Source of the DNA: Forficula auricularia
Lineage: Eukaryota; Arthropoda; Insecta; Dermaptera; Forficulidae
NCBI GenBank assembly: GCA_024734495.1
Contig: JALMQS010000070.1
Coordinates: 16,244,306-16,308,305 of the forward strand
Reading direction: 5' to 3'
DNA: 64,000 nucleotides
Part shown: positions 1 to 64,000 of the stretch, one piece after another
Position numbering within the stretch: the first letter of the stretch is position 1
Layout: each line of letters opens with the position of its first letter
The notes under the pieces: generated by a model
What the model saw: the letters and a program-made list of their open reading frames with translations, nothing else
Database searches by the model: none
Told to the model about the DNA's origin: nothing
Made by a program: the position numbers and the translations under genes

Positions 1-202
1 CAGGATTGTTAAGTAGCAAATATGACATTCGAAACTTAATCTCGGTTTTGATTGAAATCAATAAACCGGAAATAGCATTTTTATTTCAGGTGTTTTTTTT
101 GCCATTTTCTCAAAAAACAACTAACGGTTTTGATTTAATTTTCTGTTTTTATCTTGTTATATGCTTTTTAATAAACGCAATTTTTTCCAATGTATAAAAG
201 AA

Positions 203-425
203 GGGGAGTTGATTAGAACGTATTAAAACGGGCTTAAACGAGTTTTCAACTGCACTGTGTTTGCCAAGTACCTATATATGTCGCCCTTATGACAAAATCA
301 AGAATGTACAAAAACCTTGTTTTGAGTGATTGTTCTTGGAAAATTTTCTATATAACACATTATTTACTTAATTACTTTCATGAATATCGTTTAAGCCCGT
401 TTTAATACGTTCTAATCAATTCCCC
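203..425. mobile_element. MITE-like element with 39-bp terminal inverted repeats
   Basis: The ends at 203-241 and 387-425 are inverted copies of each other with one mismatch (start GGGGAGTTGATTAGAACG). The interior has no coding capacity. An interior stretch (about 280-352, around CAAAAACCTTGTTTTGAGTG) recurs at 36764-36834, so the family has at least two members here. I could not identify a superfamily or a clear target duplication. A non-autonomous DNA transposon is the likeliest reading. Confidence 0.75.
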
Positions 426-1040
426 TATATATTCTTCAATGTGTAAAAATTGTAATTCAATTGTGGGGAGTTATATACCTACCTTTGTTCATTAAATTAT
501 CTGACTCAAAGAATCTTTCAATCCCCTAAGATATTTTATATATTGCTTAAATCTGTTGTCACATTTGAATATTTGACCACCAAAAAATTCGACCACCTGC
601 CAAAATAATTTTAAGATTAAAACATTAATATATTTTTTGCTTTCGGGGAAAATAAATAATACATATAATTTGTAAATGTCATGTTTGTTTGTTTTTTAAT
701 TTGTTTTTCTAATATTAAACATAGGTGGAATTTTTAATTTTTGATGATTTTACCATTAATAGTATCCTGGGGGCCCACAGACTCAATGTACAAAATTTGG
801 AAGTGATAAATTAAAAGAGCTAGTTTTATCTATTTTTTAAACCTCCACCTATATTATAATTAGATGTGATTTAACAAAATGTCACTTATAAGAAAAAACA
901 ATCGTTCAAATTTATTTAACTTTTATTTTATGTGAGGACAAGACAATCTAATATTGTTTTTAAAATGTTTTAATTGTGTTTTAATGGAAAATATTCGTTG
1001 CTGGCTGTCTTATAGATGAGAGATTTTTGACAAAGAGTTA
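426..1040. other. AT-rich stretch without a gene
   Basis: No coding signal. At about 720-800 there is a fragment related to the GTATACAT/GTGGGCCC tandem repeat seen at 9612-9928 and 60830-61000 (GGGGGCCCACAGACTC, then GTACAAAATTTGG). The rest is low-complexity AT-rich DNA. Confidence 0.5.
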
Positions 1041-1043
1041 TAT

Positions 1044-1097
1044 TGAATGATCCACTGATGAAGTCTCAATAAAGTGACGAAACGTCTGGTAAATTGA
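1044..1097 (+). ncRNA. hammerhead ribozyme motif, core intact
   Basis: CTGATGA lies at 1055-1061, followed by one extra A. Stem II is GTC/GAC (with a possible further C-G pair), then GAAA at 1079-1082 and ACGTC at 1082-1086. Predicted cleavage is after C1086, triplet GUC. Stem I can form between TCCA before the core and TGG after the site, plus an outer AU pairing beyond a small internal loop. AATAAC follows. It is a single, non-palindromic copy of the family seen at 8.4 and 26 kb. I see no coding sequence attached. Confidence 0.7.
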
Positions 1098-1980
1098 ATA
1101 ACTAACCATGTTGTTTAATTTTTTGTCAACTTCTCTGCGATTTTAAAATATTTAATAAAATATGGACACGAATGATGAAATATTAAAAAATAATGTATGA
1201 GATTTCCCTCAGACTGTCTGTCTATCTCTCATGCCAAAAAGCTTCTCTCAATTAGAATTAGAAATAAGAAAGAAAGCGATTTTATTTTATCAATGTCAAT
1301 TATCTGGAATTAAACAATATCTTTCTTTTATAATAATATAATAAATTTATTCCATTAAATCTTTTAATTATTTAATAATAAAATAATTTATTCAATACTA
1401 AAACATAATGTCATAATAACTTTGCTCTGGCCTTTGCGGCTTGGGCCCGTCGCCCGTGGTTGCTAAATAATATAATCGTACTCGTATATTTAATTTATTT
1501 AATTAATTTATTTATTTATTTGTTACATTACATAATCGCAAATTTAAATATATTAAAAAAAATATTTTAATATTGTAATTTGGATAAATCCATAAATGTG
1601 AATTACTAATATAAAATTGTTATTAATTTATTATTATCATTTTTATCAAGGGTTTAATGCAGAGCTGTAATTATTGTGGCCCAACATAAAACCAAAAACT
1701 TCCTTAAAACATTGAGATTTATATGTAGAGATATATTTATTCCCTTTTTCGAAATATGAATGAACATTTGTACAATACGTGAAGCTTTTTTCAAGAATAA
1801 AATTCACTAAAAACAAAATTATAAGTTCAACTATATAAAATAAAAAAATAAATAAATAAAAAGTTTCGAATATTTAAAAATTATTCTTCTCATATTTTCA
1901 CTTTTTAAAATATCTATTAATTCAGTAATTTATATGCTACGACAGTAACCAAGTCTATAGTTATCATTCTCTAGTACAAG
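1098..1980. other. AT-rich stretch with one repeat fragment
   Basis: No gene. A short GC-richer patch at 1425-1460 (TTGGGCCCGTCGCCCG) is a probable repeat scrap. About 1672-1725 (TGGCCCAACATAAA, then CCTTAAAACATTGAGATTT) matches 2341-2395 inside the hAT element, so it is a second fragment of that family. Confidence 0.5.
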
Positions 1981-2295
1981 GAGACAAGGAATTGGGGGTT
2001 TCTAGAACAAATACCTACAATTAATTGATAATTTCTCTCCTCGACTAAAACATGTCAGGACTTGTCTTTTAGATCTTTGCACGTTCTTACATGTCAATAG
2101 ATAATGTATAGTCAGGAATTAATATATCGGTGACCCTTTTAATAAATAAACAACGAATTGGGGTTTTCTAGAACAATCACAATTAATTTCTCCCTGGGAC
2201 TAAAACTTGTCAGAACTTGTCGTTTAGATCTTTTCAAGTCAATAGATAATGGATAGTCAGGGATTATTATATCAGTGACCCTTTTAAAAAATAAA
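1981..2295. repeat. imperfect tandem duplication, about 145-170 bp per unit
   Basis: Two adjacent units, about 1981-2150 and 2152-2295, share in order: GAATTGGGG, TCTAGAACAA, GACTAAAACATGTCAG or a near copy, GTTTAGATCTTT, TCAATAGATAATG and GTGACCCTTTTAA. The second unit lacks about 20 bases of the first. There is no open frame. It ends just before the hAT element at 2325. Confidence 0.8.
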
Positions 2296-2324
2296 TTATC
2301 ATTCCTCATATCCTTCTTTAATCC

Positions 2325-2978
2325 CAGGGCTGTCCAACCCGTGGCCCAATATAAAGTCATAACATTCCTTAAAACATTGAGATTTATATGTAGATACTGG
2401 GCCACACACAACAATTTGGCCTGATAATTTTTTTATCTAAAATAAAAAATCTGAAAATATACTGTGAAGTTTTCGAAAAATAAAAGTGCTAATTTTAAAT
2501 TTTGAATCTGGAATTAGATTTCAAGATTTCCGAAAAAATAATAATAATTGTGGTCTATTTTCGACTCCATTTTCATTAGAAATAAATTTTCTATTTGCAA
2601 ACTTTCTGATTGAATCTTCTAGAACAGCAATTAGATACTGATCTAAAAGAAAAATTGAATATTTTCTCTTTATTAGAATTTTAAATTAATTATCTAGCCA
2701 GGAAAAAATATAAACAAATCTAATACAAAATATCACTTTAAATAAGTATATAGTTATGTATTTAAATATACGAGAAGCTATTTTCAAGTATAAAATTTAC
2801 GAAAAGTAAAATTTGAAGCTCACTATGAGCTAAAAAATCTTAAATTTCTTATTTCTACATTATTAACTATCTTTTTTGAATAACAAATATAAATAGAATT
2901 ATAATATTTTACTGCGGTCCGAGACAATTTTTTTTCTTCAAATGTGGCCCGTGTAAGCCAAAAGGTTGGACACCCCTG
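2325..2978. mobile_element. hAT-type element, non-autonomous
   Basis: The left end CAGGGCTGTCCAACC and the right end GGTTGGACACCCCTG (reverse complement CAGGGGTGTCCAACC) are hAT-style terminal inverted repeats. The flanks TTTAATCC and TTTAATGG (shifted by one base) look like a worn 8-bp target duplication. No transposase is recognisable inside. The short open frames here are chance frames in AT-rich sequence. Confidence 0.75.
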
Positions 2979-3431
2979 GTTTAATGGATTGTCATGCAGC
3001 TTTTGATTTATCTTTTCTTTAAAAATTCCTCCTGGCGTTTTGGCTATTGATAGTAGTCGATTTAAATTAACCTTCGAACTAGTGATCAAATAATATAAAA
3101 TAAAAAGCTAACAAATCTTCTTCATATTTTCCAAATTACAATTTACAACGGTCAAAAAAGATTATTAAATAATTTGTATTTTAAGTCATAAGAACTACAG
3201 CCCTATTACAAATTGAACCCATGTGCCAAAAACGCTAAACATGTATTCTTTGAGGCATATTTTTTAGTCTTGTCACAACTGTTGCACTTTGAGTTATCTA
3301 ATAAAATCAACTCGATCCTTTTTACTTTCACATTTATATTCATAGAATATAATGGGAGAGAATTGCGATGGCCAGCCTGGTTTCATTTCATTTTATACTA
3401 ATACTGATAAATTTTTATTTCTAATTTTAAA

Positions 3432-4160
3432 ATAATAAAAATAATTTTTAAGAAAAAAATAAAACCTACTTCAAAAAAATTAAATGCATCATATAAAATA
3501 CACTAAAAGGTATAAATTAATTATTATCTTATTTAGTTACAACTAAACTACGAAATATTAACATGAAATTACTTTTTGAAGTCAGTGCCAAACAAACTAT
3601 ACCTATAAGCGAGCGTACCAACCAAACGTACTAAGTAAGATCCGTCGAGTTCGATTCATAAAAGGTATATGTTTGGCACCGACTTCAAAAAGTAATTTCA
3701 TGTTAATATTTCGTAGTTTAGTTGTAACTAAATAAGATAATAATTATTTTAAACCTTTTAGTGTATTTTATTTGTTGCATTTAATTTTTTGAAATCGGTT
3801 TTATTTTTTCTTAAAATTTATTTTTATTTTTCTCATTTTAGTGATGTTATTAATAGTGATCGTATCATCAGAACTTGACCAAATTAATATGGCACCATCC
3901 CTAAGATACCCTTTCCAATAAAAAAAGAATCATCGAAATCGGTTCATAAACAAAGAAGTTAGGCCTGAACAAACCTAACAAAAAGGTCTAATACCTATGA
4001 AAAAAATGGGACTAATCGGAAGGTAAAGTGAACCTAATGCAAATTTTTTTTCAAAATCGGTTCACAATTGGCGGAGATATGAGGTACCATAGGCACAAAA
4101 AAAAAAAAAAAAAAGTCGAATAGATAACCTCCTCCTTTTTTGAAGTCGGTTAAAAATAAT
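3432..4160 (-). mobile_element. ACCGACTTC composite foldback element, near full length
   Basis: The unit has two parts. A foldback (3432-3835) has arms of about 130 bp running from AAAACCTACTTC to GAAGTCAGTGCCAAAC and back, around a loop carrying GCGAGCGTACC and TACTAAGTAAGATCC. A tail (3836-4160) begins TGATGTTATTAATAGTGATC and ends CTCCTCCTTTTTTGAAGTC, then GGTTAAAAATAAT. The same two-part unit occurs inverted at 57962-58674, and partially at 5.0, 9.1, 19.1, 30.3 and 57.6 kb. The sequence resembles a dispersed repeat common in lepidopteran genomes. No protein is encoded. Confidence 0.8.
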
Positions 4161-4970
4161 ATAAACATCAACATGTAGCATTTCAGCACTTTTAAAGAAT
4201 ATCTTTGTAGAAAAAACAACCCTCTGGAGGTACATTCTTTTTTAGAGACACAACAAAAAGTTCATGTTGAATTGAAAAATGTTTTTATAGAGGTTCAAAA
4301 ATTGATCTATTCTATCAATAATAAAGTATATTAAAATTTTCTCTATATAAATTATATTATCCACCCACACTATTATTTGAAATTTAATTGTCCCTTTGTT
4401 TTGATGATCTACCTATCTCTATTGGTGTAATTTCCATTATATAAATTACTCTCTCAAATGAAGTTTTCATATACATTTGTTTTCATTTAAATTGCGGCGG
4501 CTTTATATCTCGTATATATTGAATCTCACTTTCTCTTTTCCTAAGTCATATTCATAAAATGTAAAAAGTTTTTTAGAAGCCTATCAATTTTTGTCCCTTT
4601 AAAAGATTCTCCTTGAAATTCTGGGAATATTTGTCTTCTGATCAGCTGTTCTCTTTAAAGATTCCCGATAACTTTGTTGAACGTTCATCGTTAATTAATG
4701 CGACAGCTCTTTAAGCTTCAAAAAGGCTTAAAAAGTGTTTATAAAGTAGAAAAAATATAAGAATTTGAAAAGAAAAAATATATTTGCGTGAATTTAAAGG
4801 GAATAAATTAAATTTTCTTTTTGATGAAAATATATTTAAATATGGTATTTGATACTACAATAGTCATAAATATTATAAACTATATTCTCGTTTTCTATTC
4901 AACAAAGAATGTTTAACATGGATATTAATATACGTTTTGAAATTTTATTCACAATTGTATAGTGTAGGCC
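4161..4970. other. AT-rich stretch without a gene
   Basis: Nothing recognisable apart from short poly-A/T runs. No repeated ends and no open frame of note. Confidence 0.5.
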
Positions 4971-5037
4971 AGTGATTCTCAACCTGGGTTCACCAAAGGG
5001 AGGTTTGAGGTTCCTAGTGGTCAATAAAAGAATAAAA
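4971..5037 (+). mobile_element. single hAT-like terminus
   Basis: CCAGTGATTCTCAACCTGGG resembles the left end of hAT elements. No matching right end lies nearby. A composite element (5038 onward) begins just downstream, so the hAT copy may have been cut by that insertion. Confidence 0.4.
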
Positions 5038-5688
5038 ATAATTAAAAAAAAATAAATAAAACCGACTTCAAAAAATTAAATGCAACAAATAAAATACACT
5101 AAAAGGAATAAAATAATTATTATCTTATTTAGTTACAACTAAACGACGAAATATTAACATGAAATTACTATTTGAAGTCGGTGCCAAACATATACCTTTT
5201 ATGAATCGAACTCGACGGATCTTACTTAGTACGTTTGGAAGGTATGCTCGCTTATAGGTATAGTTTGTTTGTTACCGACTTCAAAAAGTAATTTCATGTT
5301 CATATTTCCTCGTTTAGTTGTAACTAAATAAGATAATAATTATTTTATACCTTTTAGTGTATTTTATTTTTGTATTTAATTTTTTGAAGTCGGTTTTATT
5401 TTTTTCTTAAAATTATTTTTATTTTTCTCTTTTTAGTGATGTTATTAATAGTGATCATAACATACAGAACTTGACCAAATTAATATCGCACCATCCCTAA
5501 GACACCCCATTTCCAATAAAAAAAGAATCATCGAAATCGGTTCATAAACAAAGAAGTTAGGCCCGAACAAACCTAACAAAAAAGGTCTAATACCAATAAA
5601 AAAATGGGACCAATCGGAAGCTAGACTGAACCCAATGCAAAATAATTTTCAAAATCGGCGGAGATATGAGGTAACATAGACAAATAAT
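5038..5688 (-). mobile_element. ACCGACTTC composite element, 3' truncated
   Basis: The foldback part (about 5040-5430) has the usual arms and loop. The tail (5431-5688) stops after GGCGGAGATATGAGGT instead of reaching CTCCTCC...GAAGTCGG. The truncation point abuts the perfect palindrome at 5689-5768, which probably inserted there or replaced the end. Confidence 0.75.
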
Positions 5689-5815
5689 TAAAATTATTGG
5701 ATAAAAATACTTGGTAGGTTTCACATTAAGATGTGAAACCTACCAAGTATTTTTATCCAATAATTTTAAAAAATGTTTCACCAAGTACCAACACCAAATT
5801 CCTTAAAAACTATAG
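5689..5815. repeat. perfect 38-bp palindrome plus conserved flank
   Basis: Arms 5689-5726 and 5731-5768 are perfect reverse complements around TAAG. The following bases (AAAATGTTTCACCAAG, then ACCAACACCAAATTCC) recur after the palindrome at 56137-56190, where the palindrome sequence itself is quite different. The pair looks like one repeat family whose hairpin varies. Confidence 0.8.
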
Positions 5816-5819
5816 ACAA

Positions 5820-6410
5820 ATAAACTGCAACGGATCCTAGGAAGTAAAATAACATAGGATGGGAGCAGAGAAAACGAAATTAAATCAAGAATTGTCCAAG
5901 CAAAAATGGGGTTTAATTCCAAACAAAAACTACTATGCTGCTCCTCAATCAGCTTAGAAAACAGGAAGTTGCTATTGAAGACACATGTATGGAGCATACG
6001 TGTGTGAAACCTGGACAATTGGAAAAGCGGAGAGAAAGAGATTAGAGGCTTTCAAAATGTGGTGGTACAGAAGTACAGAAGAATGATGAATATCAAATGG
6101 TTGGTTAGAATAACAAATGAAGTTCTTGGAAGAATCGGAGAAAGAAGAACCTTGTGGAAGAGTCTGAGGAAGAGAAGAGGTCAGATGATTGGACACACTG
6201 AGACATGGGGGATTGCTTAGAAATATCTTGGAGGGGGAGGTGGGAAATAAAATGGGAAGGCCCAGATTAAAATATTTCAACCAAATAATTGAGGATATGG
6301 GATGCAAGACATTTAGAGAGGTCAAATACCTGGCGGGAGACAGAGCCGAGTGGAGACGGGTGGTTGCGTCAAACCAGTCTTAGGACTATATACTCAATGA
6401 TGATGACATT
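5820..6410 (+). pseudogene. non-LTR retrotransposon 3' fragment (RTE-like C-terminus)
   Basis: With frame changes, the plus strand encodes the C-terminal region that follows the reverse transcriptase in RTE-type and related elements. Visible blocks are CETWTIGKAERKRLEAFKMW, VTNEVLGRIGERRTLWKSLR with one difference, RRGQMIGHTLRHGGLL, EGEVGNKMGRPRLKYF and LAGDRAEWRRVV, ending near 6380. Downstream TGATGATGACATT resembles the short tandem 3' end typical of RTE elements. The 64-residue open frame at 6189-6383 is the intact tail. No reverse transcriptase catalytic motif remains, and upstream frames are broken. Confidence 0.8.
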
Positions 6411-7264
6411 CGATAGTTGATGCTAGCCTTTAGTTTTTTTTAGAAACTTCCTCGTGACTTCTTATTTGGTTAATCTGTAACTTTCAATTTTGAAACAGCA
6501 ATTTCTCTGGCGTTCTAGACTATGCTAATTTTACGCTTTAGTTTATGTTTTTCAGGCCATCTGCTTCCTTCATCTACATATATAAATATACATAATACAC
6601 ATATTATACTTAGTATACAAACATGTAAAATATTTGATTACATTGTAAAAGATTTACACTACAATTTAATTAACAGAAAGGCATGCTATGTTACGATGAC
6701 ATTTAGAAATCTAATAAATATTTTATTATACTTTTTCCCATAAATCTTGATGAATAAAAAAAGGTAACGAATTGAAATTATTTCGATTGTCGTCAGTTTT
6801 TCGATTTTTATTTTATTTTTTGATCGATACTTGTGCATACATAATTTTGCTTTTTTATTCATGGATGGAGTAGAGAGCGAAGGGGTTAGGGGTGTGGACT
6901 CAAAAGCAAGTCCGTTAAATTGGCGTTACATGATAAGGGTTGCTCTCCGCACGAAATTATATTCGTTCCAAGAGGGGGCCAACTTAATGGGGGAGGCCTT
7001 TCAGTTCGATTTTGATTTATATTCGGATAAGTTCTCTGCTAAATAACTTTTTTAATTAACTATAATAGAAACTTGTGTTTCAAATTTTTACTACTTTCAA
7101 TAACTTATAATGATAAGCAAAAGTAAATTTATGCTAATACTGTATAAATAAAAAGTAAATACATTTATTCAAAAATCAATCGGTGATAAGGTTAATTAAA
7201 ACAAACCGTTCGGAGAATAATTTTTCCTTTAACAGTTATGAAATTTAAATCTATTATACCATAT
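6411..7264. other. unassigned AT-rich stretch
   Basis: Short open frames at 6522-6743 and 6831-7046 match nothing I recognise. The latter (71 residues) covers a slightly GC-richer patch around 6860-7000 that is not repeated in the window. Confidence 0.4.
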
Positions 7265-7776
7265 ACTAGCTGACGCCCGAGCCTTCGGCCCGGCGTCACC
7301 TAACCCCTGGTGGGGAGCGTCTCGTTTTATGGTTAAAATTTATATAGATAATTTTATTTATTATATTATATTATATTATATTTAAATATATTTAGATATA
7401 TTTAAAAAATAATAATAGTTTTGAAAATGCAAATAATTATAGAATAGGTATTAAAACAGTAAATGAATTATATATTACTTGTCAAAATTGTTCCCTTAAC
7501 CATAAATAATACTGACAGTTGAAAGATTTCGAAAAAGCTATTATCGGCCATCTTGTTTGTTTGCTTTTACCCCCAGAGAGGCGCTGGCGTTGTTTCCTCG
7601 AAAAAATATTTTTTGCATGCCACAGGTGTGATATCTTTAAAAACAATATATATAAAAACACTCGTGTATTTGAATGGAATGTTGTGTGAAAATTTCAAAG
7701 AAATCGGTGAAGAACTTTCGGAGATCCTTCAACGTGTCACTTAAGCGTAACAGTACATTTTTATTTATATAGATAA
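7265..7776 (+). mobile_element. AGCTGACGCCCG-type retroposon
   Basis: The head CTAGCTGACGCCCGAGCC and tail TTTTATTTATATAGATA are the ends of a dispersed element widespread in arthropods. Near the 3' end GAAATCGGTGAAGAACTTTC is also characteristic. An AT-rich (TATTA)n patch at 7355-7385 lies inside. The 63-residue open frame at 7553-7744 is probably incidental. Family assignment (SINE or CR1-like tail) is uncertain. Confidence 0.7.
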
Positions 7777-7792
7777 AAATAAAAATATTTTT

Positions 7793-8335
7793 TTAAATAA
7801 TTGACAATTTAATTGATAAATACTCTTTTATAGAAAATAATCTTTCTATTTATTTCTGGACGGCCCTTCTATTAAATCCTCTAGTTATAAATCTACTTGT
7901 CCATCTCCGAAAAACTTCTATAAGTGGTATATTTTTGAAAATTATTTTGTCGGGGGAACTAAGAAGCAAAAAAGAACTTGGATTATTTTTTCATATTTAT
8001 GTTTTTTGGGAGATATCAATTCCTTTTGCTAAGTTTAATTTCAAAACTTTGTGCATAGCTATGCTTGATGATTGCACGGGTGAGTCAAAACGTTAAATTT
8101 TATTTCACTTTTATTCAATTCTGGCTGGAAATAATTCGACCTTTTTACCTGAATTCAAAGTCTAAAATAATATTAATATATTGATTTTAATTAAAGCCAT
8201 GTTCTACGTAAAGAATAATAGGCTAGGAAAGCTGTCCGCCTGTATCTATGCAACCGATAGACGCCTCTGGATCGTTCTAGCCTACCCTACAGGTGTCCTT
8301 GTTAAATGAGAATTTTTCATAATGTTGTATCCTTC
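7793..8335 (+). repeat. dispersed repeat, 0.54 kb (paralogue at 20.9-22.1 kb)
   Basis: From TAATTGACAATTTA through TATTTCTGGACGGCCCTTC, GAGATATCAATTCC, AATTCGACC and GTCCGCCTGTATCTATGCAA to TTTTTCATAATGTT, this matches about 20860-22115. The second copy is split by a 639-bp insert. No coding sequence. The GGACGGCCCTTCTATTAAA block resembles the GGACTGCCTTCCATTA ends of hammerhead foldbacks. Confidence 0.8.
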
Positions 8336-8403
8336 GCATCCATATTAAATTTGTTACAGGAATAGCAGGGAATTGGACAAAAATTAAAAATATAGTTTTT
8401 ATT

Positions 8404-8456
8404 AAATGGGCCAGACGTTTCCCCAATTTATTTTGACTTCCTCAGTTACCCATTTT
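8404..8456 (-). ncRNA. hammerhead motif, stem II damaged
   Basis: On the minus strand CTGAGGA (8445 to 8439), an extra A, GTC, then GAAA (8421 to 8418), ACGTC and TGG. The 3' strand of stem II reads GGG where GAC is expected, so the copy is probably inactive. Confidence 0.65.
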
Positions 8457-8470
8457 GACAAAGAGGGATA

Positions 8471-8522
8471 AAATGGGCCAGTGAGGAAGTCAAAATAAAT
8501 TGACGAAACGTCTGGCCCATTT
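8471..8522 (+). ncRNA. hammerhead motif, first core base changed
   Basis: Stem I is a perfect 10-bp helix (8471-8480 with 8513-8522). Stem II is GTCAA/TTGAC. GAAA lies at 8505-8508 and the cleavage triplet is GUC at 8510-8512. The core reads GTGAGGA instead of CTGAGGA, which breaks the C3-G8 pair and predicts an inactive ribozyme. Confidence 0.7.
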
Positions 8523-8559
8523 AATAAAAACTCAATTTTGACAACCTCTGTCTTTTAAC

Positions 8560-9120
8560 ATAACTTAAATATAACTACTGTTTTGTGTTAGTTTACCAAA
8601 ATTGTTTAGCAAGATTATAATACTCATCCTATCAGCTTATTTAATTCCATTGGAACAAGAGATATCCTATATTCCATTATAATAAACTTGAAATTATTAT
8701 TATTATTTTTTTTTCATTCGATAAAATATTTTATTTAGGTTTAAATTGATATATTTATTAAATAAGCTTTTGAAAATTGTTTATTAAAAAAATAAATAAA
8801 TAAACATAATGAAAAAAAATTAAAGGGAGCATTTAGAAACTAAACAACACCAATTAGTCATCTCGTTGTCAAAACTTTGGTTTTTTTAACTTTATCTCTT
8901 TAATGGCTTGTAGAGGATAGAAAACTATTTTTGTTTTTCTGTGAAATCACAAAATATGAAAAAACTTTAGAGTGTTTGTATAAGTAAATGATAAATACAC
9001 TAGTTTATGTTACAGTGATCTCCATAAGTGGCCACACTATTAATTTGAACATATTTTCCAGGAAACTGTAGAATTATAAATATTTTTTTCATTGACCTCA
9101 CGTCTCTCTATGTATAATTT
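8560..9120. other. AT-rich stretch without a gene
   Basis: No recognisable feature, only poly-A/T runs. Confidence 0.5.
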
Positions 9121-9584
9121 TTATAAAAAAAAATAAAACCGACTTCAAAAAAAATTAAATGCAACAAATTAACTAATAAAAACTCAAAAATAAAATAAAA
9201 TTCACTAAAATATATAAAATAATTATCTAATTTAGTTACAACTAAACGACGAAATTTTTAAATGAAAGCATTTTTTGAAGTTGGTGCCAAACATATACAT
9301 TTCATGAATCAACTCCACGGATCTTACTTAGTACGTTTGGCGGGTACGCTCGCTTATATAGTTTGTTTAGCACCGACTTCAAAAAGTGATTTCATGTAAA
9401 AATTTCGTTGTTAAGTTGTAACTAAATTAGATAATTTTTTTATACCGTTTAGTGTATTTTATTTTATTTTTGAGTTCTTATTATTTTATTTGTTGCATTT
9501 GATTTTTTTTTAAGTCGGTTTTATTTTTTTTTTAATTATTTTTATTTTTCTCTTTTTAGTGATGTTATTAATAGTGACTTGAGA
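9121..9584 (-). mobile_element. ACCGACTTC foldback, tail missing
   Basis: Both arms are present (TAAAACCGACTTCAAAA at 9136 and its complement near 9512-9530), with the loop containing GTACGCTCGCTTATA. Only the first bases of the tail (AGTGATGTTATTAATAGTGA) follow before homology stops. Confidence 0.75.
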
Positions 9585-9611
9585 TAATATTTAGTGTGAA
9601 TCTCGCTTGAC

Positions 9612-9928
9612 CAAATTTTGTATACATAGTTTGTTAGAAGGAGTTAGAATTGTCATTTTTGACACACCCTCCCCCATTTTAGGTGGGTAGTTTTTGCATT
9701 TATACCCTTCTGGGGGTCCTCAGAATATGTATATAAAATTTGATTGAGTTTGCTCGAAAGCGCTAGTATTTTCATTTTTGACCCTCCCCCCATTTTGGGT
9801 GGTTAGTTTTTGCATTTCTAGCCTTTTGAAGGCCCACAGAATATGTATACAAAATTTGGTTGAGTTTGGTAGTTTGGTCGAAAGGGCTAGAATTTTAATT
9901 TTTGACCCCCCCCCCTTATTTTTGTCTG
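9612..9928. repeat. tandem repeat, about 116 bp per unit
   Basis: Roughly 2.5 units, each with TTTTTGACCCTCCCCCCATT, GGGTGGTTAGTTTTTGCAT, CAGAATATGTATA and AAAATTTGGTTGAGTTTG. The start points of equivalent blocks are 116 bp apart (9721 and 9837). A related stretch lies inverted at 60830-61000. Resembles a retroelement 3' repeat, but I cannot assign a family. Confidence 0.75.
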
Positions 9929-10427
9929 ATATAATGTGTAAAATACATTAAAAAAAATTATTATGTTGTTTTCAAAAATATATTCAGTTTTTTCTAGTTA
10001 CATTTTTTCATTTTTTATACCTCTTCAAAATGAGGGAGATCTTTATGCCCCACCCTGTATATGTATATTTCTGGAAGAATGCAAACCAAATTAATATGCC
10101 TACGAATAGGGCATTGTTTTTTCTCACATGTGTTTTTGATTCTTAAAGAAAATACTCTATGGTGTGGTTTGTACAACTCTAGAATCACAGTGGACCATGT
10201 CTTTTAATTGAATGTCCTTTGTATAATCCAGCAAGGGTAGAATTTAATATTGTTTTCTAAATCTTCTAGGAAATCCAGAAAATTTCGAAAATTTGTTTGA
10301 GTTCTTTGATCCAATAGAGCTTCTTAATTTAATTTAATTTATTATAACACTTGACAAAGCTAATAACAGATTTACTCATAGTTTTATTGTTGTTTTTTAT
10401 TGTTACTATAGTTTATTATATATTTAA
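9929..10427. other. unassigned AT-rich stretch
   Basis: Contains CCCACCCTGTATATG at about 10050, a motif common at arthropod repeat ends. Nothing else is identifiable. Confidence 0.4.
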
Positions 10428-10575
10428 ATTGAAAGTTTCTTTTTGCCGAGAGTAGCAGAATTTTTATAAATTTAAAGAGACAATCAAAGAGTGCAAAGCT
10501 CTCGAAACTATAGTCTCGTTATAAATAAATTAAAAATTTAGAATTCCAGCAGAATTCCAGCAGAAGACTCATTTA
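10428..10575 (+). mobile_element. decayed hammerhead element (GTCTCG family), core deleted
   Basis: The left end TTGCCGAGAGTAGCAGAATT and the right block GCAAAGCTCTCGAAACTATA, then GTCTCGTTATAAAT and CCAGCAGAAGAC, are those of the 44-kb element. A deletion joins them and removes CTGATGA. ATTCCAGCAGA is tandemly duplicated at 10540-10560. Confidence 0.75.
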
Positions 10576-11470
10576 TATGTCTCCTACAATTTGTTATATA
10601 TTTACTATTTCGAAGTCTATGGTGAAAAAAAAACGGACAGATGGATAAGGACTGATGAAAAAAACACAGATAGAGACGGATGGTTGAATGGATAAATATG
10701 ATTTCTGAGGCGCTAATGACCACAGGAGTCGATGCGCTCTTAAAAATAAATAAAAAAAACAAAACAAAAAAAACATGTGTAAATTAAAACATAATATATG
10801 TATACACTACAAATATTAAAACCAAATCCCACTTTTGTTTTTTTTTAAACTGCGTTGCGGAAAACATCTTATCTCTTTTAGAAATAACAGCTATGGCCCT
10901 TGAGGATATAAAAACAACGAGAGAACAAAAAGATGCTAGTTAATGTTAGCTACATAAAAAGGCTCTGTTTCAAAAAGGTTATAATGAATTCTTATTTATA
11001 CCATGTTTGCTATATCCAAATCCTTATCTTTCTTAACAGTAAACAAATTTATATTGAAATAATATTCAACACTTATTCCTTCGTCGCGTCGTTAAAACAT
11101 TTTTTTAAAATCACACAACACCCTACACTCACAATAAGCTCTTCCTTGTAAATAATTCATGCTCTGATCACAAGAAGCACGTGCATTAGATACTGTTTGT
11201 TTTGGCTCTTAGCTTGGTTGGTCTGTTTGTCTGTCTGTATGAGTATAATATTGTAATCGAATTTCGACCTACTTCTATCGAGTCTATTTTTCGTGAAATA
11301 TCGCACATTTGCTCCAATATGTTAACATTTAACTAATGAAGAAAAATATAATCTAAATTTAGCGAGGGGAGGGGTTTCGGGGTGGAGGCCGGAATTGGGG
11401 TGGGGTGAATTGGTGTGGGCCGGGGGGGGGCGTCTGGGATTAATATATAGCTTTTAACTGAATCAAAAAG
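10576..11470. other. unassigned stretch
   Basis: No gene. Simple AAAAC-type runs at 10740-10780 and a GTCTGTCTGT run at 11225. A G-rich patch at 11365-11432 (GGTGGGGTGAATTGG, then a G8 run) could form G-quadruplexes but has no other support. Short open frames here look random. Confidence 0.4.
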
Positions 11471-11472
11471 TT

Positions 11473-11690
11473 ACCGAGAATCACAAAGAGAAACAAAGAG
11501 ATTGTCCTCTGTTTGATTCAAATAAACATACACACATATATATCGAAATTATATATATATAATTTATTTATTTTATATATACAGATATATAATTTCGATA
11601 TATATGTGTGTATGTTTATTTGCATCAAGAAGAGGACAACCTCTTTGTTTCTCTTTGTGAATCAACAACTCTGCTATTCTCGGCAAAACA
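11473..11690. mobile_element. foldback element sharing ends with the hammerhead family
   Basis: Arms of about 80-100 bp (11473-11552 and 11585-11683) share CAAAGAGAAACAAAGAG, AATAAACATACACACATATA and TATCGAAATTATATA in opposite orientation. The right end CTCTGCTATTCTCGGCAAAA equals the terminus of the GTCTCG hammerhead elements. The position of the ribozyme is occupied by AGAGGACAACCTCT, a stem-II-like hairpin without the CUGANGA and GAAA core. Half copies lie at 22465-22560 and 48650-48700. Confidence 0.7.
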
Positions 11691-11872
11691 AAAACTTTTC
11701 AATTATCGAGAATCGCTCTGTGGCCAGGTACTAAAATTTATATTAGAAGTTTTTCTTCAGAGGAGGACTGGAATATTTATAATTGAAGGTTTAATGGAAG
11801 ACAGTTCATGAATAATTAAAAAGAATGCCTACTTCCAATAAATGAATATTTATTGAAGGTTTTTCAGTTTAC

Positions 11873-11915
11873 AACTTTTGAACGTTTCGGAGGAAATTCC
11901 CTCCGCTTCCGGGCT
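11873..11915 (-). ncRNA. decayed hammerhead motif
   Basis: On the minus strand stem II is perfect (GGAGG/CCTCC), followed by GAAA and ACGTT, but the CUGANGA strand reads CCGGAAGC. Predicted inactive. Confidence 0.55.
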
Positions 11916-12747
11916 CAGAGGGTCAATGAAGGAAGCATAATATAATATTTGGGCGCCCGAAATCACTAATGTCAAAATCCTGAAATGTGAAATTCAGGCT
12001 TAATTTTAATATTTTATTAACCTTTTTGATATTTACAAAAATATATTAGTATAATATCTATAGGCATTTGACTGTTTTAAGGTAGTTCTTTTACAAATGC
12101 AAAAATTCAAGAAGTCTTTGAAACTTGGAATACAAGTCATTAACACATACTGTTAAAATTTGAAGACGATTTACAACACCAAACGTGAAATAATTTCAAT
12201 TAAAAATGACATTTTAAACATAGAGTAGATAGGGAAAGGGTGGGGATATGATGATTATTTTATTTTTTTTCATTGAAGGACTTTCAACATCTTGATGAAA
12301 AACTAATATTTATTAGAGTAATATATTCGGAGTAACTTAAAAACAAATTGAAATTATTTACCTCTTCGTTTTGATAAAAAATAAAAAAACCAACATATTT
12401 GGGCGATTATTTTTAGTGGAGGGGATATAAGCACAATTGCTTGGAGACGATCCGGCAAGTATGTGTGTATCCATATAGAGATTTCGTAGCGTGAGTGGAC
12501 AGTCACGTTAAAAAACATAACCTAAAATTTTAGATCCGTTCATATTTATAGAGTGGTTACGAGGCTAAAACTTTTTGTGTGGATTGTTGCGAAAGAACCT
12601 CCTTAACATAATTAAGACAAAAAGTACATATCCAATATCAATATAATAAATAAATAAAATGAATTTTATCAATATTTTTAATACATATTTAAAAAAATAT
12701 TTTCTCAACACCAACGAGCACTGAAAAAGGAGACATGAAGGATAAAT

Positions 12748-12790
12748 ATTAGGAAGAAGGAGGGAAGATCCTCCGAAACGTTCAAAAGAT
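12748..12790 (+). ncRNA. decayed hammerhead motif
   Basis: AGGAAGA takes the place of CTGAAGA. Stem II GGAGG/CCTCC is perfect, then GAAA and ACGTTC. This is the plus-strand partner of 11873-11915 in the same foldback. Predicted inactive. Confidence 0.55.
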
Positions 12791-12868
12791 GTAAACAGAA
12801 AAACCTCTAATAAATACTATTTTATTGGAAATGTTCTTTTTATTTATTCCTGGACTACCTTCCATTAA

Positions 12869-13420
12869 ACTCTTAGGCATATAAATATATTAATAAAACT
12901 TGCAATGGTCGCAAGCCGTTTGACCCAAATGTTGAAATAATTAATTTTAAATTTTAAACAAATATGTAATAAGTGATTATTAAATGAAAAATAAAAAAAA
13001 GGAATGAAAATAGATATGTGGTAATCATTTATATTAGAGTAATACAAAGAATTTATTTGACAAAAACAGAAGTATAATTTAGCTAGTTACTAAAAACAAA
13101 AAACAAAAAAATAGAATAATTTTATTTTCAAATTGATTGATTCTGGTGAGAAGAGATATAATATAATCATAGGCATCGATACAAAATACATCAATAGAGC
13201 ACAGGAGAAAAAGAGTCCAATCAGGACTCTGACGTCACGCGTATTGATTCTATTTCAAAAAATAAATTATTTTATTATTTTTAGGGCATATTTTTAGTAA
13301 TTTCTTTCACTGACAATCAATATCAATGTTGTAATATTATAAGCCGAACGAAATGGGCTTTCTAAGCTTCCCTTCTAATGTGTGATATTACTAGAATAGA
13401 CCCACAACACACCTTGTTTT
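12869..13420. other. unassigned stretch with a hairpin and CRE-like palindrome
   Basis: GAGTCC-AATCA-GGACTC (13213-13229) is a perfect 6-bp hairpin, followed at once by TGACGTCA (13230-13237), the palindromic CREB/ATF site. Otherwise AT-rich with no repeat match in the window. Confidence 0.4.
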
Positions 13421-14040
13421 TAAGGTTCCGTTTAAAAAGTAAAACGTAACCCTTTTAGTATCGCTACATTGTCTATCTGCCTGTCTGTTTGTCAGAGCAA
13501 TGTAGCACGTAAATGTAGCATGTAAATAGTATAAAAACTTGAAATTTCAGTTATAATTATTCATTTTCCAGTAAATCAAACTCGTATTAATATTTGAATA
13601 GAATAATTATTTTGGGTAGGGTCGAATTTTATGTGGGGTCAAAAATAAAAGAAATATTTTTTATCATAAAGTCTGAGGTATCTCTTTAAGAATTTCTCAA
13701 ATTTGAATTATTTTTATTTATTTTTTTAATGTATTTTGATTTAAAATGACGGTGTAAAAGAGCTTCAAAGTGGCTGATTTTAGGTGGTTTGTCTACCCGT
13801 CGAGTTTAGAAATAGTTTAACATAAATTTATGAATAAATTCTACAGATTCACTTATTCCCTCCTTATCAGTGACAAGTAAGAAAAAAATTGATATCTCGA
13901 GTATTTTGGAAGATATAATTATTTTTCTAATGCCAGTCGGACTTTGGCTTTGGAATTCACGGAGCTACTGGTCATTCAATATAATATATTAGTCAGAAAA
14001 CCCACGGTGCCCGAGTCGACTCACACTTGTCTGGCTTTTA
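13421..14040 (+). mobile_element. GGTTCCGT ... CCCACGGTGCCCGAGT dispersed repeat
   Basis: The head TAAGGTTCCGTTTAAAAAG with CTGCCTGTCTGTTTGTC, and the tail AACCCACGGTGCCCGAGTC then ACTTGTCTGGCTTTTA, are worn versions of the ends of a repeat very common in lepidopteran genomes. The 0.5-kb interior is degenerate and non-coding. Confidence 0.65.
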
Positions 14041-14112
14041 TAAGATTTTTTTTTTAATTAATAAGTTGTTGTAGGGAAATAAGGACAATAGCTTTTGCAA
14101 ATAATTTTTATT

Positions 14113-14160
14113 CTTTGCCAACATTTCGTCAACTTTGCTGATTCTCAGGGCTCAAACAAA
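14113..14160 (-). ncRNA. hammerhead motif, core mutated
   Basis: The minus strand reads CTGAGAA (14148 to 14142), so the G8 position is A. Then AGCAAAGTTGAC and GAAA (14127 to 14124), followed by ATGTT. Predicted inactive. Confidence 0.6.
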
Positions 14161-14354
14161 TCAACTTCTTTCCATATTTGTCATTTTATCAATATTCACT
14201 CTCACACACAAGGCCAGTCATCGAACAGATTGAAAATATTTTCTTTGAAAGATATTTTAAGATTTAATAGGAAAATATTTTCAATCTGTTCGATGACTAG
14301 CCTTATGTGAAAGAATGAATATTGATAAAATGACAAATATGCAAAGAAGTTAAT

Positions 14355-14408
14355 TTGTTTGATCCCTGAGGAAGTCAACAAAGTTGACGAAACGTGGGCA
14401 AAAAATAA
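14355..14408 (+). ncRNA. hammerhead motif, cleavage base altered
   Basis: CTGAGGA (14366-14372), extra A, perfect stem II GTCAAC/GTTGAC with an AAA loop, GAAA (14389-14392) and ACGT. The base after GU is G14396; a G there is not tolerated by hammerheads, so cleavage is predicted to be lost. Confidence 0.7.
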
Positions 14409-14460
14409 AAATTAATTGCATAAGCTATTGTCCTTATTTCCTTACAACTACTTATTAATT

Positions 14461-15382
14461 TAATCGATGGACATAAATAATCAAATCAATTTTTTTTTAA
14501 GTTTATCTGATATATTTTTATTTGAATTTTTTAGCATCGATTATTTTGGCCGAGAATTATCGGAAGGGTGGAATTAATTCATTTAAGAAATTGATTTTAC
14601 ATTGATAGAGTTTTTTTCTCCTTTCCACTTTCTCTTTGACAATTTTTTGGACATTTTAGAATTAATTTCCATCCTTCCTTGCTAAAAAATCCTCGAAATT
14701 GAGAAAGAAATTAATAAATTACTAGAGCATGTGGTTATCAAAAAGACAGCCAACGCCATATTGATCAAAATAATGCAAAAGCAATGTCTGCGGAGGGTTT
14801 TCCGCCCTCAGTAAAGAATGGAAGATTGCAAATTGAGTGATCGATTCGAGATGAGGGTCATCGAAGGGAATGAATATGGAAATGAGAGCAAGTCGATCAT
14901 CCCAATCACAAGCAAATCGACCTCAACTCCAAGCAAAAGGATCGGCCTTTTTTCAGAGAGATACAATTAATCGGTTTTGAATTCGCAAGTGGACGCTGTG
15001 TATTTCGTTACGGAATGTTTTTTATGCGATTCTTTCTATTTATCATTTTATTGTTGAAAAAGGATAGAACTAAATGATTATTTGCTTCCTGAAAATAAGA
15101 AGAGCTTAACTCTCTTTAAGAGAACTCGCAATCCAGTTTATTTAATGTTTAAATTTGTTTAATAGCCTTCTAAATCTAAATCAATCAGAGTCGCTTAAAG
15201 GATTATCAATCCTTCTTCTATCTTCCTTTTACTTTAAAGTATTAATAATATAGAAACAACAAATCAAATAAACGACAATCTTTAAAATTGATTTTCCTTA
15301 ACTAAAAAAGGGCGGCGGGAAATATATAATACCACGCCCGTTCGACAGAACGTGTTCGAAATTTCCGTGAGCGACAATAGGT
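14461..15382. other. non-repetitive stretch, no gene recognised
   Basis: About 14810-14970 has more balanced composition than its surroundings and no match elsewhere in the window (for example GAGATGAGGGTCATCGAAGG). It could be host sequence. No convincing open frame. 15310-15360 is also GC-richer. Confidence 0.4.
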
Positions 15383-15500
15383 ACAGTCGACTCTTGATAA
15401 TTCGAACTCTTCAGCTGTTAACTATAAAGTAAAAATCACATTAATAAAATAGAACTGAGACAGCAAATCGGGAAAACTCGAATGCTTATAAGGTAAACTC
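15383..15500 (+). mobile_element. pogo-like element, left end only
   Basis: TACAGTCGACTCTTGATAAT then TCGAACTCTTCAGCTGTTAAC matches the terminus of the complete element at 16308-16750. No right end is seen nearby. Confidence 0.6.
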
Positions 15501-15937
15501 TACTTTTCTATTCTTTACCTATTTGTAGCTTATGTAAAAATCAAGGGGTGAACCGGGATCGGAATTAGGTGTACACCATCTTTGTAATTATGTGGAATTA
15601 TTTTGGAATTCATTAGATAATGCACCTTTATTTATTGTCTACTTGGAAATGAAAATGGAAGTGGAAGTAGGTGTACACGATATTAGGTCGCGGTTCACAC
15701 TTCGTTAAAAATTATCCTTTCTTTGATGGCTTCCATGCCATAATCTCTGGAGTATTCCGTCGACTGGACTCGCCTAGTTCTTACGCAGCTTTCATTCTTC
15801 TACGCGCAATGTGTTGCCTAAATACAGGCGCCCTAACGCCATAAATCAAGTTCAAATTCAGACTACATTTTGAGGATTTTAATTATTTATTTATATTTTT
15901 ATTTCAATATTTCTCTTATACGTGCAAAAAAATTGAA
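15501..15937. other. unassigned stretch
   Basis: Two copies of TTAGGTGTACAC (about 15565 and 15668) lie inside worn inverted ends GTGAACCG (15549) and CGGTTCAC (15690), so this may be a small TIR element. A GC-richer patch follows at 15740-15850. Confidence 0.35.
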
Positions 15938-16290
15938 TCAGTTAACACAGATATACGAAGAAAATAAATGATCTTTTTTTGCAATGATATTCATAATAAA
16001 AAGAAGTTGCATCAAAAAAGCACAGCCTCTGACGTAGTCCATGGTGGACTGTATTTTGAAAAAAGAAGAAGTTTCAGGGATTGGGTCCGAGTTGAAGGTA
16101 TATGTGAATGCAGGTCTTGAAAGATTTTGAAGGTTATATGTAGCTGGAAAGACGGACGGGGGAAGCGAGTCTCTAGAAGTCATAGGGATATACGAATTGG
16201 TGAATGCGTTTTTTCGGTTACTATTCAATTTAATCTCGAAGAGGTGTTGTATCTTAGGAAATCTTGTATTTTGTACAAATTAAGCTTTTG
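15938..16290 (-). pseudogene. jockey-like non-LTR retrotransposon C-terminal fragment
   Basis: The minus strand encodes a worn form of the region after the reverse transcriptase, including TSRDSLPPSVFPATYNLQ (typical 'SLPxxVF ... LQ' block) and IQSTMDYVRGC. It is homologous to 46045-46300 and 54130-54460, where the DNA shares GTCATAGGGATAAA. The upstream end is cut by the pogo-like insertion at 16308. Confidence 0.7.
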
Positions 16291-16307
16291 GAGAAATTAT
16301 TGATTTT

Positions 16308-16750
16308 TACAGCAGACTTTCGATAATTCGAACTCTTCATCCGTTAACTTCGGTAAATCGAAAAAATGCTGTGTATTTTGATACGCTCGATAACTCAAAA
16401 TTCTTTTAATAGTATGAGGGGAGAGAACATTTTATAATTCGAACTAGACCACTTCCCTCTTTATAATTCGATTTTTTTTAACTAGGTATGTTATTATCTA
16501 ATGCAATGTTAATACATATGAAAATGTTTTGTTCATTTTTGTTGTTTTCATTATTTTTACTTTTTTGCTTGAGGCTATATATAAAATTATTTAAGTTCAT
16601 ACATATTTTCAAAAATATAATAAAACTCTTAATAATTCGAATTTTTTTTCTTTCCTCTTGATAATTCAAACTTCTTGATAATTCGAAGTCTCTTTAATTC
16701 GAATTTTTCTTGTACTCCCGTGGATTTCGAATTATCAAGAGTCGACTGTA
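16308..16750. mobile_element. pogo/Tigger-like TIR element (non-autonomous)
   Basis: Left TACAGCAGACTTTCGATAAT and right CGAATTATCAAGAGTCGACT, then GTA, are inverted ends of the TACAGTCGACTCTTGATAAT type, starting and ending with TA. That fits a TA-duplicating Tc1/mariner/pogo element. The interior repeats ATAATTCGAA several times in both orientations. No transposase remains. It interrupts the retrotransposon fragment to its left. Confidence 0.75.
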
Positions 16751-17168
16751 TTAAGAAATAGTGCATCAGCTGTTCCAGATACTAATTCTCATAAGTGTTA
16801 TTTCGTAATTATTGAATTCTAGTTATAAGTAAACTTTAAAAACTACGTAAGTAACTATGTGCACTAGGGTAGAAAAATGTCATTTTTTTTCCTTTGTATT
16901 TGTAATAGTGGCCAAAATTTTAGGTTCATAAAGAAAGGACAAAATTTTGTTTGTCATATTTCAGTAACTTAAGGAACCGCAGAGAGGTTTAATATTGTTA
17001 AAAATTTGAAAATTTTGAAAAAATTATTTTTAATTATTTATTCTGTATGTATTTGTACAAAATATAGTTGTAAGAGAAAAAAACCATATGTAAATTAGTT
17101 ATATTACAAAATTCTTATCGCATCCACGTGGAAATTTCGCTTTCCATTCATACATTAATTCCTGTGAA
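16751..17168. other. AT-rich stretch without a gene
   Basis: No identified feature. Confidence 0.5.
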
Positions 17169-17225
17169 TTGTAATAGACTGATGAAGAGGGCAAAGCCCT
17201 TGAAACCATAGTCTCGTTATAAATA
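17169..17225 (+). ncRNA. hammerhead ribozyme motif, core intact
   Basis: CTGATGA (17179-17185), extra A, stem II GAGGG/CCCTT closed by a G-U pair with a CAAAG loop, GAAA (17102-17105 plus 100, that is 17202-17205), then ACCATAGTC. Cleavage is predicted after C17213, triplet GUC. Stem III (ACC/AGU) is weakened by one base change. Stem I pairs TGTAAT(A)GA with TCGTTATA, with one bulged A. Confidence 0.7.
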
Positions 17226-17320
17226 AAATTTATAATTCCAGCAGAAGACACATTCTTTTATTGTCTCCTTCAATATATAAAAATTATTCTACCCTCGGCA
17301 CAAAAACTTTCAATTTAATT
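17169..17320 (+). mobile_element. hammerhead element, right half (GTCTCG family)
   Basis: Runs from TTGTAATAGACTGATGA through the ribozyme, ATTCCAGCAGAAGACACA, TTTTATTGTCTCCTTC and CCCTCGGCACAAAAAC. The mirror-image left half seen at 44 kb is absent. Confidence 0.75.
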
Positions 17321-17407
17321 TATTTTGTGGTATTACAATAAAAATGTATTGTTTTTAAATAAAAAAAGGACCTAACCAAATGTGTTAATTTAAGAAACTT
17401 TATCATC

Positions 17408-17600
17408 TTGCGGCACCTCAAGATATGCTGCAATAATTTATTATCGTCTTTTCTACTACTAAGGCAACTTTTCTACGCTATTACAAAAAAATCAAAATTT
17501 GTATTTTTCTTTCCACCCGAATACACACACACAAATTCAAAAACAACAACACACACACAGATTCAAACGTACACGTGCGTCATATATAACGTTATGTCTT
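17408..17600. other. AC-rich simple sequence
   Basis: ACACACAC and CAACAACACACACAC runs at about 17522-17560 in otherwise unassigned sequence. Confidence 0.5.
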
Positions 17601-17715
17601 CTTCTTCAAGTGCCATACTCGATTCCGAGCGTCGGCGATTAATATGGATCTCCATTGTAATTTTCCTGAGGAAATTTTCGCAGGGCTGGCTTCCCATTAC
17701 CTTCCCCTGAAGTTA
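17600..17715 (-). mobile_element. non-LTR 3' end joined to a SINE-like fragment
   Basis: CTTCTTCTTCAAGTGCCAT to GTCGGCGAT is the minus-strand 3' terminus of the family at 20005-20280. About 17655-17715 (GGCTTCCCATTACCTTCCC) matches the body of the SINE at 39155-39373. Confidence 0.55.
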
Positions 17716-17767
17716 TAGGCGGTCAATTATTTACTAGCTTGATTAGAATGCATGATATTTAATTTTA

Positions 17768-17998
17768 AATATATCAAATTGAAAGATTATTTTTGACAAG
17801 AGTAGCAGAATTTTTATAAATTGAAAGAGACAATAAAAGAGTGTGTCTTCTGTTGGAATTATACATTTTTCTGAATCAATTGTAATAGACTAATGAAGAG
17901 GGCAAAGCTCTCGAAACTAGTCTTGTTATAAATAAATTAAAAATTTATAATTCCAGCAGAAGACACACTCTTTTATTGTCTCCTTCAATTTAAATATA
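17768..17998 (+). mobile_element. hammerhead foldback element (GTCTCG family)
   Basis: The left arm GACAATAAAAGAGTGTGTC, TTCTG, TTGGAATTATA is inverted to the right arm TATAATTCCAGCAGAAGAC, ACACTCTTTTATTGTC. The outer left end is a worn GACAAGAGTAGCAGAATT. Confidence 0.8.
17880..17935 (+). ncRNA. hammerhead motif, core mutated
   Basis: CTAATGA (17890-17896) has A in place of the essential G5. Stem II GAGGG/CTCTC and GAAA are intact. Stem III has lost two bases (ACTAGTC). Predicted inactive. Confidence 0.6.
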
Positions 17999-18099
17999 TC
18001 ACTTGAAATAGATTATTATCGCCATAGAAGTTTTCACTTCGGTCATGTGGTTTTAACCAAGAACACATAAATATTTTCCTAATAATTTTCTATAGATTT

Positions 18100-18424
18100 T
18101 TCTAACAATGATTATTTTGGAAAACTTGATTTTATTTAAACTCATCTCTTTCCGAGAGAGAACTAATAATGTTGATATGAAGAATATCAGAAGGGCCATC
18201 AGCCATACCATATTGTTGAACATGATCCTTGGAAGAAGTGGCCCAGTGGCCCTGGGTGAGCTATTCGTTTGGGTTTTTATTTTATTACCCAGCCGGTCCA
18301 TTTCCATGGAGGGCTGGAATCGTTCGAGTTGCAGGTTATGCAATATCCTGCGGATAAAAACAAAGTGCTCTGGCCGGGCGCCGTTTATGATAATTCGCAG
18401 CCCCAGCTTTGAATTGATTTAAAT
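18100..18424 (-). CDS. possible exon of an unidentified membrane protein
   Basis: The minus strand is open from near 18420 down to 18053, through a stretch clearly less AT-rich than its surroundings. The likely portion runs from just after a possible AG acceptor (TCAATTCAAAG) and encodes residues such as LGLRIIINGARPEHFVFIRR, then FQPSMEMDRLGNKIK. A hydrophobic segment NNMVWLMALLIFFISTLLVL, probably membrane-spanning, comes next. A GT lies shortly after (ATGAGTTTAA). I recognise no family. The opposite strand is also open for 104 codons, so strand and reality are uncertain. It matches no repeat elsewhere in the window. Confidence 0.25.
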
Positions 18425-18622
18425 ATAAAATGCTATAATGCAATTGTATTATTAAATTATCATGAACTTTTATTCAAATTCGATTTCAACAAGTAGGTAT
18501 TCAGATATTGTTTCAAGCAAATGACGCGATTGAAGAAATAAATTGAAGAAATGCAATAACAACTATAGCTATAGATATTCTTGAAATAAATATCGAGAGC
18601 TTCTTATATTAACCAATTAGAT

Positions 18623-18800
18623 TAGAGGTCCCCAACCGGTCCTTGAACCTTTTCCATCCGGCCCGCGCCTTCTACAGAATTAATTCACTATATACAATAT
18701 TAATGCTATATAATAGCATATTATTAATCTAATTTCCGTAAAATATTTGATATTCACTGTTCACATGTGGCCCTATCTCTAAAACATTCGGGGACCCCTG
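18623..18800. mobile_element. hAT MITE with perfect 8-bp target duplication
   Basis: Ends are TAGAGGTCCCCAACC (left) and GGGGACCCCTG (right, reverse complement CAGGGGTCCCC). The element is flanked on both sides by AATTAGAT (18615-18622 and 18801-18808), an exact 8-bp hAT duplication. Length 178 bp, no coding. Confidence 0.88.
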
Positions 18801-19097
18801 AATTAGATTATGAATTTTACATAATCTAAACAAATTATTTTATAACGAAAACAAGTCGATTAATTGGGAGTTCGCTTATCAACAGCCATGGTATATTCAA
18901 AGCAAACGATGGCCGCAGTGGAAATACATTTGGCAAGGTTTGCTCCGAGGACTGATAATTTCTAATGTAATATACGCACAGCAGCTTCTGGACTATATAA
19001 AGTTCGAGTAGAACGCTCATACCGAAATTACAGTCGTTTTTCATCTCGTTGCTGTTTATTATGTTGATTGTTGTGTCTTTGTAGGTTCATAGAGATG

Positions 19098-19959
19098 ATT
19101 ATTTTTAACCGACTTCAAAAAAGGAGGAGGTTATCAATTCGACTGATTTTTTTTTTGTATCTATGTTATTCAATTTCTTTGCCGATTGTTAACCGATTTT
19201 GATGATTTTTTGCATTGGGTTCAGTCTAGATCCCGACTGGTCCCGTTTTTTCCATTGTTATTGAACCTTTTTTGTTATGTTGTTCAGGCATAACTTCTTT
19301 GTTTATGAGCCGATTTTAATGATTCTTTCTAGATTTGGATCAGTATAACTCCAAGATAGTCAAGATATCTATTTATCTATTTATTTATTTATTTTATATA
19401 TGTTCACCGATAACTTTTTGCCACGTAGACCGATTTCTATGATTCTTTTTTTATTGGAAAGGGGGTACCTTAGGGGTGGTCTCATATTAATTTGGTTTGA
19501 TGATATGATCAATGAAGAAATAATGTAAATCTACAATTCTTATGAGCAAATAATCGAAATAAATAAAATCTTTTATAAAAAAAATCTTTTTTCTTTATGA
19601 ATTGAATTTTATTATCATTTTCTGATTCATTCGCCTGACGATTTCTCTTACGAGATGTATACAAAATATTATATTAAGTCACTATTAATAACATCACTAA
19701 AAAGAAAAAAAAGAAAAATAATTTGAAAAAAATTAAATGCAACAAATAAAATAATGAGAACTCAAAAATCAAATAAAATGCACTAAAAGGTATAAAATAA
19801 TTATCTAATTTAGTTACAACTAAACGACGAAATATTAACATGAAATCACTTTTTAAAGTGGGTGCCAAACAAACTATATAACCGAGCGTACCCGCCAAAA
19901 GTACTAAGTAAGATCCATCGAGTGCGATTCATAAAATGTATATGTTTGGCACCGATTTA
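19098..19959 (+). mobile_element. ACCGACTTC composite element, right arm truncated
   Basis: Starts ATTATTTTTAACCGACTTC and continues through AAAGGAGGAGGTTATCAATT and CCGATTTTGATGATTTTTT to GATGATATGATCAATGAAG. Compared with the 58-kb copy it has about 170 extra bases (19505-19675) shared with the 31-kb copy. It then enters the foldback (GTCACTATTAATAACATCAC) and stops in its second arm at about 19959. Confidence 0.75.
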
Positions 19960-20004
19960 TTATAGCAATTAAAATAATTTTCAAGAAGTGCTCACGCGTA
20001 TGAA

Positions 20005-20280
20005 TATTTACCGAAATCTGATAACGTCTATTAAAAAGAGGAAAACAGCGTATCTTGGACACATTCTGAGACACTGCAGATACTCCTCAAGCTGATCCTT
20101 GAAGGCAAAATCGAAGGCCAGCAGAAAGTCTTCCTGGCTGAAGAATATACGGATTGGACTAGGCTAGATTCTCATTCGCCTCTAAGAGCTGCTGTTGATA
20201 GAGAAGAATTCGCTGTCAGGGTTGCCAACCTTCATTAGATGGAGAAGGCACCGAAAGAAGAAGAAGAAAATAATTTTCAT
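20005..20280 (+). pseudogene. non-LTR retrotransposon 3' fragment
   Basis: In two frames the plus strand reads KKRKTAYLGHILRHCRY, then LILEGKIEGQQ, EEYTDWTRLD and LRAAVDREEFAVRVANLH followed by a stop. That is the conserved C-terminal region of an insect non-LTR family. The 3' end GAAGAAGAAGAAA is the usual short tandem tail. One frameshift lies near 20090. Minus-strand 3' scraps of the family lie at 17600-17655. Confidence 0.8.
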
Positions 20281-20862
20281 TGAATATAGTTAAACTAAGT
20301 CAGTATTTTCATATATTTACACTGATTTTTTCGTTCAACTGCTGTAAAATTCTAGAGGTTCATACTGAAAGAGGATTTGTAGGTTCACAGAGTGCAATAG
20401 AGGCGTCAAAAACATTATTTTTAATTTAAATTTAGGGAACGAAGAAAAGAAGATTTTTTAAATTTTTTTTAGAAATTTAAATTTGTTATTAATTGTCTTT
20501 ACAAGGCCTCCTTGTGGTCGCGCCCCGGGTGTAGAGAAAATTATTTTCGATCTTTGGGGTCTGCGATCGATTGGGAGGCGCTGGAATATTTAATTGTTTA
20601 ATTATTTTTAATTTTTCGAAGAACAAATCTCCCTACTCGAAAGGTTGTGTGAACCAAAATTTTATCAGCGGGGGCTTTTACATAGCTTCTCTATAAATAA
20701 AATTAGAATTATATTTAAAAAGTAGTAATGATTTCAAAAGTTATGTTATTGATTGTAAAGATTCTATTATCGATCGAAAACCCATATAACAAACGCCCTT
20801 AGTAAGTATCTAACCAACGGAAGAATACCAACTATATAAAATTAAAAAATAAAAATAAAATA
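20281..20862. other. unassigned stretch
   Basis: GC-richer patch at 20505-20590 (TCCTTGTGGTCGCGCCCCGG) without identification. Block 20779-20835 (ACCAACGGAAGAATACCAAC) is a direct repeat of 22157-22209 on the far side of the next repeat. Confidence 0.4.
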
Positions 20863-22115
20863 ATTGACAATTTATTTTATTTTTATTTATTTGTTTATTT
20901 TTAATGTAATGTACATAGGTCACTGTAGACTCTTGTTGTGTACATTCAAGAGAGAGAAAAAAATGAATAAATTCTCTTTATTGGAAATAATCTTTTTATT
21001 TATTCATGGACTGCCCTTCTATTAAATCGTCTATTATAAATCTACTTGCCTGTTTCCGAAGTAAAACTTCTAATATATTTTTGAAAATTATTTTGTTGGC
21101 CGAACCAAGTAGCATGAGAGCAAGAACATGGCTTACTTTTTCACATTTATGTTTTTTTGTGAGATATCACTTCTTTTTGCTAATAGTTTTCTAATTAATA
21201 TATTAAAGAATAATTAATATATCAAAGAGAGTTGGTTTTGACCGCGTTTTTAAACAAGATATATATATATCGCTAGATTACTGCTGGTTGAGGCTATTGG
21301 AGTCAGATGAATCTTAAGTCTGGACTAAGAGAGAATGAAAAAGATGTGATCCATCTAGGTATGATCAAGCATCATTTCGCGATTAGCCCGCATTACGCTT
21401 TTTACCAAACACTGATATGGATCACCTAATGAATTTGTAATCTGAGATGTTATATATTCAATCCCCCAGTCCAGCGCACTCAATCGGTTAACACGTGTGT
21501 AAGGTGTTGCTATCAATTAATCATGAGTTTCCTATATTTGATTCAATCATGAATCCAATGCAGGTGATTTTTGTAAGATATTAAGTAATAATAATATCTG
21601 AATTTATATATTTCTGTGTAAGAAATAATGAATTTAAATAGTTTTCTAATTAATATATTAAAGAATAATTAACAACTCTCTTTGATATATTAATTATAAA
21701 ACTAATTAAATTCATTATTTCTTACACAGAAATACCTATATAAATTCAGATATTATTATTATTACTTAATATCTGACAAAATCACCTGCATTCGATTCGA
21801 GATTGAATCAAATATAGGAAACTCTTTTTGCTAAGTTTAATTTAAAAACTTTGATGATGGCAGGAGTGGGTCAAAACTTTAAATTTTATTTCAGTTTTAT
21901 TCAATTCTAGCCAGATGCAAATAAAATTCGACCTTTTTTCCTGAATTCAAAGACTAAAATAATATTAAAATATTGCTTTTAACTAAAACTAGGTTCTATG
22001 TAAAGAATAGTCTAGGAAAGCTGTTCGCCTGTATCTATGCAACCGGAAGTCGTCTCTGGATCGGATCCTACGCTACAGGCGTTCTCGTAAAATGAATATT
22101 TTTCATAATGTTTAA
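20863..22115 (+). repeat. dispersed repeat, second copy, split by an insertion
   Basis: Matches 7793-8335 from TAATTGACAATTTA to TTTTTCATAATGTT. The two halves (20863-21183 and 21823-22115) are separated by the 639-bp insert described next. Direct repeats of about 50 bp (20779-20835 and 22157-22209) flank the whole. Confidence 0.8.
21184..21822. mobile_element. foldback insertion with 12-bp target duplication
   Basis: Flanked by TCTTTTTGCTAA at 21172-21183 and 21823-21834; the uninterrupted paralogue at about 8018 has this site once. The right part is an inverted repeat of about 115 bp (21528-21640 with 21708-21822), including TGTGTAAGAAATAATGAATT and GATTCAATCATG. An inner block TAATTAATATATTAAAGAAT occurs twice. 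The left part has no recognised coding. A duplication of this length suits target-primed retroposition better than a cut-and-paste transposon. Confidence 0.8.
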
Positions 22116-22464
22116 AATGTGACTGCCATCTCCCATGAGCTCATTTCCTATTTAGTACCCAAGTAACAAATGGCCTTAGTAATGGAACCAACGGAGGAAT
22201 ACCAACTATGTCTTGTCCGACTTGAGCTTGAAACCCAAAATATAAGCCTTCATTTAATATCAATCACTGAACCGGTAGGATAGTGGCTAAGGTAAGTCTT
22301 CTGAATATAAATGATCTCTGGGTGGTTCTCTATTCGTGTACATTTAAAAAAAATTCTCTTCGAATTAAAATTTATTATATTATTATTTATTAATCAATAT
22401 AATCATTTATTTTATTTAGGTATTTTAAACGTAGAAAAAGATTAAAATTAAATGTAAAATTGAA
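22116..22464. other. unassigned stretch
   Basis: No identified gene or element beyond the direct repeat at 22157-22209. Confidence 0.4.
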
Positions 22465-22560
22465 AAGTTTTTATTTTGCCGAGAGTAGCAGAGTTGTTGA
22501 TTCATAAATAGAAACAAGGAGGTTGTCCTCTGCTTGATCCAAATAAACATACACACATAT
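22465..22560 (+). mobile_element. half copy of the 11.5-kb foldback family
   Basis: TTGCCGAGAGTAGCAGAGTT, GGAGGTTGTCCTCTGCTTGA and AATAAACATACACACATAT match one arm of 11473-11690. Confidence 0.7.
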
Positions 22561-22904
22561 GGTTGAAATTGGAAAGCTTCGGCTTCGTCCCCTATCCCCT
22601 ACGACCGTGTTTTATATGGGGGATATACGGTTCCTCCCTAATCTTTCCACCAAGTCATTCTTGGGGGGAATGCTTGGCTTTGGGGACTTTATTTCAAGGT
22701 GCTGGACCAAGGATGTAGAGAATGAGGGGGAGGGCAAGGGTTGATCAAGGCATTGACGAAGGTGGCGGTCACCCACGAGGGATGGCAACGGGTTTCATTG
22801 AAGGTATTGTTAGGGGTCTTAATCGTTTCAATCTGGGTGGTAGTGGTCGCGGGGTAACACAACCTTATTAACGAGCTTTCGGCAAGCCCTCGAAGCTCGG
22901 CCCT
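22561..22904. other. GC-richer unassigned patch
   Basis: Markedly richer in G+C than its surroundings (for example GGTGGCGGTCACCCACGAGG) and not repeated in the window. A 61-codon frame at 22559-22744 is unidentified. It may be host sequence or an unrecognised retroelement piece. Confidence 0.35.
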
Positions 22905-23520
22905 CCAGGCTGGTGCTCTGGCGGGCAGCGTCTCGGTCCAGAAATTTTATTCCTCTTATAAAACCACACTCCAAATGTATACCCGTAAACTACCGAAAAT
23001 ACATCGTCTCTTAAAAGTTTCGCCTCTTTAATTTTTGAGTGGCGAGAGGCGGGGGAGGAATAATTATCAATATATTTAATGTTTCTTAATTTAAAATGAA
23101 TTGGAGTCTTTCATTTCAAAATTCGAGTCCAAATTACAATTATATTTCGAATTTGCCTGGTTAATGAAAATCGATTGGAGCCATCAGTTTAAAATCCGAG
23201 CTGACAATTATATATATTTCAAATTTGCCTCGTTAATTAATATATATTTAATGTTTCTTAATTTAAAATCTATTGGTGTTTTTTCATTTTCATTCGAGTT
23301 CAAATGAATACAATATTATCTCGACACAAAGTCTAAATCAAAAATATATAGTTTTAGTAACAGAAATCAAGATATAAATATTAATGTTGCATTGGTGTAA
23401 TGGCTAGAGCTGATGCCCTTAGTTCAAGAGTTCGTAGGTTCGATTCTAGGCAAGAGGGTAATTTTTTTAAAGAAAATTCTTTTAGCGTTGTTACAAATTA
23501 ATCTAGGCTCTTATATATAG
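22905..23520 (+). repeat. 0.6-kb duplicated segment, copy 1, with tRNA-like block
   Basis: Matches 26660-27262 almost throughout: GGTGCTCTGGCGGGCAGCGT, AAACCACACTCCAAATGTAT, ATACATCGTCTCTTAAAAG, three AT-rich blocks around TTTCAAATTTGCCT, and a tRNA-like block at 23393-23465. That block has an A-box-like TTGGTGTAATGGCTAGAG and B-box GGTTCGATTC. The acceptor ends do not pair, so it is a SINE-type head rather than a tRNA gene. Confidence 0.8.
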
Positions 23521-23559
23521 TATTGTATTTAATATTATTGTTATAGTTTTAAAAAACTT

Positions 23560-24500
23560 TAACCAGTGATGACACGTTGACTGAGCAGGCTTGGTACATG
23601 AATGAAAGTGAATCAACTGTCACTTAATACTGATAAAACGACTTTCATGACCTTTGGCTGTAATCGAGATAGTATACCTGTGGATATTAAATTGTATATT
23701 GATAGCAAAAAAATAAAGAGTTGACTATTGTAAATATTTGGGAATCTATATTTATTGTCATATGAGATGGAACTATCACATAAAACAAATTATCAAGAAA
23801 ACCAGATACATATATAAATTTTGTATTATATAAGTTGTGTGCAATATTGGATGCAAGGGCTATGAGGGTAATTTATCAGGCTCAATTTGAGAGTAAAATT
23901 AACTATGGTATAATTGTGGGGGTGCATATGATAATGCAACGAAACCATTTATCACTATACTGACTAGACTTATTAAAAAAATTAAGATTCAATCTATCTT
24001 GATAATTAATACTGATAAAACGACTTTCATGACCTTTATTGTTTATATATGTATTATCTTTTATTGTTAACTCTTTTGTTTATTATGATGATGTGTAAGA
24101 TGATGTATAATGAACATAGTGGCAGAACTAGACATAGATCAATTGTCCTGTCAATTACCCAAAAAATACCTCTTTTGTGGCAATTAAATATTTTAATTAA
24201 CTCACAAATGATCTAAAAAATCTGTCGTGTGACAAGAAAGTATTGAGAAAAAATTGATTAAATGGATTGGATCATCGTGATTTCACCCTGGGATATGTAT
24301 GTAAATCTCTAATATGAACTAATTTATCAATGTACACCATATTTCATTTATTGTAATTCTTTGTAAAATTAAATAATTATTAATTTTTATAAATAAGATA
24401 GATATATAAGATAGATAAGATTTTAATGACTTGTCAACTCTATAGGACACGACATATTGTAGTTGTGTATTTTCTGGATAAATAAATAAATATATATCAA
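23560..24500 (+). pseudogene. non-LTR retrotransposon fragment (RT domain to 3' end), decayed
   Basis: Broken frames contain SDDTLTEQAWYMNE, LNTDKTTFMTFGCN, IDSKKIKS and YCKYLGIYI(Y)CHMRWNYHI. These are the KT-F and YLGI-D--W--HI blocks that follow the catalytic YADD region of CR1/jockey-type reverse transcriptases. ACTGATAAAACGACTTTCAT occurs twice (23628 and 24008), so part is duplicated. The end TATAGGACACGACATATTG, TTTTCTGGATAAATAAATAA is a 3' terminus that recurs at 53405-53475. Confidence 0.75.
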
Positions 24501-24530
24501 ATATATATATAATATTATTTATTTGTTTGA

Positions 24531-24572
24531 GTCTATAGTTTCGAAAGCTTGACTTTTATCATCAGTATTTTT
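24531..24572 (-). ncRNA. hammerhead motif (TCAAACAAATAAATA family), worn
   Basis: Minus strand: CTGATGA (24565 to 24559), one extra U, stem II AAAAG/CTTTC with the closing pair lost, GAAA (24542 to 24539), ACTATAGAC. The cleavage U is replaced by A. The downstream CTCAAACAAATAAATA is the family tail. Related to 48305-48610. Confidence 0.55.
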
Positions 24573-25824
24573 TTAATATAAATATTATTTTTCATGGGTT
24601 CAGTATCGCGTGGACATTGAAAATTTTTTCCTTCTTTCTCAGCCTGTGAGCCAGTCAGAAATAAAAAATGCATTGTAATAACTACTACTTACAACAATCC
24701 AATGGGTATATTAAGTTAATTTACCACCTTAAGGTACTAACATAAATAAGCTCTACGGACTATAGTAACAGTTTGTTAAGTTTATGAAAATATATTAAAA
24801 TTTTAATTAATTGATCATTCGCTTCTATTCAAAATTAGTGTTGCAGAAAGTGAACGCACTAACAAGATCAATGAAAGTTTCTAGCTTACTGTGAACCATT
24901 CAAGTTATAGCAGTTAAACTTAACTGAATAATACGCTTAAGCTGAAATCTTAGTTGAACTTTGAATAGCAAGAAGAAGATATATTTAGTATTAGCTCTGA
25001 AATGTTGATTGAAGTCTGTTGATAGATGAATAGAAAAGAATTGACTATATTGATTTAGCGATAGAGTCCAGTGCAATTAGGTTTATAACTCGGAACCCAG
25101 TTATAGTAAATGGACTTGAAAATTAAAAAGTTTACCCAATAAAAATTGCAGCTAATGATTTTTTTTATGAATACTCTCATGAAAATGATGTTATTTCTTA
25201 GTATAGTAAATATTTTCACCCCTATAGTTATTTTTATCTCGAAAATTATTTAATTTCTATATTCAGTTTACCAAGGGACAGCAAACAACCTTGGAAAATA
25301 GGTATGTAGTACAGAAAAGCTTGTAAAATGTAAGGATGGAGTGACAAATTGGGCTTGTATTCAAAATTATTTAATATTTGAAAGTACATCAAATAAATTG
25401 AAGTATCATACATTTTACTTTTTGTATTTGTCAAGTTTAAATAAAATTAATTATAGATATGTCGTAGTCATTTGGTGAAATATATCATATCGTGTAATGC
25501 CAATGTATTTCAGAGATATATTCCTAATGTTACAATATTGCCTATACTAATATTAAAATGATACTATTTCAATAATATGAAATATTTCTACAATATTCAA
25601 TTAATATTATTTTACAAAGGTGTAATAAAATATTCCAGGAAGCCCCTTGGAGAGCAAGAGGCCCACCGAAGACGGGCCTTGCAGCTAGTATTCCTAATAT
25701 TACAATATTATACAAATATTACAATGATACTATTTTAATAATATGTAATATTTTTACAATATTCTACTAAAAAAAATTTTTCTATTGGTTCTTGATGAAA
25801 CATATTTTAATAAAGTAATGAAAA
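24573..25824. other. AT-rich stretch without a gene
   Basis: About 25500-25760 repeats TACAATATT-type AT motifs. CCACCGAAGACGGGCCTTGC at 25651 is an isolated GC-rich scrap. No gene is recognised. Confidence 0.45.
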
Positions 25825-25903
25825 TTTAAAAAATTTAAAAATATAAAAATTCTAGGTAGGAATAGCAGGGAATTGGATAAAAATAAAAAACAGAGTTTTT
25901 ATT

Positions 25904-25955
25904 AAATGGGCCAGACGTTTCGTCGATTAATTTCGACTTCCTCAGTGGCTCATTC
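25904..25955 (-). ncRNA. hammerhead ribozyme motif, complete
   Basis: Mirror copy of 26342-26393. CTGAGGA runs 25945 to 25939, GAAA 25921 to 25918, with cleavage predicted after the base at 25914 on the minus strand. All core positions are intact. Confidence 0.82.
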
Positions 25956-26100
25956 TATCACTCTTTGTCAAAAGACAATTCCACTACGCGACGAAACATC
26001 CTTTAATCCTTTTATTTAAACTATAATACATTGTTGGATCATGCCCCAATTGCTCAAGAATCTTGAACTTTTACACACTTGAACAATCAAAATTTATCAC

Positions 26101-26133
<33 letters not shown>

Positions 26134-26341
26134 GTTTCTACTCTTTAAACAGAGACAAAGAAAGGATTTTAAATTCAAAAATAAATATCTATTTTGTGAT
26201 AAATTTTGATTGTTCAAGTGTGTAAAAGTTCAAGATTCTTGAGCAATTGGGGCATGATCCAACAATGTATTATAGTTTAAATAAAAAGGATTAAAGGATG
26301 TTTCGTCGCGTAGTGGAATTGTCTTTTGACAAAGAGTGATA

Positions 26342-26393
26342 GAATGAGCCACTGAGGAAGTCGAAATTAATCGACGAAACGTCTGGCCCATTT
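26342..26393 (+). ncRNA. hammerhead ribozyme motif, best copy
   Basis: Stem I is GAATGAGCCA (26342-26351) with TGGCCCATTT (26384-26393), ten positions with one A-C mismatch. The core is CTGAGGA (26352-26358), one extra A, stem II GTCGA/TCGAC with an AATTAA loop, and GAAA (26376-26379). Stem III is the self-complementary ACGT, too short to close alone, and H17 is C26383. The triplet is GUC. Such minimal stem III hammerheads are known to act as dimers. AATAAA follows at 26395. Confidence 0.85.
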
Positions 26394-26449
26394 AATAAAA
26401 ACTCTGTTTTTTATTTTTATCCAATTCCCTGCTATTCCTGTTAATTAAT

Positions 26450-26650
26450 GCTTATTATGGATACGAGTGATCTACCATTCTAGGTAGGTTTCATAAAAAT
26501 AAAAGACAAGATGGTTGTTATCATGACTATATATATATATTATGAGGTACGAGCTCATCTTCAGGAATTCAAAGAGAAAGCTAAGAAGCTTCTTACCTTT
26601 TATTTTTGTAAAACCTACCTAGAATTTTTATATTTTTAAATTTTGTAAAG
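26450..26650. repeat. outer hairpin next to the palindrome
   Basis: ATTCTAGGTAGGTTTCATAA (26481) is inverted to TTGTAAAACCTACCTAGAAT (26606). The interior, read on the minus strand, has CCTGAAGATGAGCTCGTACC then TCATAATATATATATATAGT, which places a CUGAAGA strand and a UGAG/CUCA stem II where a hammerhead would lie, but GAAA is missing. Confidence 0.5.
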
Positions 26651-26659
26651 TTTCGAATT

Positions 26660-27262
26660 CCCGAGCTGGTGCCCTGGCGTGCAGCGTCTCGGTCCAAAAA
26701 TTGTATTCCTCTTAAAAAACCACACTCCAAATGTATACCCGTAAACTACCGAAAATACATCGTCTCTTAAAAGTTTCGCATCTTTAATTTTTGAGTGGCG
26801 AGGGGGGGGGGGAGGAACAATTATCAATATATTTAATGTTTCTTAATTTAAAATGAATTGGAGTCTTTCATTTCAAAATTCGAATATATATATTTCAAAT
26901 TTGCCTGGTTAATGAAAATCGATTGGAGCCATCAGTTTAAATTATATTTCAAATTTGCCTCGTTAATTAATATATAATATATATTATTTAATGTTTCTTA
27001 ATTTAAAATCTATTGGTGTTTTTTCATTTTCATTCGAGTTCAAATGAATACAATATTATCTCGACACAAAGTCTAAATCAAAAATATATAGTTTTAGTAA
27101 AAGAAATCAAGATATATATATATATCAATGTGACATTGGTCTAGTGGTTAGAGCTGATGACCATAGTTCAAGAGTTCATCGGTTCGATTCTAGGCAAGAG
27201 GGTAATTTTTTTAGAGAAATTTCTCTAAGCGTTGTTACAAATTAATCTAGATAAATATATAT
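26660..27262 (+). repeat. 0.6-kb duplicated segment, copy 2, with tRNA-like block
   Basis: Paralogue of 22905-23520. The tRNA-like block (27131-27204) is better kept here: TTGGTCTAGTGGTTAGAG resembles an A box and GGTTCGATTC (27181-27190) a B box. A G10 run lies near 26804. No cloverleaf acceptor pairing. Confidence 0.8.
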
Positions 27263-27357
27263 AGTATATATATCTCTTAAATTGTAGACGATATGACGTG
27301 TTTCACCGTGTGACCACGATAGATAGATACATGGAGAAATAGTTTGATTAACATGAG

Positions 27358-27416
27358 ATTTATTTTTAACCGACTTCAAAAAAGGAGGAGGTTCTCAATT
27401 CGATTGATTTTTTTAT
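27358..27416 (+). mobile_element. ACCGACTTC element, head fragment
   Basis: TTATTTTTAACCGACTTC, AAAAAAGGAGGAGGTTCTC, AATTCGATTGATTTTTTT, then homology stops. Confidence 0.7.
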
Positions 27417-28496
27417 ACGAGTATTTACTTCACATAAATATAACGATTTTCACTAATTAAATTTAATATCTACATATTAAGAGAGCAGATGAGAAAACGA
27501 AGGATTTTTCCATTATAGGAGTTGATTAATTAGGCAATGAAATTCACAGGCAATCACAATAATGTATCGGTCCAAACACAAAACAGGCCTTGGTTAAACA
27601 AAATTGGGGTGTGAGGTTAAAAGTCACGCCATTGACCCGCAGAATAAACAAATAGAGATAACAAAAAACGTAGAATTACTCGTTGATAATGGGCGGGAAA
27701 CCAATTATCAAATTTTCGACTTGTTGTTGACCTGTGCTTAATTGAAAAAATCCACTACATTTTTAATTCCTCTGTAGGATGAGGGAGGGAGGTGAAGCCC
27801 AAAAAACTTTAGAGTGAAAAAGAAATAAATCGTTAAAAAAAACAATTTGTAATTTTTTAAATAAATATAAAATTAAATAGAAAAAAACAACAAAAAAACA
27901 AATTTAAATAATTCAAACAGATAATTAATCGTTTATAATAAATTATATTAAATTTATTTTATTTTAATAAGCTATTAAATACTCTTCTTCACACGATCAG
28001 ATTTAGTAGAATTTGCTTTTGAAAATGATCCAATCAAACGCGAAATCAGAATGTGTGGGAACCTATTTTCTAACTTTTTTATCTTTTTGAGGGTGAGATT
28101 TTATTAAGAATAAATGAAATCTAAAGTTGATTAAATCATGTCATATGTATACTTGTATACAACAGTAGAGAAAAAATACTCATTATAATAGCCATATTAG
28201 TATTCAAGCCTACACTGTTCAAAATTTCTTATATAATTTTACTATATTATAAATAAAAAATGGGAAGTCCGGCCTCAAAACGTTTTAGTACTACCAACAG
28301 TAATCTTACAACATATTTTTTAATAATACGTATCTATTTAATACAATAAAAAAGTAAAGTTACATACAGTTTATTTTTGTATTTTTCCAATGAGTTAATG
28401 TGATTTTATCATTATAATATAGTATTTTTTTACTATACGCAATCTTATACCTCCTATCTAATTGTATTGTAAACAAATAGTTTTACAATTTTTTTA
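27417..28496. other. non-repetitive stretch, possibly host sequence
   Basis: 27520-27745 has balanced composition and no match elsewhere in the window (TTGATTAATTAGGCAATG, AATGGGCGGGAAACCAATTA, TTGACCTGTGCTTAATTG). It has homeodomain-like TAATTAG cores and could be a conserved non-coding element. 27840-28496 is AT-rich with nothing recognised. Confidence 0.35.
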
Positions 28497-28501
28497 ACAA
28501 T

Positions 28502-28636
28502 GTTGATGCGTACAAAGCTTACTTGATGTATTGTTAATCTTTCTATTGTTTGATATTTATATTTATATTTATATATTGTTGTTAAATAAATGTTTTTAAT
28601 GAGATTACGAGTTCTTAATTAAAATGAACGTAATAT
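28502..28636 (+). repeat. left LTR
   Basis: Near-identical to 30018-30145, differing mainly by one TGATATT-type duplication in the AT-rich middle and a few bases near the end. AATAAA lies at about 28585. Confidence 0.88.
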
Positions 28637-28839
28637 TGGCGCCTTGAACAAATGTGAAAATGATAAGAAAACCTAGTAGATCACTAGCGAAGAGGAATAA
28701 GAAAAATGATTTGCGAATATGGAAATAACGAGGGAGATATCGAAGATCAAGGATGATATAAAAAAGGTGAGCATAGAGTAATGGATTGGGAGAGGAGTGA
28801 ATAAATTAAAAAATGAATTGAAAAAATAATAAAAAAATT

Positions 28840-29935
28840 AAAAGATGATTTGGAAGAGGAAAAACAAGAGGATAGAGTTGGAAGAAATAATAAAAGGAAG
28901 GAAAATTCGGAAAAGGAAGTGATTTCGAGATTAATAGAATATTCAATTAGCAGACGTGGGAAAATTCCTCCGGTGTTTAGAGCTCTCCCAGAGGAAGATC
29001 CGAAGTTATTTTTAAAAAGGTCGAGAATACTCTATTAAAATATAAAGTACCGGAATATGTTTGGCTCATGGTGGTTTCGGATCAGTTGTTAGATAAGGCC
29101 AAGACATGGTAGTGGGTGGTCAATCAATTTCCAGCGTTGGATTGGAAAGATTTTAAATGAAATTTCTCCGAGAATACGATAGTTTAATCGTAGTCTCAAA
29201 GTTAAAGGTTATGTTTTATGAGGAGAAACAAAGAAAGACGAACCTATAAGGTTATTTATTGAGAATAAGATGGCTTTATATAAGAGAGTTTTTCCGGACG
29301 AAGATGCTGGTTCAATCCTTCAAGTTTCAGTGGAGATGATTACTCCATGTGTTAGATCGTCCATTAGGGGAATGAAATTCACTGATATTGAAGGGTTTAT
29401 GCAGACGGTAGAAGAAATAGAAAGGGATTTAAAGGATATGGATAAAGAAGAGAAGACAAGTCCTACTCAGGATAGAAGTTGCATTCAGGATAGACGTTTT
29501 GTGGATTCTGTAGGCGGAAAGGACATGGGGAAGACACTTGCTTCAAGAAGGGAAACGAGTGGAGGGCAAGGAAAAAGGGAGTTCCTTGTCCAAAAGCAGT
29601 AGGATTCCCTAAGAAAGTAGGAACAGAAAGTGAGATCAGTAGTCATATTATTTGTTGTGTGAATAAATTTTCGGAAATCATTAGTCCATCAATGGAATTA
29701 CAAATAGAGGAAAGTAGAAGGGCATTAACTAATGAAGATGATTTAATTCCGTACTGGTTGAAGGAAGTCAAGGAGGATGAGTTGAATATAATGGAAGAGG
29801 AGAAACTAGATGCTGGTCAGATGAAATTAAATCAAAATAAGGAAGAGTTACTTCATCAAATAAAATTATATTTAGAAAAATCGATGGATGGAGCAAAAAT
29901 TATTGAAAACAGTCAAGAAAGGGAAGGTTAGTTAA
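28840..29935 (+). pseudogene. retrotransposon gag, broken
   Basis: Reading across frames gives a gag-type capsid region: PPVFRALPEEDPKLFLKR, KYKVPEYVWLMVVSDQLL, DKAKTW-stop-WVVNQFPALDWKDFK, FLREYDSLIVVSKLKVMF, LFIENKMALYKRVFPDED, ITPCVRSSIRGMKFTDIEGF and VEEIERDLKDMDKE. At least one stop (near 29109) and several frameshifts interrupt it. Intact pieces are 28850-29038, 29270-29602 and 29659-29931. No CCHC zinc knuckle is clear. The last piece (90 residues, acidic) is of unknown role. Confidence 0.75.
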
Positions 29936-30005
29936 ATATCATTCGAGTTATTTTAAACCTAGGAAGAAAGAAGAATGATCCTGTGGGAAGCTGCGTCCGT
30001 GTTCT

Positions 30006-30017
30006 AAGGAGGGGAGA
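30006..30017 (+). other. polypurine tract
   Basis: AAGGAGGGGAGA lies immediately upstream of the right LTR, the usual plus-strand primer position. Confidence 0.75.
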
Positions 30018-30145
30018 ATTGATGCGTACAAAGCTTACTTGATGTATTGTTAATCTTTCTATTGTTTATATTTATATTTATATATTGTTGTTAAATAAAT
30101 GTTTTTAATGAGATTACGAGTTCTTAATTAAAATGAATATAATAT
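30018..30145 (+). repeat. right LTR
   Basis: Direct repeat of 28502-28636; ends TAATAT before the ACAAT duplication. Confidence 0.88.
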
Positions 30146-30305
30146 ACAATATAATGTATAAAATTCAATACAACCTTAGAAATAGCCTGTACATCCTAAG
30201 ATTTTCTAAGATGCTTTGGCAAAGGTTTTAAAGAACTAAAATCTGCTTTCCTTTCTGGAATTCATCGCCCGATGCTAGAGTTTTTTAACCGACTTCAAAA
30301 ACCTC

Positions 30306-30824
30306 GTTTTCCTAATTAACTTGGTGTTTACATAGTTACCTTGTTGATTTCATATTTAATTAGCTATTTTCATATTTAATTAGCTATTTTCATACTTAAC
30401 CATGGTTCAAATACTTAACCATGGTTCAAATACTTAACCATGGTTCAAATACTTAACCATGATTCAAATGCTTAACCACTGTTCAAATGCTTAGCCACTG
30501 TTCAAATACTTAACCACTGTTCAAATACTTAACCACTGTTCAAATACTTAACCGCTGTTCAAATACTTAACCACTGTTCAAATACTTAACCAAGGTTCAA
30601 ATACTTAACCCGGGTTCGAATACTTAACTACGGTTTAAATACTTAGCTTTCAGTTTTCCTAATTAACTCGCTGTTTACATACTTACCTTGTTGATTTCAT
30701 ATTTAATTAGCTGTTTTCATACTCAACTCACGGTTTAAATACTTAACTATCCATTTTCCTACTTACCTCTTCGTTTTCATATTTAACATTCCGTTTAAAC
30801 ACTCAAATTCCCGTTCTCATTCAT
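30306..30824. repeat. minisatellite, 19-bp core units with degenerate flanks
   Basis: From 30395 to 30641 there are 13 consecutive 19-bp units with no indel, framework CTTAACC-NNNN-TTCAAATA. The four variable bases run ATGG (three times), ATGA, ACTG (four times), GCTG, ACTG, AAGG, CGGG, ACGG. Either side (30306-30394 and 30650-30824) holds diverged 18-20-bp relatives such as TTTTCATACTTAACCATGG and GTTTACATACTTACC. Confidence 0.92.
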
Positions 30825-31161
30825 TTCAAAAAAAGGAGGAGGTTCTCAATTCGACTGATTTTTTTTTTTTTGTATCTATGTTATTCGATTTCTTCGCCAA
30901 TTGTGAACCGATTTTGATGATTTTTTTGCATTGGGTTCAGTATAGTTTCCTATTGGTACCATATTAATTTTTTCAGTTCTGATATGATATGATATGATCA
31001 ATGACAAAATAGCGGAAATCTCCAATTCCTATGAGCATATAATCGAAATTATAATAAAAAATATTTTATAAAAAAACAATCTTAAAACGTTCATTTAAAA
31101 CCCGCTAACGTTTCGAGATAATTCCTATATTTAAAAATTGAATTTTATTATCATTTCGTGA

Positions 31162-31401
31162 AATTAGATTGGATGAGGATGAGGAGGAGGAAGGGATGGA
31201 GAAACCAATCGACTTGATTGGGGAATAATGGAATTAAAATAATTATCGGAAAAGAGGTTTTTTTATCTAATTAGATTTTTCCTCTTATTAAAAACAAGGA
31301 CTAAAGATGAATAAGGACACTCGATGGTGGAGAAGCAATCTCCGGAATCGAAGCTAAAATACAAGGTATACATTAATTAATGTAAAATAATTGGTTTAAT
31401 A
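31162..31401 (+). mobile_element. 240-bp retroposon with 10-bp target duplication
   Basis: Inserted within the composite: CATTTCGTGA flanks it on both sides (31152-31161 and 31402-31411), and the uninterrupted paralogue at about 19617-19640 shows a single site. Its 3' part matches 38079-38286 and three tandem copies at 42856-43477, including AAAAACAAGGACTAAA and a GGAGA/TCTCC hairpin (31329-31343). No protein is encoded. Ends in AATAC rather than poly(A) here. Confidence 0.82.
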
Positions 31402-31936
31402 CATTTCGTGATTCATTCACACGAATCTTTCTCTTACGAGATTCATGCAAGCAAGGTATTATCTTAAGTCTCACTATTGTCAACATCAACAAAAAGAGAA
31501 AAATAAAAGTAATTTTTAGAAAAAAAAATAAAACCGACTTCAAAAAAATTAAATGTAACAAATAAAATAATAGGACGAACTCAAAAATAAAATAAAATGC
31601 GCTAAAAGGTATAAAATAATTATCTAATTTAGTTACAACTAAACGGCGAAAGTATTACATGAAATTACTTTTTGAAGTCGGTGCTAAACATAAACATTTT
31701 ATGAATCGCACTCAACGGATCATACCTAGTATGTTTGGCGGGTAACGAAAACAACATCGCGTAAGCTCGATTTTATGCATTCTTTAGCACCGACTTCAAA
31801 AAGTGATTTCATGTAAAAATTTCCTCGTTTAGTTGTAACTAAATTAGATAATTATTTTATACCATTTAGTGCATTTTATTTTATTTTTGAGTTCCTATTA
31901 TTTTATTTGTTGGATTTAATTTTTTTGAAGTGAGTT

Positions 31937-32108
31937 TTTTTTTTTGGCTTTTCAGCCCTTCTAGCCATCAGCCAATTTACGATACTATGATTTAATCATG
32001 ACTTCTATCTAGGCATCAGATTTTTAGCCGGTTGTCTCGAGTCGGACTCGAACCCGAGTCCACTTGATTAGAAGGCTTGTACGCTAACCGCTGACTTGAC
32101 TCGACCCC
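31937..32108 (-). mobile_element. tRNA-derived SINE
   Basis: Minus strand: the head GGGGTCGAGTCAAGTCAGCG contains a pol III A box, and GGTTCGAGTCCGACTCGAG contains a B box. The body ends TAGTATCGTAAATTGG, GATGGCTAGAAGGGCTGAAA, then an A tail. Same family as 42126-42315 and 42472-42655. Its A tail abuts the composite element. Confidence 0.85.
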
Positions 32109-32121
32109 GAATGCTAGAGTT

Positions 32122-33184
32122 ATTTGCTATGGATCGGGAATATGGGGATGGTTAAAGAAAGCTTTATTATAAAAGAAACAAAATTAAGAAATAAAAACAA
32201 CTGGTAATTTTATTGGACAATTTATTTATTACTTTGACTCTTGAAACTGAAATCGACTCTATCTATCCTCAGTTCTACAACCTTCAAAACCATGTGCGTT
32301 TTTAATAGAAATGAAAGCAGCAAACCTCACTGTTTTCTTTGTGCCTCCCCATTCAATTCCAGAGGATGCATACAACCCGACTGGGATTATATTGACTGTA
32401 AGTAAAACCTTTGTTTGAAACATGTCAATGACATTTCGCCATAAAATAAGAAATTCTAGAATTCTTTCAGATTTTTTATACGAATAAAATTGGAGATCTG
32501 GCAGGGAATCAAATTCGGATTTGTCCGGCCATCTTACCTCTAGCTACCTTATAGCTATCTTATACTAATCTATTAATGTGTTCCTTCCAGAGATCGAGGC
32601 ATCACTGTCATATCTAAATCAAACTCAATGTCAGATATGATTAGTGTACGAGTTAATTCATCATGTATCCATTAAAAAATTCATTTTATATTCGAACCCT
32701 TCCTGCTACGGCTGCTATGATAGTCTGGTGTGACCCTACTTATACTTTTTCCTATTTTTACTGTAGATAAAGTAGGAATATATTAATCCAAAAGTAGAAA
32801 TGGAAATAAAAAAGTAAAATTTAATAATCGAAGATATTTTTTGAATCTTAGGAGATAAAAATAAAAACACCAAAATTTAATCAGTATTTTTTTTTTGAAA
32901 TATAAACATTTTGAAATCAAAACAAACCAACTTTCTACTGCTTAGTATTCTTGAGTTAGTTTGAGTATCTTAATTATAAAATACACAAATAAATCATAAT
33001 TGAGAATGAGTTTTAATCACGTTTCAGACATCTCTAAACTAGAACCCTCCCAAGTGTACAGAATAATAGTTTGCGCACTACTGATCAGGATGAGGATTTG
33101 AGGATACTGATAGAGCCTTAAGTCTTATTCAACTTTTATTTTTGATGATCGTTGACGCCTTTCAATATTTTATTTCCACTTATC
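32122..33184. other. unassigned stretch
   Basis: About 32280-32760 is of mixed composition and not repeated in the window; no convincing frame. A small hairpin TCATATCTAAATC/TCAGATATGATTAG lies near 32608-32645. Confidence 0.4.
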
Positions 33185-33214
33185 TTATATTTTCCCTTTC
33201 ATTTTTTTGGGTGT

Positions 33215-33295
33215 CACCTAAAATCCCGACACCCCAAATTCCCGACACCCCAAAATCCCGACGCCCCAAATTCCTGACAGCCAAAATCGCCAAGC
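33215..33295. repeat. minisatellite, 15-16-bp units
   Basis: About 4.5 copies of AAATCCCGACACCCC, alternating AAATTC and AAAATC starts, in an otherwise AT-rich region. The open frame across it is incidental. Confidence 0.8.
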
Positions 33296-33299
33296 CAAT

Positions 33300-33966
33300 A
33301 TGTGAAATTCAGGCTCAATTATGATTTTTACTTTACCATAACTTGTATGGTCAAGTATTGTCAAAATTTGGATACGGCACCTAGAACAAAACAGGAGTGT
33401 ACTTTCCTATCACGCCAAAAAATATTTCATCGACTTCTTAGCAACAAAAACTCTGACTATATATAAATTACACCTTATTTGATGTGTTCATTTTTTCTTT
33501 CCTCACTACCTCTGTGTTACCTTCCATTACATTCAAGTAAAACTTTATTTTCCTAAAAAAAAAATCTGTAAATTAGAGATAAGGTGGTTTGTATCACTTC
33601 ACCATTTTGGAAGGGTTTATAAATTTAATTTTTAAGAGAGATATAAAAATAGATATTATATTCAAACTCTGATTATAATATACTATTAGAATAAATTAAA
33701 ATTTCTTGAAAAATAAAACTTTATTTTATTAAAATAATCCCAAAATTAGAGGTAAGGGGGGACCCTTTGTATCAGTTCACCATTTTTGGAGGGGCTCATA
33801 AATTTAATTTTGAAGAGAGATATAAAAATAAATATTATACCCGAGATCTGTATATAATATCTATTTATAGCTACTTAGGACACTCGCCAACGGTGTATAA
33901 GAAACATTATCATGTGAGACAAATGTTAGTGAGAATCCCAAGTTGTTGATGATTTTTATCAATCAC
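33300..33966. other. unassigned stretch with repeat scraps
   Basis: GTGAAATTCAGGCTCAATT (33301) matches about 11985. 33455-33535 (TAAATTACACCTTATTTGAT, TTACCTTCCATTAC) is the right end of a hammerhead element like 37390-37674 without its ribozyme. 33590-33660 and 33745-33850 are imperfect direct repeats (TTTGTATCACTTCACCATTT and TTAAGAGAGATATAAAAATA). Confidence 0.5.
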
Positions 33967-34151
33967 TTAAGGAGGTTCGGGACTGTTTATCATTTGTATA
34001 AGAAAATTCTCAAATTTTTACCATTGAATCATCGATGCATTAACCTCATTATTAACATTTTTTTATTATAAAAGACGTTGTCACTCTGCAGAAATACAAA
34101 AGAATTTTTCGAAGATCAACAAGATAGGTACGCGGTCCCGAACTCCCTTAA
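33967..34151. mobile_element. TTAA-flanked MITE
   Basis: TTAAGGAGGTTCGGGACTG at the left and CGGTCCCGAACTCCCTTAA at the right are inverted ends with two differences. The ends include TTAA, the piggyBac target, so a piggyBac-type MITE is possible. 185 bp, non-coding. Confidence 0.7.
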
Positions 34152-35484
34152 TGTAGATTATGATAGATTCTTATCTCTCCACAATTCGCTATTACAATCT
34201 CTCTCTGTAGCACACTCTGATCAAATAAATAGTTTTCTCTTTATACTTTTTTGATGTACTATTTGTTTCTAAAATATTGTCTTCATTATTGAACAACGTG
34301 TACATTTGATATGTCACCCTCTTGCTAATGCCGATCGGCTCTTTCCCTCAATTCATTTTCTGGTTAAGAATCCCTAAGCTTTCTTCCATATTTAGCTTTT
34401 CATCTGCTAGTAATCTCCAATTATTTCGATCAGGATAAAGAAGGAGACTTAACGTCTCTTTCTGATAACCCATTGAAAAGAATTCTCTATTACTTTTTGC
34501 TCCAAAGAGTTCATATAGAATTTACGCCGCCCTGGCAACCAAATAGCTATTTATAACGAGATGTCTCTTAAAAGGAAATATAATAGTCTATGTTATTTTC
34601 GAATGGAACCCCTTTAAAGAAGGATCCTAAAATCTTGGGTTTATCGTCTAACAAAGAAAAAATAAAACCAAAAAAATAGAGCCAAGGTAGAGGAAAAACA
34701 TTCCAAGATTATTACTAATGATAATATCTGGTCTTTAATAATATAACAAAAACTTTGTCTTGAATATTCTTCTAAAGTAATCATAATAAGAGAAGATATG
34801 GTGACAGGTAATAAGAAAAGTTTAGAAAGTATAATTTAGGATACATGATATGGAATACCCTTTCCTATTGATATATAATATCATAAAGAATAACGTCGGC
34901 CTTTTGAAAGAATTTTAAAATTCAATGTTTCTGACAATATAAATTTAAAAATATATACCTATAAATAATTTTTTAATATATTTATTTTGCCCAATATTAT
35001 AAGATGTATATTTAACTTAGTTTAAATATATTTTTTTTAGCAATTGGCCAAAAAGACGGATTTTACTTCTTTTTTATGAAAAGAGCACATTTCAATATCC
35101 AATTTCGAAAAGGACATATGTCTGAAAATTGAAAATGTTCTGGAATGAAAAAAAATTAATTATTTTTCTATAGTATTATGAAATTTATAAAATTTATTTT
35201 TGAGTTACATTTTGGGGGCAGTAAAATTAATACCACATTTGTGATTTGTGGCTTTTTCGTGCATAGTAGGTATAGGGAAGCTTTTAGATAACATTTATAT
35301 GGAAAAGTGTATTTGTCAAAATATCCAAATTGTGCCCTTTTCGAAATTGCGAACTCATTGAAAATTCTGATTTGAGAGCTGAAGCAGAAATATCAGGTGG
35401 TTGTGCTCTATCTTTTAATTTTTAATGAAACTACCATTATTAAATATTATTTTGATTAGTTAAATGATTAAAGTTGTTATAGGT
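34152..35484. other. AT-rich stretch without a gene
   Basis: No identified element or coding signal. Confidence 0.45.
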
Positions 35485-36348
35485 CAGTGTTTCTCAAACT
35501 TTTTTGAATGTGGAACCCTTTTCCATATGGAAGGTAAGCGTAGAACCCGACAATCTTGTGATGCGAGTTAAAGCGTTGTCATGGGAACTATTTTTTTTTT
35601 TTTGACTTTGAAATATATTTATATGAAGTGAATTAATTAATAAAAACCACTTTTTATTCTCTTATATTTTTGTATTTATACAGTCACACACTATATCTAT
35701 ATTACACACAAAACTTCTGTAAGTAAAAGAAAAAACACATTTTCGAACACATCAACTTTTTATAGGAATGATATACTGTTTTTTGTGTTTTCACAAATAC
35801 TCTGAATCAGGTCTTATTGATGAAAGTTGTAATCTCATATCCGGCTCTGCATCCAGCTTATTGTGGTACTCATTTTTGGTTAATAGGTAAGTTGAGGATC
35901 CAGACTAGCACAAATAAGTTGTAACAAATGGTAGGAGAATATAGGCTGTCTGTGCAGTGAAGAATCTGAAGTCATTTCGATTAAATTTTAATAACCCTGG
36001 TATGAAAATGAGGATGGCTTTTCACTAACAACAAAAGGATTTTTCACCTAGGAATTATTTTCCAGTTTTTTGAAATAATCATCAGGGAAATATTGTTCGA
36101 CTGATTTATTCAGACATGCCAAGTGATGGACGATTTTGGTACATTAACTGGTATCCAGATCTATACCCTCTTCTTCCAAAATGTTCTTCATAGCTGGAAA
36201 ACACTCGAGATCTCTGCGATTCATACAACTAATCTAAACAACTTTTGAATGCTAGAATTTTTTCATCTGCCATGAATTTATTTGCGGAACCCTTGGCGAG
36301 TTTTCATGGAACCCCAGGGTTCCGCGGAACACACTTTGAGAAACACTG
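35485..36348 (-). mobile_element. hAT element with worn transposase tail
   Basis: TIRs are CAGTGTTTCTCAAACTTTTT (left) and TTTGAGAAACACTG (right). The flanks TTATAGGT and TTATATAT agree at 6 of 8 positions. Length 0.86 kb, so internally deleted. Confidence 0.85.
35790..36290 (-). pseudogene. hAT (Buster/ZBED-like) transposase C-terminal remnant
   Basis: Minus-strand frames contain RRDLECFPAMKNILEEEGID, VHHLACLNKSVEQYFPDDY, NPFVVSEK, IEMTSDSSLHRQPIFSY and DAEPDMRLQLSSIRPD near the stop. These are the 'F--D-y--W--NPF', 'l---SD-slk' and 'vepDlRL-Ls-i-PDi' blocks of hAT transposases related to SCAND3/ZBED5. Stops and frame changes break it. The N-terminal BED finger and catalytic part are gone. 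Confidence 0.75.
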
Positions 36349-36391
36349 TTATATATTGAAATAAGGACTATGTTTATTATGCAGATAATTT

Positions 36392-36447
36392 ATATTTTAT
36401 TGCCAACGTTTCGTTAACTTTGTTGACTTCCTCAGGGCTCAAATAGT
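36392..36447 (-). ncRNA. hammerhead ribozyme motif, core intact
   Basis: Minus strand: CTGAGGA (36435 to 36429), extra A, stem II GTCAAC/GTTAAC with one mismatch and an AAA loop, GAAA (36412 to 36409), then ACGTT. The triplet is GUU. Stem I has GCC/GGC next to the core, then an internal loop and an AU helix. Confidence 0.72.
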
Positions 36448-36644
36448 TAACTTCCCTGCATATTTGTCATTTTTATAATTATTCTTTCTTAGTAAACATA
36501 TCAAGACAAGTCATTAACATCAATAACTTTTAAAAAAAATTTCAATCTTATTGATGTTGATGAATTAATAATTAATTAATTGCCTTAATATGTTTACTAA
36601 GAAAGAATAATTATAAAAATGACAAATGTGCAGGGAAGTTAACT

Positions 36645-36697
36645 ATTTGAGTCCTGAAGAAGTCAACAAAGTTGACGAAACGTTGGGAATACAATAT
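36645..36697 (+). ncRNA. hammerhead ribozyme motif, core intact, stem I weak
   Basis: CTGAAGA (36654-36660), extra A, perfect stem II GTCAAC/GTTGAC, GAAA (36677-36680), ACGTT with cleavage predicted after T36684. Stem I next to the core is poor (GAGTC with GGGAA). Confidence 0.65.
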
Positions 36698-36763
36698 AAA
36701 TTATCTGCATAACAAATATGGTCCTTATTTCCCTATAACAACTTTAATAATTATTACAAATCT

Positions 36764-36834
36764 CACCCTTATGCCAAAACCACAAATGTGCAAAAACTTG
36801 TTTTGAGTTATTGTTATTTGAAAATTTTCTATAG
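36764..36834 (+). repeat. fragment of the 203-425 element interior
   Basis: CCCTTATGCCAAAACCACA, TGCAAAAACTTGTTTTGAGT and GAAAATTTTCTAT align with about 280-352. No terminal repeats are present here. Confidence 0.65.
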
Positions 36835-36930
36835 GCATGAAAATATTTCCTAATATTCTTGAATACAGACCTCTAGTAGAGTCCTTTAATCACATTACTG
36901 TATCTGACATAGAAAGTGTGTCAAAACTTA

Positions 36931-37217
36931 AAGGCCGTCCATTAATTACGTCACACGAATTTCACGATTTTTAGACCTCCTCCCCCTAAGTCACATTCTC
37001 TCACATTTTCATTGAGCCCCCCTTTATTATGACGTGTGTATTATCACATTTATACCCTTTAATTTAATAATTGTAGAAACCTGACATTTAAAAAATTTTA
37101 ATTCGACTTATGTGACATCACAATTTTTAAGATTTCCGAGCCCTCTTGTCACATTTTGTAACAAATTTGAGATGCCCCTTCCCCCCTTACTGTGTGGCAT
37201 ATTATAGACAGCCCCTT
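36931..37217. mobile_element. MITE with ends AAGGCCGTCC
   Basis: AAGGCCGTCCATTAATTACG, TCACAC at the left is inverted to GTGTGGCATATTATAGACAG, CCCCTT at the right (about 28 bp, worn). The interior holds repeated 'TGTCACATTTTGTCACA'-like blocks. I recognise this terminus from many insect genomes but cannot name the superfamily with confidence. Confidence 0.7.
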
Positions 37218-37477
37218 AGATTGAAAAATAACATTAATAAAAAGGCAGAAAATTTACATATTCGAAGTTTTTCATAAGGGTGGCGATATGTACCAGTATG
37301 TCACTGATTATGAAAGTTCTCCAAGTTATTTATTTTTAATTTTAAGATATCTAAAAGTTTTGAAAAATAAATAAGATTAATTGAAAGTAGGTAATGGAAG
37401 GCAGCCCAGGGGTGTAGTGAGGGGAAAAAAATTAACTGATATCCAGATAAAGTGTAATTTATCCTTCCTCCTTTCCC

Positions 37478-37530
37478 TTCAAGCCGACGTTTTGGAGGAT
37501 TCTTCCCTACTTCTTCAGGGTTTCAAGAGG
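37478..37530 (-). ncRNA. hammerhead motif, G12 changed
   Basis: Minus strand: CTGAAGA (37518 to 37512), extra A, stem II GTAGG/CCTCC, then AAAA where GAAA is required (37493 to 37490), ACGTCGG. Predicted inactive. Confidence 0.62.
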
Positions 37531-37531
37531 T

Positions 37532-37584
37532 CAATGAAACCCTGAAGAAGGACGGAAGAATCCTCCGAAACGTCGGTTTGAAAG
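37532..37584 (+). ncRNA. hammerhead ribozyme motif, core intact
   Basis: CTGAAGA (37542-37548), extra A, stem II GGACGG/TCCTCC with one C-C mismatch, GAAA (37567-37570), ACGTC with cleavage after C37574. Stem I AAACC/GGTTT gives five pairs. Confidence 0.72.
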
Positions 37585-37674
37585 GAAAAGAGGAAGGATT
37601 CCAATAAATTACACCTTATCTGGATATGTGTTAATTTTTTCTTTCCTCCCTACCCCTGGGCTGCCTTCCATTAC

Positions 37675-38078
37675 TTTAAATTAAAAGTTCTATCAGTCCG
37701 TCTCTCTCCAGAGAAAATTTCGTGCAAATATAAACAAGATTGTTTAACGAATCAAAGTACCAATTGGATCTAACAGTTCAGTTTTCTACAATTTCCCAAA
37801 TGGATGATTCTACAAAAATACGAAAAACTTATATTTTTAAATTTTTGAATTAGCTACATCTTTCATAATCATGGCCACATAAATTTTTGTAAAATGAAAT
37901 TAAAAATTTACGGAAAATCCTTGTTCCCAAATCCCTTATTTAAAAATGCACCACACCTCTTACGATTAAATTAATTAAAAACAATTTTCAAACATTCATA
38001 ATCATTTTGCGGTCAAATTAATTACAAATGGAACAAAAATGTTTGCAATCTCTTTGAGACGAAATGACCGAAGGACGG
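37675..38078. other. AT-rich stretch without a gene
   Basis: Nothing recognised. Confidence 0.45.
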
Positions 38079-38286
38079 ATTATGGAATTGGAATAATTAT
38101 TGAAAAAGAGGTTTTTTTCTTTAATTAGTTTTTTCCTCTTATTAAAAAACAAGGACTAAAAAGATGATCAAGGACAGTCGATGGTGGAGTAGTAATCTCC
38201 GGAGTCGAAGCTCAAATACAATGTATACATTGATTCATGTAAAATAATTGGTTTAATAAAATTTATAAAAAAAAAAAAAAAAAAAA
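38079..38286 (+). mobile_element. poly(A)-tailed retroposon copy
   Basis: From GATTATGGAATTGGAATAAT through AACAAGGACTAAAAAG, the GGAGT-AGTAA-TCTCC hairpin (38185-38199) and GGTTTAATAAAATTTAT to a run of about 19 A. Same family as 31162-31401 and 42856-43477. Confidence 0.8.
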
Positions 38287-39154
38287 TTGCCATCTCTTTT
38301 TATGACCCCTAGACACTTCCTTCGGCCCTACATCTTTTTTCTCGAAACAGTCAACCAATCAAGACCTGCCAGCATACACAGGTACCTTCGAGTCCGAATC
38401 TAAGCTCCTGAAAGTTATTCCTCTTCTTTTTACGATCCAATAGTCAATTTTGACTTATGGGTATAAAAATTAGATTCTTCATCAATTGATGACTTATGGA
38501 GACTGGGATTCTCTTTTTCTCCTATTTTTTCTATCTACTCATTTTAATCAAAATCAATCAAACCTTGGAATTATACTTGATATTATTTTTAAACTCAGGC
38601 ACTGACTTGATGATTTACCTTTTCGGGACTTCATTCAAAATATAATTATCAATTATTTAGCAAAACCTCTCAGATAGGTAAACAGATGAGGTTTTAATCT
38701 GATATTGATTAAAATCTTCAAAAAATAGTCTCTTAAAAATAATTAGTTCATCCACTTGAAATTCAATTTAAAATATCCCTTCTTTAAATATATAATAATA
38801 GAGTCTAGGCAAACAAAAAATATAATTCTTTTTGGACAAAGAATAACAGAAAACTGTAAATCACAGAGTTGGTGGTTTCTTAAAAATCTTCATTCTAGTT
38901 GAGATAAATTTTAAAATAATCTGGTCTTTTCTAAATATATCAGGTAAATTTGTCAATTTTTAAGTCTGATTCAATCTAAATTAGACTAGAAAGTAATGTT
39001 TGCGCGATTGTTTTGCAAGAATCGAATGTCATTGAAAAGATACTCGTTTAAAGTGAAGAAGTTCATGTTACAAATGATTTTGAGATAAGAAAATATTATT
39101 TTCATTTTTATAACCTTTGTTTAATTTTGTCCATTTTTTTTTTTGGCAAATTTG
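38287..39154. other. unassigned stretch
   Basis: No identified repeat or coding signal. Confidence 0.45.
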
Positions 39155-39373
39155 GGCCCGGAGATGCCCCTTTCTTTTGACAAGCCAGGAGTACATGTTA
39201 AGTATCTCCTTAAGTATCCTCTCCATAGTAATTTTACTGGGGGAATTTTTCACAGAAGTGGTTTCCCATTGCCTTCCCATGAATGAATCAGATTATAGCC
39301 GCTCAAATATTTGCAGCGAGTCGGGCTTGTTAGAAGGCATGCTCTTTAACCACTCGGTCAACCTGACTCCCAT
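39155..39373 (-). mobile_element. tRNA(Leu/Ser)-like SINE
   Basis: Minus strand: GTTGACCGAGTGGTTAAAG is a good A box of the 'GGCCGAGTGGTTAAGG' type. GAGCATGCCTTCTAACAAG and CCCGACTCGCTGC follow, with the B box lost. The body contains GGGAAGGCAATGGGAAACCA, also seen at about 17690. Open frames on both strands here are incidental. Confidence 0.7.
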
Positions 39374-39744
39374 GTTAAGTATGATGGATTTTATTTCAAC
39401 CAAAATTTAATAAGATCTTAGTGGCATAGAAAACTCGTAAATATAAAATTTTGTTTTGAAATTTTAAATAATTTTTCAAAAGTAAAGCGCTCACAAAATT
39501 TGAAAACATAATAATACAAACATAAATACAAGCTCAGACATTAAAAAAACATACATATTTTTTGGATTTACGCTATTCTTAAATGTAAAGATCTGCAAAA
39601 ATGGGAATTTTTCCTGTGCAAATACCTACAATATTTTACGATTCAGCGTATGGTAAAGTGAAATTTCTCTATTGATACTGTATTAAGAGATACCTATTTT
39701 CTATTATTAAATAATATAATAATAAGTTGCCTTCCGAAAGTACA

Positions 39745-40258
39745 GATATGCTAGGTTTGTGCACGGGGTTCTCTTGTGTCGTGAGCCTGACTATCTCAGT
39801 AGGACGCTGGCCTGTGGTCCGTCAATACGGGCGCGCGCGCCGGTCTGTCCACCACATAGAAGCAGAATGATGGCGGACTCATTTGAGGTTACGGCGACCA
39901 AGGTCTGGAACTCACTGCCACTCAACCTAAGGAAGATTGGGCGTCCTGAAGCATTCGAGGAAGAACTTCGCAAGCACCTAGCTTAATATTTTATTTCTAT
40001 TTTCTGTTTTTGTATCCTATATGTTGGCATTATTATTTTTTTATTCTCCTTCTATATATATTGTATTTTTAATATTTATGTTTCATTTAATTATTATGTA
40101 CCATATGTTTTACTTTTTGAATTTTCTTGCTTTTATATTTGTTTTTCCGTTTTTGTTTTGTATTATATTAATATTTATGTAATTCAATTGGCCGAAAATT
40201 GTACATTAAAGGGGCTAGATGGCCCTACAGATACAATGTTTTTAATAAATAAATAAAT
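39745..40258 (+). pseudogene. non-LTR retrotransposon 3' end (jockey/CR1 superfamily)
   Basis: The 75-codon frame 39759-39986 reads YLSRTLACGPSIRARAPVC, then DSFEVTATKVWNSLPLNLRK and FEEELRKHLA-stop. That is the 'F-v-a---WNsLP' C-terminal signature of jockey/CR1/L2-type ORF2. A 3' UTR of about 270 bp follows and ends AATAAATAAATAATAA. The fragment is 5'-truncated before the RT and the surviving frame is intact. Confidence 0.85.
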
Positions 40259-40394
40259 AATAATGTAGAAATTTACTTTTTTTGGGAATTCCTGAGGTTT
40301 ATTTAGCCACAGAGGTGGTTGGAGTTCCTCAAAAAATCTTAAAGAAAAAATATCAAAGTCCAAAAAAAGAAGATAATTTATAGTATCTTTTTAT

Positions 40395-40445
40395 TCATAA
40401 ACCGACGTTTCGGAAGCTATTCCCTCCTTCTTCAGGGTTTCACTG
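40395..40445 (-). ncRNA. hammerhead ribozyme motif, core intact
   Basis: Minus strand: CTGAAGA (40435 to 40429), extra A, stem II GGAG/TTCC closed by G-C pairs, GAAA (40411 to 40408), ACGTC then GGTTTATGAATAAAA. Stem I AAACC/GGTTT. Triplet GUC. Confidence 0.75.
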
Positions 40446-40483
40446 ACTTTCTAAAAATAAGATAATTTATACTATGTTTTTAT

Positions 40484-40534
40484 TCATAAACCGACGTTTT
40501 GGAGGCTATTCCCTCCTTCTTCAGGGTTTCACTG
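40484..40534 (-). ncRNA. hammerhead motif, G12 changed
   Basis: Minus strand: CTGAAGA (40524 to 40518), extra A, stem II intact, AAAA instead of GAAA. Tandem copy of 40395-40445. Confidence 0.65.
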
Positions 40535-40537
40535 ACT

Positions 40538-40590
40538 TTTCAAAACCCTGAAGAAGGAGGGAATAGTCTCCAAAACGTCGGTTTATGAAT
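40538..40590 (+). ncRNA. hammerhead motif, G12 changed
   Basis: CTGAAGA (40548-40554), extra A, stem II GGAG/CTCC, AAAA (40572-40575) instead of GAAA, ACGTCGG. Shares the G12 change with the adjacent minus copy, so the inverted unit probably derives from it. Confidence 0.65.
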
Positions 40591-40699
40591 AAAAGCGTAG
40601 TATAAATTACCTTCTTTTTTTGGACTGCCTCATCAATATCCACTCTAATTCTACATATTTGGAAATTATTTTATTATTTTTTAAAAAGGGAAAAATGAA

Positions 40700-40745
40700 A
40701 TTGAGCACCCGACGGGATTCGAACTCATATCTCTAATTATTAATT
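40700..40745 (-). repeat. tRNA-like B-box fragment
   Basis: Minus strand GAGTTCGAATCCCGTCGGGT is a T-arm with B box. No A box or cloverleaf; a SINE or tRNA pseudogene scrap. Confidence 0.5.
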
Positions 40746-41630
40746 ATATTATTTAACTTTCGCGGTTCAATTATTTCAGAAAAAATTAAAATTAAAATCT
40801 TAATTTGTCTAAAATAATAATAATAGATAATTAATATTTCTCGTTGAAATGTATCTCTATCTCTTATTTGTTTGTCTTTTAAATCATTCGAAATGTCATT
40901 TCATTCTCCTCAATTGAAATCCGTTTTCCAAAAATTATTTAAGCAAATTGAATTCAGCTCTACATATCAAGGTGTAGAAATATATTGGTTATGCATTCCA
41001 ATCGAGGATTGTGGGTGTTGCCATATCCGTTGTTGGAAGTTTTTTTTTTTTATCAAAAGAGTTGTTTATCCGATTTGTTCCCCCTGTAATCAGTGATCAA
41101 TCCGGAGTGCCATTGGCCAATTCCATTCTCCGCTCTTATCAGCGATTGGTGTAAATCGCTGGTGGGGTGGCTCGTCATTGCAAACGAGATGATGGAGAGA
41201 TACCAAAGGATTCTGACACCTCAACCTTGGCTCCAAATCCAAAACTTTTCTAATCTATTTTATCGCCAGCTACAATCTGCTAAGATAAACTTTTACTACA
41301 GAGTAGGTGGCAAATTTATCGCCTACAAATTCTTTGATTCACTTTTCTAGGTTTTTTTTACAGGGATCGAAATGTCTATGTTTTTTTTTAACTTTCTAAT
41401 TCAAGTTTCTTAGTAAATAAACTTGTTTTGGCTATAGGCGGAAAATTCCTATCAACTTTCAACGAGTTTTAAAAATGCTATCTAGGAATATTAATATACA
41501 TTCGTTTAATTAGTACTTTCACTTATATAAGACAAGTGGAGTGGAATTTCCAGAAGGGGATATTTTGAAGTATCTTCTTATTTCAATACATTCATGTTAT
41601 ATCTTAAACATCAACTCGAGAACGTATAAC
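40746..41630. other. non-repetitive stretch, no gene recognised
   Basis: About 41080-41290 has balanced composition (GGAGTGCCATTGGCCAATTC, GGTGGGGTGGCTCGTCATTG) and no match in the window. The 85-codon frame at 41093-41350 is open but unidentified, and the opposite strand is also partly open. Possible host sequence. Confidence 0.35.
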
Positions 41631-41915
41631 AAATACTGTATATATCAATACAGGACAGCCTGTTAAAATCTTTGGTATCATTAAAACTGCGCACTCTAGC
41701 GGGCTAGGATGAATATACATATAGCGCATAATATAAAATATCACATGTAAGTGGTTAATTTGAAATAGAGATTTGAAAGAAGCACATGCATTGGTGCTGG
41801 GTCAGCCTGGTCACCAATATTTCATTCTTGCCCGAAATTCATGATGCCAAAAACCGTTAAATTTTCTATAGGATTTTGACAGGCTGTCCTGTATTGATAT
41901 ACCTATACAGTATTT
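41631..41915. mobile_element. MITE with about 40-bp TIRs
   Basis: AAATACTGTATATATCAATA, CAGGACAGCCTGTTAAAATC at the left is inverted to GATTTTGACAGGCTGTCCTG, TATTGATATACCTATACAGT, ATTT at the right with few differences. The interior is non-coding. Superfamily unknown. Confidence 0.8.
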
Positions 41916-42125
41916 GCGCATAACACATCACATCTTTTCTTTTCATCTCAGAAAAGGGGTCACATAAATTCCAAATTTTTAATATTTCTTCATCAATACA
42001 TAATAAAAGGATTTTTAAAGAATTTTTCTAAAAAAAAAATTTATATATCTAATTGTTTCATAGAACCATATTTTACAAACACAAAGTCATAAGAAGGACC
42101 TCTCAGGCCCGGGGTTTTTCTGTGT

Positions 42126-42315
42126 ATTAAAACAGTAAAAAAGGGGGGTCGGGTAAGCTAGGGGCTAGCATGTCAGCCAGCCAAGTGGACCCGGGTTCGA
42201 ATCTGACTCGAGGCATCCGGCTGAAACCTGACCCCGGGGGGGAGGTAGAGAAAAATTTTAAAAATAAATAATTAGTATCGTAAATTGGCTTATGACTAGA
42301 AGGGCCGGAAAGGCA
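42126..42315 (+). mobile_element. tRNA-derived SINE with an empty-site paralogue
   Basis: Head GGGGGGTCGGGTAAGCTAGG, B box GGTTCGAATC (42194-42203), 3' end TAGTATCGTAAATTGGCTTA, GACTAGAAGGGCCGG, poly(A). The flanks AAAACAGTAA and GTAATCAAGTATTGATTT are joined without a SINE at 43684-43700, showing the site before insertion. Confidence 0.85.
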
Positions 42316-42471
42316 AAAAAAAAGTAATCAAGTATTGATTTATTATTGATTTTTATAAATCCTGATATAAATTAATAAAAAAAAAATGAATATAATTATT
42401 GAAAAATGTATTATTACACTCTTTATATTAGCTTCACCTGTATGTATGTATCTATTTACCTATGTATTTTA

Positions 42472-42655
42472 TTTTATTTTTTGGCTTTTCGGCCTTTCTA
42501 GCCATAAGCCATCCACGATACTATTTATTTTATTTAAATTTGTCCCTATCCCGGGGGTCAGATTCTATCCGGATGCCTCGAGCCGGATTCGAAACCGGGT
42601 CCACTTGGCTAGCAGGATGACACGCCACCGCCTAGCCTATCCGACCCCCCTCCCC
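42472..42655 (-). mobile_element. tRNA-derived SINE, minus strand
   Basis: Same family as 42126-42315. The head is at 42655 (complement of GACCCCCC) and the 3' end GGCCGAAAAGCCAAAAAATA is at 42472. ATGTATTT(T)AT flanks both sides (42462-42471 and 42656-42665), a target duplication of about 10 bp. Confidence 0.85.
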
Positions 42656-42855
42656 ATGTATTTATCTAAGAATCATATCAATGTGACTTTTGTTCTGTTA
42701 AATTCCCCAAACATTTCTCTATAAAAATAATTGCTTACCTATTTAATTTAAATGGAATTATATGAAAATAAATACATTTCTTTCTGCTAAATTCCGCAAA
42801 CTCTATAAAAATAATTAAGACTAAATATAAATATATTTTAAGTGATAGGGAGAAG

Positions 42856-43477
42856 AATAATGGAATTGAAATAATTATCGGAAAAGAGGTTTTTTTTACT
42901 TAATTAGTTTTTTCCTCTTATTAAAAACAAGGACTAAAAGATGATCAAGGACATTCGATGGTGGAGAAGTAATCTCCGGAGTCGAAGCTCAAAAACAATG
43001 TATGCATAAATTCATGTAAAATAAATGGTTTAATAAAATTTATAAAAAAAAAAAATTATTATATTTTAAAAAAAAGGTGGATATTGATAATGGAATTGGA
43101 ATAATTATCGGAAAAGAGTTTTTTTTATTTAATTATTTTTTTCCTCTTATTAAAAACAAGGACTAAAAAGACTATCAAGGACACTCGATGGTGGAGAAGT
43201 AATCTCCGAAGTCGAAACTCAAATACAATGTATACATTAATGTAAAATAATTGGTTTAATATATTTAAAAAAAAGGTGGCTATTGATAATGGAATTGGAA
43301 TAATTATCGGAAAAGAGGTTTTTTATTTAATTAGTTTTTTCCTCTTATTAAAAACAAGGACTAAAAAGATTATCAAGGACAGTCGATTGTGGAGAAGTAA
43401 TCTCCGAAGTCGAAGCCCTAATACAATGTATAAATTCATGTAAAATAATTGGTTGAATATATTTAAAAAAAAAAAAA
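42856..43477 (+). repeat. three tandem copies of the poly(A) retroposon
   Basis: Units start GATAATGGAATTGGAATAAT (or close) at 42856, 43085 and 43285. Each carries AAAAACAAGGACTAAAA, TATCAAGGACA-TCGATGGTGG (with variants), a GGAGA-AGTAA-TCTCC hairpin, GTAAAATAATTGGTTTAAT, and an A-rich end joined by AAAAGGTGG(A/C)TATT. Period 200-229 bp. Other single copies lie at 31.2 and 38.1 kb. Confidence 0.88.
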
Positions 43478-44009
43478 CTAAAAATCACGATTCTAAAAAG
43501 AACAAAACAATGTAATAGTTAAACAAAAAGCGTGTGGGCACTTTGTCGAAATTAATTAAAAGTACATGTTTAATATATAAACCTATAGTGGACCTTAAAG
43601 GCCGGGCTCGTGACTTTGTGTACAATTTATCATTTTTTTTTTTTTTTTTTTTTTTAGAGCAATGTATAGTAAAAAATACATAAAAACAGTAAACAAGTAT
43701 TGATTTTTATTTATTTTTATAAATCTTGATATAAATTAATAAAAAAATGAATATACGAATATCGTAATTATTGAAAAATGTGTTAAAAACCAATTAAACA
43801 TATAGCGGGGCTGTCAAGACCGGCAAGCGAATTTGTGTTTGTGAAAAACCTTGTGTATTCTAGGGTTAAAGGGAGTTTTACACAGACTTATTATTTCTGT
43901 GCTTAAGAAATAAAGACGCAAAACAAATTCATTTGAAAATTCGAACTATTCTCGATTCATGTTGTACATCTTTGACAATTTTAAAATGACTCAATAAATG
44001 TTTTTTGAA
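43478..44009. other. unassigned stretch with paralogous flank
   Basis: 43684-43785 duplicates 42316-42420 (AAGTATTGATTT, AAATCTTGATATAAATTAAT). A T run of about 23 lies near 43631-43655. No gene. Confidence 0.5.
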
Positions 44010-44240
44010 GGAGACAATAAAAGAGTGTGTCTTCTGCTGGAATTATAAATAAAATTTATAACGAGACTATAGTTTCGAGGTCTTTGCTTGTAATAGACTG
44101 ATGAAGAGGGCAAAGCTCTCGAAACTATAGTCTCGTTATAAATTTTATTTATAATTCCAGCAGAAGACACACTCTTTTATTGTCTCCTTCAATATATAAA
44201 AATTCTGCTATCCTCGGCACAAAAATTTTCAATTTAAATG
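44010..44240 (+). mobile_element. hammerhead foldback element (GTCTCG family), best copy
   Basis: The left arm GAAGGAGACAATAAAAGAGT, GTGTCTTCTGCTGGAATTAT, AAATAAAATTTATAACGAGA is almost exactly inverted to the right arm after the ribozyme. The left arm also holds the 3' part of an inverted hammerhead (GACTATAGTTTCGAGG) but not its CTGATGA strand. The right end is CTGCTATCCTCGGCACAAAA. Confidence 0.88.
44087..44142 (+). ncRNA. hammerhead ribozyme motif, complete
   Basis: CTGATGA (44098-44104), extra A, stem II GAGGG/CTCTC with a CAAAG loop, GAAA (44121-44124), stem III ACT-AT-AGT, and C44132 as the cleavage base (GUC). Stem I pairs TGTAAT(A)GA with TCGTTATA, one A bulged. Confidence 0.82.
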
Positions 44241-44520
44241 TTTTTTTGTTTTTTTGGGTTTAATTGTTAGTATCTGAAAGATACGTATTGTTTATAACAA
44301 TATAAATTGAGATCTATTGTGATTACGACTTGGAAATTTATTTCTTGTTAAACTATCCGCTACACGCTAATACATGCATCTAAAGCTGTAAACACTGGAC
44401 TAACTAGCATTACTAATATCATGTCATTATCAATTTTATGTCTGATGTAGAGCCAGCTTAAAACATGTTCTACCCTTTTTGTAACACTCTGTATAATAAT
44501 AGTAGTAAGTAATTTATCAT
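44241..44520. other. unassigned stretch
   Basis: No identified feature. Confidence 0.4.
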
Positions 44521-44694
44521 CGCAATAATTCATTTAATAGCAATTTCCGATCAATAATTCTTGGAACTTTCCAATTAGCAAATTAAAAAAATGTTGAGCT
44601 ATAGGTCATGTCAGGTTATGGGGCTGGGTATTTTGTTTGCTAAATGGAAAGATCAAAGAATTAATGATTATAAATTGATATTATGAATTATCGC
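44521..44694. mobile_element. small foldback element
   Basis: Arms of about 62 bp (44521-44584 and 44632-44694) pair with moderate identity: GCAATAATTCAT with ATGAATTATCGC, and CTTTCCAATTAGCAAAT with TTTGCTAAATGGAAAG. No coding. Confidence 0.7.
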
Positions 44695-45529
44695 TATGTC
44701 TAAGAAATTTATAATTTAATAACACGTTATTTATTTAGCGAAATTTATTGATAATTTTACTAAAACTATATTCAGTATGTATTTTTATAGAAAACTAACC
44801 TCGTACTCTAATTACAAACAGGTTGATGAATTTATTAGCCCGATTTGTTTCTAATTATCAATTAATTAAATATTTAAATTGTATTATATTTTAAAAATTC
44901 TTTATCAATCTTACATTTATTTGTTAATCAAAATTAAAATAAGTCATATTTTAAGTCATATCAAAATATGAATTTTGGAATTTTTTTAATGTGAACATTT
45001 ATTAAATTAAATTTTTAATTTTTTTTTTTCAAATATTACTTACTCTACATTAGATGGCTAAAAAGCCAAGAATTAAATATATAATTATATATTTCAATAA
45101 GTATACTTTGTTATCTCGGAAATTGAATAAAAAATTTGAATAATTTATGGACTGCCTTTCATTAACCTACTTATTTCGCTTGCCAGTCCGTCTTTCTAAG
45201 AAAATAAATAAAATAAAATAAAATAAATAAATAAATACTGACCTTTATTATCCAATACAAAAAATACAAATGTTTTACAAATACAAAAAAACTTCGACCT
45301 CGAGTCCCAAAAGCCTCACCATCGAATGTCCATTTTTTTAATTTTTAACATATTTTTCTCACTCCTTATTAATAAATTAAATATAATATACTATATATAT
45401 TTGTATTTTAAAAAAATTACTCGTTTGATTTTGGTTATTCTAGCTTCAAACGTTTTTAAAATTGCAGAAAATCATCTAAAAATTATAAAGGTGCGTTTTT
45501 TTAGTATAAAATTTACTTAAATCTCTATC
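44695..45529. other. AT-rich stretch without a gene
   Basis: TTATGGACTGCCTTTCATTA at about 45146 is a lone terminus like those of the hammerhead foldbacks. An AAATA simple run lies at 45199-45235. No gene. Confidence 0.45.
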
Positions 45530-46515
45530 TTCGATATTTGTTTTGAGATAAAATTTATATTTAGATTCTCTAAATGGTTAAGGCCAGAAGCCAGGTAGGG
45601 GAAAAAACAGTTTTGAAACAATTAATAATTAAATTGCTCAGCTTATATAAATTAAAAAAAAAAAAATATTTGTTTATTTTTATTGAAGTCCAGTTGATTA
45701 TTTTCCTTCGCTATAACGAGTGTCTTGGGGCCTAAATGGATAATTCTAGAATAAAACTTGTGTATTAAAAATAATTTCCAATCGAGCAAAACCTGCCTGG
45801 ACTTGTTTTTGGAAGATCGCAGTTTCTTGGTAGTAGAGGATTGTTCTTTCAGCGGCCTTTTTAAAAATAGATTTTAGAATGTATTTTGTTAAAAGGCCGC
45901 TGAAAGAACAATCCTCCACTGGTGCGTTAGCGACCAAGAAACTGCGATCTTCCAAAAACAAGTCCAGGTAGGTTTTACTCGATTGGAGATTTTTTTTAAT
46001 GAAAATGATGAGAGAAGGAGTTACACCAAAAAGGTGCAACCCCTAAAGGCCTGGGTTCGCCCCTTCATCGTGAATAGAAGAAGAAAGAATTTTATGGGCT
46101 GGGCGGGGATCGAAAGTATCTGTGGATACGGGTCTTAAATAGCTGAAGGTTATAAGTCGCGGGAAAGATGGTGGCAGGGAGCGAGTTCCAGTCAGTCTCT
46201 GGAGGTCATAGGGATAAAAGAGTTGGCGAAAGCGCTTGTTCGACTTTTATCCAATTTGACAGCGAAGGGGTGCTGAGCGTTCGAAAACCACGTAGTATTA
46301 TTGTAGAATTATCCATTTAGGCCCCAACGATTCGCGTTATAGCGAAGGAAAATAATCAACTGAACTTCAATAAAAATAAACAAATAACTTTTTTTAAATT
46401 TATATAAGATGAGCAATTTAAATATTAAGAATTGTTCCAAAACGAATATATTTTTTTTTAATCGACAATCTATTACAATTTATTTTTAAGATAAATTTTA
46501 TCTCAAAACAAATGT
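45530..46515. mobile_element. nested foldback of about 1 kb enclosing a retrotransposon fragment
   Basis: The outer arms (45530-45755 and 46303-46515) pair through TTTGTTTTGAGATAAAATTT, TGTTTATTTTTATTGAAGT and GGCCTAAATGGATAATTCTA. Inside, a second inverted repeat (about 45770-45866 with 45890-46000) shares TTGGAAGATCGCAGTTTCTT and GGATTGTTCTTTCAGCGGCC. Between the inner repeat and the right outer arm lies the jockey-like tail at 46045-46300. Confidence 0.82.
46045..46300 (-). pseudogene. jockey-like non-LTR C-terminal fragment
   Basis: Homologous at DNA level to 54130-54400 and 15990-16250 (GATCGAAAGTATCTGTGGAT, GGTCTTAAATAGCTGAAGG, CTGGAGGTCATAGGGATAAA), i.e. the region after the reverse transcriptase on the minus strand. 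No intact frame of note. Confidence 0.7.
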
Positions 46516-46681
46516 GGAAGGTAGATAAAAAAAATTATGAAATTTACTAAAAAACGATCTTATGTTTAAACAGAGATGTAAAATTTCTTTCAAGACCTGA
46601 AATGGGCGCAGAGGGTTTCTACAAAATAAAATATTTTGTTTGAACTCATCCAAATTTCGCATATATACCTAGCCTATAAGG

Positions 46682-47138
46682 CAGGGATTTTCAAACTTTT
46701 CCGAGTCGCGGCGCCTTTTTTCAATTAAAATTTTACCATGGCTTCCTACCCTAGGTAAAAGTACATTCCCAAATCAAAACAAATATCCGAATTTGGTCTC
46801 TATAAATACTCTTGTATTAGAATCGATAAAAATATCTTGAGAATTAATAGTTTATTTTTCTATGAAAATCAAAAATTCAGTCCACAGGGGGGATCCTTTG
46901 TGGACATTTCAGATTTTTTCGATAGTGTCAAACTTAAACTTTTTCGGTTTATGTAGATACTATACCATATGTCTACTCGTAAGTAAGAGATAAAAATAAT
47001 TAATAAATAAATGTTTAGCTTTTCACTTTGTTTTTTGTCAAGTTAGGCCAAATGTCTTGCTTCATTTAATTGTGAAGCTTCGCGGCGCACCTATCAAGAC
47101 GCCGCGGCTCTCCGAGGCGCATAGTTTGGGAACCTCTG
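46682..47138. mobile_element. hAT-type element, non-autonomous
   Basis: CAGGGATTTTCAAACTTTTC at the left and CATAGTTTGGGAACCTCTG at the right (reverse complement CAGAGGTTCCCAAACTATG) are hAT-style ends; GTCGCGGCGCC and GGCGCACC patches lie inside each. I could not see the 8-bp duplication. No transposase. Confidence 0.7.
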
Positions 47139-47861
47139 CATTAAACAAAAATTAAATATTATGAAATATCAAATTCTAGCTTAAATGAGGTTGATGAGGG
47201 ATACAAATGGATTATCTGTTGTAACCCTTGACATAGGCACTGTTATCTGAGCTGCCAATATAGTATTATCATATCATGTTGAGTGAGGGAGGAACGGACG
47301 GACGGATGGACGGACACAAGCACCCATCCAACAAGCCATCCTCTAATAGCATTGTAATGGTGCCAGCAACAGAAGGACCACAGATGCAGTTAAGAAGTGA
47401 ACAGACACTCTCTAAGTCAGGGCTTTAATCCATACGTCACTTTGACGCATGGCGAGCACAATCGGTGTCACTTTTACGTCTGATTAATAGGTACATATTT
47501 GGTTTGGGAATTTTTCATACAGGATTTTTCTCATTGTTGTTTCCGTTTTTGGAAAGATATCAAAGGTATTCGGCGCGTCATCATCATCCCTAAAATTTCA
47601 AACATTTAGAGTATTTTCATAAATATAGATATAAGGTCGACTTCAAAATTTCAGGAGGATCTTTAAACTTTCAAATTATAATATTATCAGTTATTTCAAA
47701 TATTTCTATAAAAAAATGAAAAGTATATTTATTATCGAAATAAAATAAAATTGTTGGATAGTTTCAAGAGGAAATTAAAATGAATGATTTTTCCGAAAAA
47801 GATGCCGATAGAAGGTTTCAAGTTCCTGCTTGGTAAATCTCCTAGTTAAATAAGTCAAATA
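47139..47861. other. unassigned stretch
   Basis: A GGAC-type simple run at 47291-47320. About 47330-47480 is GC-richer and unidentified. Confidence 0.4.
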
Positions 47862-48292
47862 CAAGTCCAGACGAGTTTTAGTTGAATAAAAAGTGTTCTC
47901 GCTGAGGACCTATTAAAATAGTAATAATACAAAAAAGGAATAAATAAAGATAATTCGAGAATCTTTGGACTAATCTATTTCTAAGAACTCTCAACATATA
48001 AGATCAGAAATAACTAAGAGTGCTCTCAAGTTATAGCTTGCTCATAGCAATAGAATTAGGAGAAATTTATGATTTTCTAATAGGACAGGCTGTTTCATTG
48101 TGGAAGATGGTCGATTTCCATCTCAGGGACTTAAAGTCACTAGAATTAATTTCTGAATCCTACCCACACTCACACAAAACAGGATCCGTTCCGGCCAAAA
48201 TTTATTTTTTAAAAATCTAATGTTAAATTTGAAAATGATGCCGTATTCGATGAAATTTTCGAAGATTAAAATAAAATTTCAAAAAAATAAAT
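47862..48292 (+). repeat. 0.43-kb dispersed repeat, copy 1
   Basis: Aligns with 59956-60410 through CAGACGAGTTTTAGT, AAAAAAGGAATAAATAAAGA, TTCGAGAATCTTTGGACTAA, GTGGAAGATGGTCGATTTCC, ATCTCAGGGACT and ATGCCGTATTCGATGAAATT. No terminal repeats or coding recognised; family unknown. Confidence 0.8.
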
Positions 48293-48304
48293 TCCCCCGC
48301 GACT

Positions 48305-48610
48305 GATATTATATATTATTTATTTGTTTGAGACTATAGTTTAAAAAGCTTAGCCTTCATTTTCAGTCTTTTTAATTGTAAATATTATTTCTCATGGGGT
48401 CAGTACCGCGTGGATATTGAAAATATGTTTACATAGCACGCTAACTATCTAAACACAGTTGCTAGCTTAGCTAATTAGCCTGCTATGTAAACGGATTTTC
48501 AATATCCACACGGTACTGACAATGAGAAATAATATTTACAATTAAATAGATTGATGATGAAGGCCAAGTCTTCGAAACTATAGTCTCAAACAAATAAATA
48601 ATATATATAC
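48305..48610. mobile_element. hammerhead foldback element (TCAAACAAATAAATA family)
   Basis: The arms run from TATTATTTATTTGTTTGAGA to the complement TCTCAAACAAATAAATAATA, through GTCAGTACCGCGTGGATATT and TTACATAGCAC, meeting in a small central hairpin (GCTAGCTTAGCTAATTAGC). Hammerheads lie in both arms; the left (minus, 48338-48378) is wrecked by an insertion in CTGATGA and loss of GAAA. Confidence 0.85.
48540..48600 (+). ncRNA. hammerhead motif, first core base changed
   Basis: TTGATGA (48551-48557) where CTGATGA is expected, one extra U, stem II GAAG/CTTC with a GCCAAGT loop, GAAA (48574-48577), ACT-AT-AGT, C48585 (GUC). The C3 to U change probably lowers or abolishes activity. Confidence 0.65.
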
Positions 48611-49854
48611 ATAATTATATTTGATATAGGTACCTACTACTATAGATATATGTGTATGTTTATTTGCATCAGAGTGCAACCTCTTTGTTTCTCTTTATAA
48701 TATTTATTAATAAATATATATATAAATCAGTCTGCATTTACCTATATATAGTATTTCTATCATTTTTGACAATGACATTTTGACATTTTTGTTCATAAAC
48801 AAACGTTGCGCCCATTACAAAGCAATATTTTTTCAAACAAAAAAATGAATGGAACCAATGAAGATGAACAAATAGAATTTATAATGAAGTCGAATACAAA
48901 TGAACCTTGGTCCAAACTTCGGGGCAATTAAACTCTCAATTGTGTCCAGTAGTAATATTATTATTTGAGAATATTCACTTCGAATTCTAATTTACTTAGA
49001 AATAGTATCTCTCTTAAATGGATCGGGCTATTCAATCCTGACCAATTCATTTTCAACTGAAATAAATGCAAACGTTTATCCTTTTAGTTTCTCCTAATTA
49101 TTCGAGCTCTATTTGCGCTCCTGTTAACGAGGCCTCCAATCTAATAAATAAGCGATTAAGCTGGATCATTTAGCCCTCTGGGTGGCGTGGTCTGAAGCCG
49201 ATTGGTGATCCAGGATGGATCGGTTCCACTGGATTGACTTTCATTAACTCTCGACCTAGGAGAGCCTCTCTACTCATTTACTTATTGAATTTTTTTTGTT
49301 TTTATTTTTTTATCCACCTCTGATTAAATCTCAGCTCAGGGATTTTTCCCTAAAATATTATAGGTAGGTGTATGTATTTAAAAAAATAAATTTAGAATTT
49401 TTTTTATCTAGAAAAAATAAATCATACACCTCGTTGAGCTTATATAGATTAAAGCGATCGAAACGAAAGAGAGGAAGCTTAACAAACAAATTACTTTAAA
49501 TTGAGAGGGCTGAGATATATACTCTTAAAAAAAAGTTTGATTAGACAATCGGTGAAAATTACTACACAGATATAAATAAACATCTTTAAAAAAGAAATAC
49601 GAAATAAATAATTTAGCTAAGTACCTACGCTAATACAGATTTATTTAATTTGCTAAAAAGCAAGGCTAATATTTTTTTACTCTTAAAACAATTAAAAGAA
49701 ATAGTCAGGAATTTTGATTTTTTTTTTGTCTGTCCCAATATTAACCAATCCGAAGGCTGAATTAAGTTAAGCTACTAATACAATTTCAAATATACCAAAT
49801 CGGATATACACGAGTAACTTCACTAAGCAACGTAATAAATAAATTTGAAAGTTT
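48611..49854. other. mostly non-repetitive stretch
   Basis: 48650-48700 is a scrap of the 11.5-kb foldback family (TGTGTATGTTTATTTGCATC). 49085-49265 has balanced composition with no match in the window (CGAGCTCTATTTGCGCTCC, GGGTGGCGTGGTCTGAAGCC, GATTGGTGATCCAGGATGG) and may be host sequence. No gene recognised. Confidence 0.4.
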
Positions 49855-50715
49855 ATATTAGGAAATAAGGACAATTTTTTGTGAGATTTTTTACTTTATC
49901 CAATGCGAAGCATGGGGAAAGTATTGTAATCGCTCTCGCGGCAAGCGCGACTTCAAAGGTTCCTCAGGTAAAGTCTACGGAACCCATGGACTCAATTAAG
50001 GTCACAAATTGAAGTATTCAATTAGATTGAATTTTAGCACGTGACGGTTTTGCCAAAAATTACCTGGGATCTCGTTGAGAGGCCAAAAAGTGCCATTTTT
50101 TTTGGAAGTGCGTGGGGATGGATGGATGTATGTTATCGTTTTTTTCGTCCACGAATTTTTCCACACCGTTGCACCGATTGAATTGAAATTGAAAACCTAC
50201 CAGTATTTTAACAAAATGAAGCGCTGATTAGTTTTTGGTACATATCGGTCCACAAACATTAGTACTTTATTTCAGTACTTTTTTAGTTTTTTCTAAATAT
50301 CTTTAAAATGACTTAACCAATTTTGATGAAATTTAATATCCTTATTAAGTACCTTGGGGACCACAAAAAAGGTTAAATAAAGTTTTTAGTAAAATTATAT
50401 TTTAAAGTACTTTACTCTAGAACATATTAATATTTCAAATGAATTTGGATAAAGTTTAGCAACGATCCGTTGCAGTTTATTTTTATTTTTCAACCAATGT
50501 TTCGTCGACTTTGTAAAAAGAAAAGAAAAGAAAAATTGTTATTGTGAATGCCAAATTTATTGAAGTTTAAATTTCTGATGGTCTTCAATGGTAACGAAGA
50601 AAATAATGTACTTTAGATGAATGTGTGATGTAACTATTTGAAGCTCTGAAGAAGTCGGCAAAATCGACGAAACGTTGGTTGATAAATACAAAAAATTATC
50701 CTTATTTCCCATTAT
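49855..50715. mobile_element. hammerhead foldback (GTCAAC family) with a foreign insert
   Basis: The left end TATTAGGAAATAAGGACAAT and right end TTATCCTTATTTCCCATTAT are inverted termini of the 14- and 36-kb elements. An unrelated segment of about 0.58 kb (about 49900-50475, starting CCAATGCGAAGCATGGGGAA) lies in the left arm. A half hammerhead (minus, CCAATGTTTCGTCGAC at 50494) and one complete hammerhead (plus) remain. Confidence 0.72.
50635..50690 (+). ncRNA. hammerhead ribozyme motif, core intact
   Basis: CTGAAGA (50646-50652), extra A, stem II GTCG/CGAC with a GCAAAAT loop, GAAA (50669-50672), ACGTT with cleavage after T50676 (GUU). Stem I: AGCT with GGTT next to the core, then TTT/AAA beyond an internal loop. 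Confidence 0.72.
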
Positions 50716-51781
50716 AAACTTTCAAAATAATACACATTATGAACGGAAATGATAATAGTAATAAATAAAAAACGAACTTTCAATGTTTTTTTTATTGAAA
50801 TTTTTTTGAATTTCGAATTCGGCTTAAGCAAGAATTATATGTACTGGTAAGATGTAGTCGTGGCGCATTCTGATCCCCAAATATAAACTATTATAGTATC
50901 ATTAGGACATTCGCTGAGCTTGGTTAATAATACTCTTTTCTTCAGAATCTGATAATGATTTTGAAGAGAATATGTCATTAATTTACTGAAAAACATAAAG
51001 AGAAAATGAACATACTGGTATTCGGGTTTTTACACTAACAGATTAAGGAATGCGTGTGTATGTAAGTATGAAGCCCCCTGCGTTTCGCAGCCATAACTCT
51101 GAGAGCTACAAAATTCGAAACTTAAGCCCGATATAGAAGAAGTACCTACAGCAAGTCTTTGGTTGAAATCGGAACACCAGAGATTGACATAAATAAATTT
51201 TAATCCGAATGAAATAAAGCAAGATTTTCGCAAAATAAATAATTTAATCTATAGTATTCCGTATATGGTAAGTCATAGAGCTTTGGGATTTGAAACTTAA
51301 GCTATCTAGAGGCTAGAATAAGTAGCTCGAGACTTTAACTAAAATCGAAGAAACCGAAGTTCATGTTTACTTGAAGTTTTTTGGTATTTTGAAATTTTGT
51401 CTTTTTTACAGTTTTCTCAAAACGGCTTGGGTAAACCCAAATTAAAGTAATTTTAATGTGGAAAATTGGTATGATGATTTCAAATAAATCAGAAACTAAT
51501 GTTCAAGTCATGCGGTGACCACACCAGTTGATTCTTTATTGCGATTGAAGGTACATATAGTGAATATAATATACCTAACTTTAGTTCTAAGCATATGTAA
51601 ATTACAATTTTATTAGATCCTTGGCGTGCCGTCAATATTTTATATCATTAAAAGTGTTTCGCGAGGAAAAAAGGGTTGAGAATCACTAATCTAAAATCTA
51701 ATCAGTTTTTCGCATTTTAACACCAGAATGAATATTTTTTGACTTTCTATTTGAGTTAACAAAATGAGAAATAAAAAATAA
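50716..51781. other. unassigned stretch
   Basis: 51050-51200 resembles retroelement 3' sequence (GCGTGTGTATGTAAGTATGA, GTTGAAATCGG) but is not assigned. GGGTTGAGAATCACT at 51673 looks like an isolated hAT right end. Confidence 0.4.
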
Positions 51782-51959
51782 TGTAACGGACTTTGCAAGA
51801 GATGAAATGAAATGCTGATTTGCGAGGTCTCTGACTGAGGAGATAAACAAGAGAGTTTGAATGGATTGTGGCTGTGAGTTGTTGTCATATTTGTTTGATA
51901 AATAAAGTCTTATTTATAATTGAATTGATTTAAATTATTTTACCCTTTAAAACGTTACA
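51782..51959 (+). mobile_element. candidate solo LTR
   Basis: Begins TGTAACG and ends CGTTACA, a 7-bp terminal inverted repeat with the TG...CA form of LTRs. ATAA flanks both sides (51778-51781 and 51960-51963), weak evidence in AT-rich DNA. An AATAAAGTC polyadenylation-like site lies at 51901. No internal region or second LTR adjoins it. The open frame on the minus strand is incidental. Confidence 0.6.
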
Positions 51960-53379
51960 ATAATAATAATAAAATAAATAAGTCGAGTCAATTCTAGGGT
52001 TCCTAACCTGCGGGTAATACAGATTTTAAAAAAGATAAAGACTTATATGCTGGCGCAGCATCAGAGGCAATCAACCAATCTTTCAAGATTTCTACACTCA
52101 CGAGGCAATCCAAGGGAGTTCCTAGAAGCGAAAGGGCAGTTCCAAGGCTCCGCTATTCTTCGGCCACCAATGAACTCTAGTTCTCTTTAAGTCATGTGAC
52201 TCTCTGGCCACGAGACCGTCATGCATGAGCCGGGCTCAGCATTAAGCTCACTCAGCAGCCAATAGAGGAAATTCAACTACTATGAGGCCACAACTATCAA
52301 AATGGTGGTCGGTCTGAACTCATCATAAAATTAATAACTAAATTTTTCACCTTGGAGATAGAAGCTCTCAAAGTGTCCGAACCCCGGCAGGCGATCGCAA
52401 TACTTCACATTATATCCTATAAAGGTGAATTTCAAAGCGAAATAACGTCATAACATAACACACCTTAGCAGTATAATTACTGCTTTATAAAATGTATATA
52501 TACATTTCTCGCACAAAATCAAACATGGACGCTTACAAGAGGGGGTAGGGGGTTTCCTAGATTGATATTATTTATTTATTTATTATGAATTGTTCAGTTC
52601 CTTTCATGTTTTTCAGCCCTGTTGCAAATGTAAAATCTTTTTTTGCTAAATGTTATACCCTCCTACATAAAATGAATAAGTTCATACATGATAAAAACAT
52701 TAAATTGAGATGTCAATAAATTTTACTAACCCTCAGGTTATTTAATCAAATATTATCTTTATTAGGTGCCGTATCGTCGTGTATTCTGATAAGACCTTTT
52801 CTCAAAAATGTGCGCTCTAAGTGACTTAAGTCGAAACTTTTCTTTCTTTCATTTAAATAGGATCTTCACAGTTACAATATTAACGTCACACAAAAAAGAG
52901 AAATTCGGGACTGCTTTTGTCGCTTTTATCGTCGTCTTATCGTTTATTAGAGCTTTAACGCGAACACCCTCTTAGCTGTTTTATTTGAAGAAGATTAGGC
53001 AAAAATTCCAATGGTCTGCATTATAAAGAATTTTTATTCAAAAATGTTTAATCTAATAGTTTCAGCCAAAACACCTTAGCTGATTTTCATATATGTATTC
53101 ATCTTGTTTACAAAAATATAATCATAAATATACATACGAGATTTATTTAGAAAAATACAATCAAAAATAAAGGTGAAAAGGTACACCATTGCTATTGATT
53201 CGAAAAGAAACATCATATTTTCCATTTGTTAGCCAAGCTTAATATTTCATTTGAATATTATAAATAATAAATGATTGAAAAAATAATACTCAAAACAAGC
53301 GAATAAAGAAGAAATTCGATTATAGGGGGGGGGGGGGGTATTTAAAAGAAGGCAGAAAATATTTGAAAATGAATTTTAA
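51960..53379. other. unassigned stretch
   Basis: About 51998-52440 is GC-richer (TTCTTCGGCCACCAATGAAC, CATGAGCCGGGCTCAGCATT) with no convincing frame. GGGTTCCTAACCTGCGGG at 52000 resembles a hAT end. 52440-53320 is AT-rich. A G14 run lies at 53325-53338. Confidence 0.4.
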
Positions 53380-53399
53380 TCAGGCTCTATGTACAGTTG

Positions 53400-53475
53400 A
53401 ATTGTGAACTCTATAGGACACGACATTTTGTATGTTGTGTATTTTCTGGATAGATAAATAAAATAAATAAATAAA
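53400..53475 (+). repeat. non-LTR 3' end fragment
   Basis: AACTCTATAGGACACGACAT, TGTGTATTTTCTGGATA and (AATA)n match the end of the element at 23560-24500. Confidence 0.7.
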
Positions 53476-53614
53476 TTTAGTAATGACACCCAGAAAAAGG
53501 GAACTAGACTTTTCATTTTCTTTAGAATATCGAAATGAATACCTATATTTTATTTGCACCAATTTGTCAATTGAAAGGATTTTAAGATGAAACATTTCAT
53601 AATTTAAATTTTTT

Positions 53615-53798
53615 AACGAAAATGAATTTAGGTCAAATCAAAGATTTTAATAGATACCTATGTTTATATTGCATGTAGGAGGGTCTTGTCCCCCGGGAGT
53701 CAAACCCAAGCACTAGTACGCTTTCCGGGCAACTAGTCATATATGCAATATAAACCTATCTATTAAAATCCTTGATTTGAATTAATTTCATTTTCGTT
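53615..53798. mobile_element. foldback with a tRNA-like centre
   Basis: Arms (53615-53680 and 53738-53798) share AACGAAAATGAATT, AATCAAAGATTTTAATAGAT and TTTATATTGCAT. The 57-bp centre, on the minus strand, reads TAGTTGCCCGGAAAGCGTAC, TAGTGCTTGGGTTTGACTCC, CGGGGGACAAG. It has a B-box-like GGTTTGACTCC and an A-box-like start, as in a SINE head. Confidence 0.75.
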
Positions 53799-54119
53799 AA
53801 TAAAATTGATTAAATATCGCGAGTTGATTTTAAGAATAAAATCTTTCTCAAATAGACACTCATTTCCTTGCATTAAATTTTTTTTTCAAAACAAATCAGA
53901 GAAAATATTGAAACCATTTTGAAGACACAGTATGCTTTCCAAAAATCTCACCAATTTGGCAAATTTTCGTTAGCACACAATTTGTGCTAGAAAGTTAAGA
54001 CTTCGAACAGTTTATTAATATAAACTTGGATATTGAGTTTCTGTTCATTAGCTACAATTGTTCGATGGCCTCCTAAACCACAAATTAAATTTTTCTAATA
54101 TCCTGCATTTTTAAATTGG

Positions 54120-54860
54120 AAGTTTTTTTTATAATGATATTGATACAAGAAGAAGTTGCACCAAGAAGGTATAACCTCTGAAGTCCGCGGTGGACCCTTG
54201 TATCGTGAAGATAAGAGATTTATGGATTGGATAGGAGTCGAAGGTATCTGTGAATGCTGGTCTTGAAAGATTGAAGATTATAATTTGCTGGTAAGACGGT
54301 CGGGGGAAGAGAGGTCCAGTCTCTAGGTGTCATAGGGATAAATGAATTAACGAATGCGTTTGTTCGATTAATATCCAGTTTAAACGCGTGGGGTGTTGAA
54401 TCTTAGAAAATCGTGTATTCCACGCAAATGAAGCCTTTGGTGGGATTATCGATTTTATTTCGTCAGAACAAAAGCCATGGTAATATCTATAAAAAAGGGA
54501 AAGGGCGGAGACAGATCTACGATGGGCGAGNNNNNNNNNNNNNNNNNNNNNNNNNNNNNNNNNNNNNNNNNNNNNNNNNNNNNNNNNNNNNNNNNNNNNN
54601 NNNNNNNNNNNNNNNNNNNNNNNNNNNNNNGGGGGGGCGATCGCCCCCTCCACCCCTCCCCCCTGGATCCGCCCTTGGGATCGCCTATCAGTCTGATAAC
54701 CCGCCTCTGAATTGCATCTAAGGTATTAAGAGAATGCTTGGAGGCTCCTCTCCACAAATGCGAGCAATATTCAAGACAGGGGCGAATTTGAGCCTTGTAT
54801 AATATAAGGAGTTGAGTGGGGGTGAAAGTTTGAAGTTTAGAACCCCAAAAGCTAATCAAT
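54120..54860 (-). pseudogene. jockey-like non-LTR reverse transcriptase fragment, broken by a gap
   Basis: The minus strand encodes FTPTQLLILYKAQIRPC, LEYCSHLWRGASKHSLN, LDAIQRRVIRLIGDP (54859 to about 54680). After the gap come LAHRRSVSALSLFYRYYHGF, CSDEIKSIIPP and FSKIQHPTRLNWILIEQ. This is the region after the catalytic palm of jockey/CR1-type enzymes. Between IGDP and LAHRR a GC-rich insert (GGGCGGATCCAGGGGGGAGG) starts and runs into the Ns. Paralogues: 15.9-16.3 and 46.0-46.3 kb. Confidence 0.85.
54531..54630. other. assembly gap (100 N)
   Basis: Exactly 100 Ns, next to a G/C-rich run (GGGGGGGCGATCGCCCCC). The round number suggests a gap of unknown size. Confidence 0.99.
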
Positions 54861-56136
54861 TCTTCATTTCGTAAATAAATTCTTATTTAGAAGTAATCTT
54901 CCGCGAGATTAAAAAAGACAATTTTCCGAAATTTGAAAATATTGTATATTTCCGAAATTATGGTGTAATTTTGTAAAGTTATTTATGTATAAGGATGGGA
55001 AGCGATAAGGAAGGAAGAGAAAAAGTTAAAGAAGGTCAGAAATTCTAATGTTTAAGCAAATGTTAAATGTTAATGATAACCAATCTGTACAAGCCTAAAC
55101 CCCCAAGAGGAAACGCTAAAGAATCTTAAATAAATAAAATAAATGTAGATGTACTTTAATGGCTTAGTATGTAGAAATTTCCTGACGGAAAATTTGTGAG
55201 GTTAATTTTTGAGCCCACAAGGTAGTTTTAGTTCTTCTGACATACAAAACCAGCTAATAAATTTCAGAAAAATATATACCTACGTATCTGAACTTTAGTA
55301 GCTGGTTTAGTATGTCATAACTCATAACTGTCTCTACTAAATATCCGAGTTTTTGATCCCTGCTTTCAATTTCCGAGGGGATGTTGTGCAGCTCTTCTTA
55401 TACGTACAAACTAACTTATCTAATATCATTTTAGATAACCTTATTAAATTGGCATTTTTTACGGCCTTCTATTCTTGAGATATCGTGGGTATCACGAACG
55501 AGGTAGAAAGAACCTAGGTATACCAAGACAAACGGGCATTCATTCTTATAGCTAATACAAACATGGCACAAGATCCTAGGGCTAGACACGAACAGACAAA
55601 TTTCTCGTATCATTCATTTCCACGTAGGAACTAACAAAAAAAGTCAGTTAAGCCCTGGAGTACCTACTATAATTTCTGGTATTTAAAATGGACATATCTC
55701 TTATTTTGTTTAATTTTAATAATAATATTTTAATATTTTAATAATAATTTTAATTTTAATAATAATACAAAAATAAGTTTTGGCGTATCGGTATTGTAAT
55801 CTTGTAGCTTTTGTGTCACTGGAACGAAAAGAAATCCTCATGGGAATCAAGCTTAAAAAATTGCATTTACTTTTATAATGGAAAAAATGCCAATTAAGGA
55901 CAAGTCATAAAATCCCACAGAGATCAACAAAAGTAATTAGAGACCTTTCTATTTATAATTACCAATGAAAATTGTATACACCTAATGAATGAACTTTTAC
56001 TGAAGGTGCGATGAAAAGATTTTTCTTAAATGTAGTCTCAACTAATACCAGAGATTAAGACTGGACTCGTTCCAGATGAAGTGAATAAATATATAGAATA
56101 ATTTATACGAAATAGAAAAATTTAATTTATAGGTAG
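54861..56136. other. unassigned stretch
   Basis: A small hairpin, GACATACAAAACCAGCTA (55239-55256) with TAGCTGGTTTAGTATGTC (55299-55316). An ATAA-rich simple patch at 55715-55770. No gene. Confidence 0.45.
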
Positions 56137-56245
56137 TAATTAAAGTAAAGAAAATTTTTGAAATTTCAAAAATTTTCTTTACTTTAATTAAAATGTTCCA
56201 CCAAGAACCTACACCATTCTCCCTTAACAAAATTATAGTAATTAA
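56137..56245. repeat. perfect 54-bp palindrome plus conserved flank
   Basis: 56137-56190 is a perfect palindrome with no spacer, centred on TTTGAAATTTCAAA. The following AAAATGTTCCACCAAGAACC, TACACCATTCTCCCTTAA matches the flank of the 5689-5768 palindrome. Confidence 0.85.
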
Positions 56246-57578
56246 TTTTTTTATCATTATAAATTAAATTGAATATCTATTTACAACTTAATTTGTTATT
56301 GGTGATAGGGTAGGGGTGACATCTTTTGAGTTATATAAAATTTATAATTACATGTAAGGGATTAGCGAATTGATCCCTCCTGACATCTGTTGACAGAAAG
56401 TGAAAAGTGAAAAGAAACCATTTCTATTTTCCCATAAGAACAATAAATTTACTTCTCCCGTTATTTAGTAAAAAAAAAGTAAATAATTAATAATTAATTA
56501 ATACTCCCGCTATCATGCTTATAATTTAGTGATTTTTACCCGGGATAGAAATGAAATTTTCTTATGTGTTGAACATGCGGCTTTCTCGAGGACATGAAAC
56601 CATTTTACCAAAATCAAAAGGGGTAGTTAACGAAGAAGTAAATGTATTATTCATATGGAAAAATAACTCCTTCCAATAGATGTCAGGAGGGGTGAACTCT
56701 CTCGATTTTACATGTAATTATTTAACATGCACATTGGAATCGTATGTAACCCACGTATGTTTTGTATGGTTTGTTTTGATGTCAAAATTTTTGAATTTTT
56801 AAAATGTTAGACTTTCTATAGTTTCAGAGCTTCCGGTTCAAAAATGCTGTAGATAAGAAAAAAAAAACCCGAAGATTTACTTGTATAGCCATCGAGCGAT
56901 TGTGGGTAATGAGCTAAAATTTGGCAAGCAATTTTGAATTAAAAAACCCCTGTGCAAATTTTCAACTTTCAATCTCAAACCGTTCGCTAGAAAAAAAGTC
57001 AAAAGACTAAAACTTGAGGAACAGATTTCTGAAATTTCAATTTTTATTTGTATAAATAATCCAAGATGATAGCCAAAATTATTCAAGTGATTATAACAAT
57101 ATATCAAAAGAATTTATTTATACTGGTAGTCATATATTTTATTATTTTATCGATAAAATATAAATCCAAAAGAATTTCGAGAATGTTCCCAAATCAAAGA
57201 AAGTAAAGTTTAATACAAATGGCTTCTTCCTTGATATAGTAAGGGGTGATACTTTGATCGCACTCTTAGGCTGTCCAACTCAAAAGAAAGGTTCAAATAT
57301 GCGAATCAAATAAATTTCAAATCAATATTTAAAGAAGCTCTTTTGAAAAAATCAAAGCCTTACACACGTCCCCTTGCTGGTAGTGAATCCCCAATAAATA
57401 CCACCCTTCTGAATATCAATAAATTTCTATAAAACACCCTCTTCGGAAAAAAAAGGTCTTTAGAAATAGATTTCTGCTATTAATAAATAACAGCAGATTT
57501 TACACACAATTGATAATAGAAAATTATAAATATTTTTTATTAGAATATGAAAAGTTTTACATGAAAGTACAAGTTTCG
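56246..57578. other. unassigned stretch
   Basis: A worn inverted repeat spans about 56345-56720 (TTACATGTAAGGGATTAGCG, CCTCCTGACATCTGTTGACA with TAGATGTCAGGAGGGGTGAA, ACATGTAATTA), so another small TIR element probably lies here. The rest is AT-rich. Confidence 0.5.
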
Positions 57579-57958
57579 AAACTTCAAAAAAATAAAATCC
57601 AACAAATACAATAAATGCACTAAAAGTTATAAAATAATTATCCAATTTAGTTACAACTAAACGACGAAATTTTTCCATGAAATCACTTTTTGAAGTCAGT
57701 GCCAATCATACATTTTATGAATCGCACTCGACAGATCTTAGTACTTTTGCCGTGTAATGAAGACACCATCGCGTAAGCTCCCTTATATAGTTTGTTTACC
57801 ACCGACTTCAAAAAGTGATTTCATGGAAAAATTTTGTCTTTTAGTTGTAACTAAATTAGATAATTATTTTATATCTTTTATTGCATTTTATTTGATTTTC
57901 GAGTTCTTAATATTTTATTTGTTGCATTTAATTTTTTAAAGTCGTTTTTTTTCTTCTA
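57579..57958. mobile_element. ACCGACTTC foldback part only
   Basis: Arms from AAACTTCAAAAAAATAAAAT to TTTAAAGTCGTTTTTTTTC, loop with TTTGCCGTGTAATGAAGACA. Directly followed by a second, fuller copy in tandem. Confidence 0.75.
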
Positions 57959-57961
57959 AAA

Positions 57962-58674
57962 ATTATTAACCGACTTCAAAAAAGGAGGAGGTTCTCTATT
58001 CGACTGATTTTTTTTTTCTTTTGTGCCTATGTTACCTCATATCTCCGCCAATTGTGAACCGATTTTGAAAAAAAAATTGCATTGGGTCCAGTCTACCTTC
58101 CGATTGGCCCCATTTTTTTTTATAGGTATTAGACCCTTTTTGTTAGGTTTGTTCAGGACTAACTTCTTTGTTTATGAACCGATTTCGATGATTCTTTTTT
58201 TATTGGAAAGGGGGTATCTTAGGGATGGTGTCATATTAATTTGGTCAAGTTCTGATGATATGATCACTATTAATAACATCACTAAAAAGAGAAAAATAAA
58301 AATAATTTTTAAGAAAAAAATAAAACCGATTTCAAAAAATTAAATGCAACAAATAAAACACACTAAAAGGTATAAAATAATTATTATCTTATTTAGTTAC
58401 AAGTAAACTACGAAATATTAACATGAAATTACTTTTTTAAGTCGGTGCCAAACAGATACCTTTTATGAATCGCACTCGACGGATCTTACTTAGTACGTTT
58501 GGAGGGTATGCTCGCTTATAGGTATAGTTTGTTTGGCACCGACTTAAAAAAGTAATTTACTAAATAAGAAAATAATTATTTTATACCTTTTAGTGTATTT
58601 TATTTGTTGCATTTAATTTTTGAAGTCGGTTTTATTTTTTTCTTAAAAATTATTTTTATTTTTATTCCTTTTTC
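57962..58674 (+). mobile_element. ACCGACTTC composite foldback element, near full length
   Basis: Head ATTATTAACCGACTTC, AAAAAAGGAGGAGGTTCTC; tail region CCGCCAATTGTGAACCGATT, TTGGAAAGGGGGTATCTTAG, GATGATATGATCACTATTAA; then the foldback (about 58290-58674). It is the inverted counterpart of 3432-4160 and helps define the full unit of about 0.71-0.73 kb. Confidence 0.8.
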
Positions 58675-59955
58675 AATTCTAAATATAATTATATGTTGTA
58701 TGTATTTCTGACCGTTTGTGAAAAATGAACTCAGGTTAGATGTGTTGGAAAATGGCATGAAATACTATATTCTTGTGGTCGGCCCTTCTCTTTTCATGTT
58801 GAACCTTTCTCTTGTTTGTCTTTTCCTTCAGGTCCTTTCTTTTCATTTTACTCCACGAATCCTTTAGCTTCCTCCTTACCCTTTACCATCAAACGATTGA
58901 GCGACTACAAACTTGGAAATAAGCCTCTATGTAGGTTTGTGGTCTATCTCCATAGAATGTACGTTACTGAACACTCTGAGTGGAGAAGCCCGAATTATGC
59001 CCCTCTTTTCTCCACGTCTAGTTGAATTCAACTCAATCTTGACATCCATTTTAGAGATCAATAATATATTGCAATGCACTTAAATTGCCGGCAGACAGCT
59101 TGCCAAATGTTACTCCGACGTCCACAAAATCAAATATTTAAAACTGGCCCTTTTCATCTAGAATCGTGAGTCAGCTTCGATCGTTTTGGGGACGATTCAC
59201 CCTTCTTTAACCCAACTAATGAATTTTTCGAATTCTTCATTTCAAGAACCTAGTAATTTTCTCTTTCGTTCATTCCCCAAAGAGGCTTATAACCTGGTCT
59301 GTAGTGGAGGGTATACAGCGTATGTGGTTTGATCTGAGCAAATAGCATTTACCTTGTTCTAGTTGAAAATTTAAGAATTTTTGAAACATTAACTTTCACA
59401 TATAGTAAATATTTTAATTGTTTCGATTTGTTTTTTAAAAAATGTCCGACTAAAACATTTTATTTTATTATAATATATATACATTATACCTTTTGATTGT
59501 TACGGTCCTTATATAGCTTCAACTGATTTTAGAACTACAGCGGTGCTTATAAAAAACAAATTAATCATTCATTTCATTCATTATGTTATTTCAGGAAATA
59601 ATAACTCTCCTTGTATTTTCCCATCAAAAAGATGTATTGATATTCTCAAATGCATAATTAAAAAAAAAAACATTAGATAAATCAACTCTAATCTTATATT
59701 CCACATAAACACATTTATTAATAGTATAGTAAATTTATTTGTAAACGATTTTTTTTCTCGTTTTTAGCCCTTAATCCTTGTATCCATTTTTATATTAATA
59801 CATATACTTACCTACTATATATAATATAATAAAGGCCTTTTTTCTATCCCTTAAAAGGCTTAAACTACTGCACAGAAATAAATGAAATTTAACTTACGAT
59901 ATAGGTATAGAAGAAAAATAAATACGAAAATGAAATAATAACGTTATAATCAATT
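58675..59955. other. mostly non-repetitive stretch
   Basis: About 58740-59300 has mixed composition without matches in the window; the 69-codon frame at 58816-59025 is unidentified. 59300-59955 is AT-rich. No gene recognised. Confidence 0.4.
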
Positions 59956-60410
59956 AAAGTTCAGACGAGTTTTAGTCGAATAAAAATTATTCTCGCTGAG
60001 GAACTATTAAAATATTAATAATACAAAAAAGGAATAAATAAAGATGATTCGAGAATCTTTGGACTAATCCATTTCTAAGAACTCTCAATATATAAGGTCG
60101 GAAATAACTAAGTGTGCATAGACAAGTCATAGTTTTCTTTTTAGCAATAAAATTAGAGGAAATTTAAGATTTCCTTATAGGACAGGTTGATTCATTGTGG
60201 AAGATGGTCGATTTCCATCTCAGGGACTGTGGAGTTTAATTAATTTCTGACTCCTAGCCTCACTCACACAAAGCAGTACCCGTTTGGGGCGAAAGTCAAA
60301 AAATATATTTAAAAAAAATGTTTAATTTTAAAAATAACGAAAAGAATGCCGTATTCGATGAAATTTGCAAAAAAAAAAGTCAAGATTAAAATAAAATTTC
60401 AAAAAATAAA
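59956..60410 (+). repeat. 0.43-kb dispersed repeat, copy 2
   Basis: Paralogue of 47862-48292, with several small insertions and deletions. Confidence 0.8.
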
Positions 60411-60439
60411 GGATACTTTTTTGGACAGCATGCCCTACT

Positions 60440-60735
60440 TGAAAAGTCATCAACAGCCACTGATATATATGATATATCAAAGCGCTCAGCGTGCACAGGC
60501 CAAGCATTGACTTGGCTGTACACGTTGTACCTACGCTATTTACAGGAACCATTTCGAGCCAAGTTCGACCTCCCTGCAGATCGGAGCTGAAATTATACAC
60601 ATGTAATTATGCAATTCATCTTAAGGAGTCTACCAAATTTCAATAATATAGGTTAAATAGATTCTGAGATATGGACTTGAGAAAATATTTTGACACTCAC
60701 TCACTGACAGGTCATCAAAACCTATAGGGTACTTT
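60440..60735. repeat. probable retroelement 3' sequence
   Basis: TTCAATAATATAGGTTAAAT, GACACTCACTCACTGACAGG and TCATCAAAACCTATAGGGTA form a block I recognise from arthropod dispersed repeats. The family is not assigned and it occurs once here. Confidence 0.5.
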
Positions 60736-60829
60736 AAATCATTCCAGCAATATGAAAATTCGCCTGCTAGTAGAGTTTGGGACAAAAACAAAGAAAAAAA
60801 TTCAAAAAATCCAAACTTTCTATCTTTCA

Positions 60830-61000
60830 ACCACTTTAAAATGGAGGGGAGGGTCAAAAATGGAAATTCTAGCCCGTTGGAACAAACTCAACCAAAGTTT
60901 GTATACATATTCTGTGGGCCCCCTGAAGGCTAGAAATATAAAAAAACTAACCACTCAAAATGGGGGGGGGGGGGGGGTCAAAAAAAAATTTCTAGCCCTT
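60830..61000. repeat. GTATACAT/GTGGGCCC repeat, inverted relative to 9.7 kb
   Basis: GTTTGTATACATATTCTGTG, GGCCCCCTGAAGGCTAGAAA and a G16 run (60962-60977) followed by TCAAAAAAAA are the reverse complement of the unit at 9612-9928. About one and a half units. Confidence 0.75.
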
Positions 61001-61042
61001 TGGACCAACGGGCTTCCTCACAGCTTACAAAAAGAAGAGAAA

Positions 61043-61234
61043 TCTCAACCAAAACATTCTGTGAAAAAACAGGCCAAGTTCGAAAAAGTGGTGGAATCTA
61101 TTGTGTAGCCAAGTTAAATTCGCCAAGAATAATTTAGTTGAGAAAATATTAGATCTCTCAACTTAATTATTCACAATAGATTTCACTACTTTTTCGAACT
61201 TCCCCTGTTTTTTCACAGAATGTTTTGGTTGAGA
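61043..61234. mobile_element. small foldback element
   Basis: TCTCAACCAAAACATTCTGT, GAAAAAACAGG, AAGTTCGAAAAAGT (left) pair with ACTTTTTCGAACTT, CCTGTTTTTTCACAGAATG, TTTTGGTTGAGA (right). An inner pair GAATAATTTAGTTGAGA/CTCTCAACTTAATTATTC sits at the centre; the right arm lacks about 20 bases. Confidence 0.8.
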
Positions 61235-62370
61235 TATATATATATATACCGGGGGGTGTCTTTATAATCTCACAGGCTTCTCCACATAACCGGCACTTTA
61301 CCGACTGCGTTCCAGTTTGCATTTCAATTGATGTGGTGATATTATTATATATATCGTACATACTTTAAACTCACACGATTTCCAGATACTTTCTGGTTGA
61401 TAATCTCTGAAAATCAAGATGTTGAAATGAACCATAACTGAACAAAAAAAAAAAATTATCTATTCCGGAAAATCCGGAGATCAGGCATTTTATCAAAATG
61501 CTCAAAATCAATATTCAGTTAATAAATTGATAAAGAATAAAAAGTATGTTAACAAATAAATGAATGGTCTGTTTCTATTAATTATAAAACAAAAAAAATG
61601 TTTTGTAAATTCGTTTTCATTTGAATTGCTAAATTAATGATTTGCGTTTGATCTGATAAACGTCTCTATATGAGTATAATGGACAAAGGTACTTATTTAG
61701 TTAGCTCGGGCATATCGAAATTGAGAGTTAGTTGATTGGAAACTGTTAAAAGTAATCGATGAAATTACAGATGACGTCAACGACAAAATTTAATTGATAA
61801 AGTGTCATGTTTATATCAACCGAAAAAGTATCTAAAGATAGAATTGGGGTGACATATGGTTGATAGTTGTGTGGCTCTCTGATGAAGGGGCTGCATCAAT
61901 GCAGGGGTGAGGACACTCAAAGCTAGATTCAGATTAGCTTCGTGTCAGAACTGAACAAGCCATTGACCTGCTTCGAGCATCCTTAAGCAGCCATCGACAC
62001 CTATTTAACATCCTAATTTTGAACAGTCAAGCTTGGATACTATTTTAGAGACATTAAAACAGGTATTGTATAAAAATAAATATTCCCTACGCATGTAAGA
62101 AATAAGAAGCTAAGAAACTTCTCTACGAAATGAATGAAAGAGGATAATTTCGAGCTGGAAAATCCATTGAAATTAATTACGATTTTAAAGGGTTTTCCAC
62201 AAAAGAGATATAGGTAAATTTTTCCACGGAGAAAATAGATGTATAAAGAGCAACACTAATAAGGTCAGGTTTTACTTTTTAAACGGAATCCTTTAGCCAT
62301 AGAGGTTAAAAATTCAAAATTATAAAATTTCAACAATGTTAAAGTAATTTTTGGGGACGGAGTGATAAGT
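61235..62370. other. unassigned stretch with a CRE-like palindrome
   Basis: TGACGTCA at 61772-61779. About 61640-62000 has mixed composition and no match in the window. No coding signal. Confidence 0.4.
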
Positions 62371-62431
62371 GAAATTGAGTGGATATTGATGAGGCAGTCC
62401 AAAAAAGAAGATAATTTATACTATCTTTCCA

Positions 62432-62485
62432 TTCATAAACCGACGTTTCGCAGTATATCCTCTCCTTCTTCAGGGCTTTAAAAAG
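62432..62485 (-). ncRNA. hammerhead motif, stem II weak
   Basis: Minus strand: CTGAAGA (62473 to 62467), extra A, GGAG with CTGC (one mismatch), GAAA (62449 to 62446), ACGTCGGTTTATG. Core intact. Confidence 0.65.
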
Positions 62486-62625
62486 TCAATGAAGGAAATC
62501 CAATGAGACACTCCCCTCTGTCTCATCTTTCAGTGACAGTAACAATAATATATTGTATTTCATTCACTGCAGAATTATACTATTATTACTACATTATAAT
62601 TCTGTTGAGAATGAAAAACAATATA

Positions 62626-63012
62626 ATAGGTGAAGTAAAAAGTTCTGAGCCTTTTTTCTCTTTAATTCAACGATAAAATTAACCAAGTTAGGATTTTCCG
62701 ATTTAGATCAAATATGCGCTATTGTTCGATAGATTTTGTCCTTTTTGAAGGCAATATTATTATTCGGCATTTGAAGAAGTCCTCGTCCCTAATGGCGAAA
62801 AACTTTAATAGATCATTTTCACAATCATCAATCATTTTTCCAGTTTTGTACCATCAAGGAAATTTTGCAAATGCTTGAAAATGTGATATTCGCTTGGTGT
62901 CAGGTCTGGGCTATACGGCGGGTGCAATATAACCTCCCATCCAAGCTCTCGGAGCTCCTGGCGCGTCGTTAACGATGTGGCTGGGCTGACATTCACTTTT
63001 TACTTCACCTAT
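62626..63012 (-). mobile_element. mariner element, internally deleted
   Basis: Perfect 18-bp terminal inverted repeats ATAGGTGAAGTAAAAAGT (62626-62643, complement 62995-63012), flanked by TA on both sides (62624-62625 and 63013-63014). Length 387 bp, so most of the transposase gene is missing. Confidence 0.92.
62660..62990 (-). pseudogene. mariner transposase C-terminal remnant
   Basis: The minus strand reads RQELRELGWEVILHPPYSPD, LTPSEYHIF, FLDGTKLEK, then after a frameshift LLKFFAIRDEDFFKCRI and ILPSKRTKSIEQ. The HPPYSPDLTPSEYH block contains the third catalytic aspartate of the DD34D triad. The first two aspartates and the DNA-binding domain are absent. Confidence 0.88.
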
Positions 63013-63077
63013 TATTATTGCTACTGCCACTGAAAGAGGAGACAGAGGGGACTGTCGCATTGAATTTCCATCATTGA

Positions 63078-63135
63078 CTTTTCAAAACCCTGAAGAAGGA
63101 GGTAATAGCCCACGAAACGTCGGTTTATGAATAAA
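63078..63135 (+). ncRNA. hammerhead motif, stem II worn
   Basis: CTGAAGA (63090-63096), extra A, GGAGG with CCCAC (two mismatches), GAAA (63114-63117), ACGTC with cleavage after C63121 (GUC). Stem I AAACC/GGTTT. Confidence 0.65.
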
Positions 63136-63196
63136 AAGATAGTATAAATTATCTTCTTCTTTTTTGACTGCCTCATCAATATCCACTCAATTTCAA

Positions 63197-64000
63197 CATT
63201 GTTCCGTTGCAAGAAAATGATAAATAATAGGATTTAAAATGTTGAACCATAAAATTGTATTTATATGATAAGATAGAACCGAGGCACCGAAAAAAGCGAG
63301 CAAAAATCCAAATTACTTAGTACAATCGGGAGTAAGGATGCAAACATCGTAAAAAAACATCGATATATATATAAACATTTACATATCGATACATCGCCTA
63401 GAAATCATCGATAGGTTTCTTTTGTATAAAATAAAATACGATTTACTTTGTTAATTTTTTATTAGAAGATTATACAATAATCATGTGACTCTCATAATAA
63501 ACCTTTTTTCCAAAACCAGAGCAATTTATTTAGTAACTGAATTTAAAAATAATAGTTCTGAAAGCTTTCCCTGTCAAACGCTTTCTTTGTTGCGTTATTG
63601 TTGCTTCAGCCTTAGAAAAAGTCGGAATTTTGATGTAAAAACATCGTATAGAAAAACATCGCTGCATCTATGGTTTGTAATAGTGAACATCGGTGGTAAA
63701 AATCGATGTTTTACTACTGAAACCTCGACCCATATGGAAATAAATACATTTTCGAAATATGTTTTTTATATATTTTTTGAAAATATATTAAAAATATAAA
63801 ACATCTGTGTTAAATTTATATAAAATTTATACTAGAGCGACATAAAAATAATTATATTTTAAGAATATATAGAAAACATTTTTTTTTTTTTTTTTTTTTT
63901 TTATTTGGTATGCTTATTTACAATCAGCTTATAATAAAAAATACATTTAGCTATAAGTAAATCTGTTAACAATTGAGTAGAATAAAAAGAAAAGAAGTCA
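63197..64000. other. unassigned stretch with ATCGAT clusters
   Basis: Between 63345 and 63715 CATCG or ATCGAT occurs about ten times, including TATCGATA (about 63393), the DREF-type site. This may be a worn hAT-like element rich in such motifs. A T run of about 22 lies near 63881. The 104-codon frame at 63485-63799 is unidentified and AT-rich. Confidence 0.4.

Follow-up and report, generated by a model that had tools for sequence, protein, structure and literature searches.

The terminal repeats of Penelope in Drosophila virilis can be direct or inverted, which means that inverted copies of Penelope-like elements (PLEs) may already be known. The minimal type I hammerheads of PLEs were reportedly treated by Cervera and de la Pena in 2014 and by Lunse, Weinberg and Breaker in 2017. 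Excerpts of two papers present PLE hammerheads as minimal type I motifs without helix III, dispersed by the thousands in animal genomes, some of the minimal hammerheads lying in PLE terminal repeats and possibly cleaving as dimers (PMC7761336, PMC6155905). For the Poseidon PLE of Anolis carolinensis (PAc), excerpts of a biochemical study report two reverse transcription (RT) start sites with a 30-40 bp tail between them, cutting and extension of both DNA strands by purified PAc at AT-rich targets, and a hammerhead near the start of the ORF, which begins at stem II, in loci described as tandem (PMC11167929). Animal non-LTR retrozymes are portrayed, in the sections available, as tandem repeats of 150-450 bp that contain canonical hammerheads (PMC7229834).

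Hammerhead units in the window

The window, that is the whole 64-kb stretch of DNA analysed here, contains 25 hammerhead-like units plus a half-unit at 10.5 kb. The first-pass annotation had announced about two dozen hammerhead motifs, and all 26 positions that it listed (22 motifs and 4 wrecks) coincide with a unit or a half-unit. The loci are as follows.

A0, 1055-1083, plus strand: single hammerhead unit, core letters intact; no left arm found
A1, 8387-8539, no strand: head-to-head pair; units 8417-8445 (minus) and 8481-8509 (plus, nucleotide C3 changed); left arm continues into the tail; no target duplication
C3, 10412-10604, no strand: head-to-head pair with half hammerhead; 14/15 duplication 10412-10426, 10590-10604; left arm bears the tail
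H, 11473-11716, no strand: related head-to-head pair lacking a hammerhead; right arm with C-like tail; 11/12 duplication
F, 11790-12869, no strand: head-to-head pair; degenerate units 11884-11911 (minus) and 12751-12779 (plus); no duplication
B1, 14047-14500, no strand: head-to-head pair 14053-14463; units 14123 (minus) and 14366 (plus); right arm longer; duplication 14047-14057 / 14490-14500
C0, 17179-17206, plus strand: single unit, strictly intact, followed by a tail that reaches about 17315
C1, 17764-18001, no strand: head-to-head pair 17817-17992; unit 17890 (plus, G5 changed); no hammerhead in left arm, which carries a tail from 17777; duplication 17764-17776 / 17989-18001
H copy, 22458-22560, minus strand: solitary, truncated, with tail
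E0, 24538-24565, minus strand: single unit, U16.1 changed
A2, 25849-26488, no strand: head-to-head pair 25858-26439; strictly intact units 25917-25945 (minus) and 26352-26380 (plus); duplication 25849-25860 / 26477-26488; right arm bears the tail; youngest-looking of the pairs
B2, 36352-36737, no strand: head-to-head pair; units 36408 (minus) and 36654 (plus, strictly intact); no duplication
D1, 37363-37741, no strand: head-to-head pair 37377-37684; units 37489 (minus) and 37542 (plus); right arm longer; 14/16 duplication 37363-37378 / 37726-37741
D2, 40357-40626, no strand: head-to-head pair whose left unit is present twice in tandem (89 bp); units 40407 (minus, strictly intact), 40496 (minus) and 40548 (plus); no duplication
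C2, 43995-44246, no strand: head-to-head pair 44005-44192; unit 44098 (plus, strictly intact); left arm terminates within loop II; right arm bears the tail; duplication 43995-44006 / 44235-44246
E1, 48310-48607, no strand: head-to-head pair; units 48339 (minus) and 48551 (plus, nucleotide C3 changed); no duplication
B3, 49832-50769, no strand: strictly intact unit 50646 (plus); left arm split into 49844-49883 and about 50488-50515; 12/12 duplication 49832-49843 / 50758-50769; tail on right arm
D3, 62327-63203, no strand: head-to-head pair 62370-63195; units 62446 (minus) and 63090 (plus), weak stem II; insert near 62628-63012; 13/14 duplication 62327-62340 / 63190-63203; tail on left arm

The motif listing of 48 rows comprised 23 distinct units, 2 duplicate rows and 23 unrelated rows; the units at 62446 and 63090 lay outside it and were recovered by a CTGANGA..GAAA search, then again separately. 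That search returned 16 matches where 3.57 were expected, a number reached in none of 100 shuffles. Fifteen of them are units, each with a C directly after the match, so that the core letters are kept in 15 of the 25 units; the remaining match, at 36059, is probably due to chance. Under a strict form (CTGANGA, 1 nt, a stem II of at least 4 pairs, GAAAC), eight units are intact in the window, against a mean of 0.025 and a maximum of 1 in 200 shuffles, with the qualification that the unit at 14366 is strictly intact by pattern yet has a G at the cleavage position.

The hammerhead core CUGANGA, GAAA, UH is accompanied in the window by stems I and II, and the covariation between families that had been claimed for stem II extends to both stems. 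In an alignment of 22 distinct rows and 9 pairs, built from sequence alone, 83.8% of cells are paired (57.7% when shuffled) and 60 cells are doubly changed (23.4 when shuffled), neither value being attained in 500 shuffles; the number of pairs with a double change is not exceptional (119 of 500 shuffles), nor is that of further pair types (60 of 500). The 23 aligned units all have one nucleotide more, placed between A9 and stem II. The very short stem III of the first-pass annotation did not hold for families A, B and D, which have no hairpin and a contiguous A-C-G-U; families C and E mostly read AC-UAUA-GU. Core, covariation and strict-form counts all correspond to a type I hammerhead of the minimal kind, which lacks helix III.

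The Rfam hammerhead models, proposed earlier as a check on the motifs, gave no match in the whole window, either at the gathering score or at E values up to 10, and none when two of the best copies were scanned on their own, as expected for the minimal form lacking stem III described for PLEs. Rows for miRNA families were discarded as hairpin artefacts, being below gathering scores and in many cases on inverted repeats. Unconstrained RNA cofolds produced extended duplexes, which do not settle trans pairing of stem III. Hammerhead identity is supported by the core, the shuffles and the covariation, and not by Rfam; the self-cutting RNA motifs look real, and we regard them as predicted ribozymes whose cleavage is likewise a prediction.

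Look-alikes were also sought in other sequence collections. A pattern search of viral contigs yielded 2 matches, both inside phage ORFs, and three family patterns had no matches there. Among genome contigs 5 prokaryote matches were obtained, of which L003 and L004 were examined further; in the window the same pattern matched 4 times, and in 100 shuffles it never did. One prokaryote match, L004, reached 31.7 bits (E 4e-6) with model R1, a model that missed the E units; this score was discounted because L004 had been chosen by the same pattern, and the match is probably due to chance, its stem II having about 2 pairs by eye.

Head-to-head pairs, duplications and tails

Most copies are paired, a feature that the first reading of the sequence overlooked: of the 16 hammerhead loci, 13 consist of two inverted arms placed head to head, with the RNA 3' side outward. 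In 8 of these 13, a count including three ends (B3, C3, F) set by hand with the pattern already known, the flanks share an 11-16 bp duplication, and a single geometry applies throughout, one arm ending at the duplication and the other being 26-44 nt longer, so that a tail comparable to the 30-40 bp one of PLEs lies at one end only. A scan of the 13 pairs found no duplication in A1, B2, D2, E1 and F; the right arm of E1 may extend to an ATG at 48845, and re-setting its right end still revealed none.

Duplication and unequal ends occur together in 6 of 10 tested palindromes and in 24 of 6000 random pairs (P 8e-13), the tail geometry having been defined only after the first duplication scan of the palindromes. 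None of 10 control palindromes, picked from a listing that gave the 25 longest of 59 pairs, passed this test. One control, at 11478-11663, turned out to be the relative H, with the same geometry at score 9, which is under the threshold used and is reached by 50 of 6000 random pairs. A second foldback family, free of hammerheads, is also present in the window.

Measured from nucleotide C3, the arms end at two points, S1 at 85-140 nt and S2 at 112-184 nt. The S2 base is identical in C1, C2 and C3, which are three insertions each with its own duplication, and the tails are element sequence in family C (0 of 500 shuffles) and in family A; tail homology was not found between B1 and B3 or between D3 and D2. 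Some duplications are of low complexity (that of B1 is a T run), and they are AT-rich, as is the whole window (26-33% GC).

Coding traces

No reverse transcriptase or GIY-YIG match was found in the 16 scanned of 78 open pieces of at least 70 aa, the copies being truncated. Five A and B copies have a candidate ATG 93-107 nt after nucleotide C3, and outer flanks of A and B show an ATG followed by similar first five residues (MDTND, MDTSD, MDAKD, MDINN, MNGND); B2 has no comparable ATG.

Proposed origin

We propose, with a probability of roughly 0.7, that the loci are PLE insertions, truncated and without an ORF, and that reverse transcription was primed from both ends of the cut DNA. The window would hold many such short, 5'-truncated insertions of at least five families, each corresponding to the 3' part of an element RNA, a minimal type I hammerhead followed by sequence up to S1 or S2. 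The element enzyme would cut an AT-rich target on both strands, at positions some 10-15 bp from each other. Each cut 3' end would then prime cDNA synthesis on element RNA, starting at S1 in one case and at S2 in the other. If both cDNAs stopped early and were joined, a mirror-image insertion would result, flanked by a target-site duplication and bearing a tail at just one of its ends. The hammerheads would probably cleave only with a second RNA, the palindromic ACGU or ACUAUAGU serving as a shared stem III, or with the help of a protein.

Mirror images could also arise from a single reverse-transcription event whose cDNA was then copied back, or from a later inverted DNA duplication. The near symmetry of B1, B2, E1 and D3 around a short centre, and the centre positions common to B1/B2 and to D1/D2, would suit such a snap-back. 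A copied-back arm, however, cannot contain 3' sequence absent from the first arm and is not expected to end near S1 every time, and the inner ends are unequal in A1, C1, C2, C3 and B3. We consider this origin unlikely.

Rather improbable, too, is that the arms are terminal inverted repeats of foldback or MITE-like DNA transposons, moved by a transposase with the hammerhead-like sequence as a passenger. Such elements would explain why the arms are inverted and the duplications short, and the window does contain another foldback family without hammerheads; yet in none of the 8 resolved loci do equal inverted ends abut both duplications, all being unequal, the inner ends of the arms vary within families (A1 vs A2; C1, C2 and C3), single-armed copies are present and the RNA stems covary.

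Animal retrozymes, which spread through circular RNA as non-autonomous tandem repeats equipped with type I hammerheads, share the motif order and the non-coding, AT-rich character of the copies but are a very improbable source, as the copies are in head-to-head order, Rfam recognised no canonical hammerhead, and the only one of the tandem arrays in the window that carries the motif is 89 bp x 2 at 40364-40539, below the 150-450 bp of published retrozymes.

The first-pass annotation had left the choice between PLEs and retrozymes open; the minimal form without stem III and the geometry of tail and target duplication favour PLEs, and the lack of a fitting array and of a canonical type I hammerhead disfavours retrozymes. 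Within the proposal of two-ended priming, all 8 unequal pairs fit a rule of one start site per strand. It is conceivable, and we put it forward tentatively, that this rule is real, that a palindromic stem III, through which these hammerheads would be active only as pairs, holds two RNAs together as templates for a dimeric enzyme, and that the hammerhead acts as a dimerisation device no less than as a cutter; against the rule, excerpts on PAc report a start site without strand difference in vitro (PMC11167929).

According to the same excerpts, further steps of PLE insertion are yet to be validated (PMC11167929). Insertions built as mirror images, with unequal ends and duplicated targets, would preserve a lasting record of how insertion is completed, and the one-site-per-strand rule can be screened in any PLE-rich assembly. 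They also suggest a role for the hammerheads, cleavage being dispensable for insertion in vitro.

Comparison with known systems

With animal non-LTR retrozymes, as far as the available sections describe them, the copies share the type I order, the non-coding character and a low GC content. With the minimal hammerheads of PLEs, to the extent covered by the excerpts, they share the type I form without stem III, whereas here they occur mostly as head-to-head pairs. Tandem copies with pseudo-LTRs, a trait of PLEs, were not seen in the window. The partial account of PAc differs in its tandem loci, in contrast to the head-to-head loci of the window, and in an ORF that runs from stem II, the candidate ATG here being 93-107 nt after nucleotide C3. 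In the same account, the 30-40 bp tail of PAc lies between its two RT start sites; the 26-44 nt by which the longer arm exceeds the shorter in the window are similar to that tail.

Hammerhead units and their form

The units in the window run from stem I through CUGANGA, a single additional nucleotide and stem II to GAAA. A degenerate scan (at most 2 changes in total, stem II of at least 4 pairs) returned 48 rows, comprising 23 distinct hammerhead-like sites, 2 duplicate rows of units and 23 unrelated rows. Two further units, at 62446 and 63090, do not satisfy the stem II requirement and were obtained instead from the CTGANGA..GAAA search. The 25 units were grouped into families by their outer sequence:

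Family A: 1055, 8417, 8481, 25917, 26352
Family B: 14123, 14366, 36408, 36654, 50646
Family C: 17179, 17890, 44098
Family D: 37489, 37542, 40407, 40496, 40548, 62446, 63090
Family E: 24538, 48339, 48551
Family F: 11884, 12751

Together with a half-unit at 10.5 kb, they explain 26 of the 26 positions listed in the first-pass annotation (22 motifs and 4 wrecks), so that its count of about two dozen motifs in 64 kb holds. Core changes occur at 8481, 14123, 17890, 37489, 40496, 40548, 48339 and 48551, unit 14366 has a G at the cleavage position, and both F units are degenerate. Two tandem arrays, at 30392-30645 (19 bp x 13.4) and 43056-43472 (198 bp x 2.1), contain no hammerhead units.

After GAAA, families A, B and D read A-C-G-U then C or U, where a loop would not fit; C and E read AC-UAUA-GU, ACCAUAGU or ACUAGU, with a changed U in E0, the single E unit. 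Two reviews describe the hammerheads of Penelope-like elements (PLEs) as minimal type I forms in which helix III is missing and which may cleave as dimers (PMC7761336, PMC6155905). The sequences support the reading of the units as real hammerhead motifs of this known kind, probably from PLEs rather than retrozymes. Of the two origins proposed earlier, the PLE one is retained, given the minimal form without helix III and the tail and duplication geometry described below, and the retrozyme one is not.

Statistical support and covariation

CTGANGA..GAAA has 16 matches in the window against 3.57 expected, and 15 of them are units. The strict form (CTGANGA, 1 nt, stem II of at least 4 pairs, GAAAC) occurs 8 times, compared with a mean of 0.025 and a maximum of 1 in 200 dinucleotide shuffles. 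Among 23 aligned units (22 of them distinct), with family F excluded, pairing in stems I and II covers 83.8% of cells versus 57.7% when shuffled, and doubly changed cells number 60 versus 23.4; neither value was reached in 500 shuffles, which supports the proposal that stem covariation is a sign of a real RNA. When the partner strand was slid by 1-3 columns, each pairing measure dropped, with one tie. The numbers of pairs with a double change (119/500) and of further pair types (60/500) are unexceptional, the sequences representing only about five lineages.

A custom covariance model trained on 16 units (families A, B and D) recovered the left-out F units (12747, E 8e-7; partial match at 11882, E 0.18), the left-out B unit (14108, E 0.001) and the C units (E 0.012-0.062), but neither E locus. 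Hammerhead families were absent from the Rfam search at gathering score or E 10, and also from focused Rfam scans of 91 and 81 bases.

Head-to-head architecture

Beyond the motifs themselves, the interesting part is their architecture. Self-comparison of the window showed that most units lie in inverted-repeat arms with the RNA 3' side outward, and 13 of the 16 hammerhead loci are such head-to-head pairs (A1, A2, B1, B2, B3, C1, C2, C3, D1, D2, D3, E1 and F), A0, C0 and E0 being single units. A full hammerhead is missing from the left arm of C1 and from one arm in each of C2, C3 and B3. A search upstream for left arms succeeded at B3 (score 63 versus a shuffled maximum of 37) but not at A0, C0, E0 or the 10.5 kb locus, whose pair (C3) was identified from reading its sequence and from its tail. 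An insert at 62628-63012 within D3 has inverted ends aataggtgaagtaaaaag / ctttttacttcacctatt and looks mariner-like by eye.

Inner ends are unlike within families A and C, which argues that pairs arose more than once, and centre positions are similar in B1/B2 and in D1/D2, so that some pairs may share descent from one pair. By eye, the inner ends of C2 left, C3 right and B3 left (44087, 10490 and 50515) fall 12-13 nt after core residue C3, which is the 5' boundary of loop II. Among the nine head-to-head pairs compared over 75 nt, arm-to-arm identity is highest or tied within A2, B1, C2, D1, D2, D3 and E1, and not within A1 or B2.

Outer ends, duplications and tails

Duplications were sought as the best ungapped match between 60-bp flanks of ten palindromes. 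Six (A2, B1, C1, C2, D1, D3) have matches over 11-16 positions (scores 10-13, single P 0.004-0.033), and in all six one copy reaches 2-6 nt into an end of the palindrome, its partner being placed 26-42 nt outside the opposite end. Both score and geometry occur in 24 of 6000 random pairs, a rate that gives a binomial P of 8e-13 for 6/10, the geometry having been defined after the duplication results were seen. With ends set by hand, B3 (12/12, offsets 0 and 31 nt) and C3 (14/15, offsets 44 and -3 nt) also fit and F does not, for a total of 8/13 head-to-head loci; the geometry likewise fails at A1, B2, D2 and E1.

None of ten other palindromes, taken from the 25 longest of 59 pairs, passes the test. 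One of these, 11478-11663, shows the geometry at score 9 together with a C-like tail, and therefore belongs to the element group and is no control. The tail, an extra 3' piece on one arm, is element sequence in C (0/500 shuffles) and in A as well, where 3% of shuffles reach its score and an alignment with A1 spanning S1 (an end point of the element RNA) and the tail matches at 85%. Tail homology comparisons of B1-B3 and D3-D2 failed. The longer arms of C1, C2 and C3 stop at the identical base, each locus having its own duplication.

Related elements without a hammerhead (H) comprise a head-to-head pair at 11473-11716 and a solitary copy at 22458-22560, with a C-like tail. Six further inverted-repeat pairs carry no hammerhead, several being alike, and the tail and duplication geometry is found in none of them:

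3455-3809, inverted-repeat pair
5048-5408, inverted-repeat pair
9125-9532, inverted-repeat pair, CGACTTCAAAAA-like sequence close to the arms
31559-31912, inverted-repeat pair
57613-57888, inverted-repeat pair
58284-58672, inverted-repeat pair

Coding potential

Five A and B copies carry an ATG 93-107 nt past core residue C3 with similar first residues, a start for which B2 has no counterpart:

1162, MDTND
26457, MDTSD
A1 left arm, MDAKD
14467, MDINN
50739, MNGND

These starts after the hammerhead suggest that the 3' end of the source RNA may enter the ORF of the next copy, as in tandem PLEs. The right arm of E1 has MNGTNEDEQIEF at 48845, with 28 open codons; over 48607-48928 it seems to continue through H-like sequence to this ATG, a candidate PLE ORF start. 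The 16 of 78 open pieces scanned and the E1 28-residue piece gave no match to RT or GIY-YIG. Elsewhere, a Gag-like piece at 29222-29931, its CCHC-like motif divided between two frames, has nothing above the Pfam cut-off, and a LINE-like protein piece recognized by eye at 54458-54886, adjoining a run of N, has no Pfam match.

Proposed mechanism

Inverted terminal copies are known in Drosophila Penelope. The head-to-head insertions most likely stem from two priming events, one at each end of a single staggered cut, which would produce both the short duplications and outer ends that are unequal. According to a study of a purified PLE protein (PMC11167929), both strands are cut and extended at AT-rich DNA, and reverse transcription has two adjacent internal start sites, the interval between them being the tail; the hammerhead adjoins the ORF start, its cleavage requires the protein, and insertion is independent of cleavage. 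The start site did not differ between strands in that work, which does not support a rule of one site per strand. The combination of one start site per strand with an RNA dimer, put forward as a novel case, is rated as rather doubtful. As to the outer ends, the 30-40 bp tail of that PLE resembles the end geometry found here (PMC11167929).
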